Positions 1 to 64,000 of a stretch of 64,000 nt of DNA are shown piece after piece. The notes beneath the pieces are model-generated. The model was given only the letters and a program-made list of their open reading frames with translations, was not told the DNA's origin and ran no database searches. Position 1 is the first letter of the stretch. Every line of letters begins with the position of its first letter. The position numbers were made by a program, and so were the translations under genes. Source of the DNA: Micromonospora sp. DSM 45708 (GTDB taxonomy: Bacteria; Actinomycetota; Actinomycetes; Mycobacteriales; Micromonosporaceae). Where the stretch lies: NCBI RefSeq assembly GCF_039566955.1, contig NZ_CP154796.1:3782001-3846000 (forward strand). The letters are read 5' to 3'.

Positions 1-354
1 GTGCGTCAACACGATCGGGTCGTTGTCCACGTACACCACCCGGGCGGTCGGGTTGTGCTCGGTGGCGACCTCGTGCACGTTGCCCTGGGTGGGCAGCCCG
101 GACCCGATGTCGAGGAACTGGTCGATGCCGGCCTCGGTGACGAGGAAACGGATCACCCGGCGCAGGAACGCCCGGTTCGCCTGCCCGGCGGCCGGCCCGT
201 CCGGCGTGATCCGCAGAGCGTGCTCGGCGACCTTCCGGTCGACCTCGAAGTTGTCCTTACCGCCCAGGAAGTAGTCGTAGACCCGGGCCACGCTGGGAAC
301 GGTGAGGTCGATTCCGGGGGGTGCGGCCTTGTCGCGCGTCAACGGCTTCTCCAT
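1..354 (-). CDS. SAM-dependent methyltransferase, DUF574 family (3' end outside window)
   Basis: The reverse strand from an ATG at 354 reads MEKPLTRDKAAPPGIDLTVP and continues open to the window edge. It holds the family signature VARVYDYFLGGKDNFEVDR (about residues 23-41), the segment AGQANRAFLRRVIRFL and the SAM-binding stretch FLDIGSGLPTQGNVHE followed by VVYVDNDPIVLTH. This matches the actinobacterial DUF574 S-adenosylmethionine methyltransferases, usually about 260-280 aa, so roughly the C-terminal 55-60% is missing. The family is abundant in actinomycetes; substrates are generally unknown. No neighbour in the window suggests a role. Confidence 0.85.
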   Translation of the reverse strand, partial: MEKPLTRDKAAPPGIDLTVPSVARVYDYFLGGKDNFEVDRKVAEHALRITPDGPAAGQANRAFLRRVIRFLVTEAGIDQFLDIGSGLPTQGNVHEVATEHNPTARVVYVDNDPIVLTH

Positions 355-614
355 CCGATCCTGATCAGCACACCGGTCCGTGGGCGGTTGCCCGGGAGTC
401 TAGCGACCGGACGATGTGGACCGTCGCCCCCGCTGGTACCGCTCCCAGCGGATCGGCCCGGCGACCAGGAAGCACGTCGAACGGCGACGCCCGGCGTGTC
501 GGGCATCGGCAGACCGCCCTCCGTCGTCCAGATGAGCCGCGACGATGTCCGGGCCGAGAGCGATGACGACGGGGTGGATCGCGGCCGAGGGTCATCGGCA
601 GCGCCATGCGCTCG

Positions 615-890
615 TCACGAGGGAAGCGGAGTGGTCCCCGCGCTCGACACCCCGAGGGCACGGTGGACGTGACCGAGGCCGGTGTGGGCGCGGGCGTGCT
701 CCTGATGCGCGCCGATGTCGACAGCGATCGGGTGGGCCGCGGTGTGGTGGCGGATGTCGAGCGACCGTTGGTGGTGGTCGGTGAGCTGGCCCAGGCGGGT
801 GTGCGGCGTACCGAGGCTGTTCAGCGTCCAGGCCTCACCCGTGCGGTTGCCGAGCTGGCGGTACAGGGCCAGCGCCTGCTCCAGGTGGGA
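615..890 (-). pseudogene. TPR-repeat fragment of a SARP/NB-ARC-type regulator
   Basis: On the reverse strand the reading frame contains HLEQALALYRQLGNRTGEAW followed by TLNSLGTPHTRLGQLTDHHQ and a third, poorer repeat. This is the tetratricopeptide pattern found at the C-terminus of AfsR/SARP-type ATPase regulators of actinomycetes. No regulator DNA-binding or NB-ARC domain precedes it: upstream sequence in this frame is low-complexity Arg/Pro-rich and overlaps another gene remnant on the opposite strand. I read it as a decayed 3' fragment. The identity of the parent gene is inferred from the TPR style only. Confidence 0.5.
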
Positions 891-983
891 CGGGGACCCG
901 GACCTGGCCGGCCCCGCCGGTCGCCGCTCGGAGGTGCTGGTGTCGTCGGCTGAGGTGGCGCCACACCCCAGCCACCGGTCCGG

Positions 984-1305
984 GTGGACTGCGCGGCGAC
1001 CGCGCTGACCCGGCTCCTCGACCGGCGGGCCACGTCGTCCACCGGTAGCTACTGGCGGCGGGTGGTCGAGGGAGCGGCCGGGCCGGACGCGCCGTTGACG
1101 CTGGCGCCGGGGCGCAGCGGCCGGGTCACGGTGACCTTCACCCCCGACGGACCGGTCGGGCAACGGGTTGCCGGATCGCCGACGGTGACCGCGCTCTATG
1201 CGCATACCGGGGTTCGGCACGGAGGTGGCGGCGGTGCCCTACGCGTACACGCTGGGCGGCGCACGCCAGCGGCATGCCGTTCCGCAGCCGCCCCGCCGGC
1301 GCTGA
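984..1305 (+). pseudogene. C-terminal fragment of a secreted S8 (subtilisin-like) serine peptidase, frameshifted
   Basis: The forward frame gives PLTLAPGRSGRVTVTFTPDG and TVTALYAHTG, then a frame change near 1205-1213 restores FGTEVAAVPYAYTLGG and ends at TGA 1303-1305. This beta-rich tail (LAPGxSGxVTVTFTP ... VAAxPYAYTLG) is what follows the catalytic domain in many actinobacterial secreted S8 peptidases. The catalytic domain (Asp, His, Ser motifs) and signal peptide are absent, and the reading frame is broken, so it is a remnant. It abuts the TPR remnant, marking a zone of gene decay left of the kinase. Confidence 0.55.
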
Positions 1306-1406
1306 CCTCCACCCGTGGTCGGACGTCTTCGGTCACCGGCGTCGGCATGGCACGATGGCCGTGCCCTGCGCCGCCGGTGGCCGGGCACGACACTGATGGA
1401 GTCGGG

Positions 1407-2780
1407 ATGTCAGAACTGGCCGGCACGCCGGTGCCAGGATTGGCGAGCCTGTGGACGCACGACCCGGTCACCGCCGGCCGGTATCGGCTGGTCGGTCGGC
1501 TGGGCGCGGGTGGGCAGGGGGTCGTCTATCTCGGCGAGGACGACACCGGTGACCGGGTCGCGGTCAAGATGGTCAACGTCGATCTGAGTGATCCACGGGC
1601 GCGGTCGCAGTTCGTGAAGGAGATCGCCGCCGCGCGCCGGGTCGCTCCGTTCTGCACCGCGCAGGTGCTCTTCGCCGAGGTGGACGGCGAGCAGCCCTAC
1701 GTGGTCAGTGAGTTCATCGAGGGCCCGACCCTCTACCGGCACGTGCGCGAGCGCGGCCCGCTGGCCGGCAACGCGCTGCACCGGCTCGCGGTCGGCACCG
1801 TCACCGCGCTCGCCGCGATCCACAGCGCCGGCGTGGTGCACTGCGATCTGAAGCCGGACAACGTGGTGCTGGGCAAGGACGGTCCTCGGGTGATCGACTT
1901 CGGCATCGCCCGCGCGTTGGGAGTCACCGAGACGGCGTCCAGCCGGGTCATGGGGACCACCGCGTACATGGCGCCCGAGCGGTTCCGCAACGACGCGGTC
2001 GGTCCGCCCTGCGACGTCTTCGCCTGGGCGGCCACGATCGCCTTCGCTGCCGGCGGTCGGCCGCCTTTCGGCAATGATTCGCTCTTCGCCGTGATGCACC
2101 GGGTGCTGCACGATCCGCCCGAGCTGCCGGCGTTGCCTCCCGTGCTCGACGAGCTGATCCGGGAGTGCCTGGCCAAGGATCCGGCGGATCGGCCGGGCGC
2201 CGAGCGGGTGCTGGTGCGGCTGCTCCGGCAGGACGGCACGGTCACCGCGCCGCTACGTCGGGAGAGCCTGCTCGAGGTCGGCAACGAGACCGCAGGCGCG
2301 CCGACGCCGAACCACCCGCTCCCCCCGGTTCCGCCGACGGCACCGCAGCCGCGCCCGACGCCGCCGCAGACACCGACTCAGCCGACGACGCCGTTCCACG
2401 CCCAACCGTCGCAGCCCTCGCACGTGCCGGTGACGACCCAGCCGGCGCACGTGCCGATGACGACCCAGCCGGCGCACGTGCCGATGACGACCCAGCCGGC
2501 GCACGTGCCGATGACGACCCAGCCGGCGCACGTGCCGGTGACGGCACCCGGCGGTGGTGCGGGCCCGGGCGGCGCGTTGCGGCGACTGCGTCGTGAGGCC
2601 CTGGACGCCTGGGGCATCTCGACCGCGCTCTTCCTCGGTTCGGCTGGCGCCGCCGCCGGCTACGTCGCGTCGAGCGCGATCGGCCCGGCCGCCGCCGCCG
2701 GGGCGGTCGCCTTCGTCGTGGTCTACCTGGTTCGGCTCCTGGTCGCCACGGCGGTCGGGGGACGGTCCGGCCGCGGGTGA
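1407..2780 (+). CDS. Membrane-anchored Ser/Thr protein kinase with Pro/Thr-rich repeat linker
   Basis: This 457-aa protein begins with a Hanks-type kinase domain (about residues 25-290): glycine loop RLGAGGQG (31-38), ATP-binding K54 in VAVKMV, catalytic loop HCDLKPDN with D147, metal-binding DFG (D164) and the APE-like MAPERF segment. The kinase should phosphorylate Ser/Thr of cytosolic partners. A Pro/Thr/Gln-rich linker carries four copies of a nine-residue repeat (consensus TTQPAHVPM), then a hydrophobic region of about 45 residues (about 405-450) that could form one hairpin or two membrane helices. There are no PASTA repeats. The open frame extends upstream but the homologous N-terminus starts at ATG 1407. 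Partner and signal are unknown; its neighbour downstream is a substrate-binding/VWA protein. Confidence 0.9.
   Translation: MSELAGTPVPGLASLWTHDPVTAGRYRLVGRLGAGGQGVVYLGEDDTGDRVAVKMVNVDLSDPRARSQFVKEIAAARRVAPFCTAQVLFAEVDGEQPYVVSEFIEGPTLYRHVRERGPLAGNALHRLAVGTVTALAAIHSAGVVHCDLKPDNVVLGKDGPRVIDFGIARALGVTETASSRVMGTTAYMAPERFRNDAVGPPCDVFAWAATIAFAAGGRPPFGNDSLFAVMHRVLHDPPELPALPPVLDELIRECLAKDPADRPGAERVLVRLLRQDGTVTAPLRRESLLEVGNETAGAPTPNHPLPPVPPTAPQPRPTPPQTPTQPTTPFHAQPSQPSHVPVTTQPAHVPMTTQPAHVPMTTQPAHVPMTTQPAHVPVTAPGGGAGPGGALRRLRREALDAWGISTALFLGSAGAAAGYVASSAIGPAAAAGAVAFVVVYLVRLLVATAVGGRSGRG
2421..2543 (+). repeat. 27-nt in-frame tandem repeat inside the kinase linker
   Basis: Four complete 27-nt units start at 2421, 2448, 2475 and 2502, followed by a partial fifth at 2529. 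Each unit begins CACGTGCCG and ends CAGCCGGCG. Units 2-4 are identical; unit 1 differs by one base (GTG for ATG). Each encodes nine residues. Near-identity at DNA level points to recent expansion by slippage or unequal crossover, so copy number may vary between strains. Confidence 0.9.
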
Positions 2781-2865
2781 CCCGGTTCGGTGGGGTCCGG
2801 GTCGCCGGCTGGCGCCGGATCGATAGGTTGACTGCCATCAGCCGCCCGCCGAGGAGGACGTCCCG

Positions 2866-4656
2866 ATGACCCCATCCGCTACGCGTACCCGGCAGTGGTT
2901 GCCCTACACGGCCGCCGTCACCGCCGGGCTGCTGGTCATCGCCGGGGCGTTCGTGTTCGTCCGGCAGCGCGAGGCGGGCAGCGCGGGGGCCCGCACCGAC
3001 TGCGCCACCACCCTCCAGGTCAACTCCTCGACGGAGAAGGCGGCGTTGCTGGCCGAGCTGGCCGAGCGCTACAACCGCAGCAGCCGGTCGATCAAGGGCG
3101 GTGGCTGCGCCCAGGTGCACGTCAGCGCGTTGAACTCGGGCCAGGCCACCGAGGCGCTGGCCACCGGCTGGACCCGGACCGGCCTGCCGCAACCGCAGGT
3201 CTGGCTGCCGACGTCGAGCCTGTGGACCAGCCAGCTCCGACTGCTCGACCAGGCCGCCGGGCGGGCGCCGCAGACCCCGGACCGCTACCCGTCGATCGCC
3301 AACAGTCCACTGGTGATCGCGATGCCGAAGCCCAAGGCCGAACTGGTACGCCAGCGCGGGCCGCTGGGCTGGGGGGAGATCCTGGGTCTCTCCGGGCGGG
3401 ACGGGTGGGCGAGCTTCGGCAAGCCGGAGTGGGGCCGCTTCACCTTCGGCAAGGACAACCCGAACATGTCCACCTCCGGGCTGGCCGCGACCATCGCCAC
3501 CTACTACGCGGCGGTGCAACGATCCAGCGACCTGACCCGGTCCGACCTGGCCGACCCCGCGGTCACCCAGTTCGTCCGCCGGATCGAGGCCAACGTGTCG
3601 CACTACAGCGACGACTCGGTGGACCTGCTGCGCAGCCTCGCCGAGGCGGACCTGGCCGGCGGGGCGGGCAGCACGGACGACATGAGCGCCATCGTCCTGC
3701 AGGAGGAGCTGGTCGACCTCTACAACACGGGGGCGCTGAGCCCTCGGCAGGACGGGCAGGAGCGGGGCCGCCGGCCGAACGTCCCGCTGGTCGCCGTCCA
3801 TCCCAAGGAGGGCACGTTCAACCTGGACCACCCGTTCGTGGTGCTGCCCTCCGCCGACGAGCGGCAGCGCGCGGCGGCGGCCGACTTCCAGGCGTTCCTG
3901 ACCGAGGACGCGCAGCAGGAGAGCTTCGCCCGCCTCGGCTTCCGGGACCACGAGCGCCGGGCGTCGGCGGAGCTGCTCGCCAGCGTCGGCGCCGAGCCCA
4001 CCGGCGGACTGACCTACTTCGAGCCCCCGGACCCGCAGGTGGTCGGCGCGATGCTGGACGGCTGGCGCACGCTCCGCAAGAAGGCCAACATCCTGATCGC
4101 GCTGGACACGTCCGGGTCGATGCAGGCGATGGTGGGTAACCGGACCCGGTTCCAGGTCGCCTCGGCGGCGGCCGGCAAGGGCCTCGCGCTGCTCAACTCC
4201 GAGGACCGGGTGGGGCTCTGGTCGTTCTCCTCGGAGACCCCGAAGCGGCCGAAGAGCCCGTACCGGACGGAGGTCCCGCTCGGCGGGTTCGACCAGAAGC
4301 GGATCAACAGCAAGATCGCCGGCCTGCACGTCGAGGGCGGCACCGCGCTCTACGCGACGGTCCGGGCCGCACACCGGGACCTGCTCGACCGGTACGACCC
4401 GCAGCGGATCAACGCGATCGTCGTGCTGACCGACGGCAAGAACGAGTACGGCCGGGACAACGACCTGGCCCGCCTGCTCGCCGAGGTCGCCCTGGACCCG
4501 CAGCGTCCGGTCAAGGTGTTCTGCATCGCGTTCGACCGGGAGTCGGACTTCGCCACCCTGGACCGGATCGCCAAAGCATCCTCCGGCAAGGCCTTCGACG
4601 CCACCGATCCCGCGAAGATCGACGAAGCGTTCGTGAAGCTGGTCAGCAGCTTCTGA
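2866..4656 (+). CDS. Membrane-anchored substrate-binding/VWA domain fusion protein
   Basis: The 596-aa product has one N-terminal hydrophobic helix (about residues 13-33, preceded by TRTRQW), consistent with a membrane-anchored extracytoplasmic protein. Residues about 45-380 resemble a periplasmic-type solute-binding fold (ERYNRSSRSI, LPQPQVWLPTSSLW, NSPLVIAMP). Residues about 405-595 form a von Willebrand A domain with the MIDAS sequence ALDTSGSM and a later TDGKNEYG segment, so it probably binds a divalent metal and a protein or peptide ligand. Such fusions are common in Micromonosporaceae but their role is unknown. The start ATG 2866 follows GAGGAGGACG. It stands 85 bp behind the kinase gene and may be co-transcribed; a kinase-effector relation is speculative. 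Confidence 0.85.
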   Translation: MTPSATRTRQWLPYTAAVTAGLLVIAGAFVFVRQREAGSAGARTDCATTLQVNSSTEKAALLAELAERYNRSSRSIKGGGCAQVHVSALNSGQATEALATGWTRTGLPQPQVWLPTSSLWTSQLRLLDQAAGRAPQTPDRYPSIANSPLVIAMPKPKAELVRQRGPLGWGEILGLSGRDGWASFGKPEWGRFTFGKDNPNMSTSGLAATIATYYAAVQRSSDLTRSDLADPAVTQFVRRIEANVSHYSDDSVDLLRSLAEADLAGGAGSTDDMSAIVLQEELVDLYNTGALSPRQDGQERGRRPNVPLVAVHPKEGTFNLDHPFVVLPSADERQRAAAADFQAFLTEDAQQESFARLGFRDHERRASAELLASVGAEPTGGLTYFEPPDPQVVGAMLDGWRTLRKKANILIALDTSGSMQAMVGNRTRFQVASAAAGKGLALLNSEDRVGLWSFSSETPKRPKSPYRTEVPLGGFDQKRINSKIAGLHVEGGTALYATVRAAHRDLLDRYDPQRINAIVVLTDGKNEYGRDNDLARLLAEVALDPQRPVKVFCIAFDRESDFATLDRIAKASSGKAFDATDPAKIDEAFVKLVSSF

Positions 4657-4706
4657 CGCTCCCCCAGGTCTGTCAACCGCCAGCGGTTACGTGCACAATC
4701 GGCCAG

Positions 4707-5789
4707 ATGACAATCACCGTAGGCCGGCCGCCTGCCCACGACACGCCGGCCGACCTCGCTCGGGGGCTGGTGACGGGCGGGGTGATCGGAGCGTCGCTGA
4801 CCGCCTTCATCGGTGGCTGCGTCGTCGGGCGGGCGCCGCTGATCGTCACGGGGCTGGTCCTGCCCACGGTCTACGGCCTTGTCCTCTTCCTCGCCGCGCT
4901 GCCGCGCCGGGCCAGGGAAGCGGCCGTCGTGCCGCGCACGGCACTCGCGGTGATCGAGAGTCGGGAGGCCGTCGGGGGCGAGACCAGCGACGTGCTGGTG
5001 CGGTTCGAGCTGTCCGTCGCGCCGGACGACGCGCCCGCGTTCCGGGTCGAGATCCAGCAGGACATCAACGTCGTCGAGCTGCCCGAATACCGGCCGCGCG
5101 GGGTCGTGGTGGTGCAGTATCCGCCGGACCGACCGTGGAAGACGCGGATCGTGAAGCGGCCGACGCCGGCGTGGGAGGAGCGGGCGGCCGTGTCCCGGGT
5201 GGACTCGGCGCCCGGCCCGGCCATGAGAAGCGATTCGCCGGATGGCTGCCTCAGCGGCTTCCTCACTCTCCTCGGGCTGCTGCTCGGCGCGGCGGCCGTG
5301 CTCCTGCTGTTCCGTGCCGAACTGTTCGACTCACGCGAGGGTGACAGCGGCGCCGTCACCCCGTCCGTCTCCACCTCGTCGTCCACGACCACCGTGACGT
5401 CGGCGACGGGCACGGTCGTCCTCGGTCCCGGCCGGTCGATGCTCGACGACGGCGAGCTACGCAGGGCCGTCCAGTCGGTGACGCCGCCCGGGGAGAAACG
5501 TCAGGCGCTCACCGTCGTCGTGCAGGACCGCCTGCTGACGGTCGTCTTCGCCCCCACCGGGGTGGGCAGCGCCGGGTTCGACCCGAGATCCCTGCCCTAC
5601 GATCGCATCCCCGGCCTCGTCGCGGAGGCCAGGGCCACCCTCCGCGTCGAGTCCCCGCAGAGCTGGCAGCTCACCGCGGACGGCGTCACCGGATCCCTCA
5701 CCCTGAGAGTCGTGGTGACCGGCGGCGGGGCCACCGGGAGGCTCGAGGCGGACGGACAGGGCAGAGTGTTGCGGCGCAGCGGCGGTTGA
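4707..5789 (+). CDS. Hypothetical membrane protein with C-terminal extracytoplasmic domain
   Basis: This 360-aa protein starts at ATG 4707. Two hydrophobic helices near the N-terminus (about residues 20-65, GGVIGASLTAFIGG and LIVTGLVLPTVYGL) are followed by a charged beta-rich domain of about 90 residues (TALAVIESREAVGG ... VVVVQYPPDRPW), then a third helix (FLTLLGLLLGAAAVLLLF, about 180-198), a Ser/Thr-rich linker and a roughly 120-residue C-terminal domain. I do not recognise a family for the C-terminus. The first soluble part resembles the small domains in DUF3592-type proteins, which fits the DUF3592 gene directly downstream; the two open frames overlap slightly or abut, suggesting one operon. 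Confidence 0.7.
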   Translation: MTITVGRPPAHDTPADLARGLVTGGVIGASLTAFIGGCVVGRAPLIVTGLVLPTVYGLVLFLAALPRRAREAAVVPRTALAVIESREAVGGETSDVLVRFELSVAPDDAPAFRVEIQQDINVVELPEYRPRGVVVVQYPPDRPWKTRIVKRPTPAWEERAAVSRVDSAPGPAMRSDSPDGCLSGFLTLLGLLLGAAAVLLLFRAELFDSREGDSGAVTPSVSTSSSTTTVTSATGTVVLGPGRSMLDDGELRRAVQSVTPPGEKRQALTVVVQDRLLTVVFAPTGVGSAGFDPRSLPYDRIPGLVAEARATLRVESPQSWQLTADGVTGSLTLRVVVTGGGATGRLEADGQGRVLRRSGG

Positions 5790-5812
5790 CCGGCTCAGCA
5801 GCGGGAGGGCGC

Positions 5813-6673
5813 ATGGGGTGGGACGAGTTCCTGATGCTGTGGTGTGCGGCCTGGGGCGTGGCGGCCCTGGTCGGGTACGGCATGTCGCTGGCCGGAGTGA
5901 CCCGGGCACAGCGGACGGTCCAGCTCACCGGGCGGATCGAGCGGGTGCGGGCGCCCCGGCACGGCGGTTCCCGCACGGGCGGGATATCGGTGGTCGTCTC
6001 CTACCGCGACCCGGCCTCGGGTCAGGAGGTCACCCTGACGAACGACGGTGACCGGGGCGAGATGATCACCGCGGCGTGGGAGGGCCGGGAGATCGGGGTC
6101 AACCACCCGCGCGGCAGACCACACGCCTACCAGTTCTCCCACGCTCCACAGGAGCCCGGTCGTGCGCCGGGTTGGCCGGGCTTCGCAGTCTTCCTGGTCT
6201 ACGTCGGGCTGGTGCTCCTCGCCGCGGTGGACCGGGGCTGGCCGTGGGCGCTGATCGGCTTCGGTCTGCCGGGTGCGGTCCACGCCGCCGTTCACCTGCC
6301 CGGCGCCGTACGCGCCAGGAATCTCCGCACCAGGAAGCTGGCCGCGATGGACACCGTGCGGGGACAGGTCGTCGCGGTCCTGAAGGACGTCAGCTTCGAC
6401 GAGGACAGCGGCACCTCGACCACCATCACCCCCGTCGTGTCGTTCACCACCCACGACGGCACCACCGTCACGGCCTACTGCACGTCGGGCCTCGCGGACC
6501 CCGCCGCCGCGTACGGCCGCGACGTCACGGTCCACTACACCCCCGCCGACCCGGCCGATTTCACGCTGGACCGCGCGGCCCAACACCGCTGGCAGAAGTG
6601 GGACCTGACGGTCCACGTCCTGGCCGTCGTCGTGCTCGCGGCGACGGGCGTGGCGGGCGTGGTGCTGCTCTGA
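5813..6673 (+). CDS. DUF3592-like membrane protein
   Basis: From ATG 5813 (GGGAGGG just upstream; an in-frame TTG at 5786 is a poor alternative) the gene encodes 286 aa. It shows an N-terminal helix (FLMLWCAAWGVAALVGYGMS), a central pair of helices (PGFAVFLVYVGLVLLAAVDR and ALIGFGLPGAVHAAVH) and a C-terminal helix. Two repeated soluble modules, TGRIERVRAPRHGGSR... and RGQVVAVLKDVSFDEDSG..., each followed by a PVVSFTTHDG-type strand and a VTVHYTPADPADF segment, match the DUF3592 pattern. Function is unknown. It probably forms an operon with the membrane protein upstream. Confidence 0.75.
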   Translation: MGWDEFLMLWCAAWGVAALVGYGMSLAGVTRAQRTVQLTGRIERVRAPRHGGSRTGGISVVVSYRDPASGQEVTLTNDGDRGEMITAAWEGREIGVNHPRGRPHAYQFSHAPQEPGRAPGWPGFAVFLVYVGLVLLAAVDRGWPWALIGFGLPGAVHAAVHLPGAVRARNLRTRKLAAMDTVRGQVVAVLKDVSFDEDSGTSTTITPVVSFTTHDGTTVTAYCTSGLADPAAAYGRDVTVHYTPADPADFTLDRAAQHRWQKWDLTVHVLAVVVLAATGVAGVVLL

Positions 6674-6987
6674 CGGTCACCTCGGCAGCCGTGCCGCGGC
6701 GGCGACCACCGGCTCCCGCACCGTCCTGGCCCCGCGGGAGGAAGTCCGGTTCGACCCCCGCCGGGGGCCGGCCTGCCCGTCGGCGAGTTCGGTCTGGTAG
6801 TCGCACGCCGGCGGTCCCGTACGACGGGGCACGGCGACGCGTCCGCCGACTCGGCCTGGGGATAGCATGCCCTGGCAGGTCGACTGCGGCGTCCTCAGGG
6901 CCGACAGCGACGTCGGCGTGACCAGAGGACAGCGAGGACGACGGTCCCTCCGGTAGGTGTCGGCTGACGAGCCGGGGTGGAGTAGCG
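6674..6987. other. Intergenic stretch without a supportable gene
   Basis: Frames through this 314-bp gap are open only as low-complexity Arg/Pro/Gly runs typical of GC-rich DNA, with no family resemblance. Short GC-rich inverted repeats (for example CCCCCGCCGGGGG near 6755-6768) could act as a terminator for the DUF3592 gene. The GntR promoter should lie near the right end, but I see no convincing -10/-35 pair. Confidence 0.4.
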
Positions 6988-7695
6988 GTGGCAGCCAACG
7001 GGGACCCGCGAGACGCCGACCCGATCGGATCCGGGCCGGCGCTGATGGCCTTGCGGGATCGGCAGAGCCTACGGGAAGAGGTGGCCCAGGCGCTCCGGGC
7101 GGCGATCATCGCCGGCCAGATCAGACCGGGCACGCTCTATTCGGCACCCACCCTGGCAGCTCGGTTCGGGGTCTCCCCGACCCCGGTTCGGGAGGCGATC
7201 CTCGATCTGGCCAAGGAGGGCCTGATCACGATCGTGAAGAACAAGGGGTTCCGGATCAGATCCCTGTCCGAGCGGGAGCTCGACGAGATCACCCAGATCC
7301 GGGAACTGTTGGAGATCCCGGTGGTGGCCGACCAGGTGGGGCGGCTGTCGGCGGAGCAACTGAAGGAACTCGGCGTCCTGGCGGATGCGATCGTGGTGGC
7401 CGCGGGTCGCGGCGACGTGGTGGCGTACGTCGAGGCGGACAACGCGTTCCACCTGACCCTCCTGCGTACCGGTGGGAATCAGCGGCTGGTGGACACGGTG
7501 GCCGACCTGCGCAGCCGCACCCGCCTGTACGGACTGGACTCTCTCCGCGAGACCGGGCAACTGGTGGCATCGGCGGATGAGCACGTCGAACTGGTGACGT
7601 TGCTGTCGGCCGGAGACCGGGACGCCGTGGTCGACGCGATGCGGCGCCACCTGCGACACATCCGTGGGATCTGGGCCGCGCAGCCCGAACGCTGA
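6988..7695 (+). CDS. GntR/FCD-family transcriptional regulator of the hydroxyproline operon
   Basis: The 235-aa protein starts at GTG 6988 (GGTGGAG upstream). Residues about 20-95 are a GntR winged helix (SLREEVAQALRAAIIAGQIR, then FGVSPTPVREAILDLAKEGL), and residues about 100-225 are an all-helical FCD ligand domain (NAFHLTLLRTGGNQRLVDTV and ADEHVELVTLLSAGDRD, which include the usual His residues for metal binding). FCD regulators sense small organic acids or amino acids. It lies 120 bp upstream of, and in the same direction as, the Hyp catabolic operon, whose promoter carries a perfect palindrome. I infer that it represses the operon until hydroxyproline or a pathway intermediate appears. 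Confidence 0.88.
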   Translation: MAANGDPRDADPIGSGPALMALRDRQSLREEVAQALRAAIIAGQIRPGTLYSAPTLAARFGVSPTPVREAILDLAKEGLITIVKNKGFRIRSLSERELDEITQIRELLEIPVVADQVGRLSAEQLKELGVLADAIVVAAGRGDVVAYVEADNAFHLTLLRTGGNQRLVDTVADLRSRTRLYGLDSLRETGQLVASADEHVELVTLLSAGDRDAVVDAMRRHLRHIRGIWAAQPER

Positions 7696-7760
7696 GGGCC
7701 TGTCACGCACCGTCGGCGCATCGCCGGGTGGCATCGGCCGGCGCATCTGATCGACACGTC

Positions 7761-7811
7761 TTGACGTCGCCGCACACGCTGCTACTGTAATATGTAACAT
7801 ATTACTGGAGG
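7761..7811 (+). promoter_or_regulatory. Hyp operon promoter with 19-bp palindromic operator
   Basis: GTAATATGTAACATATTAC at 7787-7805 is a perfect palindrome around a single central base, strikingly AT-rich in its surroundings. TTGACG at 7761-7766 and TACTGT at 7783-7788 (16-nt spacer) form a plausible promoter, so a bound regulator would cover the -10 region and the transcription start. GGAGG at 7807-7811 is the ribosome-binding site for ATG 7816. The likely ligand is the GntR protein encoded just upstream, by position; the LysR protein at the other end of the operon is the alternative. Confidence 0.75.
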
Positions 7812-7815
7812 TCCA

Positions 7816-8709
7816 ATGGAGCACGTGTCCTGGCGGGGCGTCCTGGTGGCGACCGCAGTGCCGTTCCGTCCCGCCGACCTGCGCGTCGACCACGACGCGT
7901 ACGCCGAGCACATCCGGTGGCTGGCCGACAGTGGTTGCCGCGGCGTCGTGCCCAACGGGTCGCTCGGCGAGTACCAGTCGCTCAGCGCGGAGGAACGGGC
8001 GGCCGTCGTCCGTACGGCGGTCCAGGCCGCACCGCCCGGACTCGCGGTCGTTCCCGGGGTGTCCGCGTACGGCGCCGACGAGGCGCGTCGCTGGGTGGAA
8101 CAGGCCGGCGAGATGGGATGCTCCGCCGTCATGCTGCTGCCGCCCACCGCCTACCGGGCCGACGACGCGGCGGTGCTGGCCCACTACCGCCAGGCGGCCA
8201 GGGCCGGCCTGCCGATCGTCGCCTACAACAACCCGATCGACACCCGGGTCGACCTCACGCCGGCCCTGCTGCACCGCCTCCACCAGGAGGGCCTGATCGT
8301 CGCGGTCAAGGAGTTCAGCGGCGACGTACGCCGCGCGTACCGTATCGCCGAACTCGCCCCCGGGCTCGACGTCCTGGCCGGTGCGGACGACCTGGCCCTC
8401 GAACTGCTGCTCGCCGGCGCGGTCGGCTGGATCGGCGGGTTCCAGAACGCCCTTCCGGCCAGTTGCGTCCGCCTCTACGAGGCCGCGACCGCCGGAGACC
8501 TGTCGACCGCGCTGCCGCTCTACCGGGCCCTGCACCCGCTGCTGCGCTGGGACTCCCGCACCGAGTTCGTCCAGGCGATCAAGCTGTCCATGGATGTGGC
8601 GGGCCGCCCCGGTGGACCCACCCGCCAGCCCCGGCAGCCGCTGTCGACGGCGGACGCCGAGGACATCCGCACGGTCACCGAGAAGCTGATCGCGGCGGGC
8701 CACCACTGA
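7816..8709 (+). CDS. DHDPS-family lyase, probable pyrroline-4-hydroxy-2-carboxylate deaminase
   Basis: This 297-aa enzyme has the dihydrodipicolinate synthase/N-acetylneuraminate lyase TIM barrel: VPNGSLGEYQSLS near residue 38, the catalytic Tyr in IVAYNNPID and the Schiff-base Lys in IVAVKEFSGD. In bacterial trans-4-hydroxyproline catabolism a member of this family deaminates pyrroline-4-hydroxy-2-carboxylate to 2-oxoglutarate semialdehyde. I assign that step from context: the next gene is the Hyp epimerase, followed by an aldehyde dehydrogenase and a D-Hyp dehydrogenase. It is the first gene of the operon, starts at ATG 7816 behind GGAGG, and its stop overlaps the next start. Sequence alone would not separate it from other DHDPS-like lyases. 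Confidence 0.85.
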   Translation: MEHVSWRGVLVATAVPFRPADLRVDHDAYAEHIRWLADSGCRGVVPNGSLGEYQSLSAEERAAVVRTAVQAAPPGLAVVPGVSAYGADEARRWVEQAGEMGCSAVMLLPPTAYRADDAAVLAHYRQAARAGLPIVAYNNPIDTRVDLTPALLHRLHQEGLIVAVKEFSGDVRRAYRIAELAPGLDVLAGADDLALELLLAGAVGWIGGFQNALPASCVRLYEAATAGDLSTALPLYRALHPLLRWDSRTEFVQAIKLSMDVAGRPGGPTRQPRQPLSTADAEDIRTVTEKLIAAGHH

Positions 8710-9710
8710 TGCGCAGCAAGCGCGTCATCCATGTGGTCGACTCGCACACCGAGGGCATGCCCACCCGGGTGGTGACCGGCGGCGTCCCGGTGATCCCGGG
8801 CGCCACCATGGCCCAGCGCCGCGAGCACGTCATGGCTCACCTCGACGACCTGAGAACCTTCCTGATGTACGAGCCGCGGGGCCACTCGGCGATGTCCGGC
8901 GCGATCCTGCAACCGCCGACCCGGCCGGACGCCGATGTCGGGGTGGTCTACATCGAGGTCTCCGGCTGCCTTCCGATGTGCGGCCACGGCACCATCGGCG
9001 TGGCCACCGTGCTCGTCGAGACCGGCATGGTGCCGGTCAGCGAGCCGGTGACCACCATCCGCCTCGACACCCCGGCCGGGCTGGTGACCGCGTCGGTCAC
9101 GGTCACCGATGGCCGTGCCACCGCCGTCACCCTGCAGAACGTCCCCTCCTTCGCGATGGCGCTCGACGCCCGCGTCGAGGTGCCCGGGCTCGGGCAGGTC
9201 CGCTACGACCTCGCGTACGGCGGCAACTTCTACGCCATCGTCGATCTTCCCGAGCTGGGCCTGCGTCTGGACCGGGCCGACAGGCAACGCCTGCTCGACG
9301 CCGGCCTCGCGATCATGGCGGCGATCAACGACACGGCCCGCCCGGTCCATCCCGATCAGCCGCGGATCTCCGGCTGCCACCACGTCTATCTCGCTGCGGA
9401 AGGGTCCACCGCCCGGCTGTCCCGGCACGCGATGGTGATCCATCCGGGCTGGTTCGACCGCTCCCCCTGCGGCACCGGCACGTCGGCCCGGATGGCGCAG
9501 CTACACGCCCGCGGGTTGCTCCCGCTGCACCAGGACTTCGTCAACGAGTCGCTGCTCGGCACCCGGTTCACCGGTCGGCTGACCGCCTCGTCCACCGTCG
9601 CCGGTCAACCCGCCGTGCTGCCGACCATCACCGGCCGGGCCTGGCTCACCGGCACCGCACAGCTCTTCCTCGACCCTGACGACCCCTTTCCGGCGGGATT
9701 CCTGTTGTGA
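8709..9710 (+). CDS. 4-hydroxyproline 2-epimerase (proline racemase family)
   Basis: The 333-aa protein belongs to the proline racemase superfamily. Both active-site cysteines are present: C91 in MCGHGTIG and C254 in SPCGTGTSARMA. Having both Cys argues for an epimerase or racemase and against the trans-3-hydroxyproline dehydratases, where the first is Thr. The substrate loop and the HTEGMPTRVVTGG N-terminus are those of hydroxyproline 2-epimerases, which convert trans-4-hydroxy-L-proline to cis-4-hydroxy-D-proline, the entry step of the pathway. Its ATG at 8709 shares bases with the upstream stop, and its own stop overlaps the aldehyde dehydrogenase start, so translation is coupled. Free proline as substrate is less likely given the neighbours. 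Confidence 0.88.
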   Translation: MRSKRVIHVVDSHTEGMPTRVVTGGVPVIPGATMAQRREHVMAHLDDLRTFLMYEPRGHSAMSGAILQPPTRPDADVGVVYIEVSGCLPMCGHGTIGVATVLVETGMVPVSEPVTTIRLDTPAGLVTASVTVTDGRATAVTLQNVPSFAMALDARVEVPGLGQVRYDLAYGGNFYAIVDLPELGLRLDRADRQRLLDAGLAIMAAINDTARPVHPDQPRISGCHHVYLAAEGSTARLSRHAMVIHPGWFDRSPCGTGTSARMAQLHARGLLPLHQDFVNESLLGTRFTGRLTASSTVAGQPAVLPTITGRAWLTGTAQLFLDPDDPFPAGFLL

Positions 9711-11104
9711 CCGAACCGATCCGTAGTCGTTCCCCCCAGAACCCGGACGACATCGTCGCCGAACGCGCCCCGGTCTCCCCGGACCAGGTGCGGCAACTGG
9801 CGGCCGGAGCCCGCGCGGCGCAGGACGAGTGGCGCCGCGCGGGAGCGACCGTCCGGGCCTCGGCCCTGCGTCGCGCCGCCGAGCGGTTGCGGGACCACGC
9901 CGACGCCACCGCCGACCTCGTGGTGCGGGAGGTCGGCAAGCCGGTGACCGAGGCCCGGGCGGAGGTCGGACGGGCCGCCGCGATCCTCGACTACTACGCG
10001 CAGGCATGTTTCGCCGCCACCGGGGAGCTGCTGGCCCCGTCGTTGCCGACGAACCAGGCCGGGTTGCTCTACACCGAACGCCGCCCCCACGGCGTCGCCG
10101 GGCTCGTCACGCCCTGGAACTTCCCGCTGGCGATCCCGTTGTGGAAGGCCGCTCCCGCGCTCGCCGCCGGCAACGCGGTCCTGCTCAAACCCTCTCCCGC
10201 GGCACTGGCCTGCGGAGACGAGGTGCACCGCCTGTTCCACGGACTGCTGCCGGACGGGCTGCTACAGGTCGTGCCCGGTGGGCCGGAGACGGGGCGGGCG
10301 GTGGCCGCGGTCAGCGACGTGGTCTCGTTCACCGGGTCGGCGGCGGTAGGCGCGGAGGTTGCCGTCGCCGCCGCCCGCGCCGGGCTGCCCGTCCAGGCGG
10401 AGATGGGCGGGCAGAACGCCGCCGTGGTGCTGCCCGACGCCGACCTGACCGCCACCGCCGCGATGCTCGCCCACGCCGCGATGGGGTACGCCGGCCAGAA
10501 ATGCACCGCGACCAGGCGCATCATCGTGGTCGGGGACGCCGCCCCGTTCACCGAGGCGCTGGTGGCGGCCGTGGCGGCACTGCCGGTGGGCGATCCGGCA
10601 CAGCCCGGTGTCGCCGTCGGCCCGGTCATCACCGCCGCCGCCCGGGGCCGGGTCCTCGACGCGGTTGACGCCGCCCGCGTCGCCGGCGGACGGATACTCA
10701 CCGGCGACGCGAGTCCCGACGGCGGGTTCTTCGTCGCCCCGGTGCTGCTGGACCGGGTCGACCCGGGTCACCCGGTGGCCCGCGAGGAGACGTTCGGCCC
10801 GTTGGCCGTGATCTTCGCCGTACCGGACCTGCCCACCGCGATCACCCTGGCCAACAGCGTGCGGTACGGGTTGGTGACCTCGGTGCACGGCCACGACGTC
10901 GGCATGCTGCTCCAGGCGGCACAGGGCGTCGACACCGGACTGATCCGGGTCAACGCGCCGACCACCGGGGTGGACTTCCACGCGCCGTTCGGCGGGGAGA
11001 AGGCGTCCAGCTACGGCCCCCGCGAGCAGGGCACCGCCGCACTGGATTTCTACACCTCGCTGCGTACCGTCACCTTCGCCGCTCCCCCACCCCCGTCCCC
11101 GTGA
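9707..11104 (+). CDS. Aldehyde dehydrogenase, probable 2-oxoglutarate semialdehyde dehydrogenase
   Basis: This NAD(P)-dependent aldehyde dehydrogenase has 465 aa. It shows the cofactor segment TPWNFPLAIPLWKAAPAL, the glycine motif FTGSAAVG, the general base E232 in AEMGGQN, the catalytic C266 in GYAGQKCTATRR and the family C-terminus FGGEKASSYGPREQG. In the Hyp pathway a dehydrogenase of this type oxidises 2-oxoglutarate semialdehyde to 2-oxoglutarate, feeding the TCA cycle. It begins at GTG 9707, overlapping the epimerase stop by four bases. Substrate is inferred from operon context; succinate-semialdehyde-type activity cannot be excluded. Confidence 0.87.
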   Translation: MTEPIRSRSPQNPDDIVAERAPVSPDQVRQLAAGARAAQDEWRRAGATVRASALRRAAERLRDHADATADLVVREVGKPVTEARAEVGRAAAILDYYAQACFAATGELLAPSLPTNQAGLLYTERRPHGVAGLVTPWNFPLAIPLWKAAPALAAGNAVLLKPSPAALACGDEVHRLFHGLLPDGLLQVVPGGPETGRAVAAVSDVVSFTGSAAVGAEVAVAAARAGLPVQAEMGGQNAAVVLPDADLTATAAMLAHAAMGYAGQKCTATRRIIVVGDAAPFTEALVAAVAALPVGDPAQPGVAVGPVITAAARGRVLDAVDAARVAGGRILTGDASPDGGFFVAPVLLDRVDPGHPVAREETFGPLAVIFAVPDLPTAITLANSVRYGLVTSVHGHDVGMLLQAAQGVDTGLIRVNAPTTGVDFHAPFGGEKASSYGPREQGTAALDFYTSLRTVTFAAPPPPSP

Positions 11105-11114
11105 AGGAGGTCAC

Positions 11115-12530
11115 GTGACCCGCGCCGACCTGCGCACCGGCAGCCACGACCTGCCGGTCAGCCCGGCCCTGGAACAGTTCATGCTGTCCGGCTGGGCGGA
11201 CAGCGAACACCATGACCTGCCGGCCGCCGACGTCGCGCGCTGGACCGCCATCCGCCGGGCCCGGCTGCACGCCCGGTTCCCCGGTGAACGCCTCGTCGTG
11301 CCCGCCGGGGAATACCGACGACGGTCGAACGACCAGCACTACCGCTTCCGACCGCACTCGGCCTACACCTGGCTGACCGGCGACCAGTCCTCGGACGGCG
11401 TGCTGGTGATGGAGCCCGACGGCGACGCCACCCTGTTCCTGCGGCCCCGCTCCGACCGGCGAAGCGGAGAGTTCTTCCGCGACCGGGTGTACGGCGAGTT
11501 GTGGGCCGGGCGACGTCCCACCCTCGCCGAGAGCCACGCGCGGCTGGCGGTGCCGACCCGGCACGTCACCGACCTGGAGTCGGCGCTTCGCGGGGGTGGC
11601 GTGCCCACCCGGGCGGTGCGCGCCGTCGACGCACGTGTCGACGGTCTGCTGGCCCACGCGGCCGGACCGGGCGACGCGGAGCTCGACGCGGTCCTGTCCG
11701 AGTTGCGGCTGGTCAAGGACCCCTGGGAGATCGAGCAGATGGAGCTGGCGGTGGCCATCACCATCCGCGGGTTCGAAGACGTGGTACGGGCGCTGCCGAT
11801 GGCGAAGCGCACCTCGGAGCGCCACCTGGAGGGCGTGTTCTGGCAGCGGGCCCGCCTGGAGGGCAACGACGTCGGCTACCACTCGATCGTGGCGGCCGGG
11901 GCTCACGCGGCGACCCTGCACTGGACCGACAACGACGGCCCGGTCCGCGACGGCGACCTGCTGCTGCTCGACGCCGGCGCGGAAACCCGGTCGTTGTACA
12001 CCGCCGACATCACCCGCGTCCTCCCGGTGTCCGGCCGGTTCAGCCCCTTGCAACGGGACCTGTACGAGCTGTGCCGGCGGGCCAATGACGCCGCCCTGGA
12101 GTGTCTGCAACCGGGTGTCGAGTTCCGAGCGTTCCACCGGGCGGCGATGACGGTCCTCGCCCACGGGCTGGCGGACCTCGGGGTGCTGCCCGGTTCACCG
12201 GAAGACGCCCTGGCGGAAGACTCCGGCCTGCACCGCCGCTGGACCCTGTGCGGCTCGGGACACATGCTCGGACTGGACGTGCACGACTGCGCCGCCGCCC
12301 GGTCCGGCAGCTATCTGGACGGGCGTCTCGAGGCCGGTCAGGTGCTCACCGTCGAGCCGGGCCTGTACTTCCAGCCGGACGACGAGTTGATCCCGGCGGA
12401 GCTGCGGGGGCTGGGCATGCGCATCGAGGAGGATGTCCTGATCACCGACGACGGGTATCGGCTGCTCTCCGACGGCCTGCCCCGGCGCGCCGGGGACGTC
12501 GAGGCGTGGATGCACCGGATGGCGTCGTGA
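11115..12530 (+). CDS. M24 metallopeptidase, Xaa-Pro aminopeptidase type
   Basis: The 471-aa protein starts at GTG 11115 behind a strong AAGGAGG. Residues about 30-190 form the N-terminal aminopeptidase P domain; the rest is the pita-bread catalytic domain with the five dinuclear-metal ligands: LLLDAGAET and YTADITRV (two Asp), GSGHMLGLDVHD (His), LTVEPGLYF (Glu) and GMRIEEDVLI (Glu). Such enzymes remove an N-terminal residue preceding proline. Being in the Hyp operon, it probably trims Xaa-Pro or Xaa-Hyp peptides left by collagen breakdown, releasing imino acids for the pathway. No signal peptide is visible, so it should work in the cytosol on imported peptides. Confidence 0.87.
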   Translation: MTRADLRTGSHDLPVSPALEQFMLSGWADSEHHDLPAADVARWTAIRRARLHARFPGERLVVPAGEYRRRSNDQHYRFRPHSAYTWLTGDQSSDGVLVMEPDGDATLFLRPRSDRRSGEFFRDRVYGELWAGRRPTLAESHARLAVPTRHVTDLESALRGGGVPTRAVRAVDARVDGLLAHAAGPGDAELDAVLSELRLVKDPWEIEQMELAVAITIRGFEDVVRALPMAKRTSERHLEGVFWQRARLEGNDVGYHSIVAAGAHAATLHWTDNDGPVRDGDLLLLDAGAETRSLYTADITRVLPVSGRFSPLQRDLYELCRRANDAALECLQPGVEFRAFHRAAMTVLAHGLADLGVLPGSPEDALAEDSGLHRRWTLCGSGHMLGLDVHDCAAARSGSYLDGRLEAGQVLTVEPGLYFQPDDELIPAELRGLGMRIEEDVLITDDGYRLLSDGLPRRAGDVEAWMHRMAS

Positions 12531-13675
12531 GCCCGGCCGGCGCGGACGTCGTGGTGATCGGCGCCGGGATGACGGGCGTCGCCTGCGCGTACTACGCCGC
12601 CCGGGCCGGCCTCACGGTGACGGTTGTCGATCGCGGCGGGGTCGCCGCGGGCACCACCGGCGCCGGCGAGGGCAACATCCTGGTCTCCGACAAGCCACCG
12701 GGGCCGGAGTTGACGCTCGCCCGGCACTCCGGGGAGCTGTGGCGGGAGCTCGCGGACGCGGTGGACGGCACGCTGTTCGAGCTGGAACACAAGGGTGGTG
12801 TGGTGGTGGCCACCGCACCGGACGAGTACGACGCGCTGCGAGCGTTCGCGTCGAACCAGCGGGAAGCCGGGGTCGAGGCGTACGAGGTGGCCGCCGAGGA
12901 CCTGGGCGACTACGAGCCACACCTGGCCCCCGACCTCGCCGGTGGGATGCACTATCCGCAGGACATGCAGGTGCAACCGATGCTCGCGGCGGCCCACCTG
13001 CTGCGCGCGGCCCGGGTGACGGTGCTGACCGGCACCACGGTCGTCGGTCTGCCCAGGGACGCCGCCGGCGCCATCCTGGGCGTGCAGACCGACCGGGGTC
13101 TGCTGCCGACGCGGCTGGTGGTCAACGCCGCCGGCGTCTGGGCCGGCGAGGTCGCCGCGCTGGCCGGCGTGGCGCTGCCGATCCTGCCCCGACGCGGGTT
13201 CGTGCTGGTCACCGAGCCGCTGCCCGCCCTCATCCGGCACAAGGTGTACGCCGCCGACTATGTCGCCAACGTCGGACGCGGCTCCGCCGACCTCCAGGTG
13301 TCCCCGGTGGTGGAGGGCACCCGGTCGGGCCCGGTCCTGATCGGCTCGACCAGGGAGCGGGTGGGGTTCGACCCGACCTTCTCGCTGCGGGCGTTGCGGG
13401 GGCTCGCAGCCGGCGCCGTCCGGCTGTTCCCGGTCCTCGCCTCCGCATCGACCATCCGCGCCTACCGCGGATTCCGGCCGTACAGCCCCGACCACCTGCC
13501 GATGATCGGCGCCGACCCCCGGGTGCCCGGCCTGCACCACGCGGCCGGGCACGAAGGGGCAGGCATCGGTCTGGCCCCGGCGACCGGACACGCCGTCGCC
13601 GCCCTCCTGACCGGCCGTCCCCCACACGTAGACCTACGACCCTTCGCACCGGAGCGCCATGATGTTCACCTTTGA
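12527..13675 (+). CDS. D-hydroxyproline dehydrogenase, DAO-family FAD subunit
   Basis: From GTG 12527 (overlapping the upstream stop) the gene encodes 382 aa. The N-terminus DVVVIGAGMTGVACAYYAAR is the dinucleotide-binding fold of the D-amino-acid oxidase/glycine oxidase family, and FRPYSPDHLPMIGADPRVPG with HHAAGHEGAGIGLAP is the C-terminal FAD/substrate segment. With the following small Fe-S protein and large FAD/Fe-S protein it forms a set like the heteromeric D-Hyp dehydrogenases and the HcnABC or opine oxidases. It should oxidise cis-4-hydroxy-D-proline to pyrroline-4-hydroxy-2-carboxylate. The 3' end overlaps the next gene by 17 bp, supporting fixed subunit stoichiometry. Confidence 0.85.
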   Translation: MSPAGADVVVIGAGMTGVACAYYAARAGLTVTVVDRGGVAAGTTGAGEGNILVSDKPPGPELTLARHSGELWRELADAVDGTLFELEHKGGVVVATAPDEYDALRAFASNQREAGVEAYEVAAEDLGDYEPHLAPDLAGGMHYPQDMQVQPMLAAAHLLRAARVTVLTGTTVVGLPRDAAGAILGVQTDRGLLPTRLVVNAAGVWAGEVAALAGVALPILPRRGFVLVTEPLPALIRHKVYAADYVANVGRGSADLQVSPVVEGTRSGPVLIGSTRERVGFDPTFSLRALRGLAAGAVRLFPVLASASTIRAYRGFRPYSPDHLPMIGADPRVPGLHHAAGHEGAGIGLAPATGHAVAALLTGRPPHVDLRPFAPERHDVHL

Positions 13676-13916
13676 CGGCCGTCCCGTCCCATCGGACGGG
13701 CAGCAGACCATCGCCGCCGCGCTGCTCGCCGGCGGCATCCGTTCCTGGCGGCGCACCCGCCTCGGCGGCCGGCCCCGCGGGGTGTTCTGCGGAATAGGGG
13801 TGTGCTTCGACTGCCTGGTCCGGGTCAACGGCGTGCCCGCCCAGCGCGCCTGCCTGGTACCTGCCCGTCCCGGGGACGTGGTCGAGTCGCACGACGAGCC
13901 GCAGGTGCGGGCGTGA
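13659..13916 (+). CDS. (2Fe-2S)-binding subunit of D-hydroxyproline dehydrogenase
   Basis: This 85-aa protein contains FCGIGVCFDCLVRVNG followed by RACLVPARPGD, giving a CxxxxCxxC...C plant-ferredoxin-like cluster site. That is the signature of the small subunit (HcnA-like) of FAD/Fe-S imino-acid and opine dehydrogenases. It should relay electrons between the two flavin subunits encoded on either side. The ATG at 13659 lies inside the upstream gene, an ATG at 13662 is an equally possible start, and its stop overlaps the next start (GTGA). Confidence 0.87.
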   Translation: MMFTFDGRPVPSDGQQTIAAALLAGGIRSWRRTRLGGRPRGVFCGIGVCFDCLVRVNGVPAQRACLVPARPGDVVESHDEPQVRA

Positions 13917-15301
13917 CCGGGTACGACGTGGTGGTCATCGGCGCCGGACCGGCGGGCCTGGCCGCCGCGGTCACCGCCGCCGACGCCGGCTGTCGGGTAG
14001 CCGTGCTGGACAGCGGACCGCGACCGGGTGGACAGTACTGGCGCCACCGCTGCGACGCCGACGGCCGGGGCCACCGGGACTGGGCGACGTTTGTCGACCT
14101 GCGCGACCGCCTGGGCCGGGTCGAGCGGATCAGCGACGCCGCCGTCTGGTTCATCGGGTCCCGCCCCGACAGCCCGCGGTTCACCGTCCACGCCGGATCG
14201 CGGGTGGTGGCCGCACGGCGGCTCGTCATCGCCACCGGCGCCCACGACCGGGTGGTGCCGTTCCCCGGCTGGGACCTGCCCGGTGTGGTGACCGCCGGCG
14301 CGGCGCAGGCCCTGGTCAAGGGCCAGGGGGTGTGCTTCGCGCGCCGCGTCGTGGTGGCGGGCACCGGCCCGTTCCTGCTTCCGGTCGCGACCACTCTGGC
14401 CGACGCCGGCAGCACGGTGGCAGGCGTGTACGAGGCCAACGACCCGTTCCGGTACGCCAGACATGTCCGGCCGGTGCTCGGCGCGCCCGACAAACTCCCC
14501 GAAGCTGGACGGTACGCCTGGCGGATGCTTCGACACCGGGTGCCCTATCACCGGCGGACCGCGGTGGTGGCCGCGCACGGCACGGACGAGCTGACCGGCG
14601 TGACGGTGGCCGCGCTCGACCCGCGGGGCGCGGTCGTGCCGGGCAGCGAGAGCGAGGTGGCGTGTGACGGCCTCGCGGTCGGCTTCGGATTCGTCCCCCA
14701 GGTGGAGTTGGCCGTGGCGCTCGGCTGCGCCACCCGACTCGACCGGGACGGCAGCCTCGTGCTGGCCACCGGCCCGGACCTGGCGACCTCCGTACCGGGG
14801 GTGTACGCCGCCGGCGAGGTGACCGGGGTGGGTGGGGCCGCACTGTCGCTGGTGGAGGGGCAGTTGGCGGCCGGTGCCGCCGCCGTTTCCCTGGGACACG
14901 CGGCGCCGTGGTCGGCCCGGCGGCGGGGGCGGCTGTTGCGGGCCCACCACCGACTGCGCCGGTTCGCCGCGGCGCTGCACGCGGTGCATCCGGTGCCGGC
15001 CTGGTGGTTGGACCGCTGCGACGACGACACCCTCGTCTGCCGCTGTGAGGAGGTGCCGGCCGGCGTGGTTCGGCGGGCGATGCGGGAGTTGTCCGTCTGT
15101 GACGCGCGCGGGGTGAAGCTGACGACCCGGGTGGGCATGGGTTGGTGCCAGGGACGCGTCTGCGGTTACGCCGCCGCCTGCCTGACCGCACACGAAGCCG
15201 GCCGCCGGCCGACCGTGGCGGATCTGACCGGGTACGCTTCCCGCCCGCTCGCGCAACCGGTCACGCTCGCCGACCTGGCGGCTGCGGATCTCACCGACTG
15301 A
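13913..15301 (+). CDS. D-hydroxyproline dehydrogenase, large FAD/Fe-S subunit
   Basis: The 462-aa protein begins at GTG 13913. It has a pyridine nucleotide-disulfide reductase type fold: FAD motif DVVVIGAGPAGLAAAVTAAD, ATG motif LVIATGAHDR, a second nucleotide-binding glycine motif VVVAGTGPFLLP, and GVYAAGEVTGVGGAALSLVEG. The C-terminus has a BFD-like Fe-S segment, VCRCEEVPAG followed by MGWCQGRVCGYAAA, giving four cysteines. This is the HcnB-like subunit. It completes a three-component D-Hyp dehydrogenase, and the electron acceptor is probably the respiratory chain. It is the last gene of the operon; a convergent LysR gene follows 93 bp later. Confidence 0.85.
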   Translation: MTGYDVVVIGAGPAGLAAAVTAADAGCRVAVLDSGPRPGGQYWRHRCDADGRGHRDWATFVDLRDRLGRVERISDAAVWFIGSRPDSPRFTVHAGSRVVAARRLVIATGAHDRVVPFPGWDLPGVVTAGAAQALVKGQGVCFARRVVVAGTGPFLLPVATTLADAGSTVAGVYEANDPFRYARHVRPVLGAPDKLPEAGRYAWRMLRHRVPYHRRTAVVAAHGTDELTGVTVAALDPRGAVVPGSESEVACDGLAVGFGFVPQVELAVALGCATRLDRDGSLVLATGPDLATSVPGVYAAGEVTGVGGAALSLVEGQLAAGAAAVSLGHAAPWSARRRGRLLRAHHRLRRFAAALHAVHPVPAWWLDRCDDDTLVCRCEEVPAGVVRRAMRELSVCDARGVKLTTRVGMGWCQGRVCGYAAACLTAHEAGRRPTVADLTGYASRPLAQPVTLADLAAADLTD

Positions 15302-15394
15302 TCGGGCGCCCCCTCCGGACGCCTCAGCGTTCGATGGCGTTGACCAAGGGTCAGTTCGCGGCGCCGGGCTTGAAGGAGCGGGCCAGCAGGAGGC

Positions 15395-16357
15395 TCAGTC
15401 CTCGGGCATGGGGTGGGCGTGCGGATTCTCCCGCCACCAGCGGGCGTAGGCCGGGTTGTCGTCGACGTGGTCCAGAAAGGCGTGCGCGACGGCCCGGAAC
15501 AGGCGCCTGCCCTGCTCGTTGGTGAACGAGTTCCGTCGCCAGATCACGGCCAGCCTGGCCACCTGCGGCTCGCCTGTCAGCGGCAGCACCGTCGTCCCCG
15601 ACACCGGCGCCCAGGTGGGATCGACCAGCCGGACGCCGCTCCCGGCGGCCACCAGTGGGGAGGCCGCGCCGCTGGGCGCGTCGTAACGGATCTTCGGTTC
15701 GAAGCCGGCAGCCCGGCACGCACGGCGCAGGGCGGCCAGTGAGCCGTCGTCGGGACCAGGCGGGCAGACCCACGATTCGTCACTGAGATCCGCCAGCCGG
15801 ACCGTGGCGTGGCGCGCGTGGCGGTGCGTCGCCGACAGCGCGACGAAGATGGGGTGCCTCGGCACCAGTGTGCGGCTGGCGACGGTCGGGCCGATCGGCA
15901 GGTCGTAGCCTTCCAGGATGCCCACCAGGGCGGCATCCAACTGGCCGTGCGTGACCGCCTCCACCAGCAGTCGCGACGACGGCTCGATCTGCAACCCGAT
16001 CTCCGTGTCCGGGAACGACGCGCTGACGTGTCGGACCAGGCTGCCCACACAGGCGAGGTGGACGGTGCCCACCCGGAGCAACTCGGAGGCACGCTGCTTG
16101 TCCGCGAAGTCGTCAACCAGCGCGTCCACCTCGGCAAGCACCACGTGTGCCCGCCGGAGCACCTGCTTGCCGAGTTCGGTCGGTTGCACGCCGATGCGGC
16201 TGCGGACGAAGAGTGGGCCGCCGAGCAGTTCCTCGATCCGGTGCAGCTGGGCGGTCAGCGCCGGCTGGGACAGCCCGAGCCGGGCGGCGGCCCCGGTCAC
16301 GCTTCCCACCTCGGCGACCACGCTGATCGCCCGCAGGTGCCGTACATCGATGTCCAT
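15395..16357 (-). CDS. LysR-family transcriptional regulator
   Basis: The 320-aa protein has the LysR winged helix at residues 5-65 (LRAISVVAEVGSVTGAAARL, SQPALTAQLHRIEELLGGPL) and a type 2 periplasmic-binding effector domain (LLRVGTVHLACVGSLVRHVS onward). The start ATG 16357 is well placed relative to the HTH. It is encoded between the collagenase and the Hyp operon, in the collagenase direction, convergent with the operon. It could govern the collagenase, the operon or both; a small carboxylate or imino acid would be a typical effector. Its lone position rather than divergence from a target leaves this open. Confidence 0.88.
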   Translation of the reverse strand: MDIDVRHLRAISVVAEVGSVTGAAARLGLSQPALTAQLHRIEELLGGPLFVRSRIGVQPTELGKQVLRRAHVVLAEVDALVDDFADKQRASELLRVGTVHLACVGSLVRHVSASFPDTEIGLQIEPSSRLLVEAVTHGQLDAALVGILEGYDLPIGPTVASRTLVPRHPIFVALSATHRHARHATVRLADLSDESWVCPPGPDDGSLAALRRACRAAGFEPKIRYDAPSGAASPLVAAGSGVRLVDPTWAPVSGTTVLPLTGEPQVARLAVIWRRNSFTNEQGRRLFRAVAHAFLDHVDDNPAYARWWRENPHAHPMPED

Positions 16358-16419
16358 GGGCAGCGATTATGCCGCTCGCCGGGCCGGTCGGGGCCGGTGT
16401 GCCCGATGGCCGCACCCGG

Positions 16420-16451
16420 ATGCGCCGCCCGCAGCGGGGCGGGCGGCGCAT
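16420..16451 (-). terminator. Stem-loop downstream of the collagenase gene
   Basis: ATGCGCCGCCCGC (16420-16432) and GCGGGCGGCGCAT (16439-16451) are perfect complements around a 6-nt loop. It lies 25 bp after the collagenase stop and ahead of the LysR gene, so it probably ends collagenase transcription. There is no U-tract, as is usual in actinomycetes. Confidence 0.7.
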
Positions 16452-16476
16452 CACTGGGGAGGAGAGGCGGCAACGG

Positions 16477-19047
16477 TCAGTAGCGGGCGCTGACGGTGAC
16501 GCCCGAGCAGGATGCCTTCCCGTACAGGCTGAGGAAGTGGTATCCGGCGGGCGGGCTGGTGACGGTCAACGACTCGGCATTGCCGGCACCGGTCGAGGAT
16601 CGGGTGTAGTTGCTGGTCGTCGCCCAGCTCGAAGGGCTGTAGTAGAGATCGCAGTCGCCGCTGCCGCCGGCCGCGCTGATGGTCAGGCTGGACACGCCCG
16701 ACGGCAGGTAGACGTAGAGGTGGTCGTAGTTGCCGGCGGTCGCGGCGCGACCGCTGCGCTGACAGTTGCGGTCGAGCATCCGGGTGTCCGTGCCGGAGCA
16801 CTCCGGCAGGCTGCTCCCACCGCCGGAGGTGACCGCCACCGTCTGGGTGGTCGTCCCGCTCGCGCCCTGGTTGTCGGTGACCGTCAGCGAGACGGTGTAG
16901 CTGCCGGCCGCGGCGTACGTCTTGCGCGGGTTCGTCGCCGTCGAGGTGGTGCCGTCGCCGAAGCTCCACCTCCGCGTGGCGACGCTGCCGTCGCTGTCGG
17001 TGGACCGGTCGGTGAAGGTCGCGGTGAGCCCGCTGGTGGTCGCCGTGAACGCGGCCGACGGCGGCTGGTTGGTGGGGGGTGGGGTGGTGCCACCGCAGTC
17101 GCCGGCCGCGCAGCGGGTCAGCCAGGCGGAGAAGTCCGCGTCGTAACGCGTACCGACGGTGCTGGTCAGGTAGGTACGCGCGGCGCTGTAGGCGCCCGAT
17201 CGGTAGTGGCCGAGGACGGTCGTCAGGTCCGACCGGTGTGACTGGAGCATGTAGCGGACGGCAAGGTAGCCCCAGTTGTAGACGCGTGTCTGGTCATGGC
17301 TGTACGTGGTGTCGAACAACGTGCGCAGTGAGTAGGTGCGGTAGCCGGCCTGGGTCAGCGCGTCGGTGTAGGTGACGTTGCGGTACGAGTAGGAGACGTA
17401 CTCGGCGAAGCCCTCGATCCACCAGATGGTCGGGGTGGTGACGTTGGCGCTGAAGTCGCCGTACATGTCGTACCGGCCGTCGAGGTAGTGGGTGTACTCG
17501 TGGTTGAGGTTCCAGATCTGGAAGGTCGGCCGGACCCACTCCGCCTCGTAGGCGATGAAGCGGGCCTGGTTGTTCGGATCCGAGGGGTTCCCCTCCAGGT
17601 ACATGCCACCGTTGTTGGTGTCGATGCCGTACATCGCGCCGGCGTAGGTCTGGTAGTCGGTGCTGGAGTCGAAGACGACGACCTCGATGTCGGAGTTGAC
17701 GTCGCCGGACACCGGGCCGCCGTCGGACACGATGCTGTGGAAGTAGGCGTCCTGGCCCTTGAGGCTGTTGCACGACTGGCTGAGCTGGGCGGCGGTCATC
17801 TCCTGGGCCAGGATGCGGATCGAGGCGCCGCAGGCGTAGTCGACCGTCAGCACCGAGGCGGTCAGTTGCTGTGCCAGGTTGCACGTGGAGTAGTAGGAGC
17901 AGTTGGCCGCGTCGTAGTACTGGGTCATCTCCGCCACGCCCACCCAGAGCGGCGCGGTCGGCCCGGTGATTCTGCTGCGCGAGAGCAGGCCCGACGCCAT
18001 GGGGCGCACCGTGGCCCGCAGTGGGGCCTCCTGGAGGAAGCGGGCGAGTTCCCGGCCCGCGTTCGAGGTCAGGTAGCTGTTCTCGGTCCCCAGCAGGTCC
18101 AGGTGTCCGTTGGCGAAGGCGTACAGGTTGTTCAACACCGTGGGGTCGGCCTGCACCGCCGAGACGAACGCGGGAACCTGGTGGCCGCGGAACAGCACGG
18201 TGTAGACGTTGTTCACCGCGCCGCGCATGTACGACGAGGTGAGGTACGCGGAGGTGAAGCCGGTCAGCAGCCGGTTGACGACGTAGAGGTAGCGGGCGTT
18301 CTCCTGGGCGCTGTCGATGAGGGTCACCGCCTCCGCCAGCGTCTCGCCGTTGGCGTCGGTGACGTCCCAGGCGTGCGACGAGGCGAAGAAGGCGTCCAGA
18401 CCGGACCGGATCGCGGTCTGCAGACTCGGCCCGTAGGTCCCCACGCTGGTGTCGTACCACTGCACGTAGTAGCCGGCCCGCAGGTACAGGACGAGCTGGG
18501 TCATGCCGGTGGAGGAGTTGCCGGGGTAGCCGGCGGCGCCGTCGCGGACCGCGTAGGCGACGCTGACCATCTGCGCCTCGCGGAAGGCGTTGTAGGCGTC
18601 GGTCCCGGTGAGGCTGAACAGGCTGTTGACGCAGTCGACGGTGGCCGCCTTGATCTGGCTCACCAGCGCGGATCCGGTGCGACTGGTGAAGTCGGCCGCG
18701 TTGCACGCGGCGGCGGTCGTACGGGAGTTGTCCGACGGTCGCGTGCGACGCGGCGGGGATACCGGCCGGTCGTAGTCGGCCCGGGTGGCGTCCTTCGCCG
18801 CCGGCTGCGGGGCCCGCTTGTGCGCCGGAAGCGGTCGGCTGCTCACGTGGTCGTTGAGGTGGCCGCCGCGGACGGCGGCTTCGGAGGCCGCCGGAGGCAC
18901 GGCGTCGGCCCGGGCGGACTGGCGTGCGGACGGTGGGGTCACGGGGCTGGCGACGGCTGGTGGCGCCGCCATGCCGCAGGCGAGTGTCAGCGCGATGACG
19001 GCGCCGCTCATCCTGGTCATGCTCCGACGCATCGACGTTCTGGACAC
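16477..19047 (-). CDS. Secreted M9-type collagenase with PKD and pre-peptidase C-terminal domains
   Basis: The 856-aa product has a signal peptide (RRSMTRMSGAVIALTLACGM, cleavage near AVAS), an Arg/Pro-rich propeptide, and the activator and peptidase domains of the Vibrio/Clostridium collagenase family. The zinc site is NLNHEYTHYLDG (H516, E517, H520) with the third ligand in WWIEGFAEYVSY near residue 544. A PKD domain follows (FTDRSTDSDGS, RWSFGDGTTS, YTVSLTVTDNQG, about 670-745), then a PPC domain (about 760-856, GDCDLYYSPSSWA). These C-terminal modules usually bind collagen fibrils. It should cut native or denatured collagen outside the cell. Start is GTG 19047 behind GAGGAG. Its position next to LysR and a complete Hyp catabolic operon supports collagen-derived Hyp use. 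Confidence 0.9.
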   Translation of the reverse strand: MSRTSMRRSMTRMSGAVIALTLACGMAAPPAVASPVTPPSARQSARADAVPPAASEAAVRGGHLNDHVSSRPLPAHKRAPQPAAKDATRADYDRPVSPPRRTRPSDNSRTTAAACNAADFTSRTGSALVSQIKAATVDCVNSLFSLTGTDAYNAFREAQMVSVAYAVRDGAAGYPGNSSTGMTQLVLYLRAGYYVQWYDTSVGTYGPSLQTAIRSGLDAFFASSHAWDVTDANGETLAEAVTLIDSAQENARYLYVVNRLLTGFTSAYLTSSYMRGAVNNVYTVLFRGHQVPAFVSAVQADPTVLNNLYAFANGHLDLLGTENSYLTSNAGRELARFLQEAPLRATVRPMASGLLSRSRITGPTAPLWVGVAEMTQYYDAANCSYYSTCNLAQQLTASVLTVDYACGASIRILAQEMTAAQLSQSCNSLKGQDAYFHSIVSDGGPVSGDVNSDIEVVVFDSSTDYQTYAGAMYGIDTNNGGMYLEGNPSDPNNQARFIAYEAEWVRPTFQIWNLNHEYTHYLDGRYDMYGDFSANVTTPTIWWIEGFAEYVSYSYRNVTYTDALTQAGYRTYSLRTLFDTTYSHDQTRVYNWGYLAVRYMLQSHRSDLTTVLGHYRSGAYSAARTYLTSTVGTRYDADFSAWLTRCAAGDCGGTTPPPTNQPPSAAFTATTSGLTATFTDRSTDSDGSVATRRWSFGDGTTSTATNPRKTYAAAGSYTVSLTVTDNQGASGTTTQTVAVTSGGGSSLPECSGTDTRMLDRNCQRSGRAATAGNYDHLYVYLPSGVSSLTISAAGGSGDCDLYYSPSSWATTSNYTRSSTGAGNAESLTVTSPPAGYHFLSLYGKASCSGVTVSARY

Positions 19048-19270
19048 GCACTCTCCTCAGGGGGGTTCGAGCGGGCGTGCGATCCACCAACGGAACTAGA
19101 TCTGTCGATGGATGCCTGGGTGTCGGACGCTAATCAGGCCCGTTTCGCGGCCACAACGCCCCCACAGTCCCCGGTCAGGTTGGCGCGAGCGCGGCTTACC
19201 GGAGGCTTTGGCCCGGCACGAAGTCCGCGGCAGCCGTCGGAACGATCACCGAACGCTATGGGGGCGCGCT

Positions 19271-20056
19271 ATGCATCCCGACCGGCTGCTCATGTCATCG
19301 TTCGAGAAATTCATCGATGCGACACCGGACGGCAAAGACATGGCCAACATTCTGCTGATCGACGAGGACGCCGTGTACCGGCGTTCGCTCAGGGAACATC
19401 TGGCTCGGTACGGACACGTCGTCGCCGACCTCGCGTTGCGCGAGATCGGACGAGCGCTGTCGGACCTGGTCTGCCACACCCATCAGCGGCCGGATGTCGT
19501 ACTGCTGGATCCCTTCCTGCCGTCGGTCGACGGCCTGCTGCTGATGCGGTTGCTGTGCCTCAGCTCGGGTCGCCCGGTGGTGGTCCTCTCGGTCGGCGGC
19601 CGTGACGACCAGATCGTGCAGGCGTTGCGCGCCGGAGCGGACAGCTACCTGCCGAAGCCGTGCCCGGCACCGGTGGTGGACGCCTGCGTCGCGGCCCTGC
19701 TCCGCCGCATCCCGGCCGCCCCGCCGCCGACCCCGACCGTGGTGGGCGAACTCCGCGTCGACGTGGCCGAACGCAGCGCCACCGTCGCCGGGGAACCCCT
19801 CGTGCTCACCCGAACCGAGTTCGACCTGCTCGCCTGCCTCGCCGAGCATCCCGGCCGCGTCGTGCCGCGGTCGCAGCTACGCACCAGGGTCGGACACGGC
19901 GCCGTCTCCTCGGCCAGCTCCATCGACGTCCTGGTACACAGGCTGCGCCGCAAGCTCGGCGAACAGGGATCGGGCGTACGCTATCTCCACACTCTCCGCG
20001 GCAAGGGGATCGCACTTCACGCGGCCGGCGCAGGAGATGCCCTGGAAGGGCGCTGA
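19271..20056 (+). CDS. OmpR-type response regulator (no adjacent kinase)
   Basis: From ATG 19271 this is 261 aa; ATG 19340 (MANILLIDED) is an equally credible start and would give about 238 aa. The receiver domain shows the acidic pair in LIDEDAV, the phosphorylatable Asp in VVLLDPFLPSVDG, Ser in VVVLSVGG and Lys in YLPKPCP. The C-terminus is an OmpR/PhoB winged helix (LVLTRTEFDLLACLAEHPGR, SSIDVLVHRLRRKLG, LHTLRGKGIAL). No histidine kinase is encoded nearby, so it is an orphan regulator. It is divergent from the collagenase, so it might regulate that gene, but this is inference from position. Confidence 0.85.
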   Translation: MHPDRLLMSSFEKFIDATPDGKDMANILLIDEDAVYRRSLREHLARYGHVVADLALREIGRALSDLVCHTHQRPDVVLLDPFLPSVDGLLLMRLLCLSSGRPVVVLSVGGRDDQIVQALRAGADSYLPKPCPAPVVDACVAALLRRIPAAPPPTPTVVGELRVDVAERSATVAGEPLVLTRTEFDLLACLAEHPGRVVPRSQLRTRVGHGAVSSASSIDVLVHRLRRKLGEQGSGVRYLHTLRGKGIALHAAGAGDALEGR

Positions 20057-20149
20057 CACCGGTCCGTTCGATCTGCTCGATCGCGTCGACGATCTCGGGA
20101 GTGCGGCACGGGGGTGCCGTCGGTGTCCACATCCTCCGCGTCGAGGCGA

Positions 20150-20196
20150 GCGCCGCTTGCGCCGAGCCACCAGCCGTTGCTCGGCGCAAGCGGCGC
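20150..20196. terminator. Bidirectional terminator between convergent genes
   Basis: Arms GCGCCGCTTGCGCCGAGC (20150-20167) and GCTCGGCGCAAGCGGCGC (20179-20196) are perfectly complementary over 18 bp with an 11-nt loop. The hairpin sits between the stop codons of the converging response regulator and DJ-1/PfpI genes and is followed by CGTTTCCCG. A smaller hairpin, CGGCAC-GGG-GTGCCG type, lies at about 20104-20119. Confidence 0.8.
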
Positions 20197-20229
20197 CGTT
20201 TCCCGTTGGCGGGATACCCCGCCACCGGG

Positions 20230-20811
20230 TCAGGCCGTCGCCACCTGGCGGACGTGTGTGCCCTCGGTGAACTCCTCGACCATCTTGGCGCAGAAGGCCG
20301 GCAGGTCGCTGGGGCTGCGGCTGGTGACCAGGCCGTTGTCGACCTGCACCTGTTGGTCCACCCAGTTCCCGCCCGCGTTGCGGATGTCGGTGCGCAGGCT
20401 GGGGAACGAGGTGACGGTCCGGCCGTCGACCATCCCGGTCTCGACCAACGACCAGGGGCCGTGGCAGATCGCCGCCACCGGTTTCTGTTGCTGGAAGAAC
20501 GCCCGGACGAAGTCCATCGCCTGCGGGTTCATCCGGAGCCGGTCGGGGTTGACCGTCCCGCCCGGCAGCAGCAGGGCGTCGTAGTCGGCCGCGTCGGCCT
20601 CGTTCACGGTCCGGTCCACCCGGTAGCGGTTGGCCGGATTGATGTCCTGGTTCATCGACTGGATCTCGCCGGATTCCAACGAGATCAGATGCACCTCGGC
20701 CCCCGCCTGCTCGGCGGCGGCCCGGGACTGGGTGTACTCCACGTCCTCCACCCCGTCGGCGGCGAGGCAGGCGACTCGCTTGCCGGTCAGTGGCTGCTGG
20801 CGCTGCGCCAT
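20230..20811 (-). CDS. DJ-1/PfpI family protein (type 1 glutamine amidotransferase-like)
   Basis: From ATG 20811 the product is 193 aa; the frame is open further upstream but only as low-complexity sequence. It has the PfpI fold: KRVACLAADGVEDVEYTQSR with the conserved Glu, YDALLLPGGTVNPDRLR, and the nucleophile elbow AAICHGPWSLVETG. Members act as deglycases, chaperones or peptidases in stress protection. It ends near the bidirectional terminator and is divergent from an aldo/keto reductase, so the 246-bp region at 20812-21057 should hold both promoters. A shared carbonyl-detoxification role for the pair is plausible but unproven. Confidence 0.87.
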   Translation of the reverse strand: MAQRQQPLTGKRVACLAADGVEDVEYTQSRAAAEQAGAEVHLISLESGEIQSMNQDINPANRYRVDRTVNEADAADYDALLLPGGTVNPDRLRMNPQAMDFVRAFFQQQKPVAAICHGPWSLVETGMVDGRTVTSFPSLRTDIRNAGGNWVDQQVQVDNGLVTSRSPSDLPAFCAKMVEEFTEGTHVRQVATA

Positions 20812-21057
20812 CTCTGCGGTCTCCCTTCGCGGGCGCCACCCCGTCGGCGGCGCGGCGTTCGCTCGCGGCCGCCTTCCCGGTGCTGGCACCGGCAAACAAC
20901 AGGCCGGCGAACGCCGATCGAGGGCGGACAGCCCGGCCACCTGCCCGCCGTGCGACGAGGGCCTGGGCACGGACAGGTCGCGCCACCCGGGTGTGCTGCC
21001 CGTCGCAACGGGTAAGGCAGACAGCCCACTGGAACCCAGACCATCGGAAAGGTCGAC

Positions 21058-21900
<843 letters not shown>

Positions 21901-22020
21901 CACCTGCCACCGGCTGTTCAGGTCCACCTCCCGCCCCGGCCCGGCGGCGAACGCTCATCCGGACGCGGCCCGCACCGGGCGCTTACCTTCCCCGTACAGT
22001 CGCCGGCTAGCGTCGTCCGC

Positions 22021-23322
22021 ATGACGGAACGGGAAGCGGTGGCGCACCTGCTGCGCCGGGCGACCTTCGGGCCGACCGCGGAGGAGGTGGACGCCGCCGA
22101 GCGGGCCGGGTTCGCCGCGACGCTCGACCGGTTGCTCGCCCCCGAGGGCGCGGACCGGGGCGCGACCGCGACGCCCACCCCCGCGCTGGGCGCCGATCCC
22201 GCCGCGCAGCCACGCAAGGACGCCAGCCGGGAGCAGCGCCAGCAGGTCAACCGCAAACGCCGGGAGCAGGTCACCGCGCTCACCGGCTGGTGGCTGGAGC
22301 GGATGATCGCCGCCGAGCATCAGGCCGAGGAGAAGCTGGTCTTCTTCTGGCACGGGCACTGGGCGACAAGCGTGCAGAAGGTCCGCTCCGCCCCGCTGAT
22401 GCTGCGCCAACTGGAGACCCTGCGCCGCCACGGCCGGGGGCCGCTCGGGCCGCTGGTCGACGCGATGCTGCGAGACCCGGCGCTGATCCTGTGGCTCGAC
22501 GGACAGAAGAACAGCCGCCGGTCGCCGAACGAGAACCTGGCGCGGGAGTCCATGGAGCTGTTCACCCTCGGCATCGGCAGCGGCTACACCGAGGCCGACG
22601 TCAAGGAGGGGGCCCGGGCACTGACCGGCTGGACGGTGGACCGGTCCACCGGCGTCGCCCGCTTCGAGCCCCGCCGGCACGACCCCGGTCCGAAGACCAT
22701 CCTCGGCCAGCAGGCTGCCTTCGACACCGGCTCGTACGCGAAGCTGCTCGCCGGACGTCCCGAAGCCGCGCGGTTCGTCGCGGGCCGGCTCTGGTTCCGT
22801 TACGCCGGGACGCACGCTCCCGCGCCGGCCGACCTCGCCGGCCCGGACACGGTCGGCACGCTGCGGCGGATCTTCACCGCCCCGGCCTTCGCGCAGACCC
22901 GCGACACGCTGGTCAAGCAGCCCGTCGAGTGGCTGGTCGGCGCGGCCCGACAGCTCGGCGTACGGCCGTCCGCGCTGCCCGAGCAGGGCCGGCGGCGCAT
23001 TCTGGCCGGGCTGAACGCGCTGGACCAGGTGCCGCTGCGCCCGCCGAGCGTCGGCGGCTGGCCGGCCGGCGCCGCCTGGCTCACCACCTCGTCGTTGCAG
23101 GCCAGGACGCGGGTGGCGGACCTGCTGGCGCAGGCAGCCGCGCCGGCCGTGCTGGCCCGGCTGGACGCCGCGCCGGCCGCCGGTCGCGCCGACGCGCTGG
23201 CCCGGCTGCTGGTCGTCGACGCGTGGAGCGACCGCACCCGCGCGGCCCTCACGCCGCTCGCCGGGCAGCCGCGGAAGCTGCTGACGGCCGGCCTGGTCAG
23301 CCCCGAGTACGCGGTCAGTTGA
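22021..23322 (+). CDS. DUF1800 domain protein
   Basis: The 433-aa protein matches the DUF1800 family: an N-terminal AHLLRRATFGPTAEEVDAAE, the central FFWHGHWATSVQKV, NENLARESMELFTLGIGSGY and WTVDRSTGVARFEPRRHD segments, and a C-terminal helical part ending in LVSPEYAVS. The biochemical role is unknown. Members are nearly always paired with a DUF1501 gene, as here 13 bp downstream. No signal peptide is seen. TACAGT at 21995-22000 is a possible -10 box and there is no clear Shine-Dalgarno, so the transcript may be short-leadered. Confidence 0.87.
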   Translation: MTEREAVAHLLRRATFGPTAEEVDAAERAGFAATLDRLLAPEGADRGATATPTPALGADPAAQPRKDASREQRQQVNRKRREQVTALTGWWLERMIAAEHQAEEKLVFFWHGHWATSVQKVRSAPLMLRQLETLRRHGRGPLGPLVDAMLRDPALILWLDGQKNSRRSPNENLARESMELFTLGIGSGYTEADVKEGARALTGWTVDRSTGVARFEPRRHDPGPKTILGQQAAFDTGSYAKLLAGRPEAARFVAGRLWFRYAGTHAPAPADLAGPDTVGTLRRIFTAPAFAQTRDTLVKQPVEWLVGAARQLGVRPSALPEQGRRRILAGLNALDQVPLRPPSVGGWPAGAAWLTTSSLQARTRVADLLAQAAAPAVLARLDAAPAAGRADALARLLVVDAWSDRTRAALTPLAGQPRKLLTAGLVSPEYAVS

Positions 23323-23335
23323 GAGGAGCGATTCC

Positions 23336-24576
23336 GTGGACGTCCTGACCCGACGACGGTTCCTGGTGGCCAGCGGGGTGGTCGGCGCGACCGCTCTGGC
23401 CGGCGTGCCGCCGCTCTCCGCCTCACCGACCTGCTCGCCACCGCCGGCGACCGGGACCCCCAGGCCCGCACCCTGGTCCTGGTCACGCTCTACGGCGGCA
23501 ACGACGGCCTGAACACCGTCATCCCGTACGCCGATCCGGCCTATCGTGACGCGCGACCCGAGCTGGCCCACCCGGCGGAGGACGTGTTGAAGCTGGACGA
23601 CCAGTTCGGCCTGAACCCGGCGTTGGCCGGCCTGCACCGGGCGTACGGCACCGGCCAGCTCGCGGTGGTCCGCGGGGTGGGCTACCCGAAGCCGGACCGC
23701 AGCCACTTCCGGTCGATGGACATCTGGCACACCGCGCAGCCGGACCGGCCCGGTACCACCGGCTGGCTCGGCCGCTGGCTGGACCGCGCCGGCGCCGACC
23801 CCCGGCTGGCCGTCTCGTTCGAGTCGGCGCTGCCCCCGTTGCTCGCCGGCGAGCGCGGCGCGGGCGCCTCGGTGCCGGTGGGCGAGCGGCAGATGGCCGC
23901 CGGGCTGCCCGCGTCGACGCTGGCCGCGCTGGGCGCCGCCGCGCCGGGGGAATCCCCGGCCCGGGCCCGCGCGGCGGCATGTTTCACGGATCTGCGCTCC
24001 GTCGACGAGATGATCCGCACGGTCCGCGAGGCACCGGACGACGACGGCCAGGACGACGACGGCGAGAGCACCCCGGCCACCGCCACCGGCGGCGCCCGAG
24101 CCTCGCTGGACGCGCAGCTCGACCTGGTCGCGCGGTGCGTCGAGGCCGGCGTGTCGACCCGGGTCTTCTCCGTCTCCCTCGGCGGGTTCGACACGCACGC
24201 CGACGAGAAGCAACTCCAGCAGGTGCTGCTCGGAATGCTGGACACGGCACTGAGCCGCTTCCACACCCGGATGGCGGGCTCCGAAGCCGGCCGCAAGGTG
24301 GTCACGGCGGTCTACTCGGAGTTCGGCCGTCGGGTCGCCGCCAACGGCTCGGACGGCACCGACCACGGCACCGCCTCGAACATGCTGCTGCTCGGCGCGC
24401 CGGTGAGCGGCGGTCTGTACGGCGAGCCGCCCAGCCTCACCGACCTCGACGACGGTGACCTGAAGTTCCACACCGACTTCCGTGACGTCTACGCGACGCT
24501 GCTCACCGACGTCCTCGACACCGACCCGGGCGCGGTCCTCGCCGGGTGGAAGGGCCGGCTCACCGGCGTGCTCTGA
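23336..24576 (+). CDS. DUF1501 (sulfatase-like) protein with a frameshift near the N-terminus
   Basis: GTG 23336, behind GAGGAG, begins MDVLTRRRFLVASGVVGATA, a twin-arginine signal. That frame is lost between about 23404 and 23422, and the homologous protein continues one frame over from LTDLLATAGDRDPQART at 23422 to the stop at 24576. The body shows LVLVTLYGGNDGLNTVIPYA, GVGYPKPDRSHFRSMDIW and VYSEFGRRVAANGSDGTDHG, the DUF1501 pattern with its metal-binding Asp/His residues. About 410 aa would result after frame repair. It is either a true pseudogene or a one-base sequence error; there is no in-frame start before 23584 that would retain the domain. It pairs with the DUF1800 gene. Confidence 0.8.
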
Positions 24577-24582
24577 GCCCCT

Positions 24583-24599
24583 GCCCGGGACCCCCGGGC
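24583..24599 (+). terminator. Short stem-loop after the DUF1501 gene
   Basis: GCCCGGG (24583-24589), loop ACC and CCCGGGC (24593-24599) form a 7-bp GC stem 7 bp after the stop codon, followed by CCTCCCCTC. Confidence 0.5.
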
Positions 24600-24741
24600 C
24601 CTCCCCTCATCCACGGTCCGCGGCGGAGTCCCGCCGACAGCGGTGGGAGGAGCTGACCGACGCGAGGCGGGGTGCGAGGTCCCGGCCGGCGGGCCCCAGA
24701 ACGGGCGAAATCCGCGATCGAGGCCTCCGCGGACGCCTTGA

Positions 24742-24755
24742 CGAAAACCTTTTCG
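24742..24755. promoter_or_regulatory. CGAAAA-CC-TTTTCG palindrome upstream of the CBM2 metalloprotease
   Basis: CGAAAACCTTTTCG is a perfect 6-bp inverted repeat around CC, 98 bp before the metalloprotease start. The same core recurs at 27552-27566 and 28241-28258 and, with mismatches, at 27479-27492. It resembles the CGAAA-TTTCG class of operators seen before xylan-degradation genes in actinomycetes and is a likely LacI-family site; the local LacI protein is the obvious candidate. Confidence 0.6.
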
Positions 24756-24853
24756 GCAGCGATGGTGGTCGATGCATCGCTGGTGCGAACCTGTTTCGAG
24801 CATCCCGGCGTGGCGGTCGGCCGGAGCCGCCACGCCGGCCGAGAGGAGAACCC

Positions 24854-26089
24854 ATGGCTTCATCGAGAAGCGGCGTACGGCTGGCGGTCGCCCTGACCGC
24901 CACGCTGGCCGCCACCGCCGGCGCGGCCCTCGTGGTCACCGGAGCGCAGGCCGCCCCGGCCGGTTGCCGCGTCGACTACCGGGTGACCAGCCAGTGGTCG
25001 GGCGGCTTCGGCGCCGACGTGACGGTCACCAACCTCGGCGACCCGGTCAACGGCTGGACGCTTGTCTGGTCCTACCCGGCCGGGCAGACGGTCTCGCAGG
25101 CGTGGAACGCGAGCGTCAGCCAGAGCGGCAGCCGGGTGACCGCGACGAACGCCGCCTACAACGGGTCCCTGGGCACCGGCGCCGCGGCGTCGTTCGGCTT
25201 CAACGGCGCCTTCACCGGGTCCAACCCGGCGCCCACCTCGTTCACCCTGAACGGCACGACGTGCACCGGTACGCCGAGCACCCCGACCCCGACCACGCCG
25301 GCACCCACCCCCACCTCCGGCCCCACCACGCCACCCCCCACCTCCGGCTGGAGCCCGCCGACGAACCTGGTCGGCCCGCTCAACCAGGTGTGGCAGCACG
25401 TGGAGCAGACCTACAACAACGGCAACCCGCTCGGCTTCCGCAACTACGGGTGGGACCAGCTCTTCGCGAACCGGGGCGCGATCAACTACTGCGTCCGGTG
25501 GGACTCGTCGGCCACCGTGACGGCCGCCCAACGCGACCAGGTCCAGGCCGCCCTGGCCCGCCAGTACAAGAAGTGGATGAACGTGATGGCCGGCCACAAC
25601 GGCTTCCCCTACAGCGACGTGCCGGTGAAGGTGGTCGGCTGGGCGGTGCGGGACCGCAACCAGTTGCAGTGGTCGGACAACTCGGTCGACATCTACGTCA
25701 ACAACATCCGGGAGAACGCGCCGCAGTGCAGCGAGCCGTGCGGCCGGTACTTCAACCAGAACGGCCAGTACCCGAACTGTCCGGGTGGCGCCACCCACCA
25801 CTACGACCACTCGCTCTGGCTGACCGACGGATTCGGCGGCGGTGCCGGCGGCGACTGGGGTCAACGCGTCGGTCGCGAGTACTTCATGGGCAACCTCGGC
25901 AGCGACAACATCCGCATCCTGCTGCACGAGACCGGCCACACCTACGGCCTCGACGACTTCTACGACTGGGATCCGCTGCCGGGCCAGGGCTTCATCATGA
26001 AGGCCGGCAGCGCCACCACGATCACCGAGTTCGACATCTGGATGCTGCGCGACTGGTGGCGGCACCTCAAGAGCCGATACGGCTACTGA
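24854..26089 (+). CDS. Secreted zinc metalloprotease with N-terminal CBM2 domain
   Basis: The 411-aa product has a signal peptide (GVRLAVALTATLAATAGAAL, cleavage near AQA-AP), a family 2 carbohydrate-binding module (about residues 38-140, CRVDYRVTSQWSGGFGADVT to FTLNGTTCTG, bounded by Cys), a Pro/Thr linker and a protease domain (about 175-411). The zinc motif ILLHETGHTYGLDDFYDWDP (H358, E359, H362) is a HExxH site with a downstream Asp as in metzincin-like peptidases; several Cys suggest disulphides. CBM2 would hold the protease on cellulose or chitin, an unusual pairing. ATG 24854 follows GAGAGGAGAA. The upstream palindrome suggests co-regulation with sugar-polymer genes. Confidence 0.88.
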   Translation: MASSRSGVRLAVALTATLAATAGAALVVTGAQAAPAGCRVDYRVTSQWSGGFGADVTVTNLGDPVNGWTLVWSYPAGQTVSQAWNASVSQSGSRVTATNAAYNGSLGTGAAASFGFNGAFTGSNPAPTSFTLNGTTCTGTPSTPTPTTPAPTPTSGPTTPPPTSGWSPPTNLVGPLNQVWQHVEQTYNNGNPLGFRNYGWDQLFANRGAINYCVRWDSSATVTAAQRDQVQAALARQYKKWMNVMAGHNGFPYSDVPVKVVGWAVRDRNQLQWSDNSVDIYVNNIRENAPQCSEPCGRYFNQNGQYPNCPGGATHHYDHSLWLTDGFGGGAGGDWGQRVGREYFMGNLGSDNIRILLHETGHTYGLDDFYDWDPLPGQGFIMKAGSATTITEFDIWMLRDWWRHLKSRYGY

Positions 26090-26105
26090 CGGAGGAGGTC
26101 AGCCG

Positions 26106-26489
26106 ATGCGTACCCGAAGGAACTCCTTCCGTCTCGCGGCGACGGCGCTCGCCGTGGTCCTGGTCGGCGCCGGCGTGGCGACCGGCGGTACCGGCCACGC
26201 GGCTTCCGCCGGGTGCCGGGTCGCCTACGCGGTCAGCTCCCAGTGGTCGGGCGGGTTCGGCGCGAACGTGACGGTCACCAACCTGGGCGACCCGACCAGC
26301 GGCTGGACGCTGCGCTGGTCGTTCACCGCCGGGCAGACCGTCACCCAGGCGTGGAACGCCACCCGGTGGGAGCGACGACCGCGCCGAGGTCACCCGCCGG
26401 GCCGGTGGAGTCGCGCACGACCAGGCGTCCGGGGTGCCGGACGACGCCTCGTGCGGGATTGCCGTCCAGGGCGGCGAAGAGGTACCTGA
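26106..26489 (+). pseudogene. Truncated CBM2 secreted protein, cut by a deletion
   Basis: ATG 26106, 16 bp after the protease stop, begins a second signal peptide (LAATALAVVLVGAGVATGG) followed by CBM2 sequence (CRVAYAVSSQWSGGFGANVT ... TAGQTVTQAWNAT) up to about 26366. Homology then stops in mid-module: the frame runs on to 26489 as Arg/Gly-rich sequence that is the antisense of the 3' end of the lacI gene. About half the CBM2 and the whole enzyme domain are missing. The start and RBS (GGAGG) are intact, so a useless fragment could still be made. Confidence 0.85.
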
Positions 26490-27444
26490 CCGCCGCGGCG
26501 CCGAGCTGTTCGAGGTTGAGGTCCACGGTGGTCAGCGGCGGCCGGCAGTCGGTGGCGAAGACCTCCCAGTTGTCGTACCCGACGATGGCCACGTCCTGGG
26601 GCGTACGCCGGCCGAGGTCGCGCAGGGCCTCGATCGCGCCGGTCGCGATCTGGTCGTTGCCGCAGAAGATGGCGTCGGTGTCCGGCGAGGTGTTGATGAC
26701 CATGGCCGCTGCCTGCCGCCCCCAGCGCTGCGACCAGTCGCCGTAGCGGGGCCCGCCACCGACCAGCGGCAGGCCCGCCTCGCGCAGCACCGCTTCCAGG
26801 CCGACCACCCGGTCCCGAGCGGCCCGGTAGGTCTGCGGACCGGTGATGTGCGCGATGCGGCGGCGGCCCAGCGAGACGAGGTGCTCGGCGGCGAGCCGCC
26901 CACCGCCTTCGTCGTCGGCCAGGAGGGAGAGATCCTCCGGGTCGTCCGACTCGCCGTAGACGTAGACCGCCGGCACCGGCAGGTCGCGGCGGAGCGACGG
27001 CCGGATGTCGTTGGAGTCGCCCAGGATCACGAATCCGTCGACCTGCCGGGAGAGCAGCGTACGGATGTGGTGCTGGCGGCGGATGACGTCGCCGCGGGCG
27101 TCGCACAGCAGCACGCACATCCGCTCGTTGCCCAGTGCGTTCTCGACTCCGCTGAGGACCGGGAAGGCGAAGCGTTCGCCGAGCGTCTCGGTGAGCAGCC
27201 CGACGGTGTGGGAGCGTCCGGAGATCAGCCCGCGAGCCAGCCCGTTGGGCTGGAACGAGAGCTGCTCGGCGGCCTGCTGCACCCGTCGGCGGGTGGCCGG
27301 GGCGACCTGCTCCCGGGCGTTGAGCGCCTTCGACGCGGTGGCGACCGACACTCCGGCCAGCTTCGCCACATCCATCAGTGTCACCGACTGCGAACGTCGT
27401 CTACCCACCGGAATCCCTTCGGGGCCGGACCGGGGCTGGGCCAT
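26341..27444 (-). CDS. LacI-family transcriptional regulator with a chimeric C-terminus
   Basis: The 367-aa protein has a LacI HTH and hinge (TLMDVAKLAGVSVATASKAL, about residues 22-41; hinge helix near LARGLISG) and the periplasmic-binding-like effector domain (VGLLTETLGERFAFPVLSGV ... DVAIVGYDNWEVFATDCRPP, LTTVDLNLEQLG). The family normally ends shortly after the RLVVRDST-type strand; here it continues GDLGAVVAPTGWRSTPG and uses a TGA (26341-26343) that is antisense sequence of the truncated CBM2 gene. So the deletion replaced the natural stop, probably without harming function. The imperfect CGAAA-TTTTC palindrome at 27479-27492 just upstream of its start suggests autoregulation. Confidence 0.87.
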   Translation of the reverse strand: MAQPRSGPEGIPVGRRRSQSVTLMDVAKLAGVSVATASKALNAREQVAPATRRRVQQAAEQLSFQPNGLARGLISGRSHTVGLLTETLGERFAFPVLSGVENALGNERMCVLLCDARGDVIRRQHHIRTLLSRQVDGFVILGDSNDIRPSLRRDLPVPAVYVYGESDDPEDLSLLADDEGGGRLAAEHLVSLGRRRIAHITGPQTYRAARDRVVGLEAVLREAGLPLVGGGPRYGDWSQRWGRQAAAMVINTSPDTDAIFCGNDQIATGAIEALRDLGRRTPQDVAIVGYDNWEVFATDCRPPLTTVDLNLEQLGAAAVRYLFAALDGNPARGVVRHPGRLVVRDSTGPAGDLGAVVAPTGWRSTPG

Positions 27445-27478
27445 CGAGGCGTACCGACTATACCGGATGACCGGATTT

Positions 27479-27492
27479 TGAAAAGGATTTCG
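27479..27492. promoter_or_regulatory. Imperfect CGAAA-TTTTC palindrome before lacI
   Basis: Read on the reverse strand it is CGAAATCCTTTTCA, two mismatches from the perfect site at 24742. It lies 35-48 bp upstream of the LacI start and is a plausible autoregulatory operator. Confidence 0.4.
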
Positions 27493-27551
27493 AGAATCGG
27501 TTCGCGCCGCCCCCCAGCGGCCCGCCCGGGGCGGACCCGCCGGGCCGGGTA

Positions 27552-27566
27552 CCGAAAACTTTTCGG
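27552..27566. promoter_or_regulatory. CCGAAAA-C-TTTTCGG palindrome at a deletion scar
   Basis: CCGAAAACTTTTCGG is a perfect 7-bp inverted repeat around one base. It sits just beyond the point where the binding-protein homology stops, so it probably belonged to the promoter of a gene now deleted. Confidence 0.55.
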
Positions 27567-28240
27567 CCCTCGGTCAGTCGGATGTGCGCCGCGCACACCG
27601 ATCGCCTGGACGGCCCTGGCGGCCGTGGCGTACTCGGCGAGGCTGGCCGGTGCCTTCTCCGGATCGAGGCCGGCCTCGGTGAACAGCTTCTTGTTCCAGA
27701 ACAGCATCGACAGGTCGAGCACGAACGGCAGCACGTGCTCCCTGCCGTCACGGGTACCGGCGGCGAGGTGGCCCTTGTTGACGGCGTCCTTGAAAGCGAG
27801 GCCGTCGATGTTGGTGGTCAGATCCCGGAACAGGCCCTGGCTCACCCAGTTCGGCACGTACACGATGTCTGCGGCGAACAGGTCCGGAAGGTTGCCGGAG
27901 CCGGCCGCCGCGCCCACCTTGGCGACATAGTCGTCGTTGGGGACGACGGTCAGTTCGACCTTGTTCCGGTGGCCGGCGTTGTACGCCTCGACCAGGAGTT
28001 TCGCCTGTTTCTCCAGCGGTGCCCGGGTCCACAGGGTCAGCTCGCTGCCGTCGTCGGTTCCGGTCGCGCCGGCCTGGGCCAGCCCCTGGTCGTCGCCGCG
28101 GTCGCCGCCGCACGCCCCCGCGCCGAGCACCAGCACCGCCGACGTGACCGCGGCCAGCATCCGCCGGCGGTGCGGACCCGGTGTGGTTGTCATGTCGGCC
28201 TCCGTTGTCTGAAGGAGCCGGCGTCCGGGACCGAACGCTT

Positions 28241-28258
28241 CCCGAAAACCTTTTCGGG
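28241..28258. promoter_or_regulatory. CCCGAAAA-CC-TTTTCGGG palindrome before the binding-protein gene
   Basis: This 18-bp perfect inverted repeat lies 48 bp upstream of the truncated binding-protein start and about 120 bp upstream of the divergent ROK gene, so it could control either. It is the longest member of the local operator family. Confidence 0.65.
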
Positions 28259-28379
28259 GAGAATTCTCGACGTCTATTTAGGCAAGTGTCAATACCTTGA
28301 CGACGTCGGGCGCCGCCCCCGGGCATCGGGATCGCTGTATGATTCGCTCGGCCGACCGACCAGCCGTGGCAGAGAAGCA

Positions 28380-29666
28380 GTGAGCGGACCAGCAACGAGC
28401 AAGCCGCATACGAGCAGCAAGTCAGTCGTTCTCGACGCGATCCGGGCGGCCGGGACGATCAGTCGGGTCGGCCTGATCAAGGCCACCGGTTTCACCGCGC
28501 CGACGATCTCCACCCTCGTCCGCAAGCTCATCAACGAGGGCCTGGTGGTCGAGACCGGGCACGCCAAGTCGACCGGGGGCAAGCGACGGGTGCTGCTCCA
28601 GCTCGACCACACGTCCCGGTACGCCGTCGGCGTGCACCTGGACCACGGCGTCATCACGTACGCGCTGACCAACCTCGGCGGAACGGTGGTAGCCCGGATC
28701 TCCCGGCCGGGCGCCGGCGCGGACGAGCCGGCGGCCGTCGTGGCGCGGATCGCCACCGCGATAGCCGCGCTGATCGACGGCGTCGGGGTGGAGCGGGCCC
28801 GGGTCCTCGGCGTCGGTCTGGTCTTCCCCGGCCCGGTCGGCCCGGCCCGGGGCATCGGTGGTCCGCCGGACGCGGGGCTCGCCCCCGTGATGCGGCAGTG
28901 GACCGGCTTCCCGCTGGGCGCCGCGCTGGAGCGGGTCACGGCGCTGCCGGTGGTGCTGGACAACGATTCGACGGCGGCGGCGCTCGGTGAGCACTGGACG
29001 GGCGGATTCGGCGCCGCGACGTCGGCCGCCGCGCTCTACATGGGCACCGGCATCGGCGCCGGCCTGGTCATCGGCGGCGTCACCTACCGGGGTCCGAGCG
29101 GCAACGTCGGCGAGCTCGGACACGTGTGCGTGTCCGCCGACGGTCCCCGTTGCTGGTGCGGGGCCCGCGGGTGCGTGGAGGCGCTGGCCGGGCCGGCCGC
29201 GGTGGTCGCCGCCGCCCGATCGGACCCGGCCGCGGCCCGGGCGGTGGGTCTCACCGCGAGCGCCGGACGACCGTCGGTGATCGCCGACTTCGCCGCGATC
29301 AGTCGCGCCGCCCGCCGGGGCGAACCGCACGCACTGGTGCTGCTGGAGCGGTCGGCCCGGCAGGTGGGCGTGGCCGCCCGGACGCTGGCGAACCTCATGG
29401 ACCTCGAGGTGCTCGTGCTCACCGGGCCGAGTCTGGCCGCCGCCGGCTCGGTCTACCTCCCGATCGTCCGGCACGAACTGCGCGCGTCCTTCTCCCGTGG
29501 CACGCACACCGTCGACGTACGGCTCTCCCGGTCCGCCGCCACGGCATCGGCCGTCGGAGCCGCCGCACTGGTCCTCGAATCCGAGCTGGTCCCGGTGGGT
29601 CACGGCCCACGCCCACTCGAGCAGGTGGCCGACGAGCGGGCACGGCTCACCGAATCGGCCAGTTGA
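28380..29666 (+). CDS. ROK-family transcriptional regulator
   Basis: The 428-aa protein begins at GTG 28380 behind AGAGAAG. Residues about 15-75 are a winged helix (SSKSVVLDAIRAAGTISRVG, TAPTISTLVRKLINEGLVVE), and the remainder is the ROK sugar-kinase-like domain: phosphate loop DNDSTAAALGEHW, ALYMGTGIGAGLVIGG, and the zinc motif CWCGARGCVEALAG. NagC/XylR-type ROK proteins repress sugar uptake and degradation genes and respond to the sugar or its phosphate. It is divergent from the dead binding-protein gene and 20 bp ahead of a LacI-like ligand-binding protein, so the pair may form one sensory unit. Confidence 0.88.
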   Translation: MSGPATSKPHTSSKSVVLDAIRAAGTISRVGLIKATGFTAPTISTLVRKLINEGLVVETGHAKSTGGKRRVLLQLDHTSRYAVGVHLDHGVITYALTNLGGTVVARISRPGAGADEPAAVVARIATAIAALIDGVGVERARVLGVGLVFPGPVGPARGIGGPPDAGLAPVMRQWTGFPLGAALERVTALPVVLDNDSTAAALGEHWTGGFGAATSAAALYMGTGIGAGLVIGGVTYRGPSGNVGELGHVCVSADGPRCWCGARGCVEALAGPAAVVAAARSDPAAARAVGLTASAGRPSVIADFAAISRAARRGEPHALVLLERSARQVGVAARTLANLMDLEVLVLTGPSLAAAGSVYLPIVRHELRASFSRGTHTVDVRLSRSAATASAVGAAALVLESELVPVGHGPRPLEQVADERARLTESAS

Positions 29667-29686
29667 CGAACCCGGGAGCGTGCGAC

Positions 29687-30547
29687 ATGGACGATGCGTG
29701 GGGGACGAGCGCGGTGGGCCTGGTGCTCGCCCGGCCGCCCCGCCTGCTCGGCACCGAGCCGTTCTTCATGGAGTTCATCGCGGGCATCGAGGAGCGGCTC
29801 GCCGCTCACGGGCGGTCGGTGCTGCTGCACGTCGTCGCCGACCAGGCGGCCGAGATCGCCGCGTACCGCCGGTGGGCGCGGCAGCGGCTGGTCGACGCGG
29901 TCGTGCTGGTGAACCCGTCGGTCGACGACGGGCGGCCCGCGGTGCTGCGGGAGCTTCGCCTGCCCGTCGTGGTGACGGGCGAGCCGACCCGGGGGGCCCT
30001 GGCGGTGCGCCGGGACGACGTCGGATCGATGCGGGCGGCACTGGCGCACCTGGTCGATCTCGGGCATCGCCGGATCGCCCGGATCAGCGGCCCGGGTGCG
30101 CTCCTGCACACCCGGGCCCGCACGGCCGCCATGCTGGCGGCCTCGGCCGACGCCGCCGTCGAGGCCGTCGTCGTGGAGGGCGACTACTCGGAGGAGGCCG
30201 GGGCCAAGCTCACCGCCGAGCTGCTGGCCGGGGTCGAGCCGCCCACCGCGATCATCTACGACAACGACCTGATGGCGGTCGCCGGCCTGCACGCGATCAA
30301 GGAGTCGGGCCGCCGGGTTCCCGGCGACGTCAGCCTGATCGCCTGGGACGACTCCAGCCTCTGCCGTCTGGCCTCCCCCGCACTCACCACCATGAGCCTC
30401 GATGTGCACACGTTCGGCGAGCTGGTCGGCGAGTCCGTGCTGCGGCTGGTCAACGGCGAGCCGGTGCCGGAACGGTGGTGCGCGACCGAGACCGTGGTCG
30501 CCCGGGAGACGACGGCCGCGCCGAGTGGATTACATCGATCAGCTTGA
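29687..30547 (+). CDS. LacI/GalR-type ligand-binding protein lacking the HTH domain
   Basis: ATG 29687 starts a 286-aa protein that opens directly with the effector-binding core (SAVGLVLARPPRLLGTEPFF, DAVVLVNPSVDD, HLVDLGHRRIARISG, AIIYDNDLMAVAGLHAIKES, DVSLIAWDDSSLCRLASPAL). Typical LacI regulators have about 60 further N-terminal residues with the HTH; none is encoded upstream in this frame, which there lies inside the ROK gene. It has no signal peptide, so it is not a secreted binding protein. It may act with the ROK regulator, or be a degenerate regulator. The stop is 75 bp before the CBM2-GH5 cellulase gene. Confidence 0.75.
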   Translation: MDDAWGTSAVGLVLARPPRLLGTEPFFMEFIAGIEERLAAHGRSVLLHVVADQAAEIAAYRRWARQRLVDAVVLVNPSVDDGRPAVLRELRLPVVVTGEPTRGALAVRRDDVGSMRAALAHLVDLGHRRIARISGPGALLHTRARTAAMLAASADAAVEAVVVEGDYSEEAGAKLTAELLAGVEPPTAIIYDNDLMAVAGLHAIKESGRRVPGDVSLIAWDDSSLCRLASPALTTMSLDVHTFGELVGESVLRLVNGEPVPERWCATETVVARETTAAPSGLHRSA

Positions 30548-30622
30548 CTTAGTGAGGCTAATAAACAAAGCTCCGAGACGCGCTCCCATCGACGCTCCCC
30601 TCTATTACCTAGGAGAGCATCC

Positions 30623-32134
30623 ATGACACGTCGTCATGCCCTGCTGGCGTCGGCGGCAGCCGGCACCCTGATGGCCACCAGCCTGCTGGCGGTCACGCTG
30701 CCCGCCTCGGCCGCGACCACCGGCTGCGCGGTCACCTACACCGTGCAGAGCCAGTGGACCGGCGGGTTCAGCGGCAACGTCGCCATCACCAATCTCGGTT
30801 CCGCGCTCACGAGCTGGAGCCTGACGTTCGACTTCCCCAACGCCAACCAGCGGGTCACCCAGGGTTGGAGCGCCACCTGGTCGCAGTCCGGCGCGCGGGT
30901 GTCGGCGGCCAGTCTGAGCTGGAACGGCTCGCTGGGCACCGGCGGGTCGACCACGATCGGCTTCAACGGGTCGTGGAGCGGCGCGAACCCCGTACCCACC
31001 TCGTTCGCGCTCAACGGCACGACCTGCACCGGCGCGGTCACGACGCCGCCCACCGGCCCACCGACCACCACGCCGCCGACCACCACGCCGCCGCCGACCA
31101 CGCCGCCGCCGGGCGGCGCCGCGCCCAGCCTGCGGGTCTCCGGCAACAAACTGGTGACGGCGGGCGGCGCCACCTACCGCCTGCTCGGCGTCAACCGGGC
31201 CAGCGGGGAGTTCGCCTGCGTGCAGGGCAAGGGCATGTGGGACAGCGGCCCGGTCGACCAGGCCTCGGTCGACGCGATGAAGGCCTGGCACATCCGGGCG
31301 GTCCGGATCCCGCTCAACGAGGACTGCTGGCTGGGTCTCTCCGGCTCACCCAGCGGACCCGCCTACCAGCAGGCCGTCAAGGACTACGCGAACCTGCTGG
31401 TCGCCAACGGGATCAACCCGATCCTCGACCTGCACTGGACCCACGGGCAGTACACCGGCAACATCTCGGCCTGCGCCGACGTGAACGCCACCTGTCAGAA
31501 GCCCATGCCCAGCCGGCAGTACACGCCGCAGTTCTGGACCGGGGTGGCCAACGCGTTCAAGGGCAACGACGCGGTGCTGTTCGACCTGTTCAACGAGCCC
31601 TACCCGGACGCCGCCAACAACTGGTCGGACATGGCCGCCGCGTGGCGGTGCCTGCGCGACGGCGGCGCCTGCACCGGCATCGACTACCCGGTGGCCGGCA
31701 TGCAGGACCTGGTCGACGCGGTACGCGCCACCGGCGCCACCAACGTGCTGCTGGTGCCGGGCCTGACCTGGACCAACGACCTGACCCAGTGGCTGACCTA
31801 CAAGCCGACCGACCCGCGCGGCAACATCGTCGCCTCGTGGCACTCGTACAACTTCAACGCCTGTGTCACCGAGACCTGCTGGGACACCCAGATCGCCCCG
31901 GTGGCCGCCCAGGTGCCGGTGCACGCCGGCGAGATCGGTCAGGACACCTGCGCCCACGACTACGTCGACCGGCTGATGACCTGGCTGGACCGCAACCGGC
32001 TGGGCTACACCGCGTGGACCTGGAACCCGTGGGGATGCAGCGGCGGAAACGTGCTCATCGAGGACTACAGCGGCACGCCGACCCGCAGCTACGGCGAGGG
32101 CTACCGCGCCCACCTGCTCACCGTGACGCCGTAG
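30623..32134 (+). CDS. Secreted CBM2-GH5 cellulase (endoglucanase)
   Basis: The 503-aa protein has a signal peptide (LLASAAAGTLMATSLLAVTL, cleavage near ASA-AT), a CBM2 module (about 34-135, CAVTYTVQSQWTGGFSGNVA), a Pro/Thr linker and a GH5 catalytic barrel (about 170-503). The acid/base Glu is E325 in LFDLFNEPYPD and the nucleophile is E437 in VHAGEIGQD; the substrate-site segments GVNRASGEFAC and ASWHSYNF are also typical. It should cut beta-1,4-glucan internally. ATG 30623 follows TAGGAGAGC. Two direct CGCTCCC repeats at 30581-30600 resemble half-sites of the CebR-type cellulose operator, but a full palindrome is absent. The esterase gene downstream is 9 bp away, so the two are likely co-transcribed. 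Confidence 0.92.
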   Translation: MTRRHALLASAAAGTLMATSLLAVTLPASAATTGCAVTYTVQSQWTGGFSGNVAITNLGSALTSWSLTFDFPNANQRVTQGWSATWSQSGARVSAASLSWNGSLGTGGSTTIGFNGSWSGANPVPTSFALNGTTCTGAVTTPPTGPPTTTPPTTTPPPTTPPPGGAAPSLRVSGNKLVTAGGATYRLLGVNRASGEFACVQGKGMWDSGPVDQASVDAMKAWHIRAVRIPLNEDCWLGLSGSPSGPAYQQAVKDYANLLVANGINPILDLHWTHGQYTGNISACADVNATCQKPMPSRQYTPQFWTGVANAFKGNDAVLFDLFNEPYPDAANNWSDMAAAWRCLRDGGACTGIDYPVAGMQDLVDAVRATGATNVLLVPGLTWTNDLTQWLTYKPTDPRGNIVASWHSYNFNACVTETCWDTQIAPVAAQVPVHAGEIGQDTCAHDYVDRLMTWLDRNRLGYTAWTWNPWGCSGGNVLIEDYSGTPTRSYGEGYRAHLLTVTP

Positions 32135-32143
32135 GGAACCCCG

Positions 32144-33268
32144 ATGTCGCGACAATCCCTTCGGTACGCCGTACTCGCCGCGATCACCGCGGTCCTGGCG
32201 TTCACGGTGGCGTTCCCCGGCTCCCCGGTACGGTCCGCACCGCACCGGTCGTCGGCGGCGGCGGCGCCGATCAGGATCATGCCGCTCGGTGACTCGATCA
32301 CCGCGGGCCCCGGCTGCTGGCGTGCCCTGCTCTGGAACCAGTTGCGGACCGACGGCTACTCCAACATCGATTTCGTCGGCAGCACCTCGGACGGCGGAAG
32401 CTGCAACTACGGCTTCTCCTACGACGCCGACCACGAGGGTCACGGCGGTTTCTCCGCGGTCGGCATCGCCGACAACAACCAGCTCCCGCCCTGGCTGAAC
32501 GCGGCCCGGCCGGACGTCGTCGTGATGCACCTCGGCACGAACGACCTCTGGGGCGGCTGGCAGTCGATGGACACGATCCTCGCCGCGTTCACCAAGCTGG
32601 TCGGCCAGATGCGGGCGAGCAACCCGGGCATGAGGATCGTCGTGTCGCAGATCATCCCGCACCACGGCTGCGACACCTGCCCCGCCGACACCGTCACGCT
32701 CAACAACCGGATCCCCGGTTGGGCCGCCGGTCTCACCACCGCCCAGTCACCCATCGTCGTGGTGGACCAGTGGACCGGCTTCGACGCGGCCACGGACACC
32801 GGCGACGGGGTACACCCGAACGACTCGGGTTTCCGGAAGATGGCCGACCGCTTCCATCCCGCGCTCGCGCGGGTGCTCGGCGGCACCGTCCCGCCCACCC
32901 CGACGCCGGGCCCGACCCTCCCGGTCACCCCGGCGCCGTCACCGTCGACCCCGCCGCCCGGCATCGGGCGGTGCACGGCGACGTACCGGACGGTCTCCCA
33001 GTGGGCCGGCGGCTTCCAGGGCGAGGTGAGCGTCCGCAACGACACGGCGGCGGCCACGACGGCGTGGACCGCGACGGTGAGCCTCGGCAGCGGCCGGCAG
33101 GTCACGCAGTCCTGGAACGCCACGGTCACGCAGGCCGGCGCGACCGCCACCGCGCGGAATCTGGGCTGGAACGGCGGCCTGGCACCGGGTGGCTCGACCA
33201 GCTTCGGCTTCCTGGCGTCCTCGACCGGTGACAATCCGGCGCCGGTGGTCGGCTGCACGGTCGGCTGA
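32144..33268 (+). CDS. Secreted SGNH/GDSL esterase with C-terminal CBM2
   Basis: The 374-aa product has a signal peptide (SLRYAVLAAITAVLAFTVAF), an SGNH hydrolase domain (about 42-245) with nucleophile S51 in IMPLGDSITAGPG, the Gly/Asn block VVMHLGTNDLWGG and the Asp-His pair in GDGVHPNDSG, then a Pro/Thr linker and a CBM2 (about 275-374, CTATYRTVSQWAGGFQGEVS). It resembles CE3-type acetyl xylan esterases, which deacetylate hemicellulose. Together with the GH5 enzyme it would open acetylated plant cell-wall polymers. Acetyl-ester specificity is inferred from family and context. Confidence 0.88.
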   Translation: MSRQSLRYAVLAAITAVLAFTVAFPGSPVRSAPHRSSAAAAPIRIMPLGDSITAGPGCWRALLWNQLRTDGYSNIDFVGSTSDGGSCNYGFSYDADHEGHGGFSAVGIADNNQLPPWLNAARPDVVVMHLGTNDLWGGWQSMDTILAAFTKLVGQMRASNPGMRIVVSQIIPHHGCDTCPADTVTLNNRIPGWAAGLTTAQSPIVVVDQWTGFDAATDTGDGVHPNDSGFRKMADRFHPALARVLGGTVPPTPTPGPTLPVTPAPSPSTPPPGIGRCTATYRTVSQWAGGFQGEVSVRNDTAAATTAWTATVSLGSGRQVTQSWNATVTQAGATATARNLGWNGGLAPGGSTSFGFLASSTGDNPAPVVGCTVG

Positions 33269-33275
33269 TCTGCCG

Positions 33276-33316
33276 CCGGGTGTGGGCGCGGCGACGACGG
33301 CCGCGCCCACACCCGG
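33276..33316. terminator. Strong hairpin between the esterase and the convergent SDR operon
   Basis: CCGGGTGTGGGCGCGGC (33276-33292) pairs perfectly with GCCGCGCCCACACCCGG (33300-33316), 17 bp with a 7-nt loop, 7 bp after the esterase stop. It can serve both converging transcripts. The remaining 33317-33494 holds no supportable gene. Confidence 0.8.
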
Positions 33317-33494
33317 CCCGACACCGGTTGGCGCGGTCGCCGTGCTGGGCGAGCCGACGAGGGCGCGGTGCCGGTCCTCGTCGACCCGATCGACGTCGAC
33401 AGTCGCGCCCGACGGAAACCGTCCGAACCGGTCGGGCAGGTGTACCCAACGGGTGAAGGCGGGAGTTGCGGGAGGTGGTCGAAGCGACCGACGG

Positions 33495-34319
33495 TCAGAC
33501 GGTGCCGCGGTAGGGGGGCATGAACCGCAGGCGCGGCATCTGATCGGCGAGCACTCCCCCGTCGACGACCAGGTGGGTGCCGTTGACATAGCGGCCAGCG
33601 TCGGAGGCCAGCAACAGCAGCGCGCCGACACAGTCCTCCGGCACGCCGTAGCCGCCGCGCAGCGGGATCCGCTCCGCCCAGGCGGCCTCGAACGCCTGCC
33701 GGTCCAGGGGAAAGTCACCGTCGATCGGGGTGGCGATCATCCCGGGCGCGATGGTGTTGGCGGTGATGCCGTGCGGCCCGAGTTCGGCGGCCAGCGACCG
33801 GGTGAGCAGCTCCACCGCGCCCTTCGAGGCGTTGTAGTGGGCGAGCCCCGCCTCGGCGACCAGGCCGTTCTTCGAGGAGATGTTGACGATGCGGCCCGGC
33901 ACCCCGTCGGCGATCATGTGTTCGGCGACGCGTTGGGCGAGGAAGAAGACGGCGTCCACGTTGACCCGCATCACCTCGCGCCAGGCGTCGACGGTGATCT
34001 CGTTGAAGTGTTCCAGCCGGGCCACGCCGGCGTTGTTCACCAGGATGTGCACCGGCCCCAGGTCGCGGCGCACCCGGTCGACCCACGGAGAGATCCCCGC
34101 CGTGTCGGCCAGGTCCAGCGGGTACGGGTGGCAGGCGCGGCCGTGTTCGGTCACCGCGGCCACGACCGGCCCGAGGTCGACGCCGGGCCGGTCGACCACC
34201 ACCAGGTCGGCGCCGGCCGAGGCGAGGCCGACGGCGAACGCGGCGCCAAGACCCCGGGCGGCGCCGGTCACCACGGCCAGCCGCCCGGACAGGTCGAAGG
34301 AGGGCGGGACGAGCGTCAT
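33495..34319 (-). CDS. SDR-family NAD(P)-dependent oxidoreductase
   Basis: This 274-aa classical short-chain dehydrogenase shows TGAARGLGAAFAVGL (cofactor), ILVNNAGVARLEHF, the catalytic Ser region ISSKNGLVAEAG and HYNASKGAVELL (Tyr/Lys). It is the last gene of a four-gene operon with an acid-sugar dehydratase; its start overlaps the amidohydrolase stop (ATGA). In the non-phosphorylating fucose and rhamnose routes an SDR oxidises the 2-keto-3-deoxy acid to a diketo acid that a FAH-type hydrolase then splits; a FAH-type gene is present at 50978-51817. That assignment is inference. Confidence 0.87.
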   Translation of the reverse strand: MTLVPPSFDLSGRLAVVTGAARGLGAAFAVGLASAGADLVVVDRPGVDLGPVVAAVTEHGRACHPYPLDLADTAGISPWVDRVRRDLGPVHILVNNAGVARLEHFNEITVDAWREVMRVNVDAVFFLAQRVAEHMIADGVPGRIVNISSKNGLVAEAGLAHYNASKGAVELLTRSLAAELGPHGITANTIAPGMIATPIDGDFPLDRQAFEAAWAERIPLRGGYGVPEDCVGALLLLASDAGRYVNGTHLVVDGGVLADQMPRLRFMPPYRGTV

Positions 34320-35158
34320 ACCAACCCCAGCAGGTCGAGCGACGGACGGTGGATCAGCGCCTCGATCTGCCCGATGTCGAGCGGGTCGAGGCCGGGGATG
34401 CCGGGGACCCGGCCCACCGCCCGCAGCCCTTCGATGGAGGCGTCGACGGTGGTGAACGGGTAGTCGCTACCGAACAGCAGCTTGTGCCAGACGCCGTAGT
34501 CCTGCACCAGCCGGAGGCTGTGCCAGAGCTGGAACGGGCGGTAGTGCAACGCCGAGACGTCGGCGTAGACGTGCCGGTGCTTGCGGATGACCGCGATGCA
34601 CTCCCCCTCGTAGGGGTGGCCGAGGTGAGCCAGCACCATGCGCAGCTCCGGATGGCGGATCGCCACCTCGTCGAGGTGCACCGGGAGCGCGTAGCGCAGC
34701 GGCGCGGCGGAGACGAAGGTGGTGCCGGTGTGCACCAGCAGCGGCAGGCCGTGCCGCGCGGCGTAGGCGTACAGGTCGTCGTAGGCGGGGTCGGCGGGGT
34801 CGAACCCGGCGTACATCGGCATCAGCTTGATGCCCCGCAGGCCGAGGTCACGGTGCCCGTGCTCCAGTTCGTCGCGCCAGCCGGGCTGGGTGGGGTCCAG
34901 GGCGAGGTACCCGACCAGCCGGTCGGGGTGGACCGCCACGTACGCCGCCACCGCCCGGTCGTCGACCCAGAGGCCGGAGCGGCGCGCCTTGCCGCCCACC
35001 ACGATCGTCCTGGTGCCCGCCGGTGCGGTGGCCGCGTACTCCGACCACCGCACCGTCAGGTCGACGTCGCCGCCGTGCGCCCGGGACGCGTCGGCGGCGA
35101 AGGGGTCGCCGACGTGCTCCGGGCAGTCGAACAGGTGCGAGTGCACGTCGACGATCAT
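34316..35158 (-). CDS. Amidohydrolase-family protein (COG2159-like metal-dependent hydrolase)
   Basis: From ATG 35158, overlapping the upstream stop, the gene encodes 280 aa. MIVDVHSHLFDCPEHVG has the HxH pair; other ligands are in LLVHTGTTF (His), MVLAHLGHPYEGE (His) and LLFGSDYPFTT (Asp). The family includes decarboxylases and lactonases. In this operon it may hydrolyse an aldonolactone, as L-fuconolactonase-type amidohydrolases do, or process a later acid. An in-frame start at 35179 would overlap the dehydratase gene further and is less likely. Confidence 0.85.
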   Translation of the reverse strand: MIVDVHSHLFDCPEHVGDPFAADASRAHGGDVDLTVRWSEYAATAPAGTRTIVVGGKARRSGLWVDDRAVAAYVAVHPDRLVGYLALDPTQPGWRDELEHGHRDLGLRGIKLMPMYAGFDPADPAYDDLYAYAARHGLPLLVHTGTTFVSAAPLRYALPVHLDEVAIRHPELRMVLAHLGHPYEGECIAVIRKHRHVYADVSALHYRPFQLWHSLRLVQDYGVWHKLLFGSDYPFTTVDASIEGLRAVGRVPGIPGLDPLDIGQIEALIHRPSLDLLGLV

Positions 35159-36342
35159 CGGCGGTCCCGCTTCTCCCAACCCTCGGCGAACATGTTCCAG
35201 AAGCCGTGGCTCGGCGGGTGCTCGGCGAACACCTCGTCGACCAGTTCGACACCGAGGCCGGGCGCGGTGGGCAGCGCGACGTGCCCGTCCACCACCGGCA
35301 GAGCGCCGCGCACGGCCTCGAAGACGTAGTCCTCAAGGAGGTCGTCGAAGGTCTCCAGGATCTTGAAGTTGGGCATCCCGAGGACGGCGTGCACCGAGGC
35401 GGTGGTGCACAGCGGCGAGTTGGAGTTGTGCGGGGCGACCACCATGGCGTGCTGGTCGGCGATGGCCGCGAGTTTGCGCACCTCGGTGAAGCCGCCGGCC
35501 ATGGACAGGTCGGGCTGGATGATGTCGACCGCGTTCGTGGCGAACAGCCGGGCGTACTCGTAGCGGTTGTGGAAGTGCTCCCCGCCGGAGATCGGCATCG
35601 TGGCGCGGGCGCGCAGCTCGGCGTACCGCTCGATGTGCGTCCACGGCAACGGCTCCTCGAACCAGCCCAGGTCGAACGGCTCCAGCTCACGCACCAGCCG
35701 GACGGCGGTGTGCATGGCGAAGCGGGCGTGTCCCTCGACGAACAGCTCGATCCGGGGTCCCACGGCGGCACGGACGGCGGCGACGATGTCGACCGAGCGG
35801 CGCAGCTCGGTACGGGACAGCTCGCCGAGCCCTGCCCCGAACGGGTCGAACTTCAGCGCCGTGTAGCCCTTGGCGACGGTGGCGACGGCCCGTTCGGCGA
35901 ACGTCTCGGGCTCCCGCTCTCCGGTGTACCACCCGTTGGCGTACACCCGGACGCGGTCGCGGCAGGCACCGCCGGTGAGGCGGTACGCGGGCACCCCGAG
36001 GGCCTTGCCCATGATGTCGTGGAGGGCCTGGTCGACCCCGGACACGACGATTCCGCCGATGTCACCACCGCGCAGGTAGTCCCCCTGGTACATGCGCAGC
36101 CAGATCTCCTCCACGTCGAACGGGTCGGCGCCGATCAGGTGCCGCTCGGCCATCGCCTCGGCGAGCTGGCAGGTTTCCCGCGCCCGGTAGGGGTGGGTGA
36201 TCTCGCCGACGCCGGTGAGCCCGGCGTCGGTGTGCACGCGCACGTAGGAGAAGTCGCGCCAGGCGGTGCCCAGGGTGAGCGTCTCCACCCGGCTGATCCG
36301 ACCGGCGGGGCCCTCGGGTCGGGTCTTGTCGACGGTCAGCAT
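35155..36342 (-). CDS. Enolase-superfamily acid-sugar dehydratase
   Basis: The 395-aa protein is a mandelate racemase/muconate lactonizing enzyme family member: N-terminal capping domain (VRVHTDAGLTGVGEITHPYR), then a barrel with the KFDPFGAG segment, metal ligands in ELFVEGHARF, LGWFEEPLPW and ISGGEHFHNR, and APHNSNSPLCTTASVHAVLG. The His after the first Glu ligand (EGHARF) and the WFEEP motif fit galactonate-, rhamnonate- or gluconate-type dehydratases, which form 2-keto-3-deoxy acids. The exact acid sugar cannot be read from sequence. It overlaps its neighbours at both ends, so it is co-translated with the aminotransferase and amidohydrolase. Confidence 0.87.
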   Translation of the reverse strand: MLTVDKTRPEGPAGRISRVETLTLGTAWRDFSYVRVHTDAGLTGVGEITHPYRARETCQLAEAMAERHLIGADPFDVEEIWLRMYQGDYLRGGDIGGIVVSGVDQALHDIMGKALGVPAYRLTGGACRDRVRVYANGWYTGEREPETFAERAVATVAKGYTALKFDPFGAGLGELSRTELRRSVDIVAAVRAAVGPRIELFVEGHARFAMHTAVRLVRELEPFDLGWFEEPLPWTHIERYAELRARATMPISGGEHFHNRYEYARLFATNAVDIIQPDLSMAGGFTEVRKLAAIADQHAMVVAPHNSNSPLCTTASVHAVLGMPNFKILETFDDLLEDYVFEAVRGALPVVDGHVALPTAPGLGVELVDEVFAEHPPSHGFWNMFAEGWEKRDRR

Positions 36343-37724
36343 CAGGAGTGTCCTTCCCCGCCGGCGGTCGCGCCACCCATGGTGGCGGTGCCGGCCAGTT
36401 CGGTGGTCCCACCGGAGGCGAGGGTGTCCCGTACGGCCACCCCGGTGGCCTCGACCAGGCGGTCGATGTCGGCGTCGGTGTGGGCGTACGAGATGTGGTT
36501 GCGCTTGAGGTTCAACGGCAGCTCGAAGATGCCGTGCTCGCGCATCCGACGGCGGTACCCGATGAACATGCCGGCATCGTTGCGCAGCAGGTCGTCGTAG
36601 GTACGCGGTGTCGGGCCGGGCATGAAGTAGGTCACGAAGACGGAGCCGTGGCCGGTGACCACGGCGGGGACGTCCAGGTCGGCCAGGGTCGCCGTGATGC
36701 CCGCGCGGGCCCGTTCACCGAGGCGGTAGACGTGCTCGTGCACCGGTTCGGCGCGCAGCTTGCCGAGGGTGGCGAGGGCGGCGGCGACCACGGCGGGATG
36801 CCCGTTGTAGGTGCCGGCGAAGAACGCGGGCGCGCCGGGGCGGGTGCTGAACAGGTCCATCAGGTCCGCCCGGCCACCGAGGGCGCCGATCGGATAGCCG
36901 TTGGCGATGGCCTTGCCGAGCGTGGTCAGGTCGGGGACGACACCGCTGATCTTCTGCCAGCCGCCGAGGTCGTGTCGGAATCCGGTGATCACCTCGTCGA
37001 AGACCAGCACGCTGCCGGCCCGGGTGCACTCGTCCCGCAGCGCGACGAGGAACTCCTGGTCGGGCAGGAGGCACCCGACGTTGTGCGGCACCGGCTCGAC
37101 GATGACCGCGGCGATGTCGTCGCCGTGAGCGGCGAAGGCCGCCCGGACGGCGGCCACGTCGTTGAAGCGCAGCACGAGCGTGGCGTCGAGGACCTCGGGC
37201 AGGATCCCGGTGGAGATCGGATCGGGCCGACCCACCCGGTCCGGCGCGGAGATGACGTTGAGGCTGACCGAGTCGTGCCAGCCGTGGTAACAGCCCTGGA
37301 ACTTGACCACCAGACGTCGCCCGGTGGCCGCCCGGGCGACCCGCAGGGCATGGAAGGTGGCCTCGCTGCCGGTGCTGGTCAGCAGCACCTTCTCGATGCT
37401 CGGCACCAGGTCGTTGAGGGTCTCGGCGAGGTGGATCTCGCCGTCGGTCACCGCCACGCCGCACAGGTCCAGTCGGCTGCCGGCCTCGGCGACGGCGGCG
37501 TTGACGTCGGGGTCGTTGTGACCGAGCAGGGGCGGCCCGAACGCCGCGTGGTAGTCGGTGTAACGGCGTCCGTCCGCGTCCCAGAAGCACGCGCCGGAGG
37601 CGCCGGCGATCACCATGTCGGTGAGGCCGGGGATGCTGCGCTGCCCGCTGTTGACGCCGCCGGGGATGACCCGGCGCGCGCGCTCGGCCAGGGTGGCCCC
37701 CGCTGGGGCCGATCGTGAAGTCAC
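36342..37724 (-). CDS. Class III aminotransferase, glutamate-1-semialdehyde aminomutase-like
   Basis: The 460-aa PLP enzyme begins at GTG 37724 behind GAGGAGAAG. It shows RVIPGGVNSGQRSIPGL, TSTGSEATFHALRVARAATG, QGCYHGWHDS, VLVFDEVITGFRHDLGGWQK and the PLP lysine in LTTLGKAIANGYPIGALGG. The closest pattern is HemL, but location in a catabolic operon with an acid-sugar dehydratase argues for a paralogue acting on an amino sugar acid or a keto acid rather than tetrapyrrole synthesis. It is the first gene of the leftward operon, divergent from the IclR gene. Confidence 0.85.
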   Translation of the reverse strand: MTSRSAPAGATLAERARRVIPGGVNSGQRSIPGLTDMVIAGASGACFWDADGRRYTDYHAAFGPPLLGHNDPDVNAAVAEAGSRLDLCGVAVTDGEIHLAETLNDLVPSIEKVLLTSTGSEATFHALRVARAATGRRLVVKFQGCYHGWHDSVSLNVISAPDRVGRPDPISTGILPEVLDATLVLRFNDVAAVRAAFAAHGDDIAAVIVEPVPHNVGCLLPDQEFLVALRDECTRAGSVLVFDEVITGFRHDLGGWQKISGVVPDLTTLGKAIANGYPIGALGGRADLMDLFSTRPGAPAFFAGTYNGHPAVVAAALATLGKLRAEPVHEHVYRLGERARAGITATLADLDVPAVVTGHGSVFVTYFMPGPTPRTYDDLLRNDAGMFIGYRRRMREHGIFELPLNLKRNHISYAHTDADIDRLVEATGVAVRDTLASGGTTELAGTATMGGATAGGEGHS

Positions 37725-37810
37725 ACCTTCTCCTCATCGGTGCGGCGTGGCGACCCAGCCCGGTCGCACCGCCGCGGGTTTCCGCCGCGAGAGATATCCA
37801 TCAACTTTCA

Positions 37811-37843
37811 GAACGGTGTTCGGCATTACCGAACGTTGTTCGG
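37811..37843. promoter_or_regulatory. Overlapping GAAC/GTTC and CCGAAC/GTTCGG palindromes in the IclR divergent region
   Basis: CCGAACGTTGTTCGG (37829-37843) is a perfect 6-bp inverted repeat around GTT. GTTCGGCATTACCGAAC (37818-37834) is a second perfect one around five bases, and GAACGGTGTTC (37811-37821) a third. GTTCGGCAT is directly repeated 20 bp apart (37818 and 37838), two helical turns. Further CCGAAC and GTTCGG half-sites lie at about 37893-37921. This is the expected architecture for IclR tetramer binding between the aminotransferase operon and iclR. Confidence 0.8.
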
Positions 37844-37961
37844 CATACTAGGCACGCTTGATCGGCAAGGTCAACACAACGATCAACCATTTTCCGAACG
37901 GTTTTGTTACTCTGTTCGGCCACGGCGAACACGCTTAGCGCTTCTGACCGAAAGTAGGACC

Positions 37962-38777
37962 ATGACCACCACCGAAGCCGGCGACACCTCCCGCTACCTG
38001 GTGCGCAGCGTCAGCCGCGCGGCTGTGGTGCTGGAGGCGCTGGCCGCCGCCGCCCCGGGTGCGGGGCTGAGCGTCACCGACGTCGCCGGCGCCTGCGGGC
38101 TGTCCAAGAGCGCCGCGTTCGCCACCCTGCACACCCTGTGCCACCACGGTCTGGCCGCCGACGACGGCGAGGGGATGAATCGCCGCTACCGGCTCGGGAT
38201 GGCGCTGGCCCGCCTCGGCGTTCGCGCCCAACAGCAGCTCTCGCTGCGGGACATCGCCCGCCCGATGCTGGCCACGCTGACCCGCGAGACCGGGCTCAGC
38301 TCGCGGCTGGCCGTCCCCGAGGGCGCCCACGCGGTCGTCATCGACCAGGTCAGCAACGGTGAGCGCATCCAGATCGAACTGCGGATGGGCACCCGCGAGT
38401 TGCCCCACTGCACCGGGCTGGGCAAAGCGCTGCTGGCCGAGATGTCCACCCAGCAGGTCACCGAGCTGATCGGCCGGGTCGGGTTGCCCCGACGCACCGA
38501 CCACACGATCACCGACCTGGCCTCCCTCCTGGCGCACCTCGACGACGTCCGCAAGGCCGGCTACGCCCTCGACGACGAGGAGGACGCCGAGGGTGTGTTC
38601 TGCATCGGCAGCGCCCTGCGTGACCACACCGGGATGTGCTGCGGCGCGATCAGCGTGACCGGGTTGAAGCTGGGTCTGCCCAGTTGGCGGTACCAGGAGT
38701 TGGGCCGTCAGGTGCGGCAGACGGCCGAGGCCGTCTCGGTCCGGCTCGGTCACGTCCCGGCCGACACGACCTCTTGA
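37962..38777 (+). CDS. IclR-family transcriptional regulator
   Basis: From ATG 37962 the product is 271 aa. Residues about 15-75 form the IclR winged helix (RSVSRAAVVLEALAAAAPGA, LSKSAAFATLHTLCHHGL); the C-terminal effector domain (about 90-260) shows REIARPML-like RDIARPMLATLTRETGLSS, LPHCTGLGKALLAEMS and YALDDEEDAEGVFCIGSALR. IclR proteins typically sense acid-sugar or aromatic intermediates. It is divergent from the aminotransferase-dehydratase operon, with multiple palindromes between, and ahead of the beta-helix/transporter operon, so it probably controls both arms. A terminator hairpin follows its stop. Confidence 0.9.
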   Translation: MTTTEAGDTSRYLVRSVSRAAVVLEALAAAAPGAGLSVTDVAGACGLSKSAAFATLHTLCHHGLAADDGEGMNRRYRLGMALARLGVRAQQQLSLRDIARPMLATLTRETGLSSRLAVPEGAHAVVIDQVSNGERIQIELRMGTRELPHCTGLGKALLAEMSTQQVTELIGRVGLPRRTDHTITDLASLLAHLDDVRKAGYALDDEEDAEGVFCIGSALRDHTGMCCGAISVTGLKLGLPSWRYQELGRQVRQTAEAVSVRLGHVPADTTS

Positions 38778-38799
38778 CAGCCGGTTCACCGGCTGTTTA
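38777..38799 (+). terminator. Terminator hairpin after iclR
   Basis: ACAGCCGG (38777-38784), loop TTCA, CCGGCTGT (38789-38796), then TTT. The stem starts within the stop codon, so iclR is probably transcribed separately from the downstream operon. Confidence 0.75.
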
Positions 38800-38835
38800 A
38801 CGTTCCCGCCAACGCCGCGGCCCAGGTCACGGCGG

Positions 38836-38860
38836 GGCCGCTACCTCCTGGGTAGCGGCC
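38836..38860 (+). promoter_or_regulatory. Perfect 10-bp hairpin ahead of the beta-helix operon
   Basis: GGCCGCTACC (38836-38845), loop TCCTG, GGTAGCGGCC (38851-38860). It lies 198 bp before ATG 39058 and after the iclR terminator. It might be a second terminator, an operator or a leader structure; no U-tract follows. No further element is clear in 38861-39057. Confidence 0.45.
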
Positions 38861-39057
38861 ACTCGGGCGAACAGCTGACTCCCGACGCGCCGCAGCCCCG
38901 GCGCCGGGTGTTCCGGTCAGCAGCTCCGCCGCCTGCGCGCCTCGCGCGTTTGCCCGACCTTCCCCCGTCTCGCGGGCGTCCCCGTGCCGCCCGTGGGCCA
39001 CCGCACCGCCGTCAGGCGTCACGCCGGCCGGCTGGATCGCGAAGGTTGAGGCTCGCC

Positions 39058-41133
39058 ATGGGTCTACTCGGCACGTCCACCCTCACCCCCCGGGACCAGA
39101 TCCCGCACCTCGACACCGTCGCCGGCCTGGCCACCGTCGACCCCGCCACGCTGGCCACCCGCACCCTGGTGCACCTCGCCGGATACCGCTCCCCCGGCGA
39201 CGGTGGCGGCGGACTGCTGCGCTGGGATCCCACCAGCACCGCCCCCGCCAACGGCGGGACCGTGCACGACCCGTACCGCCGACAGCGGGGCCGGTGGCTG
39301 GCCCTGCACGACGGCACCGGTGACTTCCGACGGTTCGGGATCTTCGGCCGGGACACCCCCGCCGACGCCGCGCTGGACGCGATGGTCGCCGACCCGGCGA
39401 TCCACCGGATCGAGGCCCACACCGACCTGCGCTTCGTCCGACGGCACACGTTCGGACGCGGCGACATCGAGCTGGACTTCGGCGGGCACACCGTGCACAC
39501 CGACGGCATCGAACGCAACACCCACGACAACCCGTTCGGCGCGGTCCTCTTCTTCCGGGGCACCGTGACCGACACGGTGATCACCCACACCCTCACCGAG
39601 ACCGTTCCCGAACTGACCGACGTGTTCCCGGTGCCCGACTCGGGGCGGTTCACGGTCGGGCAGTGGTGGACGGCCACCAGCAACTCGCTGACCGGGGCGG
39701 ACGAGCGCGAGCTGCAGAAGATGGTCCAGGTCACCCAGATCGTCGACGGCACCCACATCCGGGTGGGCTACCTCAACGGCTGGCCCCTGGAGCCCGGTCG
39801 TACGGTCACCTGGCGACGGGTGGAGCCGGTCGAGCGCGCCCACGTCCGCAACATGGCCTTCCGGGGCCACGTCGCCTTCACCGGCGAGTATCCCGGCTCC
39901 GGCCCGGACGACCGCGAGTACAGCGGCTCCCACCCGATCGCCTACGAGTACGCGGTGCGCTGCGACGTCTCCGGCATCGACGCCACCGGCACCTGGTGGC
40001 CGGTGATCATGCGCCGCTGGTGCACCCACTTCACCACCGCCGGCTGCGTCCTGACCAACCCCCCGACCGTGATGTACGGCGGCGCCGGCTACCTCACCCA
40101 ACAGATCTACTGCCTCTACGGGCACGTGGTGGACTGCCGCACCTCGAACGCCCGACACCTCAACGACTGGACCGCGTCGGCGTACTGCACCGTGGAGAAC
40201 TGCCACGGCGACGGCGACGACGCCGGTGGCAACCCGTTCACCACCCACGGCCAGTACGAGCACGACCTCGTCTTCACCGGCAACTCCGGCCTGATGGACA
40301 TCGCCAACAGCGGTGGCCAGTGGGGCATCAGCGCCAAACGGATCACCGTCCGTCGCCACGTCTGCTCCTGGTTCGTCGCCGGCACCAAGATCACCGATCT
40401 GACGTTGGAGGACGTCCGGGTCATCGCCCGCTCCACCTTCGACCCCGCCGGCACGCTCCAGATCAACGCCGACGGCGCGCAGCTACGCGGTTGCTCGGCA
40501 CGCACGCTGAGCATCGCCCAACGCTCGGCCCGCTCCCGGCGGCCCACCGTCATCGCCGACTGCGACTTCGACCAGCCCGCCGGAACGGTCGTCGTGCAGA
40601 CCCCGGTCAGCAGCCCGGTGCACTTCGTGCGGACCACGCTGCGGGGCCTGGACGGGCCGATCCTGCGCGGCTCCGGCCCGGTGCGCTTCACCGACTGCAC
40701 GCTCACCGGAGCGCCCGATGCCGCCCCGCTGCTGGTCGGCGCCGCCGAGTTGGTGATCGACGGCGGCACCTTCACCGACACCGGCATCGAGCTGTCCGCC
40801 GTCCGCGACCAGCGACTCGTCGTCGACGGCGGCGCGGTGCTGACCGGCACCAATGCCCGCCGGGCGCTGCTGGGCCGGGTCGCCGGACCCGGCGCGGTCC
40901 GGGTGGAGCTGGGCCACTACCGCAGCGCCACCGACGACGCGGCCACCGCGCACGTCCGGCTGGACAGCGGCGTCAACCGGTACCGGGCCGTCGGCTCCCG
41001 GTTCGCCGGAGGCCGGCTGACTCTCACCGCCACCACCACGCTGCTGCACAGCGGCTGCGTCGAGGAGAGCGTCACCCGCGACCTGCCCGCCGACTCCGAC
41101 CGTGTCGTGACCGGCGACAACCTCACCCTCTGA
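39058..41133 (+). CDS. Right-handed beta-helix protein, no visible signal peptide (paralogue 1)
   Basis: The 691-aa product starts at ATG 39058. After an N-terminal part (RTLVHLAGYRSPGDGGGGLL, RRFGIFGRDTPADAALDAMV) resembling the pectate-lyase-like head of beta-helix enzymes, it has repeated short strands with Asn, Gly and Cys (AYCTVENCHGDGDDAGGNPF, HDLVFTGNSGLMDIANSGG, LTLEDVRVIARS, PTVIADCDFDQ), the hallmark of a parallel beta-helix. Sequence is very similar to the next gene along the whole length. Polysaccharide lyases and tailspike hydrolases have this fold; a degradative role is inferred from the neighbouring importer. Unlike paralogue 2 it has no export signal. I cannot place it in a named CAZy family. 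Confidence 0.75.
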   Translation: MGLLGTSTLTPRDQIPHLDTVAGLATVDPATLATRTLVHLAGYRSPGDGGGGLLRWDPTSTAPANGGTVHDPYRRQRGRWLALHDGTGDFRRFGIFGRDTPADAALDAMVADPAIHRIEAHTDLRFVRRHTFGRGDIELDFGGHTVHTDGIERNTHDNPFGAVLFFRGTVTDTVITHTLTETVPELTDVFPVPDSGRFTVGQWWTATSNSLTGADERELQKMVQVTQIVDGTHIRVGYLNGWPLEPGRTVTWRRVEPVERAHVRNMAFRGHVAFTGEYPGSGPDDREYSGSHPIAYEYAVRCDVSGIDATGTWWPVIMRRWCTHFTTAGCVLTNPPTVMYGGAGYLTQQIYCLYGHVVDCRTSNARHLNDWTASAYCTVENCHGDGDDAGGNPFTTHGQYEHDLVFTGNSGLMDIANSGGQWGISAKRITVRRHVCSWFVAGTKITDLTLEDVRVIARSTFDPAGTLQINADGAQLRGCSARTLSIAQRSARSRRPTVIADCDFDQPAGTVVVQTPVSSPVHFVRTTLRGLDGPILRGSGPVRFTDCTLTGAPDAAPLLVGAAELVIDGGTFTDTGIELSAVRDQRLVVDGGAVLTGTNARRALLGRVAGPGAVRVELGHYRSATDDAATAHVRLDSGVNRYRAVGSRFAGGRLTLTATTTLLHSGCVEESVTRDLPADSDRVVTGDNLTL

Positions 41134-41166
41134 TCGCCCCGGCTCCCAAAAGAGGAGACACCCCTC

Positions 41167-43374
41167 ATGGACCGCTCCGACCCGACCTCCCGCCGTTCCC
41201 TGCTGCGCGCCTCCGGCCTCGGCGGACTCGCCCTCGCCGGCACCGCCCTGACGCTCTCCCCCGGCACCGCCGCGTCCGCCAAGCCGGCGCCGGACGACGC
41301 CGCGACCCCGCTCGCCCCCGGCCGCGACACGGTCCTGCACGTCGGCACCGTCGCCGCCCTGCTCGACCTGCCGACCCCGACCCTGCGTGACGGGCAGGTC
41401 GTGCACGTCGACGGGCACTTCACCGCCGGCGACGGAGGCGCCCGCCTGGTCCGCTGGGACGCGGCCAGCACCGCCGTGGACAACGGCGGCACCGTGCTCG
41501 CACCCGACAGCGCCGGGCCGCGCCGCCCGGACGGCCGTCGCGACCGGCCCGGCCGCTGGCGCCAACTCCACCACGGTGTCGTCGAGTTCCGACACTTCGG
41601 CGTCTTCGACGCGAAGACCGCCGCCGACGCCGCGCTGGACGCCATGGTCGGCGATCCCACCGTGCACCGGATCGAGGCCCACTCCGACCTGCGCTTCGTC
41701 AAGCGGCACCGGTTCACTCGCAGCGACCTGGTGCTCGACTTCGGCGGGCACGTCATGTCCACCACCGGCATCGAGGACGCCGGCCGCGACGACCCGTTCG
41801 CCGCGGTGCTGTTCTTCCGCGGGAAGGTCACCGACGAGGTCCGCACCCACACCCTCAGCGAGACGGTGCGCGAGGGCTGGGACTCCTTCCAGGTCGCCGA
41901 CTCCTCCGCCTTCGCCGTCGGCCAGTGGTACGCCGTGGAGGTCGACCGCCTCGCCGGCACCTGGGAACGTGAGCTGCAGAAGCTGGTCCAGGTCACCCAG
42001 ATCGTCGACGGCACCCACATCCGGGTCAACTACAAGAACGGCTGGGAGCTGGCCGCCGGCCGGACCATCACCTGGACCCGGGTCGAACCGGTCAGCCGGG
42101 TGCACGTGCGCAACCTGGTCTTCACCGGCGCCGGGGCCGACCAGTACACCGGCTCCCACCCGGTCGCCTACGAGTACGCGGTGCACTGCGACGTCACCGA
42201 CGTGGACGCCACCGGCACGTTCTGGCCGGTGATCATGCGACGGTGGTGCACCTACTTCCACACCGCCCGGTGCACGCTGAAGAATCCGACCTCGGTCACC
42301 TGGGGCGGCGCCGGCTACCTCACCCAACAGATCTACTGTCTGTACGGGCACGTCGAGGACTGCCGCACCTCCAACGCCCGGCACCTCAACGACTGGACCG
42401 CCTCGGCGTACGGGTATGTCACGAACTGCCACGGCGACGGCGACGACCAGGGCCCGTTCGTCACGCACGGCCAGTACGAACACGACCTGGTCTACACCGG
42501 CAACTCCGGACTGATGACGTTCGCCAACTCCGGGGCGGCGTGGGGGTCGGCGGCCAAGCGGATCACCGTGCGCAAGCACGTCTGTTCCTGGTTCGTCGCC
42601 CGGGTCAAGGTGACCGACCTGACCCTGGAGGACGTCCAGGTCATCCGCAAGGCCGGGCTGGCCGGCTCCGGAATGATGTGGATCAACGCCGACGGCGTGC
42701 ACCTTCGCGGCTGCTCCGCCGACGACACGCTGATCATCTCCCAGCAGTCCACCCGGTCGCAGCGGCCCACCGTCATCGAGGACTGCGCGTTCACGCTGGC
42801 GACCGCCGGCACCGACGTCGTCCAGGCCAGCGTCACCACGCCGGTGCACCTGGTGCGCACGACGATCCGCGGGGTCGACGGGCACACCTTCAGCGGCCCA
42901 GGGCGGCTGCACCTGACCGACGTGACGTTCGTCGGCGCCCCGAACGCCGCACCCGCCGTCGTGAAGTCGGCCGACCTCCGCGTGTCCGGTGGCACCTTCA
43001 GTGACACCGGCATCCGGCTCGCCGGCGCCACCGACCAGCGGATCAGCGTCGGCGGCGGGGCGGTGATCAGCGGCACCAACGCCGCGAAGGCGCTGCTGTC
43101 ACGGGCCGCTGCCACCGGCGCCGTGCGGTGGGAGCTGGGCGGCTACCTGAGCACCACCACCGACGCGAGCACCGCGCACGTCAGCGTCGACGCCGGCACC
43201 AACAGGTACTCCGCCGTCGGCACGCAGTTCACCGGTGGGCGACTGCGGCTGGCCGGGACCGGCTTCGGCGAGGGTTCCCACCTGCACCACACCGGGTGCG
43301 TGGAGGAGGGCGTGGCGCGGGAGCTGCCCGCCGCCGGGCCCCGCGTGCGCGATGCCGGGAACCTGACCGTCTGA
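41167..43374 (+). CDS. Tat-exported right-handed beta-helix protein (paralogue 2)
   Basis: This 735-aa protein has a twin-arginine signal (TSRRSLLRASGLGGLALAGT, cleavage near ASA) and then aligns with paralogue 1 throughout: shared blocks include LQKLVQVTQIVDGTHIRV, WPVIMRRWCT, GGAGYLTQQIYCLYGHV and DCRTSNARHLNDWTASAY. The beta-helix part ends in VEEGVARELPAAG, as in the first copy. It probably acts outside the membrane on a polymer whose fragments the adjacent ABC system imports. Lyase or hydrolase activity is inferred; the conserved Arg, His, Asp and Cys residues of the central block are candidates for the active site. ATG 41167 follows AAGAGGAGAC, 33 bp after the first copy. Confidence 0.78.
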   Translation: MDRSDPTSRRSLLRASGLGGLALAGTALTLSPGTAASAKPAPDDAATPLAPGRDTVLHVGTVAALLDLPTPTLRDGQVVHVDGHFTAGDGGARLVRWDAASTAVDNGGTVLAPDSAGPRRPDGRRDRPGRWRQLHHGVVEFRHFGVFDAKTAADAALDAMVGDPTVHRIEAHSDLRFVKRHRFTRSDLVLDFGGHVMSTTGIEDAGRDDPFAAVLFFRGKVTDEVRTHTLSETVREGWDSFQVADSSAFAVGQWYAVEVDRLAGTWERELQKLVQVTQIVDGTHIRVNYKNGWELAAGRTITWTRVEPVSRVHVRNLVFTGAGADQYTGSHPVAYEYAVHCDVTDVDATGTFWPVIMRRWCTYFHTARCTLKNPTSVTWGGAGYLTQQIYCLYGHVEDCRTSNARHLNDWTASAYGYVTNCHGDGDDQGPFVTHGQYEHDLVYTGNSGLMTFANSGAAWGSAAKRITVRKHVCSWFVARVKVTDLTLEDVQVIRKAGLAGSGMMWINADGVHLRGCSADDTLIISQQSTRSQRPTVIEDCAFTLATAGTDVVQASVTTPVHLVRTTIRGVDGHTFSGPGRLHLTDVTFVGAPNAAPAVVKSADLRVSGGTFSDTGIRLAGATDQRISVGGGAVISGTNAAKALLSRAAATGAVRWELGGYLSTTTDASTAHVSVDAGTNRYSAVGTQFTGGRLRLAGTGFGEGSHLHHTGCVEEGVARELPAAGPRVRDAGNLTV

Positions 43375-43418
43375 GCCGCCGGGCCCCGGCAAGCGAGCGA
43401 GGAAACGAGGAGCAGCAG

Positions 43419-44681
43419 GTGGAACAGCAGGACCGGCCGGTACGGGTGGCGCTGGTGGGCGCAGGCAACCGCGGCCAGACGTACGCCCGGTGGGTGGCCG
43501 CCCACCCGGGGCGGGCGCGGGTGGTCGCGGTCGCCGACCCGCGACCGCACCAGCGCGGCATCATCACCTCCCACCACCCGGGCGCGGCGGAGTTCACCGA
43601 CTGGCGGGAGCTGCTCGACGCGGACCCGCCGGCGGACGCCGTCGTCGTGGCCACGCAGGACCGCTTGCACGTCGAACCGGCGGTCGCGTTCGCCAAGACC
43701 GGCCGGCACCTGCTGGTGGAGAAGCCGCTCGCCCCGACCGCGGACCAGTGCCGGGAGATCGTCGACGCGGTTCGCGCCACCGGTGTGCTCTTCGCCGTCT
43801 GCCACGTGCTGCGCTACACCCCCTACACCGAGTTGGTGAAGCGGGTGGTGGACAGCGGGGTGCTGGGCGAGGTCGTCTCCGTCCAGCACCTCGAGCCGGT
43901 CGGCTGGTGGCACTACGCCCACTCCTACGTGCGCGGCCCGTGGCGGCGGGAGGACCTGGCCACCCCGATGCTGCTGGCCAAGTCCAGCCACGACCTGGAC
44001 TGGATCGGGTACGTCACCGGACGGCGCATCGCACGGGTCGCCAGCTTCGGCGGGCTGCGTCACTTCCGGCCCGACCAGGCGCCGGCCGGGGCCGCCACGC
44101 GCTGCCTGGACTGCCCGGTGGAGGCGGCCTGCCCCTACTCGGCGCCGAAGCTCTACCTCCCGGTGCTGCGCGAGCAGGGGCCGGTCTGGCCGGTCAGCGT
44201 GGTCACCGACGGCACCGACGAGGCCGCGCTGGTCGAGGCGCTGCGCGACGGCCCGTACGGACGGTGTGTGTACTCCGGCGACAACGACGTCGTCGACCAC
44301 CAGGTCGTGGCGATGGAGCTGACCGGTGGCGTCACCGCCACGTTCACCATGGCCGCCTTCACCGAGCAGACCCACCGGCAGACCCAGATGTTCGGCACCC
44401 ACGGCTCCCTCTCCGGCGACGGCGAGCGGGTCCGGGTGCATGACTTCCGCACCGACCGGATCGAGGTCCTCGACGCCGGGACGGTGGGCGGGTCGACCGC
44501 CGCCGACGACCACGGCGGCGGCGACACCGGGCTGATGGACGCCTTCATCCGAGCCGTAGCCACCGGCGACGGCCACCACATCCGGTCCGGGCTGGACGAG
44601 ACACTCGCCAGCCACCTGGCGGTCTTCGCCGCCGAGACGGCCCGGCTCACCGGCACGGTCGTCACCGTGCCCGTGCACTGA
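43419..44681 (+). CDS. Gfo/Idh/MocA-family oxidoreductase
   Basis: From GTG 43419 (GAGGAGCAGCAG upstream) the gene encodes 420 aa. The NAD(P) fold shows VRVALVGAGNRGQTYARWVA and VVVATQDRLHVEPAVAFA; the catalytic Lys is in LLVEKPLAPTADQ. The C-terminal domain includes KSSHDLDWIGYVTGR and a cysteine-rich loop CLDCPVEAACPYSAPKLY, which could bind metal. The family oxidises or epimerises sugars via the nucleotide. Co-transcription with a sugar importer suggests it acts on the imported mono- or disaccharide. Confidence 0.88.
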   Translation: MEQQDRPVRVALVGAGNRGQTYARWVAAHPGRARVVAVADPRPHQRGIITSHHPGAAEFTDWRELLDADPPADAVVVATQDRLHVEPAVAFAKTGRHLLVEKPLAPTADQCREIVDAVRATGVLFAVCHVLRYTPYTELVKRVVDSGVLGEVVSVQHLEPVGWWHYAHSYVRGPWRREDLATPMLLAKSSHDLDWIGYVTGRRIARVASFGGLRHFRPDQAPAGAATRCLDCPVEAACPYSAPKLYLPVLREQGPVWPVSVVTDGTDEAALVEALRDGPYGRCVYSGDNDVVDHQVVAMELTGGVTATFTMAAFTEQTHRQTQMFGTHGSLSGDGERVRVHDFRTDRIEVLDAGTVGGSTAADDHGGGDTGLMDAFIRAVATGDGHHIRSGLDETLASHLAVFAAETARLTGTVVTVPVH

Positions 44682-44704
44682 ACCCACTCAGAGAGGAACG
44701 ACAG

Positions 44705-45940
44705 ATGCGAGTAGGCAGGTTCGCCCCGGTCGCGGTCGCCGCGCTGGCGGCCGGATTACTCACCGCCTGCGGCGGGTCGGACGCCGGCGGCGGCGAGAAG
44801 CAGACCGTCACGATGTGGATCTACCCGGTGATCCCCGACGAGGCTACCCACCGCGGTTTCTGGGACAAGCAGGTCACCGCGTTCGAGACCGAGAACCCGG
44901 ACGTCGACGTCCAGGTGGAGATCTTCCCGTGGGCCAAGCGGGAGGAGTCGCTGACCACCGCCATCGCCGGCGGAAAGGGTCCGGACGTCGTCTACCTGAT
45001 CCCCGACCAGCTCGGCAAGTTCGGCAAGATGATCGAGCCGGTCGACGAGTACCTGCCCGCCGACGCCAGGGCCGACTACCTGGACAACCTGCGCGAGGCG
45101 GTCACCCAGGACGGCAAGATGCTCGGCGCGCCGATCCTGACCAGCGGCAACCCGCTGATCTGCAACGCCAAGGTGTTCGCCGCCGCCGGCGTCACCGAGT
45201 ACCCGAAGACCTGGGCCGACCTGCTCGCCCTCGCCCCGAGGTTCAAGGCCAAGGGCTTCGACGTCACCAACTACTACGCCGACCCGAGCGCCACCCTCAA
45301 CCAGTCCTTCTACCCGCTGCTCTGGCAGGCAGGCGGGGAGGTGTTCGCCACCGACGGGAAGTCGGTGGCCTTCGACGGCCCGGAGGGCACCAAGGCGCTG
45401 ACCTTCCTCCGGCAGCTCGTCGACGGCGGATTCGTGGAGAAGGATCTGCTCACCAGCATTCCCGCGTTCGAGCAGACGAACGTCGCGAAGAACAAGGTCG
45501 CCTGCACCTGGCAGCACGTCCCGGCCGACGTCGAGTCGTTCTGGGGCAAGGAGAACATCAAGGTCCTCCCGCCGTTGAGCGACGCCAGGAGCGTCGGTTA
45601 CGGCACGGTGGGCAGCCTGTCGATGCTCAAGGGCAGCAAGGCCAAGAAGGCCGCCGGCCAGTGGATCACCTTCGCCACCCAGCCTTCGGTCGCCACCGCG
45701 TACGACACGGCGGGCGGCTACTTCTCCACCAAGAAGTCGGCCGGCTCGCTCTACGCGCAGGACCCGGTCAACAGCGCGATGGAGAAGACGCTGCCCAGCA
45801 TGACGGTCGGCTCGCTCAACGAGAAGAGCCGCGAGGTGATGGGGGTGCTCGCCCCCGAGATCCAGGCCGCGCTGATCGGCAAGAAGACCCCCGAGCAGGC
45901 GCTCGCCGACGCGGCCAAGGCCGCCGACGCGCTGCTCTGA
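44705..45940 (+). CDS. ABC sugar transporter substrate-binding lipoprotein
   Basis: The 411-aa protein has a lipoprotein signal ending in the lipobox LLTACGG (Cys about residue 22) and the extracellular family 1 fold: TVTMWIYPVIPDEATHRGFW, AGGKGPDVVYLIPDQLGKFG, GAPILTSGNPLICNAKVFAA, LLWQAGGEVFATDGKSVAFD, GSLSMLKGSKAKKAAGQWIT. It captures the substrate for the two permeases downstream. A 19-G run follows its stop, before the first permease. AGAGAGGAACGAC supplies the ribosome site. Substrate is unknown; the operon suggests an oligosaccharide or acid sugar. Confidence 0.9.
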   Translation: MRVGRFAPVAVAALAAGLLTACGGSDAGGGEKQTVTMWIYPVIPDEATHRGFWDKQVTAFETENPDVDVQVEIFPWAKREESLTTAIAGGKGPDVVYLIPDQLGKFGKMIEPVDEYLPADARADYLDNLREAVTQDGKMLGAPILTSGNPLICNAKVFAAAGVTEYPKTWADLLALAPRFKAKGFDVTNYYADPSATLNQSFYPLLWQAGGEVFATDGKSVAFDGPEGTKALTFLRQLVDGGFVEKDLLTSIPAFEQTNVAKNKVACTWQHVPADVESFWGKENIKVLPPLSDARSVGYGTVGSLSMLKGSKAKKAAGQWITFATQPSVATAYDTAGGYFSTKKSAGSLYAQDPVNSAMEKTLPSMTVGSLNEKSREVMGVLAPEIQAALIGKKTPEQALADAAKAADALL

Positions 45941-45952
45941 CCCCACCGGCCC

Positions 45953-45971
45953 GGGGGGGGGGGGGGGGGGG
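45953..45971. repeat. Homopolymeric G tract (19 G)
   Basis: Nineteen consecutive G lie between the binding-protein stop (45938-45940) and the first permease start at 46042. The tract is not inside either predicted coding sequence. Such runs slip readily in replication and in sequencing, so its length here may be inexact. Confidence 0.9.
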
Positions 45972-46041
45972 CGCGGCGGCGGGCCGGGCCCCACCCGACC
46001 GGCCACCTCGGCCGGTCCGACCTGCGAAGAAGGATGGCGAG

Positions 46042-46944
46042 ATGGCCGTACCAGCTCAGTTGCCGGCCCGGCGGGCCCGGCGGGTGATCGCCCGGCGCGA
46101 GGCACGATGGGGTCTACTCTTCGTCCTTCCCGCCTTCCTGCTGTTCCTCGCGTTCCGCTTCGGCCCGGCGGTCGCCGGGCTGGTGCTCGGCTTCATGGAG
46201 TACACGATCGGCGGCGACGCCGAGTGGACCGGCCTGGAGAACGCCCGCCGGCTCGCCGACGACCCGGTCTTCTGGCAGTCCCTGCGGGTGACCGTCGTCT
46301 ACACCCTGCTCTACGTGCCGCTGACCGTCGCCACGGCGGTCGGGCTGGCGTTGCTGGTCCGGCGCGGATTCCGGGGCGTCGGCTTCTTCCGGTCGGTGTT
46401 CTTCCTGCCGGTGGTCACCAGCCTGGTGCTGGTCGCCACGGTGTTCTCCTGGGTGTTCTCGTCCGCCGGCCCGTGGTCGCGCATCCTCGGCTGGCTCGGC
46501 CTGCCCGACGATTCGTGGCTGGCCTCCAGCGTGCTGGTGCTGCCGGCACTGGCGATGGTCGGCGTCTGGTCGCACTTCGGCTACGGCATGCTGATCGTGC
46601 TGGCCCGGCTCCAGGATCTGCCCCGCGAGCAGGAGGAGGCGGCGCTCACCGACGGCGCGGGCCCCTGGCAGCGATTCCGTTGGATCGTGCTGCCCCAGCT
46701 CAAACCGGTCCTGTTCTTCCTGCTGGTGATCGAGACCACCGCCTCCTTCCAGGTCTTCGACCTGGTGTACGCGATGACCGGCGGGGGCCCGGCCCGCGCC
46801 AGCTACACCCTCGTCATGGCCCTGTACGACCAGGGCTTCAAGTACTTCGACCTCGGCTACGCCAGCGCCATCGGTGTCGCCCTGTTCGCGATGACCCTGG
46901 TCGTCGCCCTGATCCAGCGGCTGACCCTCGGGAGGGACAAGTGA
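46042..46944 (+). CDS. ABC sugar transporter permease 1
   Basis: The 300-aa integral membrane protein starts at ATG 46042 (AAGAAGGATGG upstream) and shows about six hydrophobic helices (GLLFVLPAFLLFLAFRFGPA, VTVVYTLLYVPLTVATAVGL, RSVFFLPVVTSLVLVATVFS, VLVLPALAMVGVWSHFGYGM). The ATPase-contact loop is EEAALTDGAGPWQRFRWIVL. It pairs with permease 2 (start overlaps this stop) and the upstream binding protein. No ATP-binding subunit is encoded here; actinomycete importers of this class usually borrow a shared MsiK-like ATPase. Confidence 0.92.
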   Translation: MAVPAQLPARRARRVIARREARWGLLFVLPAFLLFLAFRFGPAVAGLVLGFMEYTIGGDAEWTGLENARRLADDPVFWQSLRVTVVYTLLYVPLTVATAVGLALLVRRGFRGVGFFRSVFFLPVVTSLVLVATVFSWVFSSAGPWSRILGWLGLPDDSWLASSVLVLPALAMVGVWSHFGYGMLIVLARLQDLPREQEEAALTDGAGPWQRFRWIVLPQLKPVLFFLLVIETTASFQVFDLVYAMTGGGPARASYTLVMALYDQGFKYFDLGYASAIGVALFAMTLVVALIQRLTLGRDK

Positions 46945-47849
46945 CCGCCACGAGCACCGCCCCCACGTCCACGTCCACCGCGCCCGGCCTGCCGACCGCG
47001 CCGACCCGGCGACGCCGCTCCTACCGGCCGCTGCAACCCGGGCCGGCCGGCACCGCTCTGCGCTACGTGCTGCTCGGCGTGGCCAGCGTGGTCACGCTCT
47101 TCCCGTTCTACGCGATGGTCGTGTTGAGCCTGAAACCCGCCGCCGCCGTCGAGTTCCCCGGCAGCCTGCTGCCGTGGCCGCTCGGTTTCGACGCGTACGA
47201 GACGGTGCTCGGCTCCCGGAGCATCCTGCGGTGGCTGTTCAACACCGCCGTCTACTCGGTGGTCAGCGTCGTCGCGGTGCTGCTGCTCGCCGCGATGGCG
47301 GGTTACGCGTTCGCCAAGAAGCGTTTCCCCGGCCGGGAGACGATGTTCTGGTCGTTCCTGGCCATGGTGATGGTGCCCTACCACGTCACCCTGATCCCCA
47401 CCTTCATCCTCATCGCGAAGGTCGGCGGGGTGGACACCTACTGGGGACTGATCCTGCCCACCCTGGCCAACGCCCAGGCGGTGTTCCTGATGCGGCAGTT
47501 CATCCAGGGGCTGCCGGACGAACTGTTCGAGGCGGCGAAGATCGACGGCGCGTCGGAGTGGCGGACGTTCCTGCGGATCGTGCTGCCGCTGTGCAAGCCG
47601 ATCCTGGCCACCCTCGGCGTCTTCGTCTTCCTGTGGCACTGGAACGACCTGCTCTGGCCACTGATCATCGGGCAGAGCGGGGACATGCGGACCCTCACCG
47701 TCGGCATCGCCTCCCTCCAGCAGGAGCAGGTGCCGCTCAACGTCATGCTCGCCGGCTCGGTCGTCGCGTTTGTGCCGATCTTCGCCGCCTACCTCGTGGG
47801 CCAGCGGTACTTCACCGAGGGCGTCACGATGTCCGGAATCAAGGGATGA
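46941..47849 (+). CDS. ABC sugar transporter permease 2
   Basis: The 302-aa permease starts at GTG 46941, overlapping the preceding stop. A Thr/Pro-rich cytosolic leader of about 40 residues precedes six helices (VLLGVASVVTLFPFYAMVVL, AVYSVVSVVAVLLLAAMAGY, FWSFLAMVMVPYHVTLIPTF). The EAA loop is EAAKIDGASEWRTFLRIVLP. It completes the channel with permease 1. Its stop overlaps the start of the epimerase-like gene (ATGA), tying transport to metabolism. Confidence 0.92.
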   Translation: MTATSTAPTSTSTAPGLPTAPTRRRRSYRPLQPGPAGTALRYVLLGVASVVTLFPFYAMVVLSLKPAAAVEFPGSLLPWPLGFDAYETVLGSRSILRWLFNTAVYSVVSVVAVLLLAAMAGYAFAKKRFPGRETMFWSFLAMVMVPYHVTLIPTFILIAKVGGVDTYWGLILPTLANAQAVFLMRQFIQGLPDELFEAAKIDGASEWRTFLRIVLPLCKPILATLGVFVFLWHWNDLLWPLIIGQSGDMRTLTVGIASLQQEQVPLNVMLAGSVVAFVPIFAAYLVGQRYFTEGVTMSGIKG

Positions 47850-48877
47850 GTGCAGTGTTCAGAAGTGAGTCCGAGGTGGAGGATCGGCTTTCCCAGCCGT
47901 CCACGGCGCTCGTCGCCGACCTGGCCGGCGGCGCGGGCGACCTGGTGGTGCTCGGCGCCGGCGGCAAGATGGGCCCGTCGTTGTGCCGGCTGGCGCGTCG
48001 GGGGCTCGACGCCGCCGGCCGCACCGGCGACCGGGTGTACGCGGTGTCGCGCTGGTCGGACCGGGCGGCTGCCGACGCGCTCGCCGCCGACCGGGTGGAA
48101 CCGGTGACGTGCGACCTGATGGGCGACGGCGACCTGGCCGACCTGCCGGACGCCACCGACGTGGTCTTCATGGTGGGCGCGAAGTTCGGCACCACCACCG
48201 CCCCCCACCTGGCCTGGATGGTCAACACGGTGCTGCCCGCCGCGGTGGCCCGCCGTTACCCGGCTGCCCGGATCGCCGCCTTCTCCACCGGCAACGTCTA
48301 CCCGATGGTGCCGGTCACCAGCGGCGGCAGCGTGGAGAGCGACCCGCCCGGCCCGATCGGCGACTACGCGATGAGCTGCCTCGGCCGGGAGCGGGTCTTC
48401 GCCCACGCCGCCGCGACCCGGGGCACGCCGGTCTCGGTGCTGCGTCTCAACTACGCGGTCGACCTGCGGTACGGGGTGCTCGCCGACATCGGCCAGGCGG
48501 TGCTGGCCGGGGACCCGGTGGACGTCACCACCGGCCACGTCAACGTGGTCTGGCAGGGGTACGCCAACGAGGTGGCACTGCGCTCGCTGCGCCACGCCTC
48601 CCCCGACGTGTTCACGGTGAACCTGACCGGCCCGGAGACCGCCTCGGTGCGCCGAATCGCCGCCCGGATGGGCGAACGCCTCGGCCGGCAGGTCTCGTAC
48701 ACCGGCTCCGAGGCGCCGACCGCGCTGCTCAACGACGCCACCCGCTGCCACGCGCTGTTCGGCTACCCGGACGTGCCGCTGGGCACGCTGATCGACTGGC
48801 AGGCCGACAGTCTGGCCGCCGGCCTGCCGACCTCCGGCAAGCCGACCCGGTTCGCCGTCCGCGACGGAAGGTTCTGA
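47846..48877 (+). CDS. NAD-dependent epimerase/dehydratase-like protein with atypical active site
   Basis: The 343-aa protein starts at ATG 47846. An extended-SDR nucleotide motif is in LVVLGAGGKMGPSLCRLARR, and the chain has FSTGNVYPMVP and SVLRLNYAVDLRYGVLADIG blocks of the family. At the usual YxxxK position the sequence is DYAMSCLGRERVF, so Tyr is kept but Lys is Cys. The catalytic mechanism may thus differ or activity may be lost. It lies between the permeases and the lyase gene in a tightly packed operon, indicating a retained role in sugar processing. Confidence 0.8.
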   Translation: MSAVFRSESEVEDRLSQPSTALVADLAGGAGDLVVLGAGGKMGPSLCRLARRGLDAAGRTGDRVYAVSRWSDRAAADALAADRVEPVTCDLMGDGDLADLPDATDVVFMVGAKFGTTTAPHLAWMVNTVLPAAVARRYPAARIAAFSTGNVYPMVPVTSGGSVESDPPGPIGDYAMSCLGRERVFAHAAATRGTPVSVLRLNYAVDLRYGVLADIGQAVLAGDPVDVTTGHVNVVWQGYANEVALRSLRHASPDVFTVNLTGPETASVRRIAARMGERLGRQVSYTGSEAPTALLNDATRCHALFGYPDVPLGTLIDWQADSLAAGLPTSGKPTRFAVRDGRF

Positions 48878-48878
48878 C

Positions 48879-49886
48879 ATGGTCCTGGACCTGCTGCGCG
48901 ACGGCGTGGTCATTCCCGCGCACCCGCTCGCGCTGACCGCCGACCGTCGCCTCGACGAGCGGCGGCAGCGCGCGCTGACCCGCTACTACCTGGCCGCCGG
49001 TGCCGGCGGAGTCGCTGTCGGCGTGCACACCACCCAGTTCGGCATCCGCGAGGCCGGACTCCTGCGGCCGGTGCTCGCCCTGGCCGGCGAGACGATCGAC
49101 GCCGAAGCCGGCCGTCCGGTGGTGAAGATCGCCGGGGCCTGCGGCGACACCGCCCAGGCTGTCGCCGAGGCGGCACTCGCCGCCGATCTGGGCTACCACG
49201 CGGTCCTGCTGTCCCCGGTGGTGCCCGGCGCCGACGAGGCGTACCTGCTGGAGCGGGCCCGGGCCGTCGGCGAGGTGTTGCCGGTGATCGGCTTCTACCT
49301 CCAGCCGGCCATCGGCGGTCCACGCCTGTCCACGTCGTTCTGGCGGGCCTTCGCCGACCAGCCGTCGGTGGTCGCGGTGAAACTCGCCCCGTTCGACCGA
49401 TACCGCACCCTGGAGGCGGTGCGTGGGATCACCGCCGCCGACCGGGGCGCCGAGGTGGCGCTCTACACCGGCAACGACGACCACATCCTCGGCGACCTCC
49501 TCGGCGACTTCGCCGGCCGCCGTTTCGTGGGCGGGTTGCTCGGTCAGTGGGCGGTCTGGACCCGCGCGGCGGTGACCATGGTCGAGCGGGTGCGGGCGGC
49601 CCGGGCCGGCGACGCGGCGGCGCTGACGGAACTGACCGGCCGGGCGGCGGCGGTCACCGACGCCAACGCGGCGGTCTTCGACGCCGTGAACGGTTTCCAC
49701 GGCTGCATCGCCGGGGTGCACGAGGTGCTGCGCCGGCAGGGTCTGCTCGACGGGGTGTGGTGCCTGGACCCGGCCGAAGGGCTGTCGCCCGGCCAGGACG
49801 CGGAGCTGACCCGGGTGGTCGCGGCCTACCCGTGGCTGACCGATGACGACTTCGTCGCGGAGCACCGCGACGACTGGCTCCGGTGA
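48879..49886 (+). CDS. DHDPS/NAL-family lyase
   Basis: This 335-aa protein has the class I aldolase barrel: LRDGVVIPAHPLALTADRRL near the N-terminus, VGVHTTQFGIRE at the substrate loop, the catalytic Tyr in VIGFYLQPAIGG and the Schiff-base Lys in VVAVKLAPFDRYRT. It is not close to the Hyp pathway paralogue at 7816. Family members cleave 2-keto-3-deoxy acids or dehydrate keto-deoxy acids, which matches a pathway with an acid-sugar dehydratase. ATG 48879 is one base past the preceding stop, and its own stop overlaps the next start. Confidence 0.85.
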   Translation: MVLDLLRDGVVIPAHPLALTADRRLDERRQRALTRYYLAAGAGGVAVGVHTTQFGIREAGLLRPVLALAGETIDAEAGRPVVKIAGACGDTAQAVAEAALAADLGYHAVLLSPVVPGADEAYLLERARAVGEVLPVIGFYLQPAIGGPRLSTSFWRAFADQPSVVAVKLAPFDRYRTLEAVRGITAADRGAEVALYTGNDDHILGDLLGDFAGRRFVGGLLGQWAVWTRAAVTMVERVRAARAGDAAALTELTGRAAAVTDANAAVFDAVNGFHGCIAGVHEVLRRQGLLDGVWCLDPAEGLSPGQDAELTRVVAAYPWLTDDDFVAEHRDDWLR

Positions 49887-50938
49887 CCGGCCCCCGGCCG
49901 GGCGTTGCGCCCGTGACCGCACCGCACCGCGCCCACCGCCCGGTGACGGTGGTGTCCGTGTCCGCCCCGCTGCGTGCCCAGTTCTTCCCGGGCCGCATCG
50001 GCGAGCGGTTGGCCACGATCACCGACGCCACGCTGGTCGACGCCCACGCGGCACTCACCGCCGCCGACCTGGCGCCGGTGCTGGCCCGGGCCGAGGTGCT
50101 GGTGACCTCCTGGGGCATGCCCCGGCTCGACGCGGCCCTGCTGGACCGCGCCCCGGCGCTACGGCTGGTGGCGCACACCGGGGCCTCGGTCAAGCCGTTC
50201 GTGACCCCCGAGATGTTCGCCCGGGGCATCGAGGTCACCCAGGCCGGGCAGGGCATGGCCCGCTCGGTGGCCGAGGTTGCCCTCGCCTTCACACTGGCCC
50301 TGCTGCACCGCACGCACCGGTTCGACCACGCGTTGCGGACCGACACGAGCTGGGAGCGGGCGGAACAGGCGCCGCCCCGGCACGAGATCCTCGGCTGTCC
50401 GATCGGCGTCATCGGCGCGTCCCGCACCGGGCGGGCGTACCTGGAACTGGTGCGCGTCCTGGGCGCGGACGTCAGCGTCCACGACCCGACCCTGACCGCG
50501 GCGGACGCCGCCCGGCTCGGCGCCCGGCTGGTCGGCCTGGACGACCTGCTCACCGGTAGCCGCGTGGTGGCGTTGCACGCGCCGACCCTGCCGGAGACAC
50601 GGCATCTGCTGGGCGCCCGCGAACTGGCGCTGATGCCCGACGGCGCCGGGCTGGTCAACACCGCCCGGTCGTGGCTGGTCGACGAGGCGGCCCTCGTCGC
50701 GGAGCTGACCGCCGGCCGGCTCGACGCCGCGCTGGACGTCTTCGACGACGAGCCGCTGCCCACCGGCCATCCGCTGCGGACGCTGCCCAACGTGCTGCTC
50801 ACCCCGCACCAGGCCGCCGGCACGGTGCAGGGCCGGCGGCGGCAGGGCGAGATCGTCGTCGACGAGATCGCCCGTCACCTGGCCGGCCAGCCCCTCACCC
50901 ACGCCGTGACACCGGACCTGCTCACCCGCACCGGCTGA
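49883..50938 (+). CDS. D-isomer-specific 2-hydroxyacid dehydrogenase
   Basis: The 351-aa protein begins at GTG 49883 (overlapping the upstream stop); a GTG slightly downstream, before TAPHRAHRPVTVV, is possible. It has a Rossmann motif variant in PIGVIGASRTGRAYLELVRV and the catalytic residues Arg in VNTARSWLVDE, Glu in FDDEPLPTGHPL and His in LTPHQAAGTV. Usual members have GxGxxG; here it is GASRTG, near normal. It should reduce a 2-keto acid or oxidise a 2-hydroxy acid made in the pathway, for example a keto acid from lyase cleavage. Confidence 0.87.
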   Translation: MTGPRPGVAPVTAPHRAHRPVTVVSVSAPLRAQFFPGRIGERLATITDATLVDAHAALTAADLAPVLARAEVLVTSWGMPRLDAALLDRAPALRLVAHTGASVKPFVTPEMFARGIEVTQAGQGMARSVAEVALAFTLALLHRTHRFDHALRTDTSWERAEQAPPRHEILGCPIGVIGASRTGRAYLELVRVLGADVSVHDPTLTAADAARLGARLVGLDDLLTGSRVVALHAPTLPETRHLLGARELALMPDGAGLVNTARSWLVDEAALVAELTAGRLDAALDVFDDEPLPTGHPLRTLPNVLLTPHQAAGTVQGRRRQGEIVVDEIARHLAGQPLTHAVTPDLLTRTG

Positions 50939-50977
50939 CGCCACCCACCTCGCACTCGCCACTCCTGGGAGGACACC

Positions 50978-51817
50978 ATGAGATTCATGCGGATCGGCGC
51001 CGTCGGCGCCGAACGACCGGTGCTGTTCGACGGCATCAGCCACTTCGACCTCAGCGGCGTCACGGGCGACATCGACGCGGCGTTTCTCGCCGCGGACCCG
51101 GCCGGACGGGTCCGGGCGGCCGGGCCGCTGCCCCGGATCGACGTGACCGGGCAGCGGGTCGGTGCCCCGATCGCCCGGCCCGGCGCGGTGCTGTGCATCG
51201 GTCAGAACTACGCCGCGCACGCCGCCGAGTCCGGTGCCGTCCCGCCGGAGCGGCCGATCCTGTTCCACAAGTCACCGAACACCGTGGTCGGCCCGTACGA
51301 CCCGGTGCTGGTCCCGCGCGGTTCGGTCAAGACCGACTGGGAGGTCGAGCTGGCCGTGGTGATCGGGACGCGGGCCCGCTACCTCGACTCACCGGCGCAG
51401 GCGCTGGCCCACGTGGCCGGCTACGCCGTCAGCAACGACGTGACCGAACGGGAATACCAGTTCGCCGACCCGGGCGGGCAGTGGGCCACCGGCAAGTCGT
51501 GCGAGACGTTCAACCCGCTCGGCCCGTGGCTGGTCACCCCGGACGACGCCGGTGACCCGCAGGCGCTGCGGTTGCGCTCGTGGGTCAACGGCGAACCCCG
51601 GCAGGACTCCCGGACCGCCGACATGATCTTCGGGGTGGCCCACCTGATCTGGCACCTGTCCCAGTTCACCGTGCTGGAACCGGGGGACGTGCTCAACACC
51701 GGCACCCCGCAGGGGGTGGCCCTGTCCGGCCGGTTCCCCTACCTGAGCGCCGGTGACGTGCTGGAGACCGAGATCGAGGGACTCGGCCGGCAACGCAACC
51801 CGCTCGCGCCGGCGTGA
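50978..51817 (+). CDS. Fumarylacetoacetate hydrolase (FAH) family protein
   Basis: The 279-aa protein starts at ATG 50978 behind GGGAGGACACC. The FAH fold is clear: AVLCIGQNYAAHAAESG, PILFHKSPNTVVGPYDPV, the metal-site Glu residues in DWEVELAVVIGTRARYL, YAVSNDVTEREYQ, and LLNTGTPQGVALS-like DVLNTGTPQGVALSGRFPYL. Members hydrolyse C-C bonds of diketo acids, including 2,4-diketo-3-deoxy sugar acids in fucose and rhamnose catabolism. That activity would fit with the SDR and dehydratase of the opposite arm. Confidence 0.88.
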   Translation: MRFMRIGAVGAERPVLFDGISHFDLSGVTGDIDAAFLAADPAGRVRAAGPLPRIDVTGQRVGAPIARPGAVLCIGQNYAAHAAESGAVPPERPILFHKSPNTVVGPYDPVLVPRGSVKTDWEVELAVVIGTRARYLDSPAQALAHVAGYAVSNDVTEREYQFADPGGQWATGKSCETFNPLGPWLVTPDDAGDPQALRLRSWVNGEPRQDSRTADMIFGVAHLIWHLSQFTVLEPGDVLNTGTPQGVALSGRFPYLSAGDVLETEIEGLGRQRNPLAPA

Positions 51818-52755
51818 GCGCCCCGGTCGAGTTCCGGCCGGCCACGCCGGCGGACGTGCCCTCACTGCACGCGCTGTGGGCCGAGGCGTTCCCCGGGACG
51901 CACGTGGCCGAGCTGCACGCCCGCGACCCCGGCGGCCTGGCGCGTACCTTCCTGGCGGTGCGGGTCGTGACGGTGGTCGCCGCCGTCCACTACCTGCCCC
52001 GCCGGATCCGCGACGGCGCCGGCGGGGTGGATCTGGTCGGCGGGGTGGCCAACGTGGCCACCCGGGTAGACGCACGCGGGCAGGGCCACATCCGCCGCCT
52101 GCTGGAGCTGGCCGGCGCGGCGATGGCGGCGGACGGCTGCGCCTGGTCGCTGCTGTTCACCGGCACGCCCGGCGTCTACCTGTCCAGCGGCTACCGCCCG
52201 TTCACCCTGCGCTACGCCAGCGGCCGGCCGGTGACCGGCACCGCCAGCGTGCCGCCGGGCTGGACGGTCCACGCGCCGGACTCGGTGGACTGGACCGAAC
52301 TCGCCGGGATACACGCCGCGTTCAACGCCCACCGGCCGCTCAGCACCGTACGCGATGCCGCTGACTGGGCGCTCCGGGTGCCGCTCTGGTACGCCCCGCC
52401 CGCCCGGACGCTGGTCGCCCGGCATCGCGGGCGGCCCGTCGGGTACCTGGTCGCGCGTTGGTCCCCCGGGCACGTGCGGGTGGTCGAGGTCGCCGTCCGG
52501 CCGGACCGGCCGGACGCTCTGCCCGTCCTGTTCGGTGCCGTGGCCCGGGCCGCCGCCGGCCACGACGTGCGGCGCTGCACGGCCCGGCTGCCCGCCGATC
52601 CGGCGATCGTGGCGGCGCTGCCCGCCCTCCTGACCGAGCCGGAGACGGAGTACGACGAGACCGGAATGGTCCGGCCGGTGCACGCGGCGCCCGAACACGT
52701 GCGGGCGGTCGTCGAGGCGCCCGACGCCTTCCACTGGCCGGCGGACTACCTGTGA
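51814..52755 (+). CDS. GNAT-family N-acetyltransferase
   Basis: From GTG 51814, overlapping the FAH stop, the gene encodes 313 aa. The acetyl-CoA region is VANVATRVDARGQGHIRRLLEL (about 68-90, with the R/QxxGxG/A-type RGQGHI) and CAWSLLFTGTPGVYLSSGYR. The C-terminal half (about 150-313) looks like a second, poorer GNAT or SCP2-like module. Substrate is unknown; in this operon it may acetylate an amino-sugar derivative or be a side gene. Confidence 0.75.
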   Translation: MSAPVEFRPATPADVPSLHALWAEAFPGTHVAELHARDPGGLARTFLAVRVVTVVAAVHYLPRRIRDGAGGVDLVGGVANVATRVDARGQGHIRRLLELAGAAMAADGCAWSLLFTGTPGVYLSSGYRPFTLRYASGRPVTGTASVPPGWTVHAPDSVDWTELAGIHAAFNAHRPLSTVRDAADWALRVPLWYAPPARTLVARHRGRPVGYLVARWSPGHVRVVEVAVRPDRPDALPVLFGAVARAAAGHDVRRCTARLPADPAIVAALPALLTEPETEYDETGMVRPVHAAPEHVRAVVEAPDAFHWPADYL

Positions 52756-53624
52756 CCGCCGCGCCGTGTGACGGTCTGCTGGAGCAGGTCACCGCACCTG
52801 TCGCCGGGCACGGGGAGGGGCCGGTGTGGTGTCCCGCCGACCGGCTGCTGCGGTGGGTCGACATGCTGGCCGGGGACATCCTGTCCCTGGACCCGGCGAC
52901 CGGGACGATCCGCCGCCGGCACGTCGCCCCGGTGGTCGCCGCCGTCCGACCACGATCGGGGGGCGGACTGGTCGCCGCGCTCGAGCGGGGCTTCGCGTTG
53001 CTGCGGGACGACTCGGTGGAACTGTTGCCGGAGATCTGGTCAGACCCGTCGGTCCGGATGAACGACGGCGGGTGCGACCCGCGGGGACGCTTCTACTGCG
53101 GCTCCATGGCCTACGACGCGACGCCGGGTCGGGCCGCCCTGCACCGGCTCGACCCCGACGGCACGGTCGAGACGGTCCTCACCGGGCTCACCGTCTCCAA
53201 CGGCCTCGCCTGGACCCGCGACGGCGACAGGGCCTGGTACGTCGACTCGGCGACACGGCGGATCGACGTCTTCGCCGTCGACCCGGCCACCGGCGCGCTG
53301 CGGGACCGACGACCGGCGGTGGTGGTGCCGCCCGACGCGGGCACGCCGGACGGCCTGTGCCTCGACGTCGAGGGCGGCGTCTGGGTCGCCCTGTGGGACG
53401 GGGGCGCCGTGCACCGCTACGGCCCGGACGGCAGTCTCACCGCCGTGGTGACGCTGCCGGTGCGGCGGCCCACCGCCTGCGCCTTCGGTGGCCCCGACCA
53501 CGCCGACCTGTACATCACGACCTCCCGTCAGGGACTGCCGGCCGACGACCGGTCCCCGGCGGGGGCGCTGTTCCGGATCCGGCCCCAGGTGCCCGGCTTC
53601 CCCGACCACACCTTCGCCGGCTGA
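52752..53624 (+). CDS. SMP-30/gluconolactonase family lactonase
   Basis: The 290-aa protein begins at GTG 52752, overlapping the preceding stop. The six-bladed propeller motifs are GHGEGPVWCPADRLLRWVDM (metal Glu), VRMNDGGCDPRGRFYCGSMA, GLTVSNGLAWTRDGDRAWYV (Asn) and GTPDGLCLDVEGGVWVALWD (Asp). It probably opens an aldonolactone produced by the Gfo/Idh enzyme, giving the acid for the dehydratase. It is the last recognisable gene of the long rightward operon. Confidence 0.9.
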   Translation: MTAAPCDGLLEQVTAPVAGHGEGPVWCPADRLLRWVDMLAGDILSLDPATGTIRRRHVAPVVAAVRPRSGGGLVAALERGFALLRDDSVELLPEIWSDPSVRMNDGGCDPRGRFYCGSMAYDATPGRAALHRLDPDGTVETVLTGLTVSNGLAWTRDGDRAWYVDSATRRIDVFAVDPATGALRDRRPAVVVPPDAGTPDGLCLDVEGGVWVALWDGGAVHRYGPDGSLTAVVTLPVRRPTACAFGGPDHADLYITTSRQGLPADDRSPAGALFRIRPQVPGFPDHTFAG

Positions 53625-53648
53625 AGGGGCGGGCCTCCTGCGGAGGGC

Positions 53649-53966
53649 GTGGCCGGACACGAAGGCTCGACCGTCATCGTCGGCCTCAACGGCCTACGCC
53701 TGCTCGCCTCCTCCGCGTGGCGGCGCGCCCAGGGCCGAAGGGGCGCCGTGAGTCGCCGCGGCCGGGACAGCGGCGCGACAGCCGGTTGCACCGTCACGGT
53801 CTGCCGGGGCTGCTGCTGCGGCACCGCGGCCGGGTTCGACCATGCCGGGCAACTGGCCCGGCTGCGGATCCACCCGATCTGCTGGACCTGTACGCGTTCG
53901 CCCCGCCCCGTCGCCTCCGGCAGGACCTCCCCTGAGACACCGACGAGCAGTAGCGGGATCGGGTGA
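53649..53966 (+). pseudogene. Possible remnant of a (2Fe-2S) ferredoxin-like protein
   Basis: A 105-codon frame contains TVTVCRGCCCGTAAGFDHAGQLARLR at 53790-53870 (given here only as a short motif: VCRGCCCGT and DHAGQLARLR). This resembles the N-terminal half of small CxxCCCG-type ferredoxin proteins of actinomycetes. The flanking parts look random and the C-terminal cluster motif is missing, so it is a fragment at best. The 5' portion (GHEGSTVIVGLNG) I do not recognise. The gap between the lactonase and the permease holds nothing else supportable. Confidence 0.3.
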
Positions 53967-53968
53967 CG

Positions 53969-54700
53969 TCAGAGGCCGAACAGAAACAGCACCCCGGCGG
54001 CGATCAGACCGACCTCCACGAGGGCGACGAACCGTCGGTCACTGATCCGCCCCACGGTCTTGCTGCCAGCCCAGGCGCCCAGCAGGGTCGCGGGTGTCAG
54101 CGCCACCCCGAACAGCAGCACAGTACGGTCGAGCAGCGCGCCGGCGCCGTACGCGGCGATCTTCGAAGCGTGCATGACCAGCGCGCCGGCGGCTTCGGTG
54201 CCGATGTAGGCGGCGCGGGTCAACCCGTACGCGAGGAAGAACGGCGCGGTCAGTGGCCCCACCGACCCGAGCAGCGCCGAGCCGAGCCCGGAGCCCGCCC
54301 CCACGCCGGCGAACGCCGGGTCGGACGGCCGCCGCGGATGCGGATTGCGTCGCCGCCAGACGACCACCCCGATGAGGAACACCCCCAGCAGCCGCTTCAG
54401 TGGCCCCAGCGGGGCGTGGGCCAGCAGCAGTCCGCCCAGGACAGCGGTGGGCACCGCGCCCAGGGCGTACCAGCGCACCAGTCGCCAGTTCACCTCGCGC
54501 CGGCTGAACCACACCCGTGAGCCGTTGCTCCACACCTGGGCCAAGGTCAGCATCGGCACCGCCATGCGCAGCCCGAACAGCGCGGTGAACACCGGCAGCA
54601 GCAACACGCCGCCGCCGAAACCGGCCACCGCCGACAGCCAGGCCAACGCGAACGCGGCCAACGACGCCACCGCGAGGACACCGACCAGATCCGTCGCCAC
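53969..54700 (-). CDS. TauE/SafE-family membrane transporter
   Basis: From GTG 54700 behind GTGGAGG the gene encodes 243 aa. It is very hydrophobic, with about seven or eight helices (LVGVLAVASLAAFALAWLSA, GFGGGVLLLPVFTALFGL, YALGAVPTAVLGGLLLAHA, LFGVALTPATLLGAWAGS). The internal repeat with GFGGG and ALLGSVGPLTAPFFLAYG is the TauE/SafE (UPF0721) signature. Such proteins export sulfite, sulfoacetate or related organic anions. Context gives no further clue. Confidence 0.87.
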   Translation of the reverse strand: MATDLVGVLAVASLAAFALAWLSAVAGFGGGVLLLPVFTALFGLRMAVPMLTLAQVWSNGSRVWFSRREVNWRLVRWYALGAVPTAVLGGLLLAHAPLGPLKRLLGVFLIGVVVWRRRNPHPRRPSDPAFAGVGAGSGLGSALLGSVGPLTAPFFLAYGLTRAAYIGTEAAGALVMHASKIAAYGAGALLDRTVLLFGVALTPATLLGAWAGSKTVGRISDRRFVALVEVGLIAAGVLFLFGL

Positions 54701-55425
54701 GCCCCAGCCTCCACCCGTTCGACACCACGAGCTTCGCAACAGTCCCTTCTCGTCAGGCAACCCCCGTTGACCAAGCCTGGCCGTCACGACGCGAGACTCT
54801 GCCTGTGCCTATCGGTGCAGCAGACCCCTGTGGGCGCGACGGCGATCGACCCAGATCACGATCGACAGCTAGATTGTGGGGGCTATGGAGCTACCCACTT
54901 CGCATTGATGTTGGCCTACGTCACTCTGGCACTGGTCACGCCGGCTTGGCTGTTGCTCGCGGTCTGCGCCGCGGTGCTGCCCTCTTGGGCCTGCTCGTCA
55001 TGGCGGGCGGGCCTGCTCGTCCTGGCGGGCGAGCAAAGACGAATGAGCGGACCCGATCCGGCCAGACGCCGGAGGCACGCTCAATGGCTGCTGATTGCCG
55101 GACCGGTATTGACGGCACTTCCCGCCAGGCACCCCTGCTGGATCAACCGGCCATCCACCCTAGGAATGATCTACCACCATGGACAGCCATGCGCCACCTG
55201 AGACATGCACTAACAACAAGTGATGACTTCGATGTTACTTCCGGCTGGATTGTTTGGCGTAATGTCGGGAGTAACATCGCTTTACCCAACTCAGTCAAGC
55301 AAGTCAATGTTTGCTCGCTTGGCGAGATCTTCCTCCAAGTGTCATCCGGCACATTTCGACGACTGCTTCCCCGCTTCTTCGTCGTATCTTTTTGTCTCCC
55401 CCACCCACCCGGAGAGGCAGGGAGA
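54701..55425. other. Long intergenic region upstream of the secreted peptidase
   Basis: This 725-bp gap is clearly more AT-rich from about 55200 than its surroundings. Open frames exist (one at 54767-55201 has a hydrophobic stretch ALMLAYVTLALVTPAWLLLA) but switch frame and match no family, so at most a decayed membrane-protein gene is present. The right half holds an inverted repeat (separate entry) and probably the promoter of the peptidase. Confidence 0.4.
55230..55279. promoter_or_regulatory. Inverted repeat upstream of the secreted peptidase
   Basis: CGATGTTACTTCC (55230-55242) and GGGAGTAACATCG (55267-55279) are complementary over 13 bp with one T-G wobble, separated by 24 nt. The core AGTAACATCG/CGATGTTACT is perfect over 10 bp. 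It sits about 150-200 bp before ATG 55426 and may be an operator pair for a regulator encoded elsewhere. Confidence 0.5.
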
Positions 55426-56475
55426 ATGTCCCGGAGACTGCTGAGCGGCCTCGCGCTGATCACCGCGTTGTCCGCGATGACGCTCACCACCGCAGGCGCC
55501 GCCCAGGCAAAGCCCGACACATCCCACAAGGGCGTCGTCGGCGTCGTCGCGCAACTGAGCCCCGAGGTCGCCCGCACCGCTCGCGGCACCGGCGTCGACG
55601 CCCGCGCCGCCGCGCTGGCCGCCTACTGGACCCCGGATCGGATGCGCGCGGCGCTGCCGGAGAGCGAGATCCCGGCGGTGAAGAACGCTCGCCCCGGCCA
55701 GATCACCGGCGCTGCGGCCCGCCCGCAGGGCGCGGCGGGCAGCGTGGCGCCGGCTCCGCCCGTGACCACGCCCCGAGCTGACCTGCCCGACATGGGCACC
55801 AACGCCTACGACCCGGCATACCCGGTCGGGCACCCGACCGCCCGGACCACCGGCAAGGTCTTCTTCACGCTCAGCGGCCTCAACTACGTCTGCTCAGCCG
55901 CGGTCGTGAACACCGAGGGCAAGTCCTCGGTGTGGAGCGCCGGACACTGCATGACCGGCAACCTCCAGTGGGCCACGAACTGGGCCTTCGTCCCGAACTA
56001 CGTCAACGGCTCGGCGCCGTACGGCTACTGGTACGCCACGGGGCTCTGGACCACCAGCGCCTGGTACAACAACAACGGCGATTTCGCCAACGACGTCGGC
56101 TCGGCGGTCATCGGCCGGGTCAACGGCTGGCGGATCACCGACTACCTCGGCGGCCAGGGCATCACCTGGAACCAGGCGGTCGGCCAGTACGACTACGCCT
56201 TCGGATACCCGCAGGCCTCCCCGTTCAACGGGCAGACCCTCTGGGCCGAGAACGGCCCGACCTACGACGGTGGCGGCGGCACCATCTACATGACGAACTA
56301 CATGACCGGTGGTTCTTCGGGCGGCCCCTGGCTCATGTCGTTCGACGGCAACTGGGGCTACATCAACGGACACAACGACTTCAAGTACAACAACCTCCCG
56401 CAGTACATGTATTCGCCGTACTACGGCAACCAGGTGGGGAACCTCTACAACACGGTTCGCAACATCTCCTCCTGA
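55426..56475 (+). CDS. Secreted trypsin-like (V8/glutamyl type) serine peptidase
   Basis: From ATG 55426 (GGAGAGGCAGGGAG upstream) the product is 349 aa with a signal peptide (SGLALITALSAMTLTTAGAA, cleavage near AQA-KP) and a propeptide of about 110 residues. The chymotrypsin-fold domain has His in VWSAGHCMTGN, Asp in DFANDVGSAV and Ser in TGGSSGGPWLMSF. It is abundant in Tyr, Asn and Gly and has Cys pair near the His. Such actinomycete enzymes are extracellular scavenging proteases and could supply peptides alongside the collagenase. A hairpin follows the gene. Confidence 0.9.
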   Translation: MSRRLLSGLALITALSAMTLTTAGAAQAKPDTSHKGVVGVVAQLSPEVARTARGTGVDARAAALAAYWTPDRMRAALPESEIPAVKNARPGQITGAAARPQGAAGSVAPAPPVTTPRADLPDMGTNAYDPAYPVGHPTARTTGKVFFTLSGLNYVCSAAVVNTEGKSSVWSAGHCMTGNLQWATNWAFVPNYVNGSAPYGYWYATGLWTTSAWYNNNGDFANDVGSAVIGRVNGWRITDYLGGQGITWNQAVGQYDYAFGYPQASPFNGQTLWAENGPTYDGGGGTIYMTNYMTGGSSGGPWLMSFDGNWGYINGHNDFKYNNLPQYMYSPYYGNQVGNLYNTVRNISS

Positions 56476-56489
56476 TCCTGACGGATCTG

Positions 56490-56521
56490 CCCGCCGGGTG
56501 CGTCGCCACGCGCCCGGCGGG
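56490..56521 (+). terminator. Terminator hairpin after the serine peptidase
   Basis: CCCGCCGGGTGCG (56490-56502) pairs with CGCGCCCGGCGGG (56509-56521) over 13 bp including one T-G wobble, loop TCGCCA, 14 bp after the stop. Confidence 0.75.
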
Positions 56522-56722
56522 TGCCGTCATGAGACCCAGGCGGAAAGCTTCGCCCGGGGTGACGCCGCGAACGACGCGCGGGGCGGCATGGATGGCGAGC
56601 GGCCGGGTCGGCTCCCGATCATCACCCGCCCGACGTACACGGCGGCGTCGGAGCGCCGCGGTCGAGATGACGCACACGCGGCTGGACGCGGCCGAGCCCG
56701 TACCAGCGGACGTTCTGCGCAT

Positions 56723-56760
56723 CGAACGGTTCGGGCGGGATCAGCCGCCCGAACCGTTCG
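56723..56760 (-). terminator. Terminator hairpin after the DUF899 gene
   Basis: CGAACGGTTCGGGCGG (56723-56738) and CCGCCCGAACCGTTCG (56745-56760) are perfect complements over 16 bp with a 6-nt loop, 12 bp beyond the DUF899 stop. The rest of 56522-56722 shows no gene. Confidence 0.8.
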
Positions 56761-56772
56761 GGAGCGAGCCGG

Positions 56773-57510
56773 TCAGTGACAGCTGGGCCCGTCCGCCGCT
56801 GACTCGTACTTGTCATGGTGCTTGAACAGCATGATCCCGGTTCCGACCTCCTGCCGGCCCAGCGGCGTGAAGTCGAGGTAGTTGTACGTGCCGAGCACGA
56901 TGTCCGGCCCTCGCCCGTACGTGGAATAGGTGTGGAAGACCTTCGAGTCGTCCTGGAAGAAGACGCTCAGCCCGTGCTGCTCACCGCTCATGTGGTGGGT
57001 CAGGCCCTCGCGCTCCAGCGTCGCCTTGTCTTTGTAGTTGTACTCAATCGGGGCGACGGACTCGTCCACGGTGACCTTGAAGTCGTAGTTGAAGTCGGTT
57101 CCGAAGGAGGACACCCACGGGATCGTCCAGCCCATTCGCGCCTTGAACTTCTCGATCTTCTCCACCGGCGCCCGGGAAACGGCCGCGAACGACGTGTCGC
57201 GGGAATGCAGATGCCCGAGGTGCGCCACGTTGTCGACGAGGAACGAACAGCTCACGCAGCCCTCGTCCCAGCTCGGATCGAACATGAAGTGGTACGTGAT
57301 GAGCTGCCGGCGCCCTTCGAACAGGTCGAGCAGACTCTTCTCACCCGACGCGGACCGAAACCGGTAGTCCTTCTCGACCGGCGTCATCGGCAGGGCCCGC
57401 CGAGCTGCCGAGACTTCGTCCCGTGCGTCGGTGAGCGCCTTCTCCTTGGCGAGCAACTCTATTCGCGCGCGCAGCCAGTCCTCACGGGACACGATCTGCG
57501 GACCACTCAT
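56773..57510 (-). CDS. DUF899 thioredoxin-like protein
   Basis: From ATG 57510 (GGAGGAG upstream) the gene encodes 245 aa. The DUF899 features are visible: VSREDWLRARIELLAKEKAL, the strongly conserved YRFRSASGEKSLLDLFEGRR, TYHFMFDPSWDEGCVSCSFL with a CxxC, FTTVSRAP-like SFAAVSRAPVEKIEKFKARM, GWTIPWVSSFGTDFNYDF and SVFFQDDSKVFHTYSTYGRG. The family has a thioredoxin fold and is thought redox-related, but the role is unknown. A small upstream frame ends in an ATGA overlap with its start. Confidence 0.88.
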   Translation of the reverse strand: MSGPQIVSREDWLRARIELLAKEKALTDARDEVSAARRALPMTPVEKDYRFRSASGEKSLLDLFEGRRQLITYHFMFDPSWDEGCVSCSFLVDNVAHLGHLHSRDTSFAAVSRAPVEKIEKFKARMGWTIPWVSSFGTDFNYDFKVTVDESVAPIEYNYKDKATLEREGLTHHMSGEQHGLSVFFQDDSKVFHTYSTYGRGPDIVLGTYNYLDFTPLGRQEVGTGIMLFKHHDKYESAADGPSCH

Positions 57511-57758
57511 CCGGTCTTCTCCTCCCATGCGGGGTCGGCGACCCGGCCGAACGGGCTCTCTGCCCGGATCGCGTCGCCGCTCGGCGCGTCGAACCGCTCC
57601 TGGGCCATCGGCGTCGCCGCGAACCTGGGCGCCACGGCCGGAAGCGCGATCCGGCATGACGCAGGCACGATCACCAGCGACTGGCCGAGGGCGTTCAGGC
57701 TCGCCCTTCTGACCCGGCACGCCGACCCCTCGGGCTCACCACGGAACGCGGCCCGCAA
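57507..57758 (-). CDS. Small hypothetical ORF overlapping the DUF899 start
   Basis: An 83-codon frame from ATG 57758 ends at TGA 57507-57509, sharing ATGA with the DUF899 start. The C-terminal part (MAQERFDAPSGDAIRAESPF, VADPAWEEKTG) has balanced composition, unlike random GC-rich frames, and the overlap suggests translational coupling. I recognise no family; it may instead be the 3' remnant of a longer gene. The sequence between 57759 and 58096 shows no gene. Confidence 0.35.
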   Translation of the reverse strand: MRAAFRGEPEGSACRVRRASLNALGQSLVIVPASCRIALPAVAPRFAATPMAQERFDAPSGDAIRAESPFGRVADPAWEEKTG

Positions 57759-58096
57759 CTAGGCGTCGTTTTATGCTGATCAATGCTCACCGGGGAAAGA
57801 TAGTACGGGCCGGTACCCTCATCTTCTTCTGCATTGCTCAATCCGACCTTCGCCGAACGGGAGCCGCGCGGACGTGGGCTCCCGTTCTCGCAGATCAGCC
57901 AGGAATGCCGTCAGCTACTGAACGACAGCCGCCGGCTGTTCGTCAATGTCGGAGTGGCCGGTGCTGGCGATCTGTGCTTTCGGGCCCGCTGTGGACGTGT
58001 GGCTGGGTCTGCACCGGCGGTACGGCCAGGCCGGGAAACTGGGCGACAGTGATGGGTGCCGACCGTACGGCCGGCACCCACCCGGAGACCAGTCGG

Positions 58097-58620
58097 TCAG
58101 GCGGTCATCACCAGGTAGTTCTCCAGCACCCCGATGCTCGGCCTGGGACACCGAGAACGTCGTCGAGCCGAAGGCCGGCACCGGGATCACGCACTCCTTG
58201 GTCCTCGCCGGCGTGCCCGGCGGCATGTCCACACTGGTCCAGGCCGCGGCCGCGCCGTAGACGCTGCACCGGTACGCGAAGCGCACGTTGCCCCCCGTGT
58301 CGCCCTGCCGCAGCACGTAGCGCACGGTGTGCGGCACAACGGTGTTGTTGGTGATCCGCCCGGTGTTGGTCTCCACCACACCCCAGTTGGCCAGGTTGCC
58401 GGTGGTGCCGTCACTGTTGCGGCGGGTCGAGCTCGAACGGGTTGATCTCGGTGCGGGCGAAGCTGTTCGACGACAGCGGCGTCCAGACCGAGAGCTTGTC
58501 GTTGCCGATGGCGGCCGGCTTACGGGACGGGGTGGCGTTGGTGGTCCACCGGTCGCGGGTGACCCCGCCGTAGCTGACCGGGATGTTCTGGTTCAGCGCG
58601 GTCGTGGCGTCCAGGAGGCG
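58097..58620 (-). pseudogene. Frameshifted C-terminal fragment of an unknown secreted-type protein
   Basis: On the reverse strand, three pieces join only after frame changes: TTALNQNIPVSYGGVTRDRW and KLSVWTPLSSNSFARTEINP, then TGNLANWGVVETNTGRITNN with VVPHTVRYVLRQGDTGGNVR, and finally GVLENYLVMTA with a stop at 58097-58099. The composition (Thr, Ser, Asn, beta-rich) suits an extracellular or virion-type protein. The family is unknown to me. Its 5' side runs straight into a LysR HTH remnant, showing a recombination junction near 58610-58625. Confidence 0.55.
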
Positions 58621-58848
58621 GCAGCCCGGGCGGCGGCGTCCACCAGGAGCCGGCCGGCGTCGGTCGGCACGCAGCTCCGCGGGGTCCGCACGAGCAGCGG
58701 TGTGCCGAGCTGTCGCTCCAGGCGGGCGATCCGTCGGGACAGGGCGGGCCGGGTCCGGCCGAGCGCCGCTGCCGCCGCTGTGATCGACCCGTGCCGCGCC
58801 GCCGCTCGCAGCGCGCGCAGATCCTGCCAGTCCTCGAAAGAGAGTTAA
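58617..58848 (-). pseudogene. LysR-family HTH remnant
   Basis: Reverse-strand translation gives FEDWQDLRALRAAARHGSIT, AAAAALGRTRPALSRRIARL and QLGTPLLVRTPRSCVPTDAG, the full winged-helix of a LysR regulator (about 75 residues). A stop codon lies directly before the first codon and no initiation codon is in place. The effector domain is missing: the frame runs into the unknown secreted-protein fragment. Confidence 0.75.
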
Positions 58849-58968
58849 CACCTTCGATGTACGCGACGCCCGGACGGACCGGCGGCGTCGTCCGCGTGCA
58901 CGTGGCCCAGGTCCGTGGCGGAAGGAACGCCTTCACCAGCCGTACGTGAGGAGAGGTGAGCAGCCGCC

Positions 58969-59270
58969 GTGGATGGTCTCGGACGAGTTGTGGGCCGAAC
59001 TCGCGCCGCTGCTGCCAGCCCACCCCCGAGGCGGAGTCGGTATCCGGGGCGCAAGCCGCTGGACGACCGGAAGGTGCTGGGTGGGATGGTGTTCGTGCCG
59101 ACACCGCGGTTCCGTGGGAGCACCTGCCACCGGAGGGGGTCGGCTCGGCGATGACCTGCTGGCGCAGGTCACGGGACTGGAACGACGCCGGCGGCATCCC
59201 CCTCGCGGTCACGCTGACCGGCGGTTACAGGCACGACTCCACCCACCGGTGGAGCAGGTTGGTGGCCCCC
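58969..59270 (+). pseudogene. Degenerate IS5-family transposase
   Basis: Pieces of an IS5-type transposase appear in three successive frames: MVSDELWAELAPLLPAHPRG (about 58976-59030), YPGRKPLDDRKVLGGMVFVP (about 59041-59100) and VGSAMTCWRRSRDWNDAGG (about 59140-59195), followed directly by GIPLAVTLTGGYRHDST. In intact elements over 100 residues separate the last two, so there is also an internal deletion. No terminal inverted repeats are clear. The element is dead and marks the edge of the PKS region. Confidence 0.8.
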
Positions 59271-59284
59271 ACCCGAGTCGGGAT

Positions 59285-59313
59285 TCGGTGGCTCAGCAAG
59301 GCTGAGCCACCGA
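59285..59313 (-). terminator. Terminator hairpin after the PKS gene
   Basis: TCGGTGGCTCAGC (59285-59297) and GCTGAGCCACCGA (59301-59313) are perfectly complementary over 13 bp with loop AAG, 17 bp beyond the PKS stop codon. Confidence 0.8.
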
Positions 59314-59330
59314 GTTCGGGAGGGTCGCAT

Positions 59331-62300
59331 CTACTTCAACCCCCAGTAGTCCACGAACGGTGGGCGCTCCTCGGGCGAGCGGGAGAGCCAGTCATTGACC
59401 ACCAACGCACTCACCGAAGCGTACTCGTCGGTTATTTCTAGATGATTCCCTGGCACATCTGCCAACGTGACTTTGGTGGCGTAGTTCCAGGTGAACATCC
59501 AGTCGTCATTGTCTGCCGGTCCGCTGATCCGCTCGGATGCCCGGACCTGGAGCGTCGGTATCTCGATGTGCTCGGCGGGCCACCACGGGAAGGAGAGGTA
59601 ATGGACCATCGCGAAGACCCAGCTGTCATCGCCGTCGTCGCCAGTCCGCCTGATTCTTTCAAAAATCTGCTTCTGCCACAGCGGCCCGTCCTCCGACACG
59701 GTTTGATGGGCCTCCTGCGAGGGCGCGTCGAGGAGAATGACGCCGGCCGGCGCCATGCCCATCCGCGCCAGCTCGGCAGCAACCCGGTGGGCGATCAGCC
59801 CACCGCTGGAGGTGCCGCCCAGTGCGAATTCTTCGCCGTTCGCGTTGTCTCGGATGATCGCCTCGACGTACGCGAGAGTCATCGCCTCGATGTCCTCCGG
59901 CAGCTTCTCACCGGCATGGAAGCCGGGCGAGTGCAACACCGACACGTCACGGGTGCCCTGGAAAGCCGACGCCAGCCGCGCATACGGGAAATTGACCGGG
60001 GCTACGTATGGGTTGAAGAGGTACAACTTGGGCTTGGCGTCGCCGATGGCGACCCGGGTGGGAGGCCGGACCGCCTCGTCGGCCGTGTCCACACCGAACG
60101 TCTGGCGGAGCTTCGCCAATCGCCCGACCACCTCGGAGAACTCGTCGTGTCTGCCGTCGACCTCGGCCTGCATGTACATCTCCGCGAGGTTCGACACCCG
60201 AACGGCTCCCGAGCCGGTCGGTTCGGCGCCGGTACCGCGGTCGCTGCCGGTACTCACGGCGGCGGCCAGCTTGTTCACCAGATGATCGGTCAGGGCTCCG
60301 GTGCTGGAATGGTCGAAGACCAGCGTGGCCGGCAACGACAGCCCGGTCGCGGCGGCCAACCGGTTACGCAGCTCCACCGCGGTCAACGAGTCGAAGCCGA
60401 GGTCTCGGAACGCGCTGTCCGGGTCGATCGTCGTGGGATCGGGATGGCCGAGCACGACGGCGGTCTGTGTCCGTACCAGTTCCAGGACTGTCCGCTGGCG
60501 TTCCTCGACTCCCATGGCGGCCAGCCTGGCGGCCAGATCCACCGGCGTGTCGGCGGTGGACGCCGTCCGACGGGTCGAGCCGCCGGCCAATGTCTGCCAC
60601 AGCGGTGGCAGGCCACCGGTCCTGGCGCGACGCAGCGCGGCCAGGTCCACCCGGATCGGCACGAGTTGCGGCTGGTTGGTGCGTATTGCCGTGTCGAACA
60701 GTGCCAGGCCCTGCTCGGAGGAGATGGGGAGGATGCCGGTGCGTCGCATCCGGTCCAGGTCGGCCTCGTCGAGATGCCCGGTCATCGCCGACTGCTGGGC
60801 CCACAGCCCCCACGCCAACGACTGCCCCACCAGACCCTCGGCCTGCCGCCGCAGCGCCAAGGCATCCAAGACGGCGTTGGCCGCGGCGTAGTTGCCCTGC
60901 CCCGGTGACCCGAGCGTGGCCGCCGCCGAGGAATACACCACGAACAACGCCAGATCCATGTCCCGGGTCAGTTCGTGCAGCCACCACGCCGCATCGGCCT
61001 TGGCCCGCAACACCGTCTCCAGCCGCTGCGGCGTCAACGCCTCGACCACCCCGTCATCGAGGACTCCGGCGGTGTGCACCACCCCGACCACCGGATGCTC
61101 GGCCGGTACCGCCGCCAACACCTCGGCCAGGGCGTTGCGGTCAGCGACGTCACACGCGGTCACCTGCACCCGCGCACCCAGCTCCGTCAGGTCACCGACC
61201 AGCTCGGTCGCTCCGGCCGCGGCCGGACCCCGCCGGGACAACAGCAACAGGTGCTTGACCCCGTGTGTGGTGACCAGATGCCGGGCCACCAATCCACCCA
61301 GCACCCCGGTCCCACCAGTGATCACCACCGTGCCACCCGCATCCAACCCCGCCGACAACCCGTCAGAGCTGGACAGGGACAGCCGGCCAGTGCCAACGGC
61401 CCGGGTCAACCGCCGCACATACAGGCCACCGGCGCGTACCGCGATCTCCGGCTCGCCGCTGTCGAGCGCCGCCGTGAGGATTCTGCCCAGGTCGTCACCG
61501 TGGTCGGTTCTGTGGTCAGTGTGATCGTCGAGGTCGAGCAGGATGAATCGGTTCGGGTGTTCGGACTGCGCGGAACGGACCAGACCCCACACCGCAGCCG
61601 CGGCCAGGTCACTGCCATCGGTAGCGCCACGAGTGAGCACCACCAGCCGGGAACCGTCCGTGCCCGGATCGGCCAGCCAGTCCTGGACCCAACCCAACAC
61701 CAACGCGCTCGCCGCGTGCGTGGCCTCGACAACACCCACAGTATCGCCCGCAGCCGGTAGCTCGGCCACCACCACCGCGGGTAGCTCACCATCAACCTGC
61801 CCATGCCATCCCCAGACCGGTTCGGCAGCCACCGGTTCCGCGTCCGGCAGCGGCACCCACTCCACCGCGAACAGCGACTGCGCCGCATCCGGCACCCCGG
61901 CGCCCAACTGGTCGGTGGTCACCGGCCGCAACACCAACGAGTCCACGGTCAGCACCGGCTGGCCGGCGGCGTCGAACACCGCCACCGCGATAGCACCGTC
62001 GTCGGCGGGTGTCAGCCGGACCCGCAGCGTGCTCGCCCCGGTCGCGTGCAGCCGCACCCCACTCCACGCGAACGGCAACACCGCCTCATCACCGAGAAGT
62101 CCGGTCAACCCGATTGCGTGCAACGCCGCGTCCAACACCGCCGGATGCAACCCGAACCCATCCACCCCAACCTGCTCAGGCAGTGTCACCTCGGCGTACA
62201 CATCCCGCTCGGAACGCCACACCGCCCGCAGGCCTTGGAACACCGGCCCGTACACGTACCCGCCGTCGGCCAACCGTTCATACAACCCGTCGACAGCCAC

Positions 62301-64000
62301 CGGTCGCGCGTCGGCCGGTGGCCACTGCCCCAACCCGGCCGGGATCCGGCCAGCTTGCGGGCTCAGCACACCCGTGGCGTGCCGAGTCCACGAACCCTCC
62401 ACACCCTCCGCGCCCTCCGGTCGGGAGTACACGTTGACCGGCCGTCGGCCATCCTGGTCGGGATCACCGACCCACACCTGCACCTGCACTGCGCCCTGCT
62501 CGGGCAGCACCAACGGGCTCTGGAGCGTCAACTCCTCGACCAGGGCACAACCGACCTGGTCGCCGGCGTACATCACCAACTCCACATACGCCGTGCCCGC
62601 CAACAACACCGAACCCAACACCGCATGATCGGCCAACCACGGCTGCGCCGACAGCGACAACCGGCCGGTCAACACCACCCCGTCCCCATCAGCCAACGAC
62701 ACCGCCGCCCGCAACAACGGATGATCAACCGAACCCTGCCCCAACACCCGAGCATCGCCCACACCGCCGGCCACGGTCTGCGGCCAGTACCGCTGATGCT
62801 GGAACGGGTAGGTAGGCAACTCAGCCCGCAGCGGGATGGTCCCGCCCATCGCCCTGCCCACACCCATGGCCTCGGCCGGACCGGCACTCGTGCCGAGCAG
62901 TGTCGGCCAGTCCACGGTCGCGCCGTGTACGTGGACACCGGCGACCGCGGTCAGTAACGTCTCCGGCTCGTCCCGCTCAGCACGCAACGCCGGTAGCCAC
63001 ACACCTGCATCGGGGGCGTCGGGGTCGGCCATCGAGGTCAGCGTGCCGTCCGGTCCCAGTTCGAGGAAGACACCCACGCCCTGCTCACGGAGCGCGGTCA
63101 CCGCGTCGTGGTAGCGCACCGTCTGGCGGACGTGCGCCAGCCAGTATGCGGGATCGGTCACGTCCGCGCCCGGGGTGCCGGACACCACCGGGATGGTCGG
63201 CTCCCGCCACACCACCCCGCCCAACACGTCGGCGAAGTCGGCCAACATCGGCTCCATCAACGGCGAATGGAACGCGTGACTGACCCGCAACCGCCGCGCC
63301 TTACCACCGGCGTCCCGCCACTGCTGCGCCAAGTCCAACACCACCGCCTGATCACCCGAGATCACCGTGGAACGAGGACCGTTGACCGCCGCCACCCCCA
63401 CCAGATCGGCGTACCCCGCGATCAACTCCTGCGCCTCGACATCACTAGCGGTCAACGCCACCATGGCACCACCAGCAGGAAGCGCCTGCATCAGGCGGCC
63501 CCGCGCAGCCACCACCGCCACCGCATCAGCCAGATCCCACACCCCAGCCACATACGCCGCACTCAACTCACCAATCGAATGCCCCGCCAGACACTGCGGA
63601 ACCACACCCCACGAGGCGACCAACCGGTACAACGCCACCTGCACCGCGAACAACCCCGCCTGGGCATACACCGTCTGATCCAACAGCTGCGCCTCGCCCG
63701 CGATTACCTCCCGCAACGACCGCTCCAGATGGCGGTCGAAGGACGCACAGACCTCATCGAACGCCTCCGCGAACACCGGATATGCCTCATACAGGCCCAA
63801 GCCCATCCCGACCCGCTGGCTCCCCTGCCCGGAAAACACCACCGCCAACCGACCAGACCCCGCGACCCCGGTCACCACCCCCGACGCCTGACCACCCCCG
63901 GCCAGCGTGTGTAGCCCGTCCATCAACGCTGGCCGCTGCTGACCGAGGACCACCGCCCGATGCGCGAACACCGACCGAGCCGCCAACCCGCGCCCCACCA
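59331..64000 (-). CDS. Type I polyketide synthase, terminal AT-DH-KR-ACP-TE part (N-terminus outside window)
   Basis: At least 1,555 residues lie in the window. Order from the edge: KS-AT linker (SVFAHRAVVLG), acyltransferase (VFSGQGSQRVGMG, LAGHSIGELSAAYVAG, RVSHAFHSPL), dehydratase (WLADHAVLGSVLLAGTAYVE, HPAVLDAALHAIG), ketoreductase (VVITGGTGVLGGLVARHLVT, VVHTAGVLDDGVVEALT, VVYSSAAATLGSPGQGNYAA), ACP (FRDLGFDSLTAVELRN) and thioesterase (FALGGTSSGGLIAHRVAAEL, DVPGNHLEIT). HAFH in the AT indicates malonyl-CoA. LDD marks a B-type KR. The DH motif lacks the usual Pro (HxxxGxxxxA), so dehydration is uncertain. There is no ER. The TE should release, and perhaps cyclise, the finished chain. The KS and earlier modules lie to the right. 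Confidence 0.95.
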   Translation of the reverse strand, partial: VGRGLAARSVFAHRAVVLGQQRPALMDGLHTLAGGGQASGVVTGVAGSGRLAVVFSGQGSQRVGMGLGLYEAYPVFAEAFDEVCASFDRHLERSLREVIAGEAQLLDQTVYAQAGLFAVQVALYRLVASWGVVPQCLAGHSIGELSAAYVAGVWDLADAVAVVAARGRLMQALPAGGAMVALTASDVEAQELIAGYADLVGVAAVNGPRSTVISGDQAVVLDLAQQWRDAGGKARRLRVSHAFHSPLMEPMLADFADVLGGVVWREPTIPVVSGTPGADVTDPAYWLAHVRQTVRYHDAVTALREQGVGVFLELGPDGTLTSMADPDAPDAGVWLPALRAERDEPETLLTAVAGVHVHGATVDWPTLLGTSAGPAEAMGVGRAMGGTIPLRAELPTYPFQHQRYWPQTVAGGVGDARVLGQGSVDHPLLRAAVSLADGDGVVLTGRLSLSAQPWLADHAVLGSVLLAGTAYVELVMYAGDQVGCALVEELTLQSPLVLPEQGAVQVQVWVGDPDQDGRRPVNVYSRPEGAEGVEGSWTRHATGVLSPQAGRIPAGLGQWPPADARPVAVDGLYERLADGGYVYGPVFQGLRAVWRSERDVYAEVTLPEQVGVDGFGLHPAVLDAALHAIGLTGLLGDEAVLPFAWSGVRLHATGASTLRVRLTPADDGAIAVAVFDAAGQPVLTVDSLVLRPVTTDQLGAGVPDAAQSLFAVEWVPLPDAEPVAAEPVWGWHGQVDGELPAVVVAELPAAGDTVGVVEATHAASALVLGWVQDWLADPGTDGSRLVVLTRGATDGSDLAAAAVWGLVRSAQSEHPNRFILLDLDDHTDHRTDHGDDLGRILTAALDSGEPEIAVRAGGLYVRRLTRAVGTGRLSLSSSDGLSAGLDAGGTVVITGGTGVLGGLVARHLVTTHGVKHLLLLSRRGPAAAGATELVGDLTELGARVQVTACDVADRNALAEVLAAVPAEHPVVGVVHTAGVLDDGVVEALTPQRLETVLRAKADAAWWLHELTRDMDLALFVVYSSAAATLGSPGQGNYAAANAVLDALALRRQAEGLVGQSLAWGLWAQQSAMTGHLDEADLDRMRRTGILPISSEQGLALFDTAIRTNQPQLVPIRVDLAALRRARTGGLPPLWQTLAGGSTRRTASTADTPVDLAARLAAMGVEERQRTVLELVRTQTAVVLGHPDPTTIDPDSAFRDLGFDSLTAVELRNRLAAATGLSLPATLVFDHSSTGALTDHLVNKLAAAVSTGSDRGTGAEPTGSGAVRVSNLAEMYMQAEVDGRHDEFSEVVGRLAKLRQTFGVDTADEAVRPPTRVAIGDAKPKLYLFNPYVAPVNFPYARLASAFQGTRDVSVLHSPGFHAGEKLPEDIEAMTLAYVEAIIRDNANGEEFALGGTSSGGLIAHRVAAELARMGMAPAGVILLDAPSQEAHQTVSEDGPLWQKQIFERIRRTGDDGDDSWVFAMVHYLSFPWWPAEHIEIPTLQVRASERISGPADNDDWMFTWNYATKVTLADVPGNHLEITDEYASVSALVVNDWLSRSPEERPPFVDYWGLK

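Follow-up and report, generated by a model that had tools for sequence, protein, structure and literature searches.

A conserved actinobacterial gene cassette with tailspike-like beta-helix proteins and a putative role in exopolysaccharide catabolism

What purpose might be served by a chromosomal operon that joins two relatives of phage tailspikes to an importer and a long series of acid-sugar enzymes? This question is raised by positions 33495-53624 of a 64,000-nucleotide stretch of Micromonospora sp. DSM 45708 DNA (the window). A sequence-only reading had listed tandem beta-helix proteins, an ABC importer and a set of sugar-acid enzymes around an IclR regulator, and this set is indeed present, with Pfam families matching the listed enzymes at their coordinates except for the DHDPS-type lyase, which was recognized by profile, permease 1 recognized by eye and the beta-helix fold by a model of bh2. 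Neither an importer ATPase nor a sugar kinase, both of which had been said to be lacking, was found among the ORFs of this region scanned with Pfam. Two genes were absent from the earlier list: one encodes an epimerase-type SDR and recurs in 51 of the 73 related loci, the other encodes a GNAT protein and recurs in 48. The features, with the handles used below, are:

33495..34319, minus strand: SDR oxidoreductase, arm A (Pfam adh_short_C2, 1.4e-56)
34316..35161, minus strand (ORF to 35179): AH2, Amidohydrolase-2 family enzyme, arm A (Pfam Amidohydro_2, 1.4e-30)
35155..36342, minus strand: MR, enolase-superfamily enzyme, arm A (MR_MLE_C, 6.1e-62; PDB 2poz and others)
36342..37724, minus strand: AT, class III aminotransferase, HemL-like, arm A (Pfam Aminotran_3)
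37817..37835, no strand: near-copy of the proposed IclR operator, with 1 mismatch (palindrome search)
37913..37931, no strand: exact palindrome TGTTCG-N7-CGAACA, proposed IclR operator (palindrome search)
37962..38777, plus strand (ORF opens at 37740; likely ATG at 37962): IclR-family regulator (IclR_C and HTH_IclR)
39058..41133, plus strand (ORF opens at 38908): bh1, tailspike-like beta-helix relative, type I (MDIANSG; 61-63% identity to bh2)
41167..43374, plus strand: bh2, tailspike-like beta-helix protein, type F (MTFANSG; model, fold matches, phage spike homology)
43440..44681, plus strand, start uncertain (ORF 43128-44681): GFO, Gfo/Idh/MocA oxidoreductase (Pfam GFO_IDH_MocA)
44705..45940, plus strand: SBP, solute-binding protein of the ABC importer (SBP_bac_1, 5.7e-32)
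46070..46944, plus strand, start approximate: ABC permease 1 (P1; translation read by eye; same gene in 53 loci)
46941..47849, plus strand, start approximate (ORF 46107-47849): ABC permease 2 (P2; BPD_transp_1)
about 47846..48877, plus strand: EPI, extended-SDR/epimerase-type protein (Pfam Epimerase)
48879..49886, plus strand: DHD, DHDPS/N-acetylneuraminate-lyase-type class I lyase (profile matches; invariant K168)
49883..50938, plus strand: HADH, D-isomer-specific 2-hydroxyacid dehydrogenase (Pfam 2-Hacid_dh_C, 1.6e-45)
50978..51817, plus strand: FAH-superfamily hydrolase (Pfam FAA_hydrolase)
51814..52755, plus strand: GNAT acetyltransferase (Acetyltransf_9, 8.3e-13)
52752..53624, plus strand (ORF 52458-53624): SGL, SMP-30/gluconolactonase (Pfam SGL, 2.2e-73)

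The 73 related loci were gathered via the beta-helix family and surveyed within flanks of 10 kb, contig ends and the flank limit both lowering gene counts. They carry 22 genus labels, one of which is an unassigned MAG, and the recurrence of gene order across them exceeds what chance would give. A core, defined as at least four of SBP, P1, P2, EPI, DHD and HADH, is found in 51 of the 73 loci, and all six genes are contiguous in 48. Arm A (at least two of AH2, MR and AT) occurs in 32 loci and arm B (at least two of three alternative genes) in 23, while no locus contains both. The run SDR-AH2-MR-AT is contiguous in 29 loci. Among the 51 loci with near-full flanks, 23 contain arm A, 19 of these together with the core; arm B plus core is found in 21, and arm A is absent from 28. 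Arm A thus stays beside the core where present, but is not universal. The locus is therefore a conserved actinobacterial cassette, with a patchy distribution across Actinobacteria: arm A is found in Streptomyces, Micromonospora and other genera, arm B in Microbacterium, Cellulosimicrobium and Oerskovia. The earlier claim of one polysaccharide/acid-sugar locus is supported by the 19 of 23 arm A loci that also hold the core, and a separation of the two arms in most relatives was not seen in this form. FAH was called in 24 loci, a count lowered by truncation at contig ends and at the 10 kb limit; SGL was called in 10, a number that says little since this gene sits at the flank limit.

We consider it fairly probable that this cassette, comprising bh1/bh2, importer, core, arm and IclR, serves the catabolism of one exopolysaccharide, probably bacterial, containing acidic and/or amino sugars. 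The substrate and the order of reactions are what we infer from the gene families and their linkage.

The two beta-helix proteins, whose ORFs gave no Pfam match at E<=0.001, are sequence relatives of phage tailspikes and likely represent putative polysaccharide depolymerases, as suggested by homology and modeling. The spike of coliphage ESCO8 was matched by tblastn over 90% of the length at 25% identity (E 5e-42), one of 6 phage records matched out of 50,697. Ten residues are common to the family and both aligned phage spikes (ESCO8 and ValSw3-3): R405, H406, D409, Y415, N420, T433, H434, G435, E438 and H439. The predicted structure of bh2, the only one of the pair modeled, is a confident beta-helix (mean pLDDT 86.7), and its Foldseek matches place it among capsule and O-antigen depolymerases, followed closely by other beta-helices that act on sugars. 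The sequence-only reading would have been undermined by a match to a known non-carbohydrate family; the matched folds are carbohydrate-active and no such family was seen in this form, though one adhesin, PfbA, is also among the matches. The tailspike depolymerases LKA1 gp49, phi297 gp61, AP22 gp54 and the Klebsiella K1 lyase share the beta-helix fold with bh2 over about 400-490 residues, at 9-15% identity among the solved spikes listed. In contrast to tailspikes, which are encoded in virion modules, bh1 and bh2 are encoded chromosomally in a catabolic operon, and many family copies carry a Tat-type leader. An RR motif plus hydrophobic stretch is found in 57 of 109 long copies; predicted export leaders occur in most type F copies and in about two thirds of type I copies. 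For bh2, visual inspection of the translation picked out an RR (Tat-type) leader, and for bh1 no leader was found from the ATG at 39058. The family's frequent database name, "peptidase C14", receives no support from the bh2 model.

The polymer could alternatively be of plant origin, such as pectin, a gum or a hemicellulose side chain, with bh1 and bh2 as polygalacturonase- or pectate-lyase-like members of a plant cell-wall utilization system. We regard this as unlikely. A GH5/CBM2 unit does adjoin the locus, but GH5 lies mostly beyond the flanks, and the GDSL protein, which falls within most flanks, was matched in only 1 of 73 loci (40%, L075). Further, the relatives outside Actinobacteria among the matches are phage proteins, the best annotated being a tail spike, PDB sequence searches with the beta-helix proteins returned no pectinase and Foldseek places depolymerases first. 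In the favored exopolysaccharide scheme, the paralogous bh1 and bh2 would cut the polymer. Because leaders are found on only about two thirds of type I copies and none on bh1, the latter may act either outside the cell or on imported fragments. In a neighbor tally covering 97 of 148 flanking ORFs, the best 25 of 183 families included GH18, seen in 3 members, as the sole glycan hydrolase or lyase; with no other glycan-cutting gene regular in the cassette, bh1 and bh2 may split two different linkages.

The cytosolic core (GFO, EPI plus DHD, and HADH) may oxidize one sugar and cleave the resulting 2-keto acid via Schiff-base chemistry. In GFO, the cysteines C222, C225, C231 and C276 are invariant in 13 aligned sequences. 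EPI departs from the YxxxK dyad of extended SDR epimerases and dehydratases: Y176 and C180 (aligned numbering) are invariant in 18 sequences, Cys replacing the usual SDR Lys. Its nearest solved relative, at 18% identity, is TerB, an NADP-dependent oxidoreductase from the terfestatin biosynthetic pathway (PDB 6nd7, 6d2v). DHD adjoins EPI in all 51 loci in which EPI was called. K168 of DHD is invariant in 20 sequences and Tyr140 near-invariant; we take these to be the Schiff-base Lys and the catalytic Tyr of the class I DHDPS/N-acetylneuraminate lyase superfamily. Though it has the invariant Lys in common with these lyases, the DHD copy in the window is too divergent for PF00701, giving no match even at E<=10, whereas the homologue in locus L082 does match (E 5.6e-8), as do many of the listed DHD homologues. 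By profile, the window copy matches both N-acetylneuraminate lyase and DHDPS chains.

These enzymes could also point to an actinobacterial cell-wall glycopolymer or another amino-sugar or nonulosonic-acid polymer; DHD would then be an aldolase of the sialate-lyase type, and the amino sugar would be processed by EPI, AT and GNAT. N-acetylneuraminate lyase is the nearest solved relative of DHD, a distant EPI-DHD pair lies beside a HemL-like aminotransferase, an M20 peptidase and a glucosamine-isomerase-family protein, and GNAT and AT are present in 48 and 30 of the 73 loci, respectively. However, DHD resembles the lyases only distantly (28.6 and 34.6 bits), no sialidase is found among the best 25 of 183 neighbor families and AT is missing from all 23 arm B loci, which means that not every locus could use AT for an amino step. 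We give this origin little credence.

The exchangeable arm would, in the favored scheme, convert a second sugar acid by dehydration, oxidation and hydrolysis to pyruvate and a hydroxy acid, using here the dehydratase and SDR together with the amidohydrolase and aminotransferase; the FAH hydrolase and the SMP-30 lactonase may play accessory parts. Taken together, the dehydratase, SDR, FAH hydrolase and aldolase-type lyase would deliver pyruvate. Both arms carry an enolase-superfamily enzyme and an SDR: Pfam shows them in arm A, and of the 23 loci with arm B, 22 have an SDR and 22 an enolase-superfamily enzyme distinct from that of arm A, as assigned by Pfam on one u3 and one u6 example. We read the swap, a natural experiment, as two ways of dealing with one and the same intermediate or companion sugar. 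That arm A works as a separate operon for degrading amines or amino acids, with only its regulator shared with a glycan operon, seems very improbable. AT does belong to an amine-handling family, and a class III aminotransferase and an alanine dehydrogenase are encoded close to a distant AH2 homologue (36%). But arms A and B are mutually exclusive and adjoin the same bh and core genes, and of 395 other genomes sampled from the phylum just 1 has AH2 at E<=1e-40.

The sequence-only reading had assigned the enzyme set to the diketo-hydrolase branch of fucose/rhamnose pathways. Route III of non-phosphorylating L-fucose, L-rhamnose and pentose metabolism employs a 2-keto-3-deoxy acid 4-dehydrogenase and a hydrolase (PMC6336799, PMC11199699). 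As far as the available text of these papers describes it, the locus resembles this route in that it encodes a dehydratase-type enzyme, an SDR and an FAH-superfamily hydrolase alongside an ABC importer and a regulator, with no kinase seen; it differs in EPI, DHD, HADH, AT, GNAT and the beta-helix pair. NCBIfam curated cut-offs were used to judge specific enzyme identity. MR, by sequence probably an acid-sugar dehydratase, scored 135.1 bits against the L-rhamnonate dehydratase model (cut-off 393), 273.2 against gluconate/galactonate dehydratase (750) and 257.4 against galactonate dehydratase (311); by model name, none of the 13 families matched is L-fuconate dehydratase. The best match of FAH, DhyDRhmHlse (2,4-didehydro-3-deoxy-L-rhamnonate hydrolase), reached 250.7 bits (cut-off 500). 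The best 25 of 224 SDR matches, all below cut-off, include gluconate 5-dehydrogenase and KduD, and the name 2-keto-3-deoxy acid 4-dehydrogenase is absent from them. Where the route has an amidohydrolase lactonase of cog3618 type, the locus has AH2, of family Amidohydro_2, which matched only 3irs and 3nur in the PDB. In the PDB, AT best matched glutamate-1-semialdehyde aminomutases (PRK00062, 391.7 bits, cut-off 398). The superfamilies thus agree with the assignment, but the scores for rhamnonate dehydratase and diketo hydrolase stay below the curated thresholds; the chemistry class is plausible, while sugar identity beyond superfamily level is unsupported.

A more far-reaching version of the exopolysaccharide scheme is tentative at best. 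One polymer-cutting spike family would be common to Actinobacteria and phages, with a diverged type I/F pair heading a mobile "capsule-eating" operon; the Lys-less SDR EPI and the Schiff-base lyase DHD would carry out an undescribed step on an unusual bacterial acid or amino sugar, and two unrelated interchangeable arms would handle its companion sugar. The exopolysaccharide scheme itself, if right, would define a new bacterial polysaccharide depolymerase family with a genetic handle, tie phage tailspikes to catabolic use and provide a tractable cassette for working out what the EPI-DHD pair does, and likewise the beta-helix family often entered as "peptidase C14".

Small products of polymer cleavage may be imported by the SBP_bac_1 protein and the two permeases of the carbohydrate ABC importer, with energy perhaps supplied by a MalK-type ATPase from another locus; the three OB_MalK genes found elsewhere in the same genome are candidates. 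IclR may act in the divergent promoter region at TGTTCG-N7-CGAACA, which is probably its operator, as judged from sequence conservation. This copy, located between the divergent operons, is the sole exact one in the 7.0 Mb genome, and the AT-IclR gap of related loci contains the exact palindrome in 18 of 29 cases and a relaxed form in 28 of 29.

The locus is real and conserved and, as far as searched, uncharacterised: its gene families, their linkage, the exchange of one of its arms, the spike homology of its beta-helix proteins and an operator-like palindrome are established. The host genome is a single contig of 7.0 Mb. Pfam searches bore out the genes listed in the sequence-only reading, which had overlooked an epimerase-type SDR (EPI) and a GNAT gene. 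The minus-strand genes are, in order, an SDR, an amidohydrolase (AH2), an enolase-superfamily enzyme (MR) and a class III aminotransferase (AT), together referred to as arm A. The plus strand encodes the IclR regulator, the paired tailspike-like beta-helix proteins bh1 and bh2, a Gfo/Idh oxidoreductase (GFO), a substrate-binding protein (SBP) and two permeases (P1, P2) of an ABC importer, EPI, a DHDPS/N-acetylneuraminate-lyase-type lyase (DHD), a 2-hydroxyacid dehydrogenase (HADH), an FAH-superfamily hydrolase (FAH), GNAT and an SMP-30 lactonase (SGL). The same reading recognised no characterised equivalent, and none was found in the open-access literature searched. One search brought up mainly work on phage depolymerases among the papers listed, others work on xanthan and related subjects, on cell-wall glycopolymers and, for terfestatin, unrelated papers on tellurite, drug delivery and replication.

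Conservation was assessed through a genome scan, one genome per species, with the beta-helix alignment as query. The scan yielded 197 confirmed stretches, the best 80 of which gave 73 distinct loci, with L001 and L002, from the host genome itself, left out of the counts; being drawn from the best 80 of 197, these loci lean to close relatives, and the closest among them are from Micromonospora. Flanks of 10 kb were taken, many loci are cut by contig ends, and genes were called with a simple caller and clustered, so that start sites may be truncated. Beta-helix copies shorter than 550 aa were excluded from the leader and gene-presence surveys. A core of at least four of SBP, P1, P2, EPI, DHD and HADH is retained in 51 of the 73 loci, and in 43 of the 51 loci with near-full flanks. 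Individually, SBP was called in 55 loci, P1 in 53, P2, DHD and HADH in 52 each, EPI in 51, GNAT in 48, GFO in 40, AH2 and MR in 32 each and AT in 30; less frequent are IclR (29), FAH (24) and SGL (10). Contiguity is also retained, with an uninterrupted SBP-P1-P2-EPI-DHD-HADH run in 48 loci and an SDR-AH2-MR-AT run in 29. The overall distribution is patchy: counting the host genome, 3 of the 296 genomes from the class have the beta-helix family at E<=1e-30, and AH2 (E<=1e-40) and EPI (E<=1e-30) are each found in 2 of 396 genomes of the phylum.

Arm A is exchanged for a different set of genes in part of the family. Requiring at least two of AH2, MR and AT for arm A, and at least two of three alternative genes for arm B, we found arm A in 32 and arm B in 23 of the 73 loci, and no locus among them with both; neither was called in 18, several of which are explained by contig or flank ends. 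Arm B adjoins the beta-helix and core genes and encodes a GntR regulator, a protein resembling neutral ceramidases below threshold only (E 0.29) and, in 22 of 23 loci each, a different enolase-superfamily enzyme and an SDR. Since each arm has an enolase-superfamily enzyme and an SDR, both would do the same kind of chemistry. Arm A is carried by Streptomyces (14 loci), Micromonospora (3), Nonomuraea (2), Actinacidiphila (2) and others, including one Herbiconiux, and arm B by Microbacterium (13), Cellulosimicrobium (4), Oerskovia (4), Isoptericola (1) and one record labelled Sphaerisporangium. The latter, L025 (Sphaerisporangium cinnabarinum), shares its arm B layout with Cellulosimicrobium, and its label may be wrong.

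Between AT and IclR lie an exact TGTTCG-N7-CGAACA palindrome (37913-37931) and a copy with one mismatch (37817-37835). The exact form occurs in 19 of 30 AT-IclR gaps, the window included, and without the window in 18 of 29, with a relaxed form in 28 of 29; these counts are inflated by relatedness, the carriers nevertheless spanning Herbiconiux to Streptomyces. After plain letter shuffling of the gaps (20 rounds), any single palindrome was found in at most 2 sequences. No further exact copy is present elsewhere in the 588 kb of those 29 loci. Across all 73 loci, the exact palindrome accompanies arm A (18 of 32) and is found in 0 of 23 arm B loci and in 2 of 18 with neither arm. We infer that IclR binds this site. 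In its own genome the site at 37913-37931 is the only exact copy; allowing one mismatch gives 29 sites per strand versus 7 for a reversed-pattern control, and the analysis relies on just two of them, the exact site and the adjacent one within the AT-IclR gap. Exact copies are present in 16 of 18 relatives' genomes, several in some. Four sites outside the loci were inspected, two preceding an ArsR-like gene (by eye) with a divergent transporter and two inside other ORFs, and none was counted as a member of a wider operator regulon. The palindrome is doubled in tandem, 26 bases apart, at about 7927-7971 in L093 and about 7908-7952 in L094, in both cases ahead of such an ArsR-like gene and divergent transporter, and may there be an ArsR operator.

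The encoded families suggest a pathway in which the beta-helix proteins would be exported and would cleave a polymer, the small products would be taken up, and the sugars would be oxidised and cleaved to pyruvate. Among the clustered gene calls of the 73 loci, no intracellular glycosidase recurs regularly, and the sole glycan-cutting family in the scanned neighbourhood, among the 25 listed of 183 families, is GH18 (3 of the 97 ORFs scanned, out of 148 listed ORFs of at least 200 aa). The sequence-only reading had compared the set to non-phosphorylating fucose/rhamnose pathways. As a class-level guess this is fair, and the superfamilies fit, but no named enzyme is supported and a fucose/rhamnose assignment was rejected, as both testable curated cut-offs were missed. 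According to PMC6336799 and PMC11199699, 2-keto-3-deoxy acids can either be cleaved by an aldolase (route I) or undergo oxidation followed by hydrolysis (route III). Candidates for both branches are present here, DHD for the former and SDR with FAH for the latter, as would be expected if two different sugars are handled or if the route forks.

Modelling places EPI among the extended SDRs, near TerB and UDP-sugar epimerases. Every one of the 51 loci with a called EPI has DHD next to it (the DHD alignment, A3, includes a row, L057, with an out-of-frame C-terminus, which was kept as fetched). An adjacent EPI-DHD pair (56% and 63% identity) is also found in another actinobacterial genome (L082, 8851-10892), with no beta-helix gene in the 19.5 kb taken. 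There it sits among amino-sugar-type genes, its neighbours encoding a HemL-like aminotransferase, an M20 peptidase and a glucosamine-isomerase-family protein. GFO (43440-44681) has four invariant cysteines, C222, C225, C231 and C276 in aligned-sequence numbering, possibly a structural metal site.

The rest of the window includes the following features:

22021-23322: DUF1800 protein
29126-33268: ORF for a LacI-type regulator, together with a GH5 cellulase and a GDSL hydrolase that each have a CBM2; immediately to the left of the locus
53969-54787, minus strand: TauE/SafE family transporter, adjoining the locus
56773-57720, minus strand: DUF899 protein
59331-63998, minus strand: type I polyketide synthase module (AT, DH, KR, ACP and thioesterase domains), at the right edge

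The genes at 29126-33268 look like a separate cellulose-type unit. The GDSL protein was matched in 1 of the 73 related loci, and GH5 and TauE fall mostly or wholly outside the 10 kb flanks of the relatives; the GH5, GDSL, TauE and DUF899 genes are provisionally treated as lying outside the unit.

Many of the 120 listed homologues of the beta-helix proteins carry the database name peptidase C14, an assignment that neither the model nor the listed fold matches support. No PDB entry matched the beta-helix sequence profile (A4) at E<=1. Against PHROGs, bh1 gave two weak N-terminal matches and bh2 none. An IMG/VR contig (L089, 88-3891; 53% GC at the locus) carries two tandem stretches 40-50% identical to bh2, one of them split across frames.
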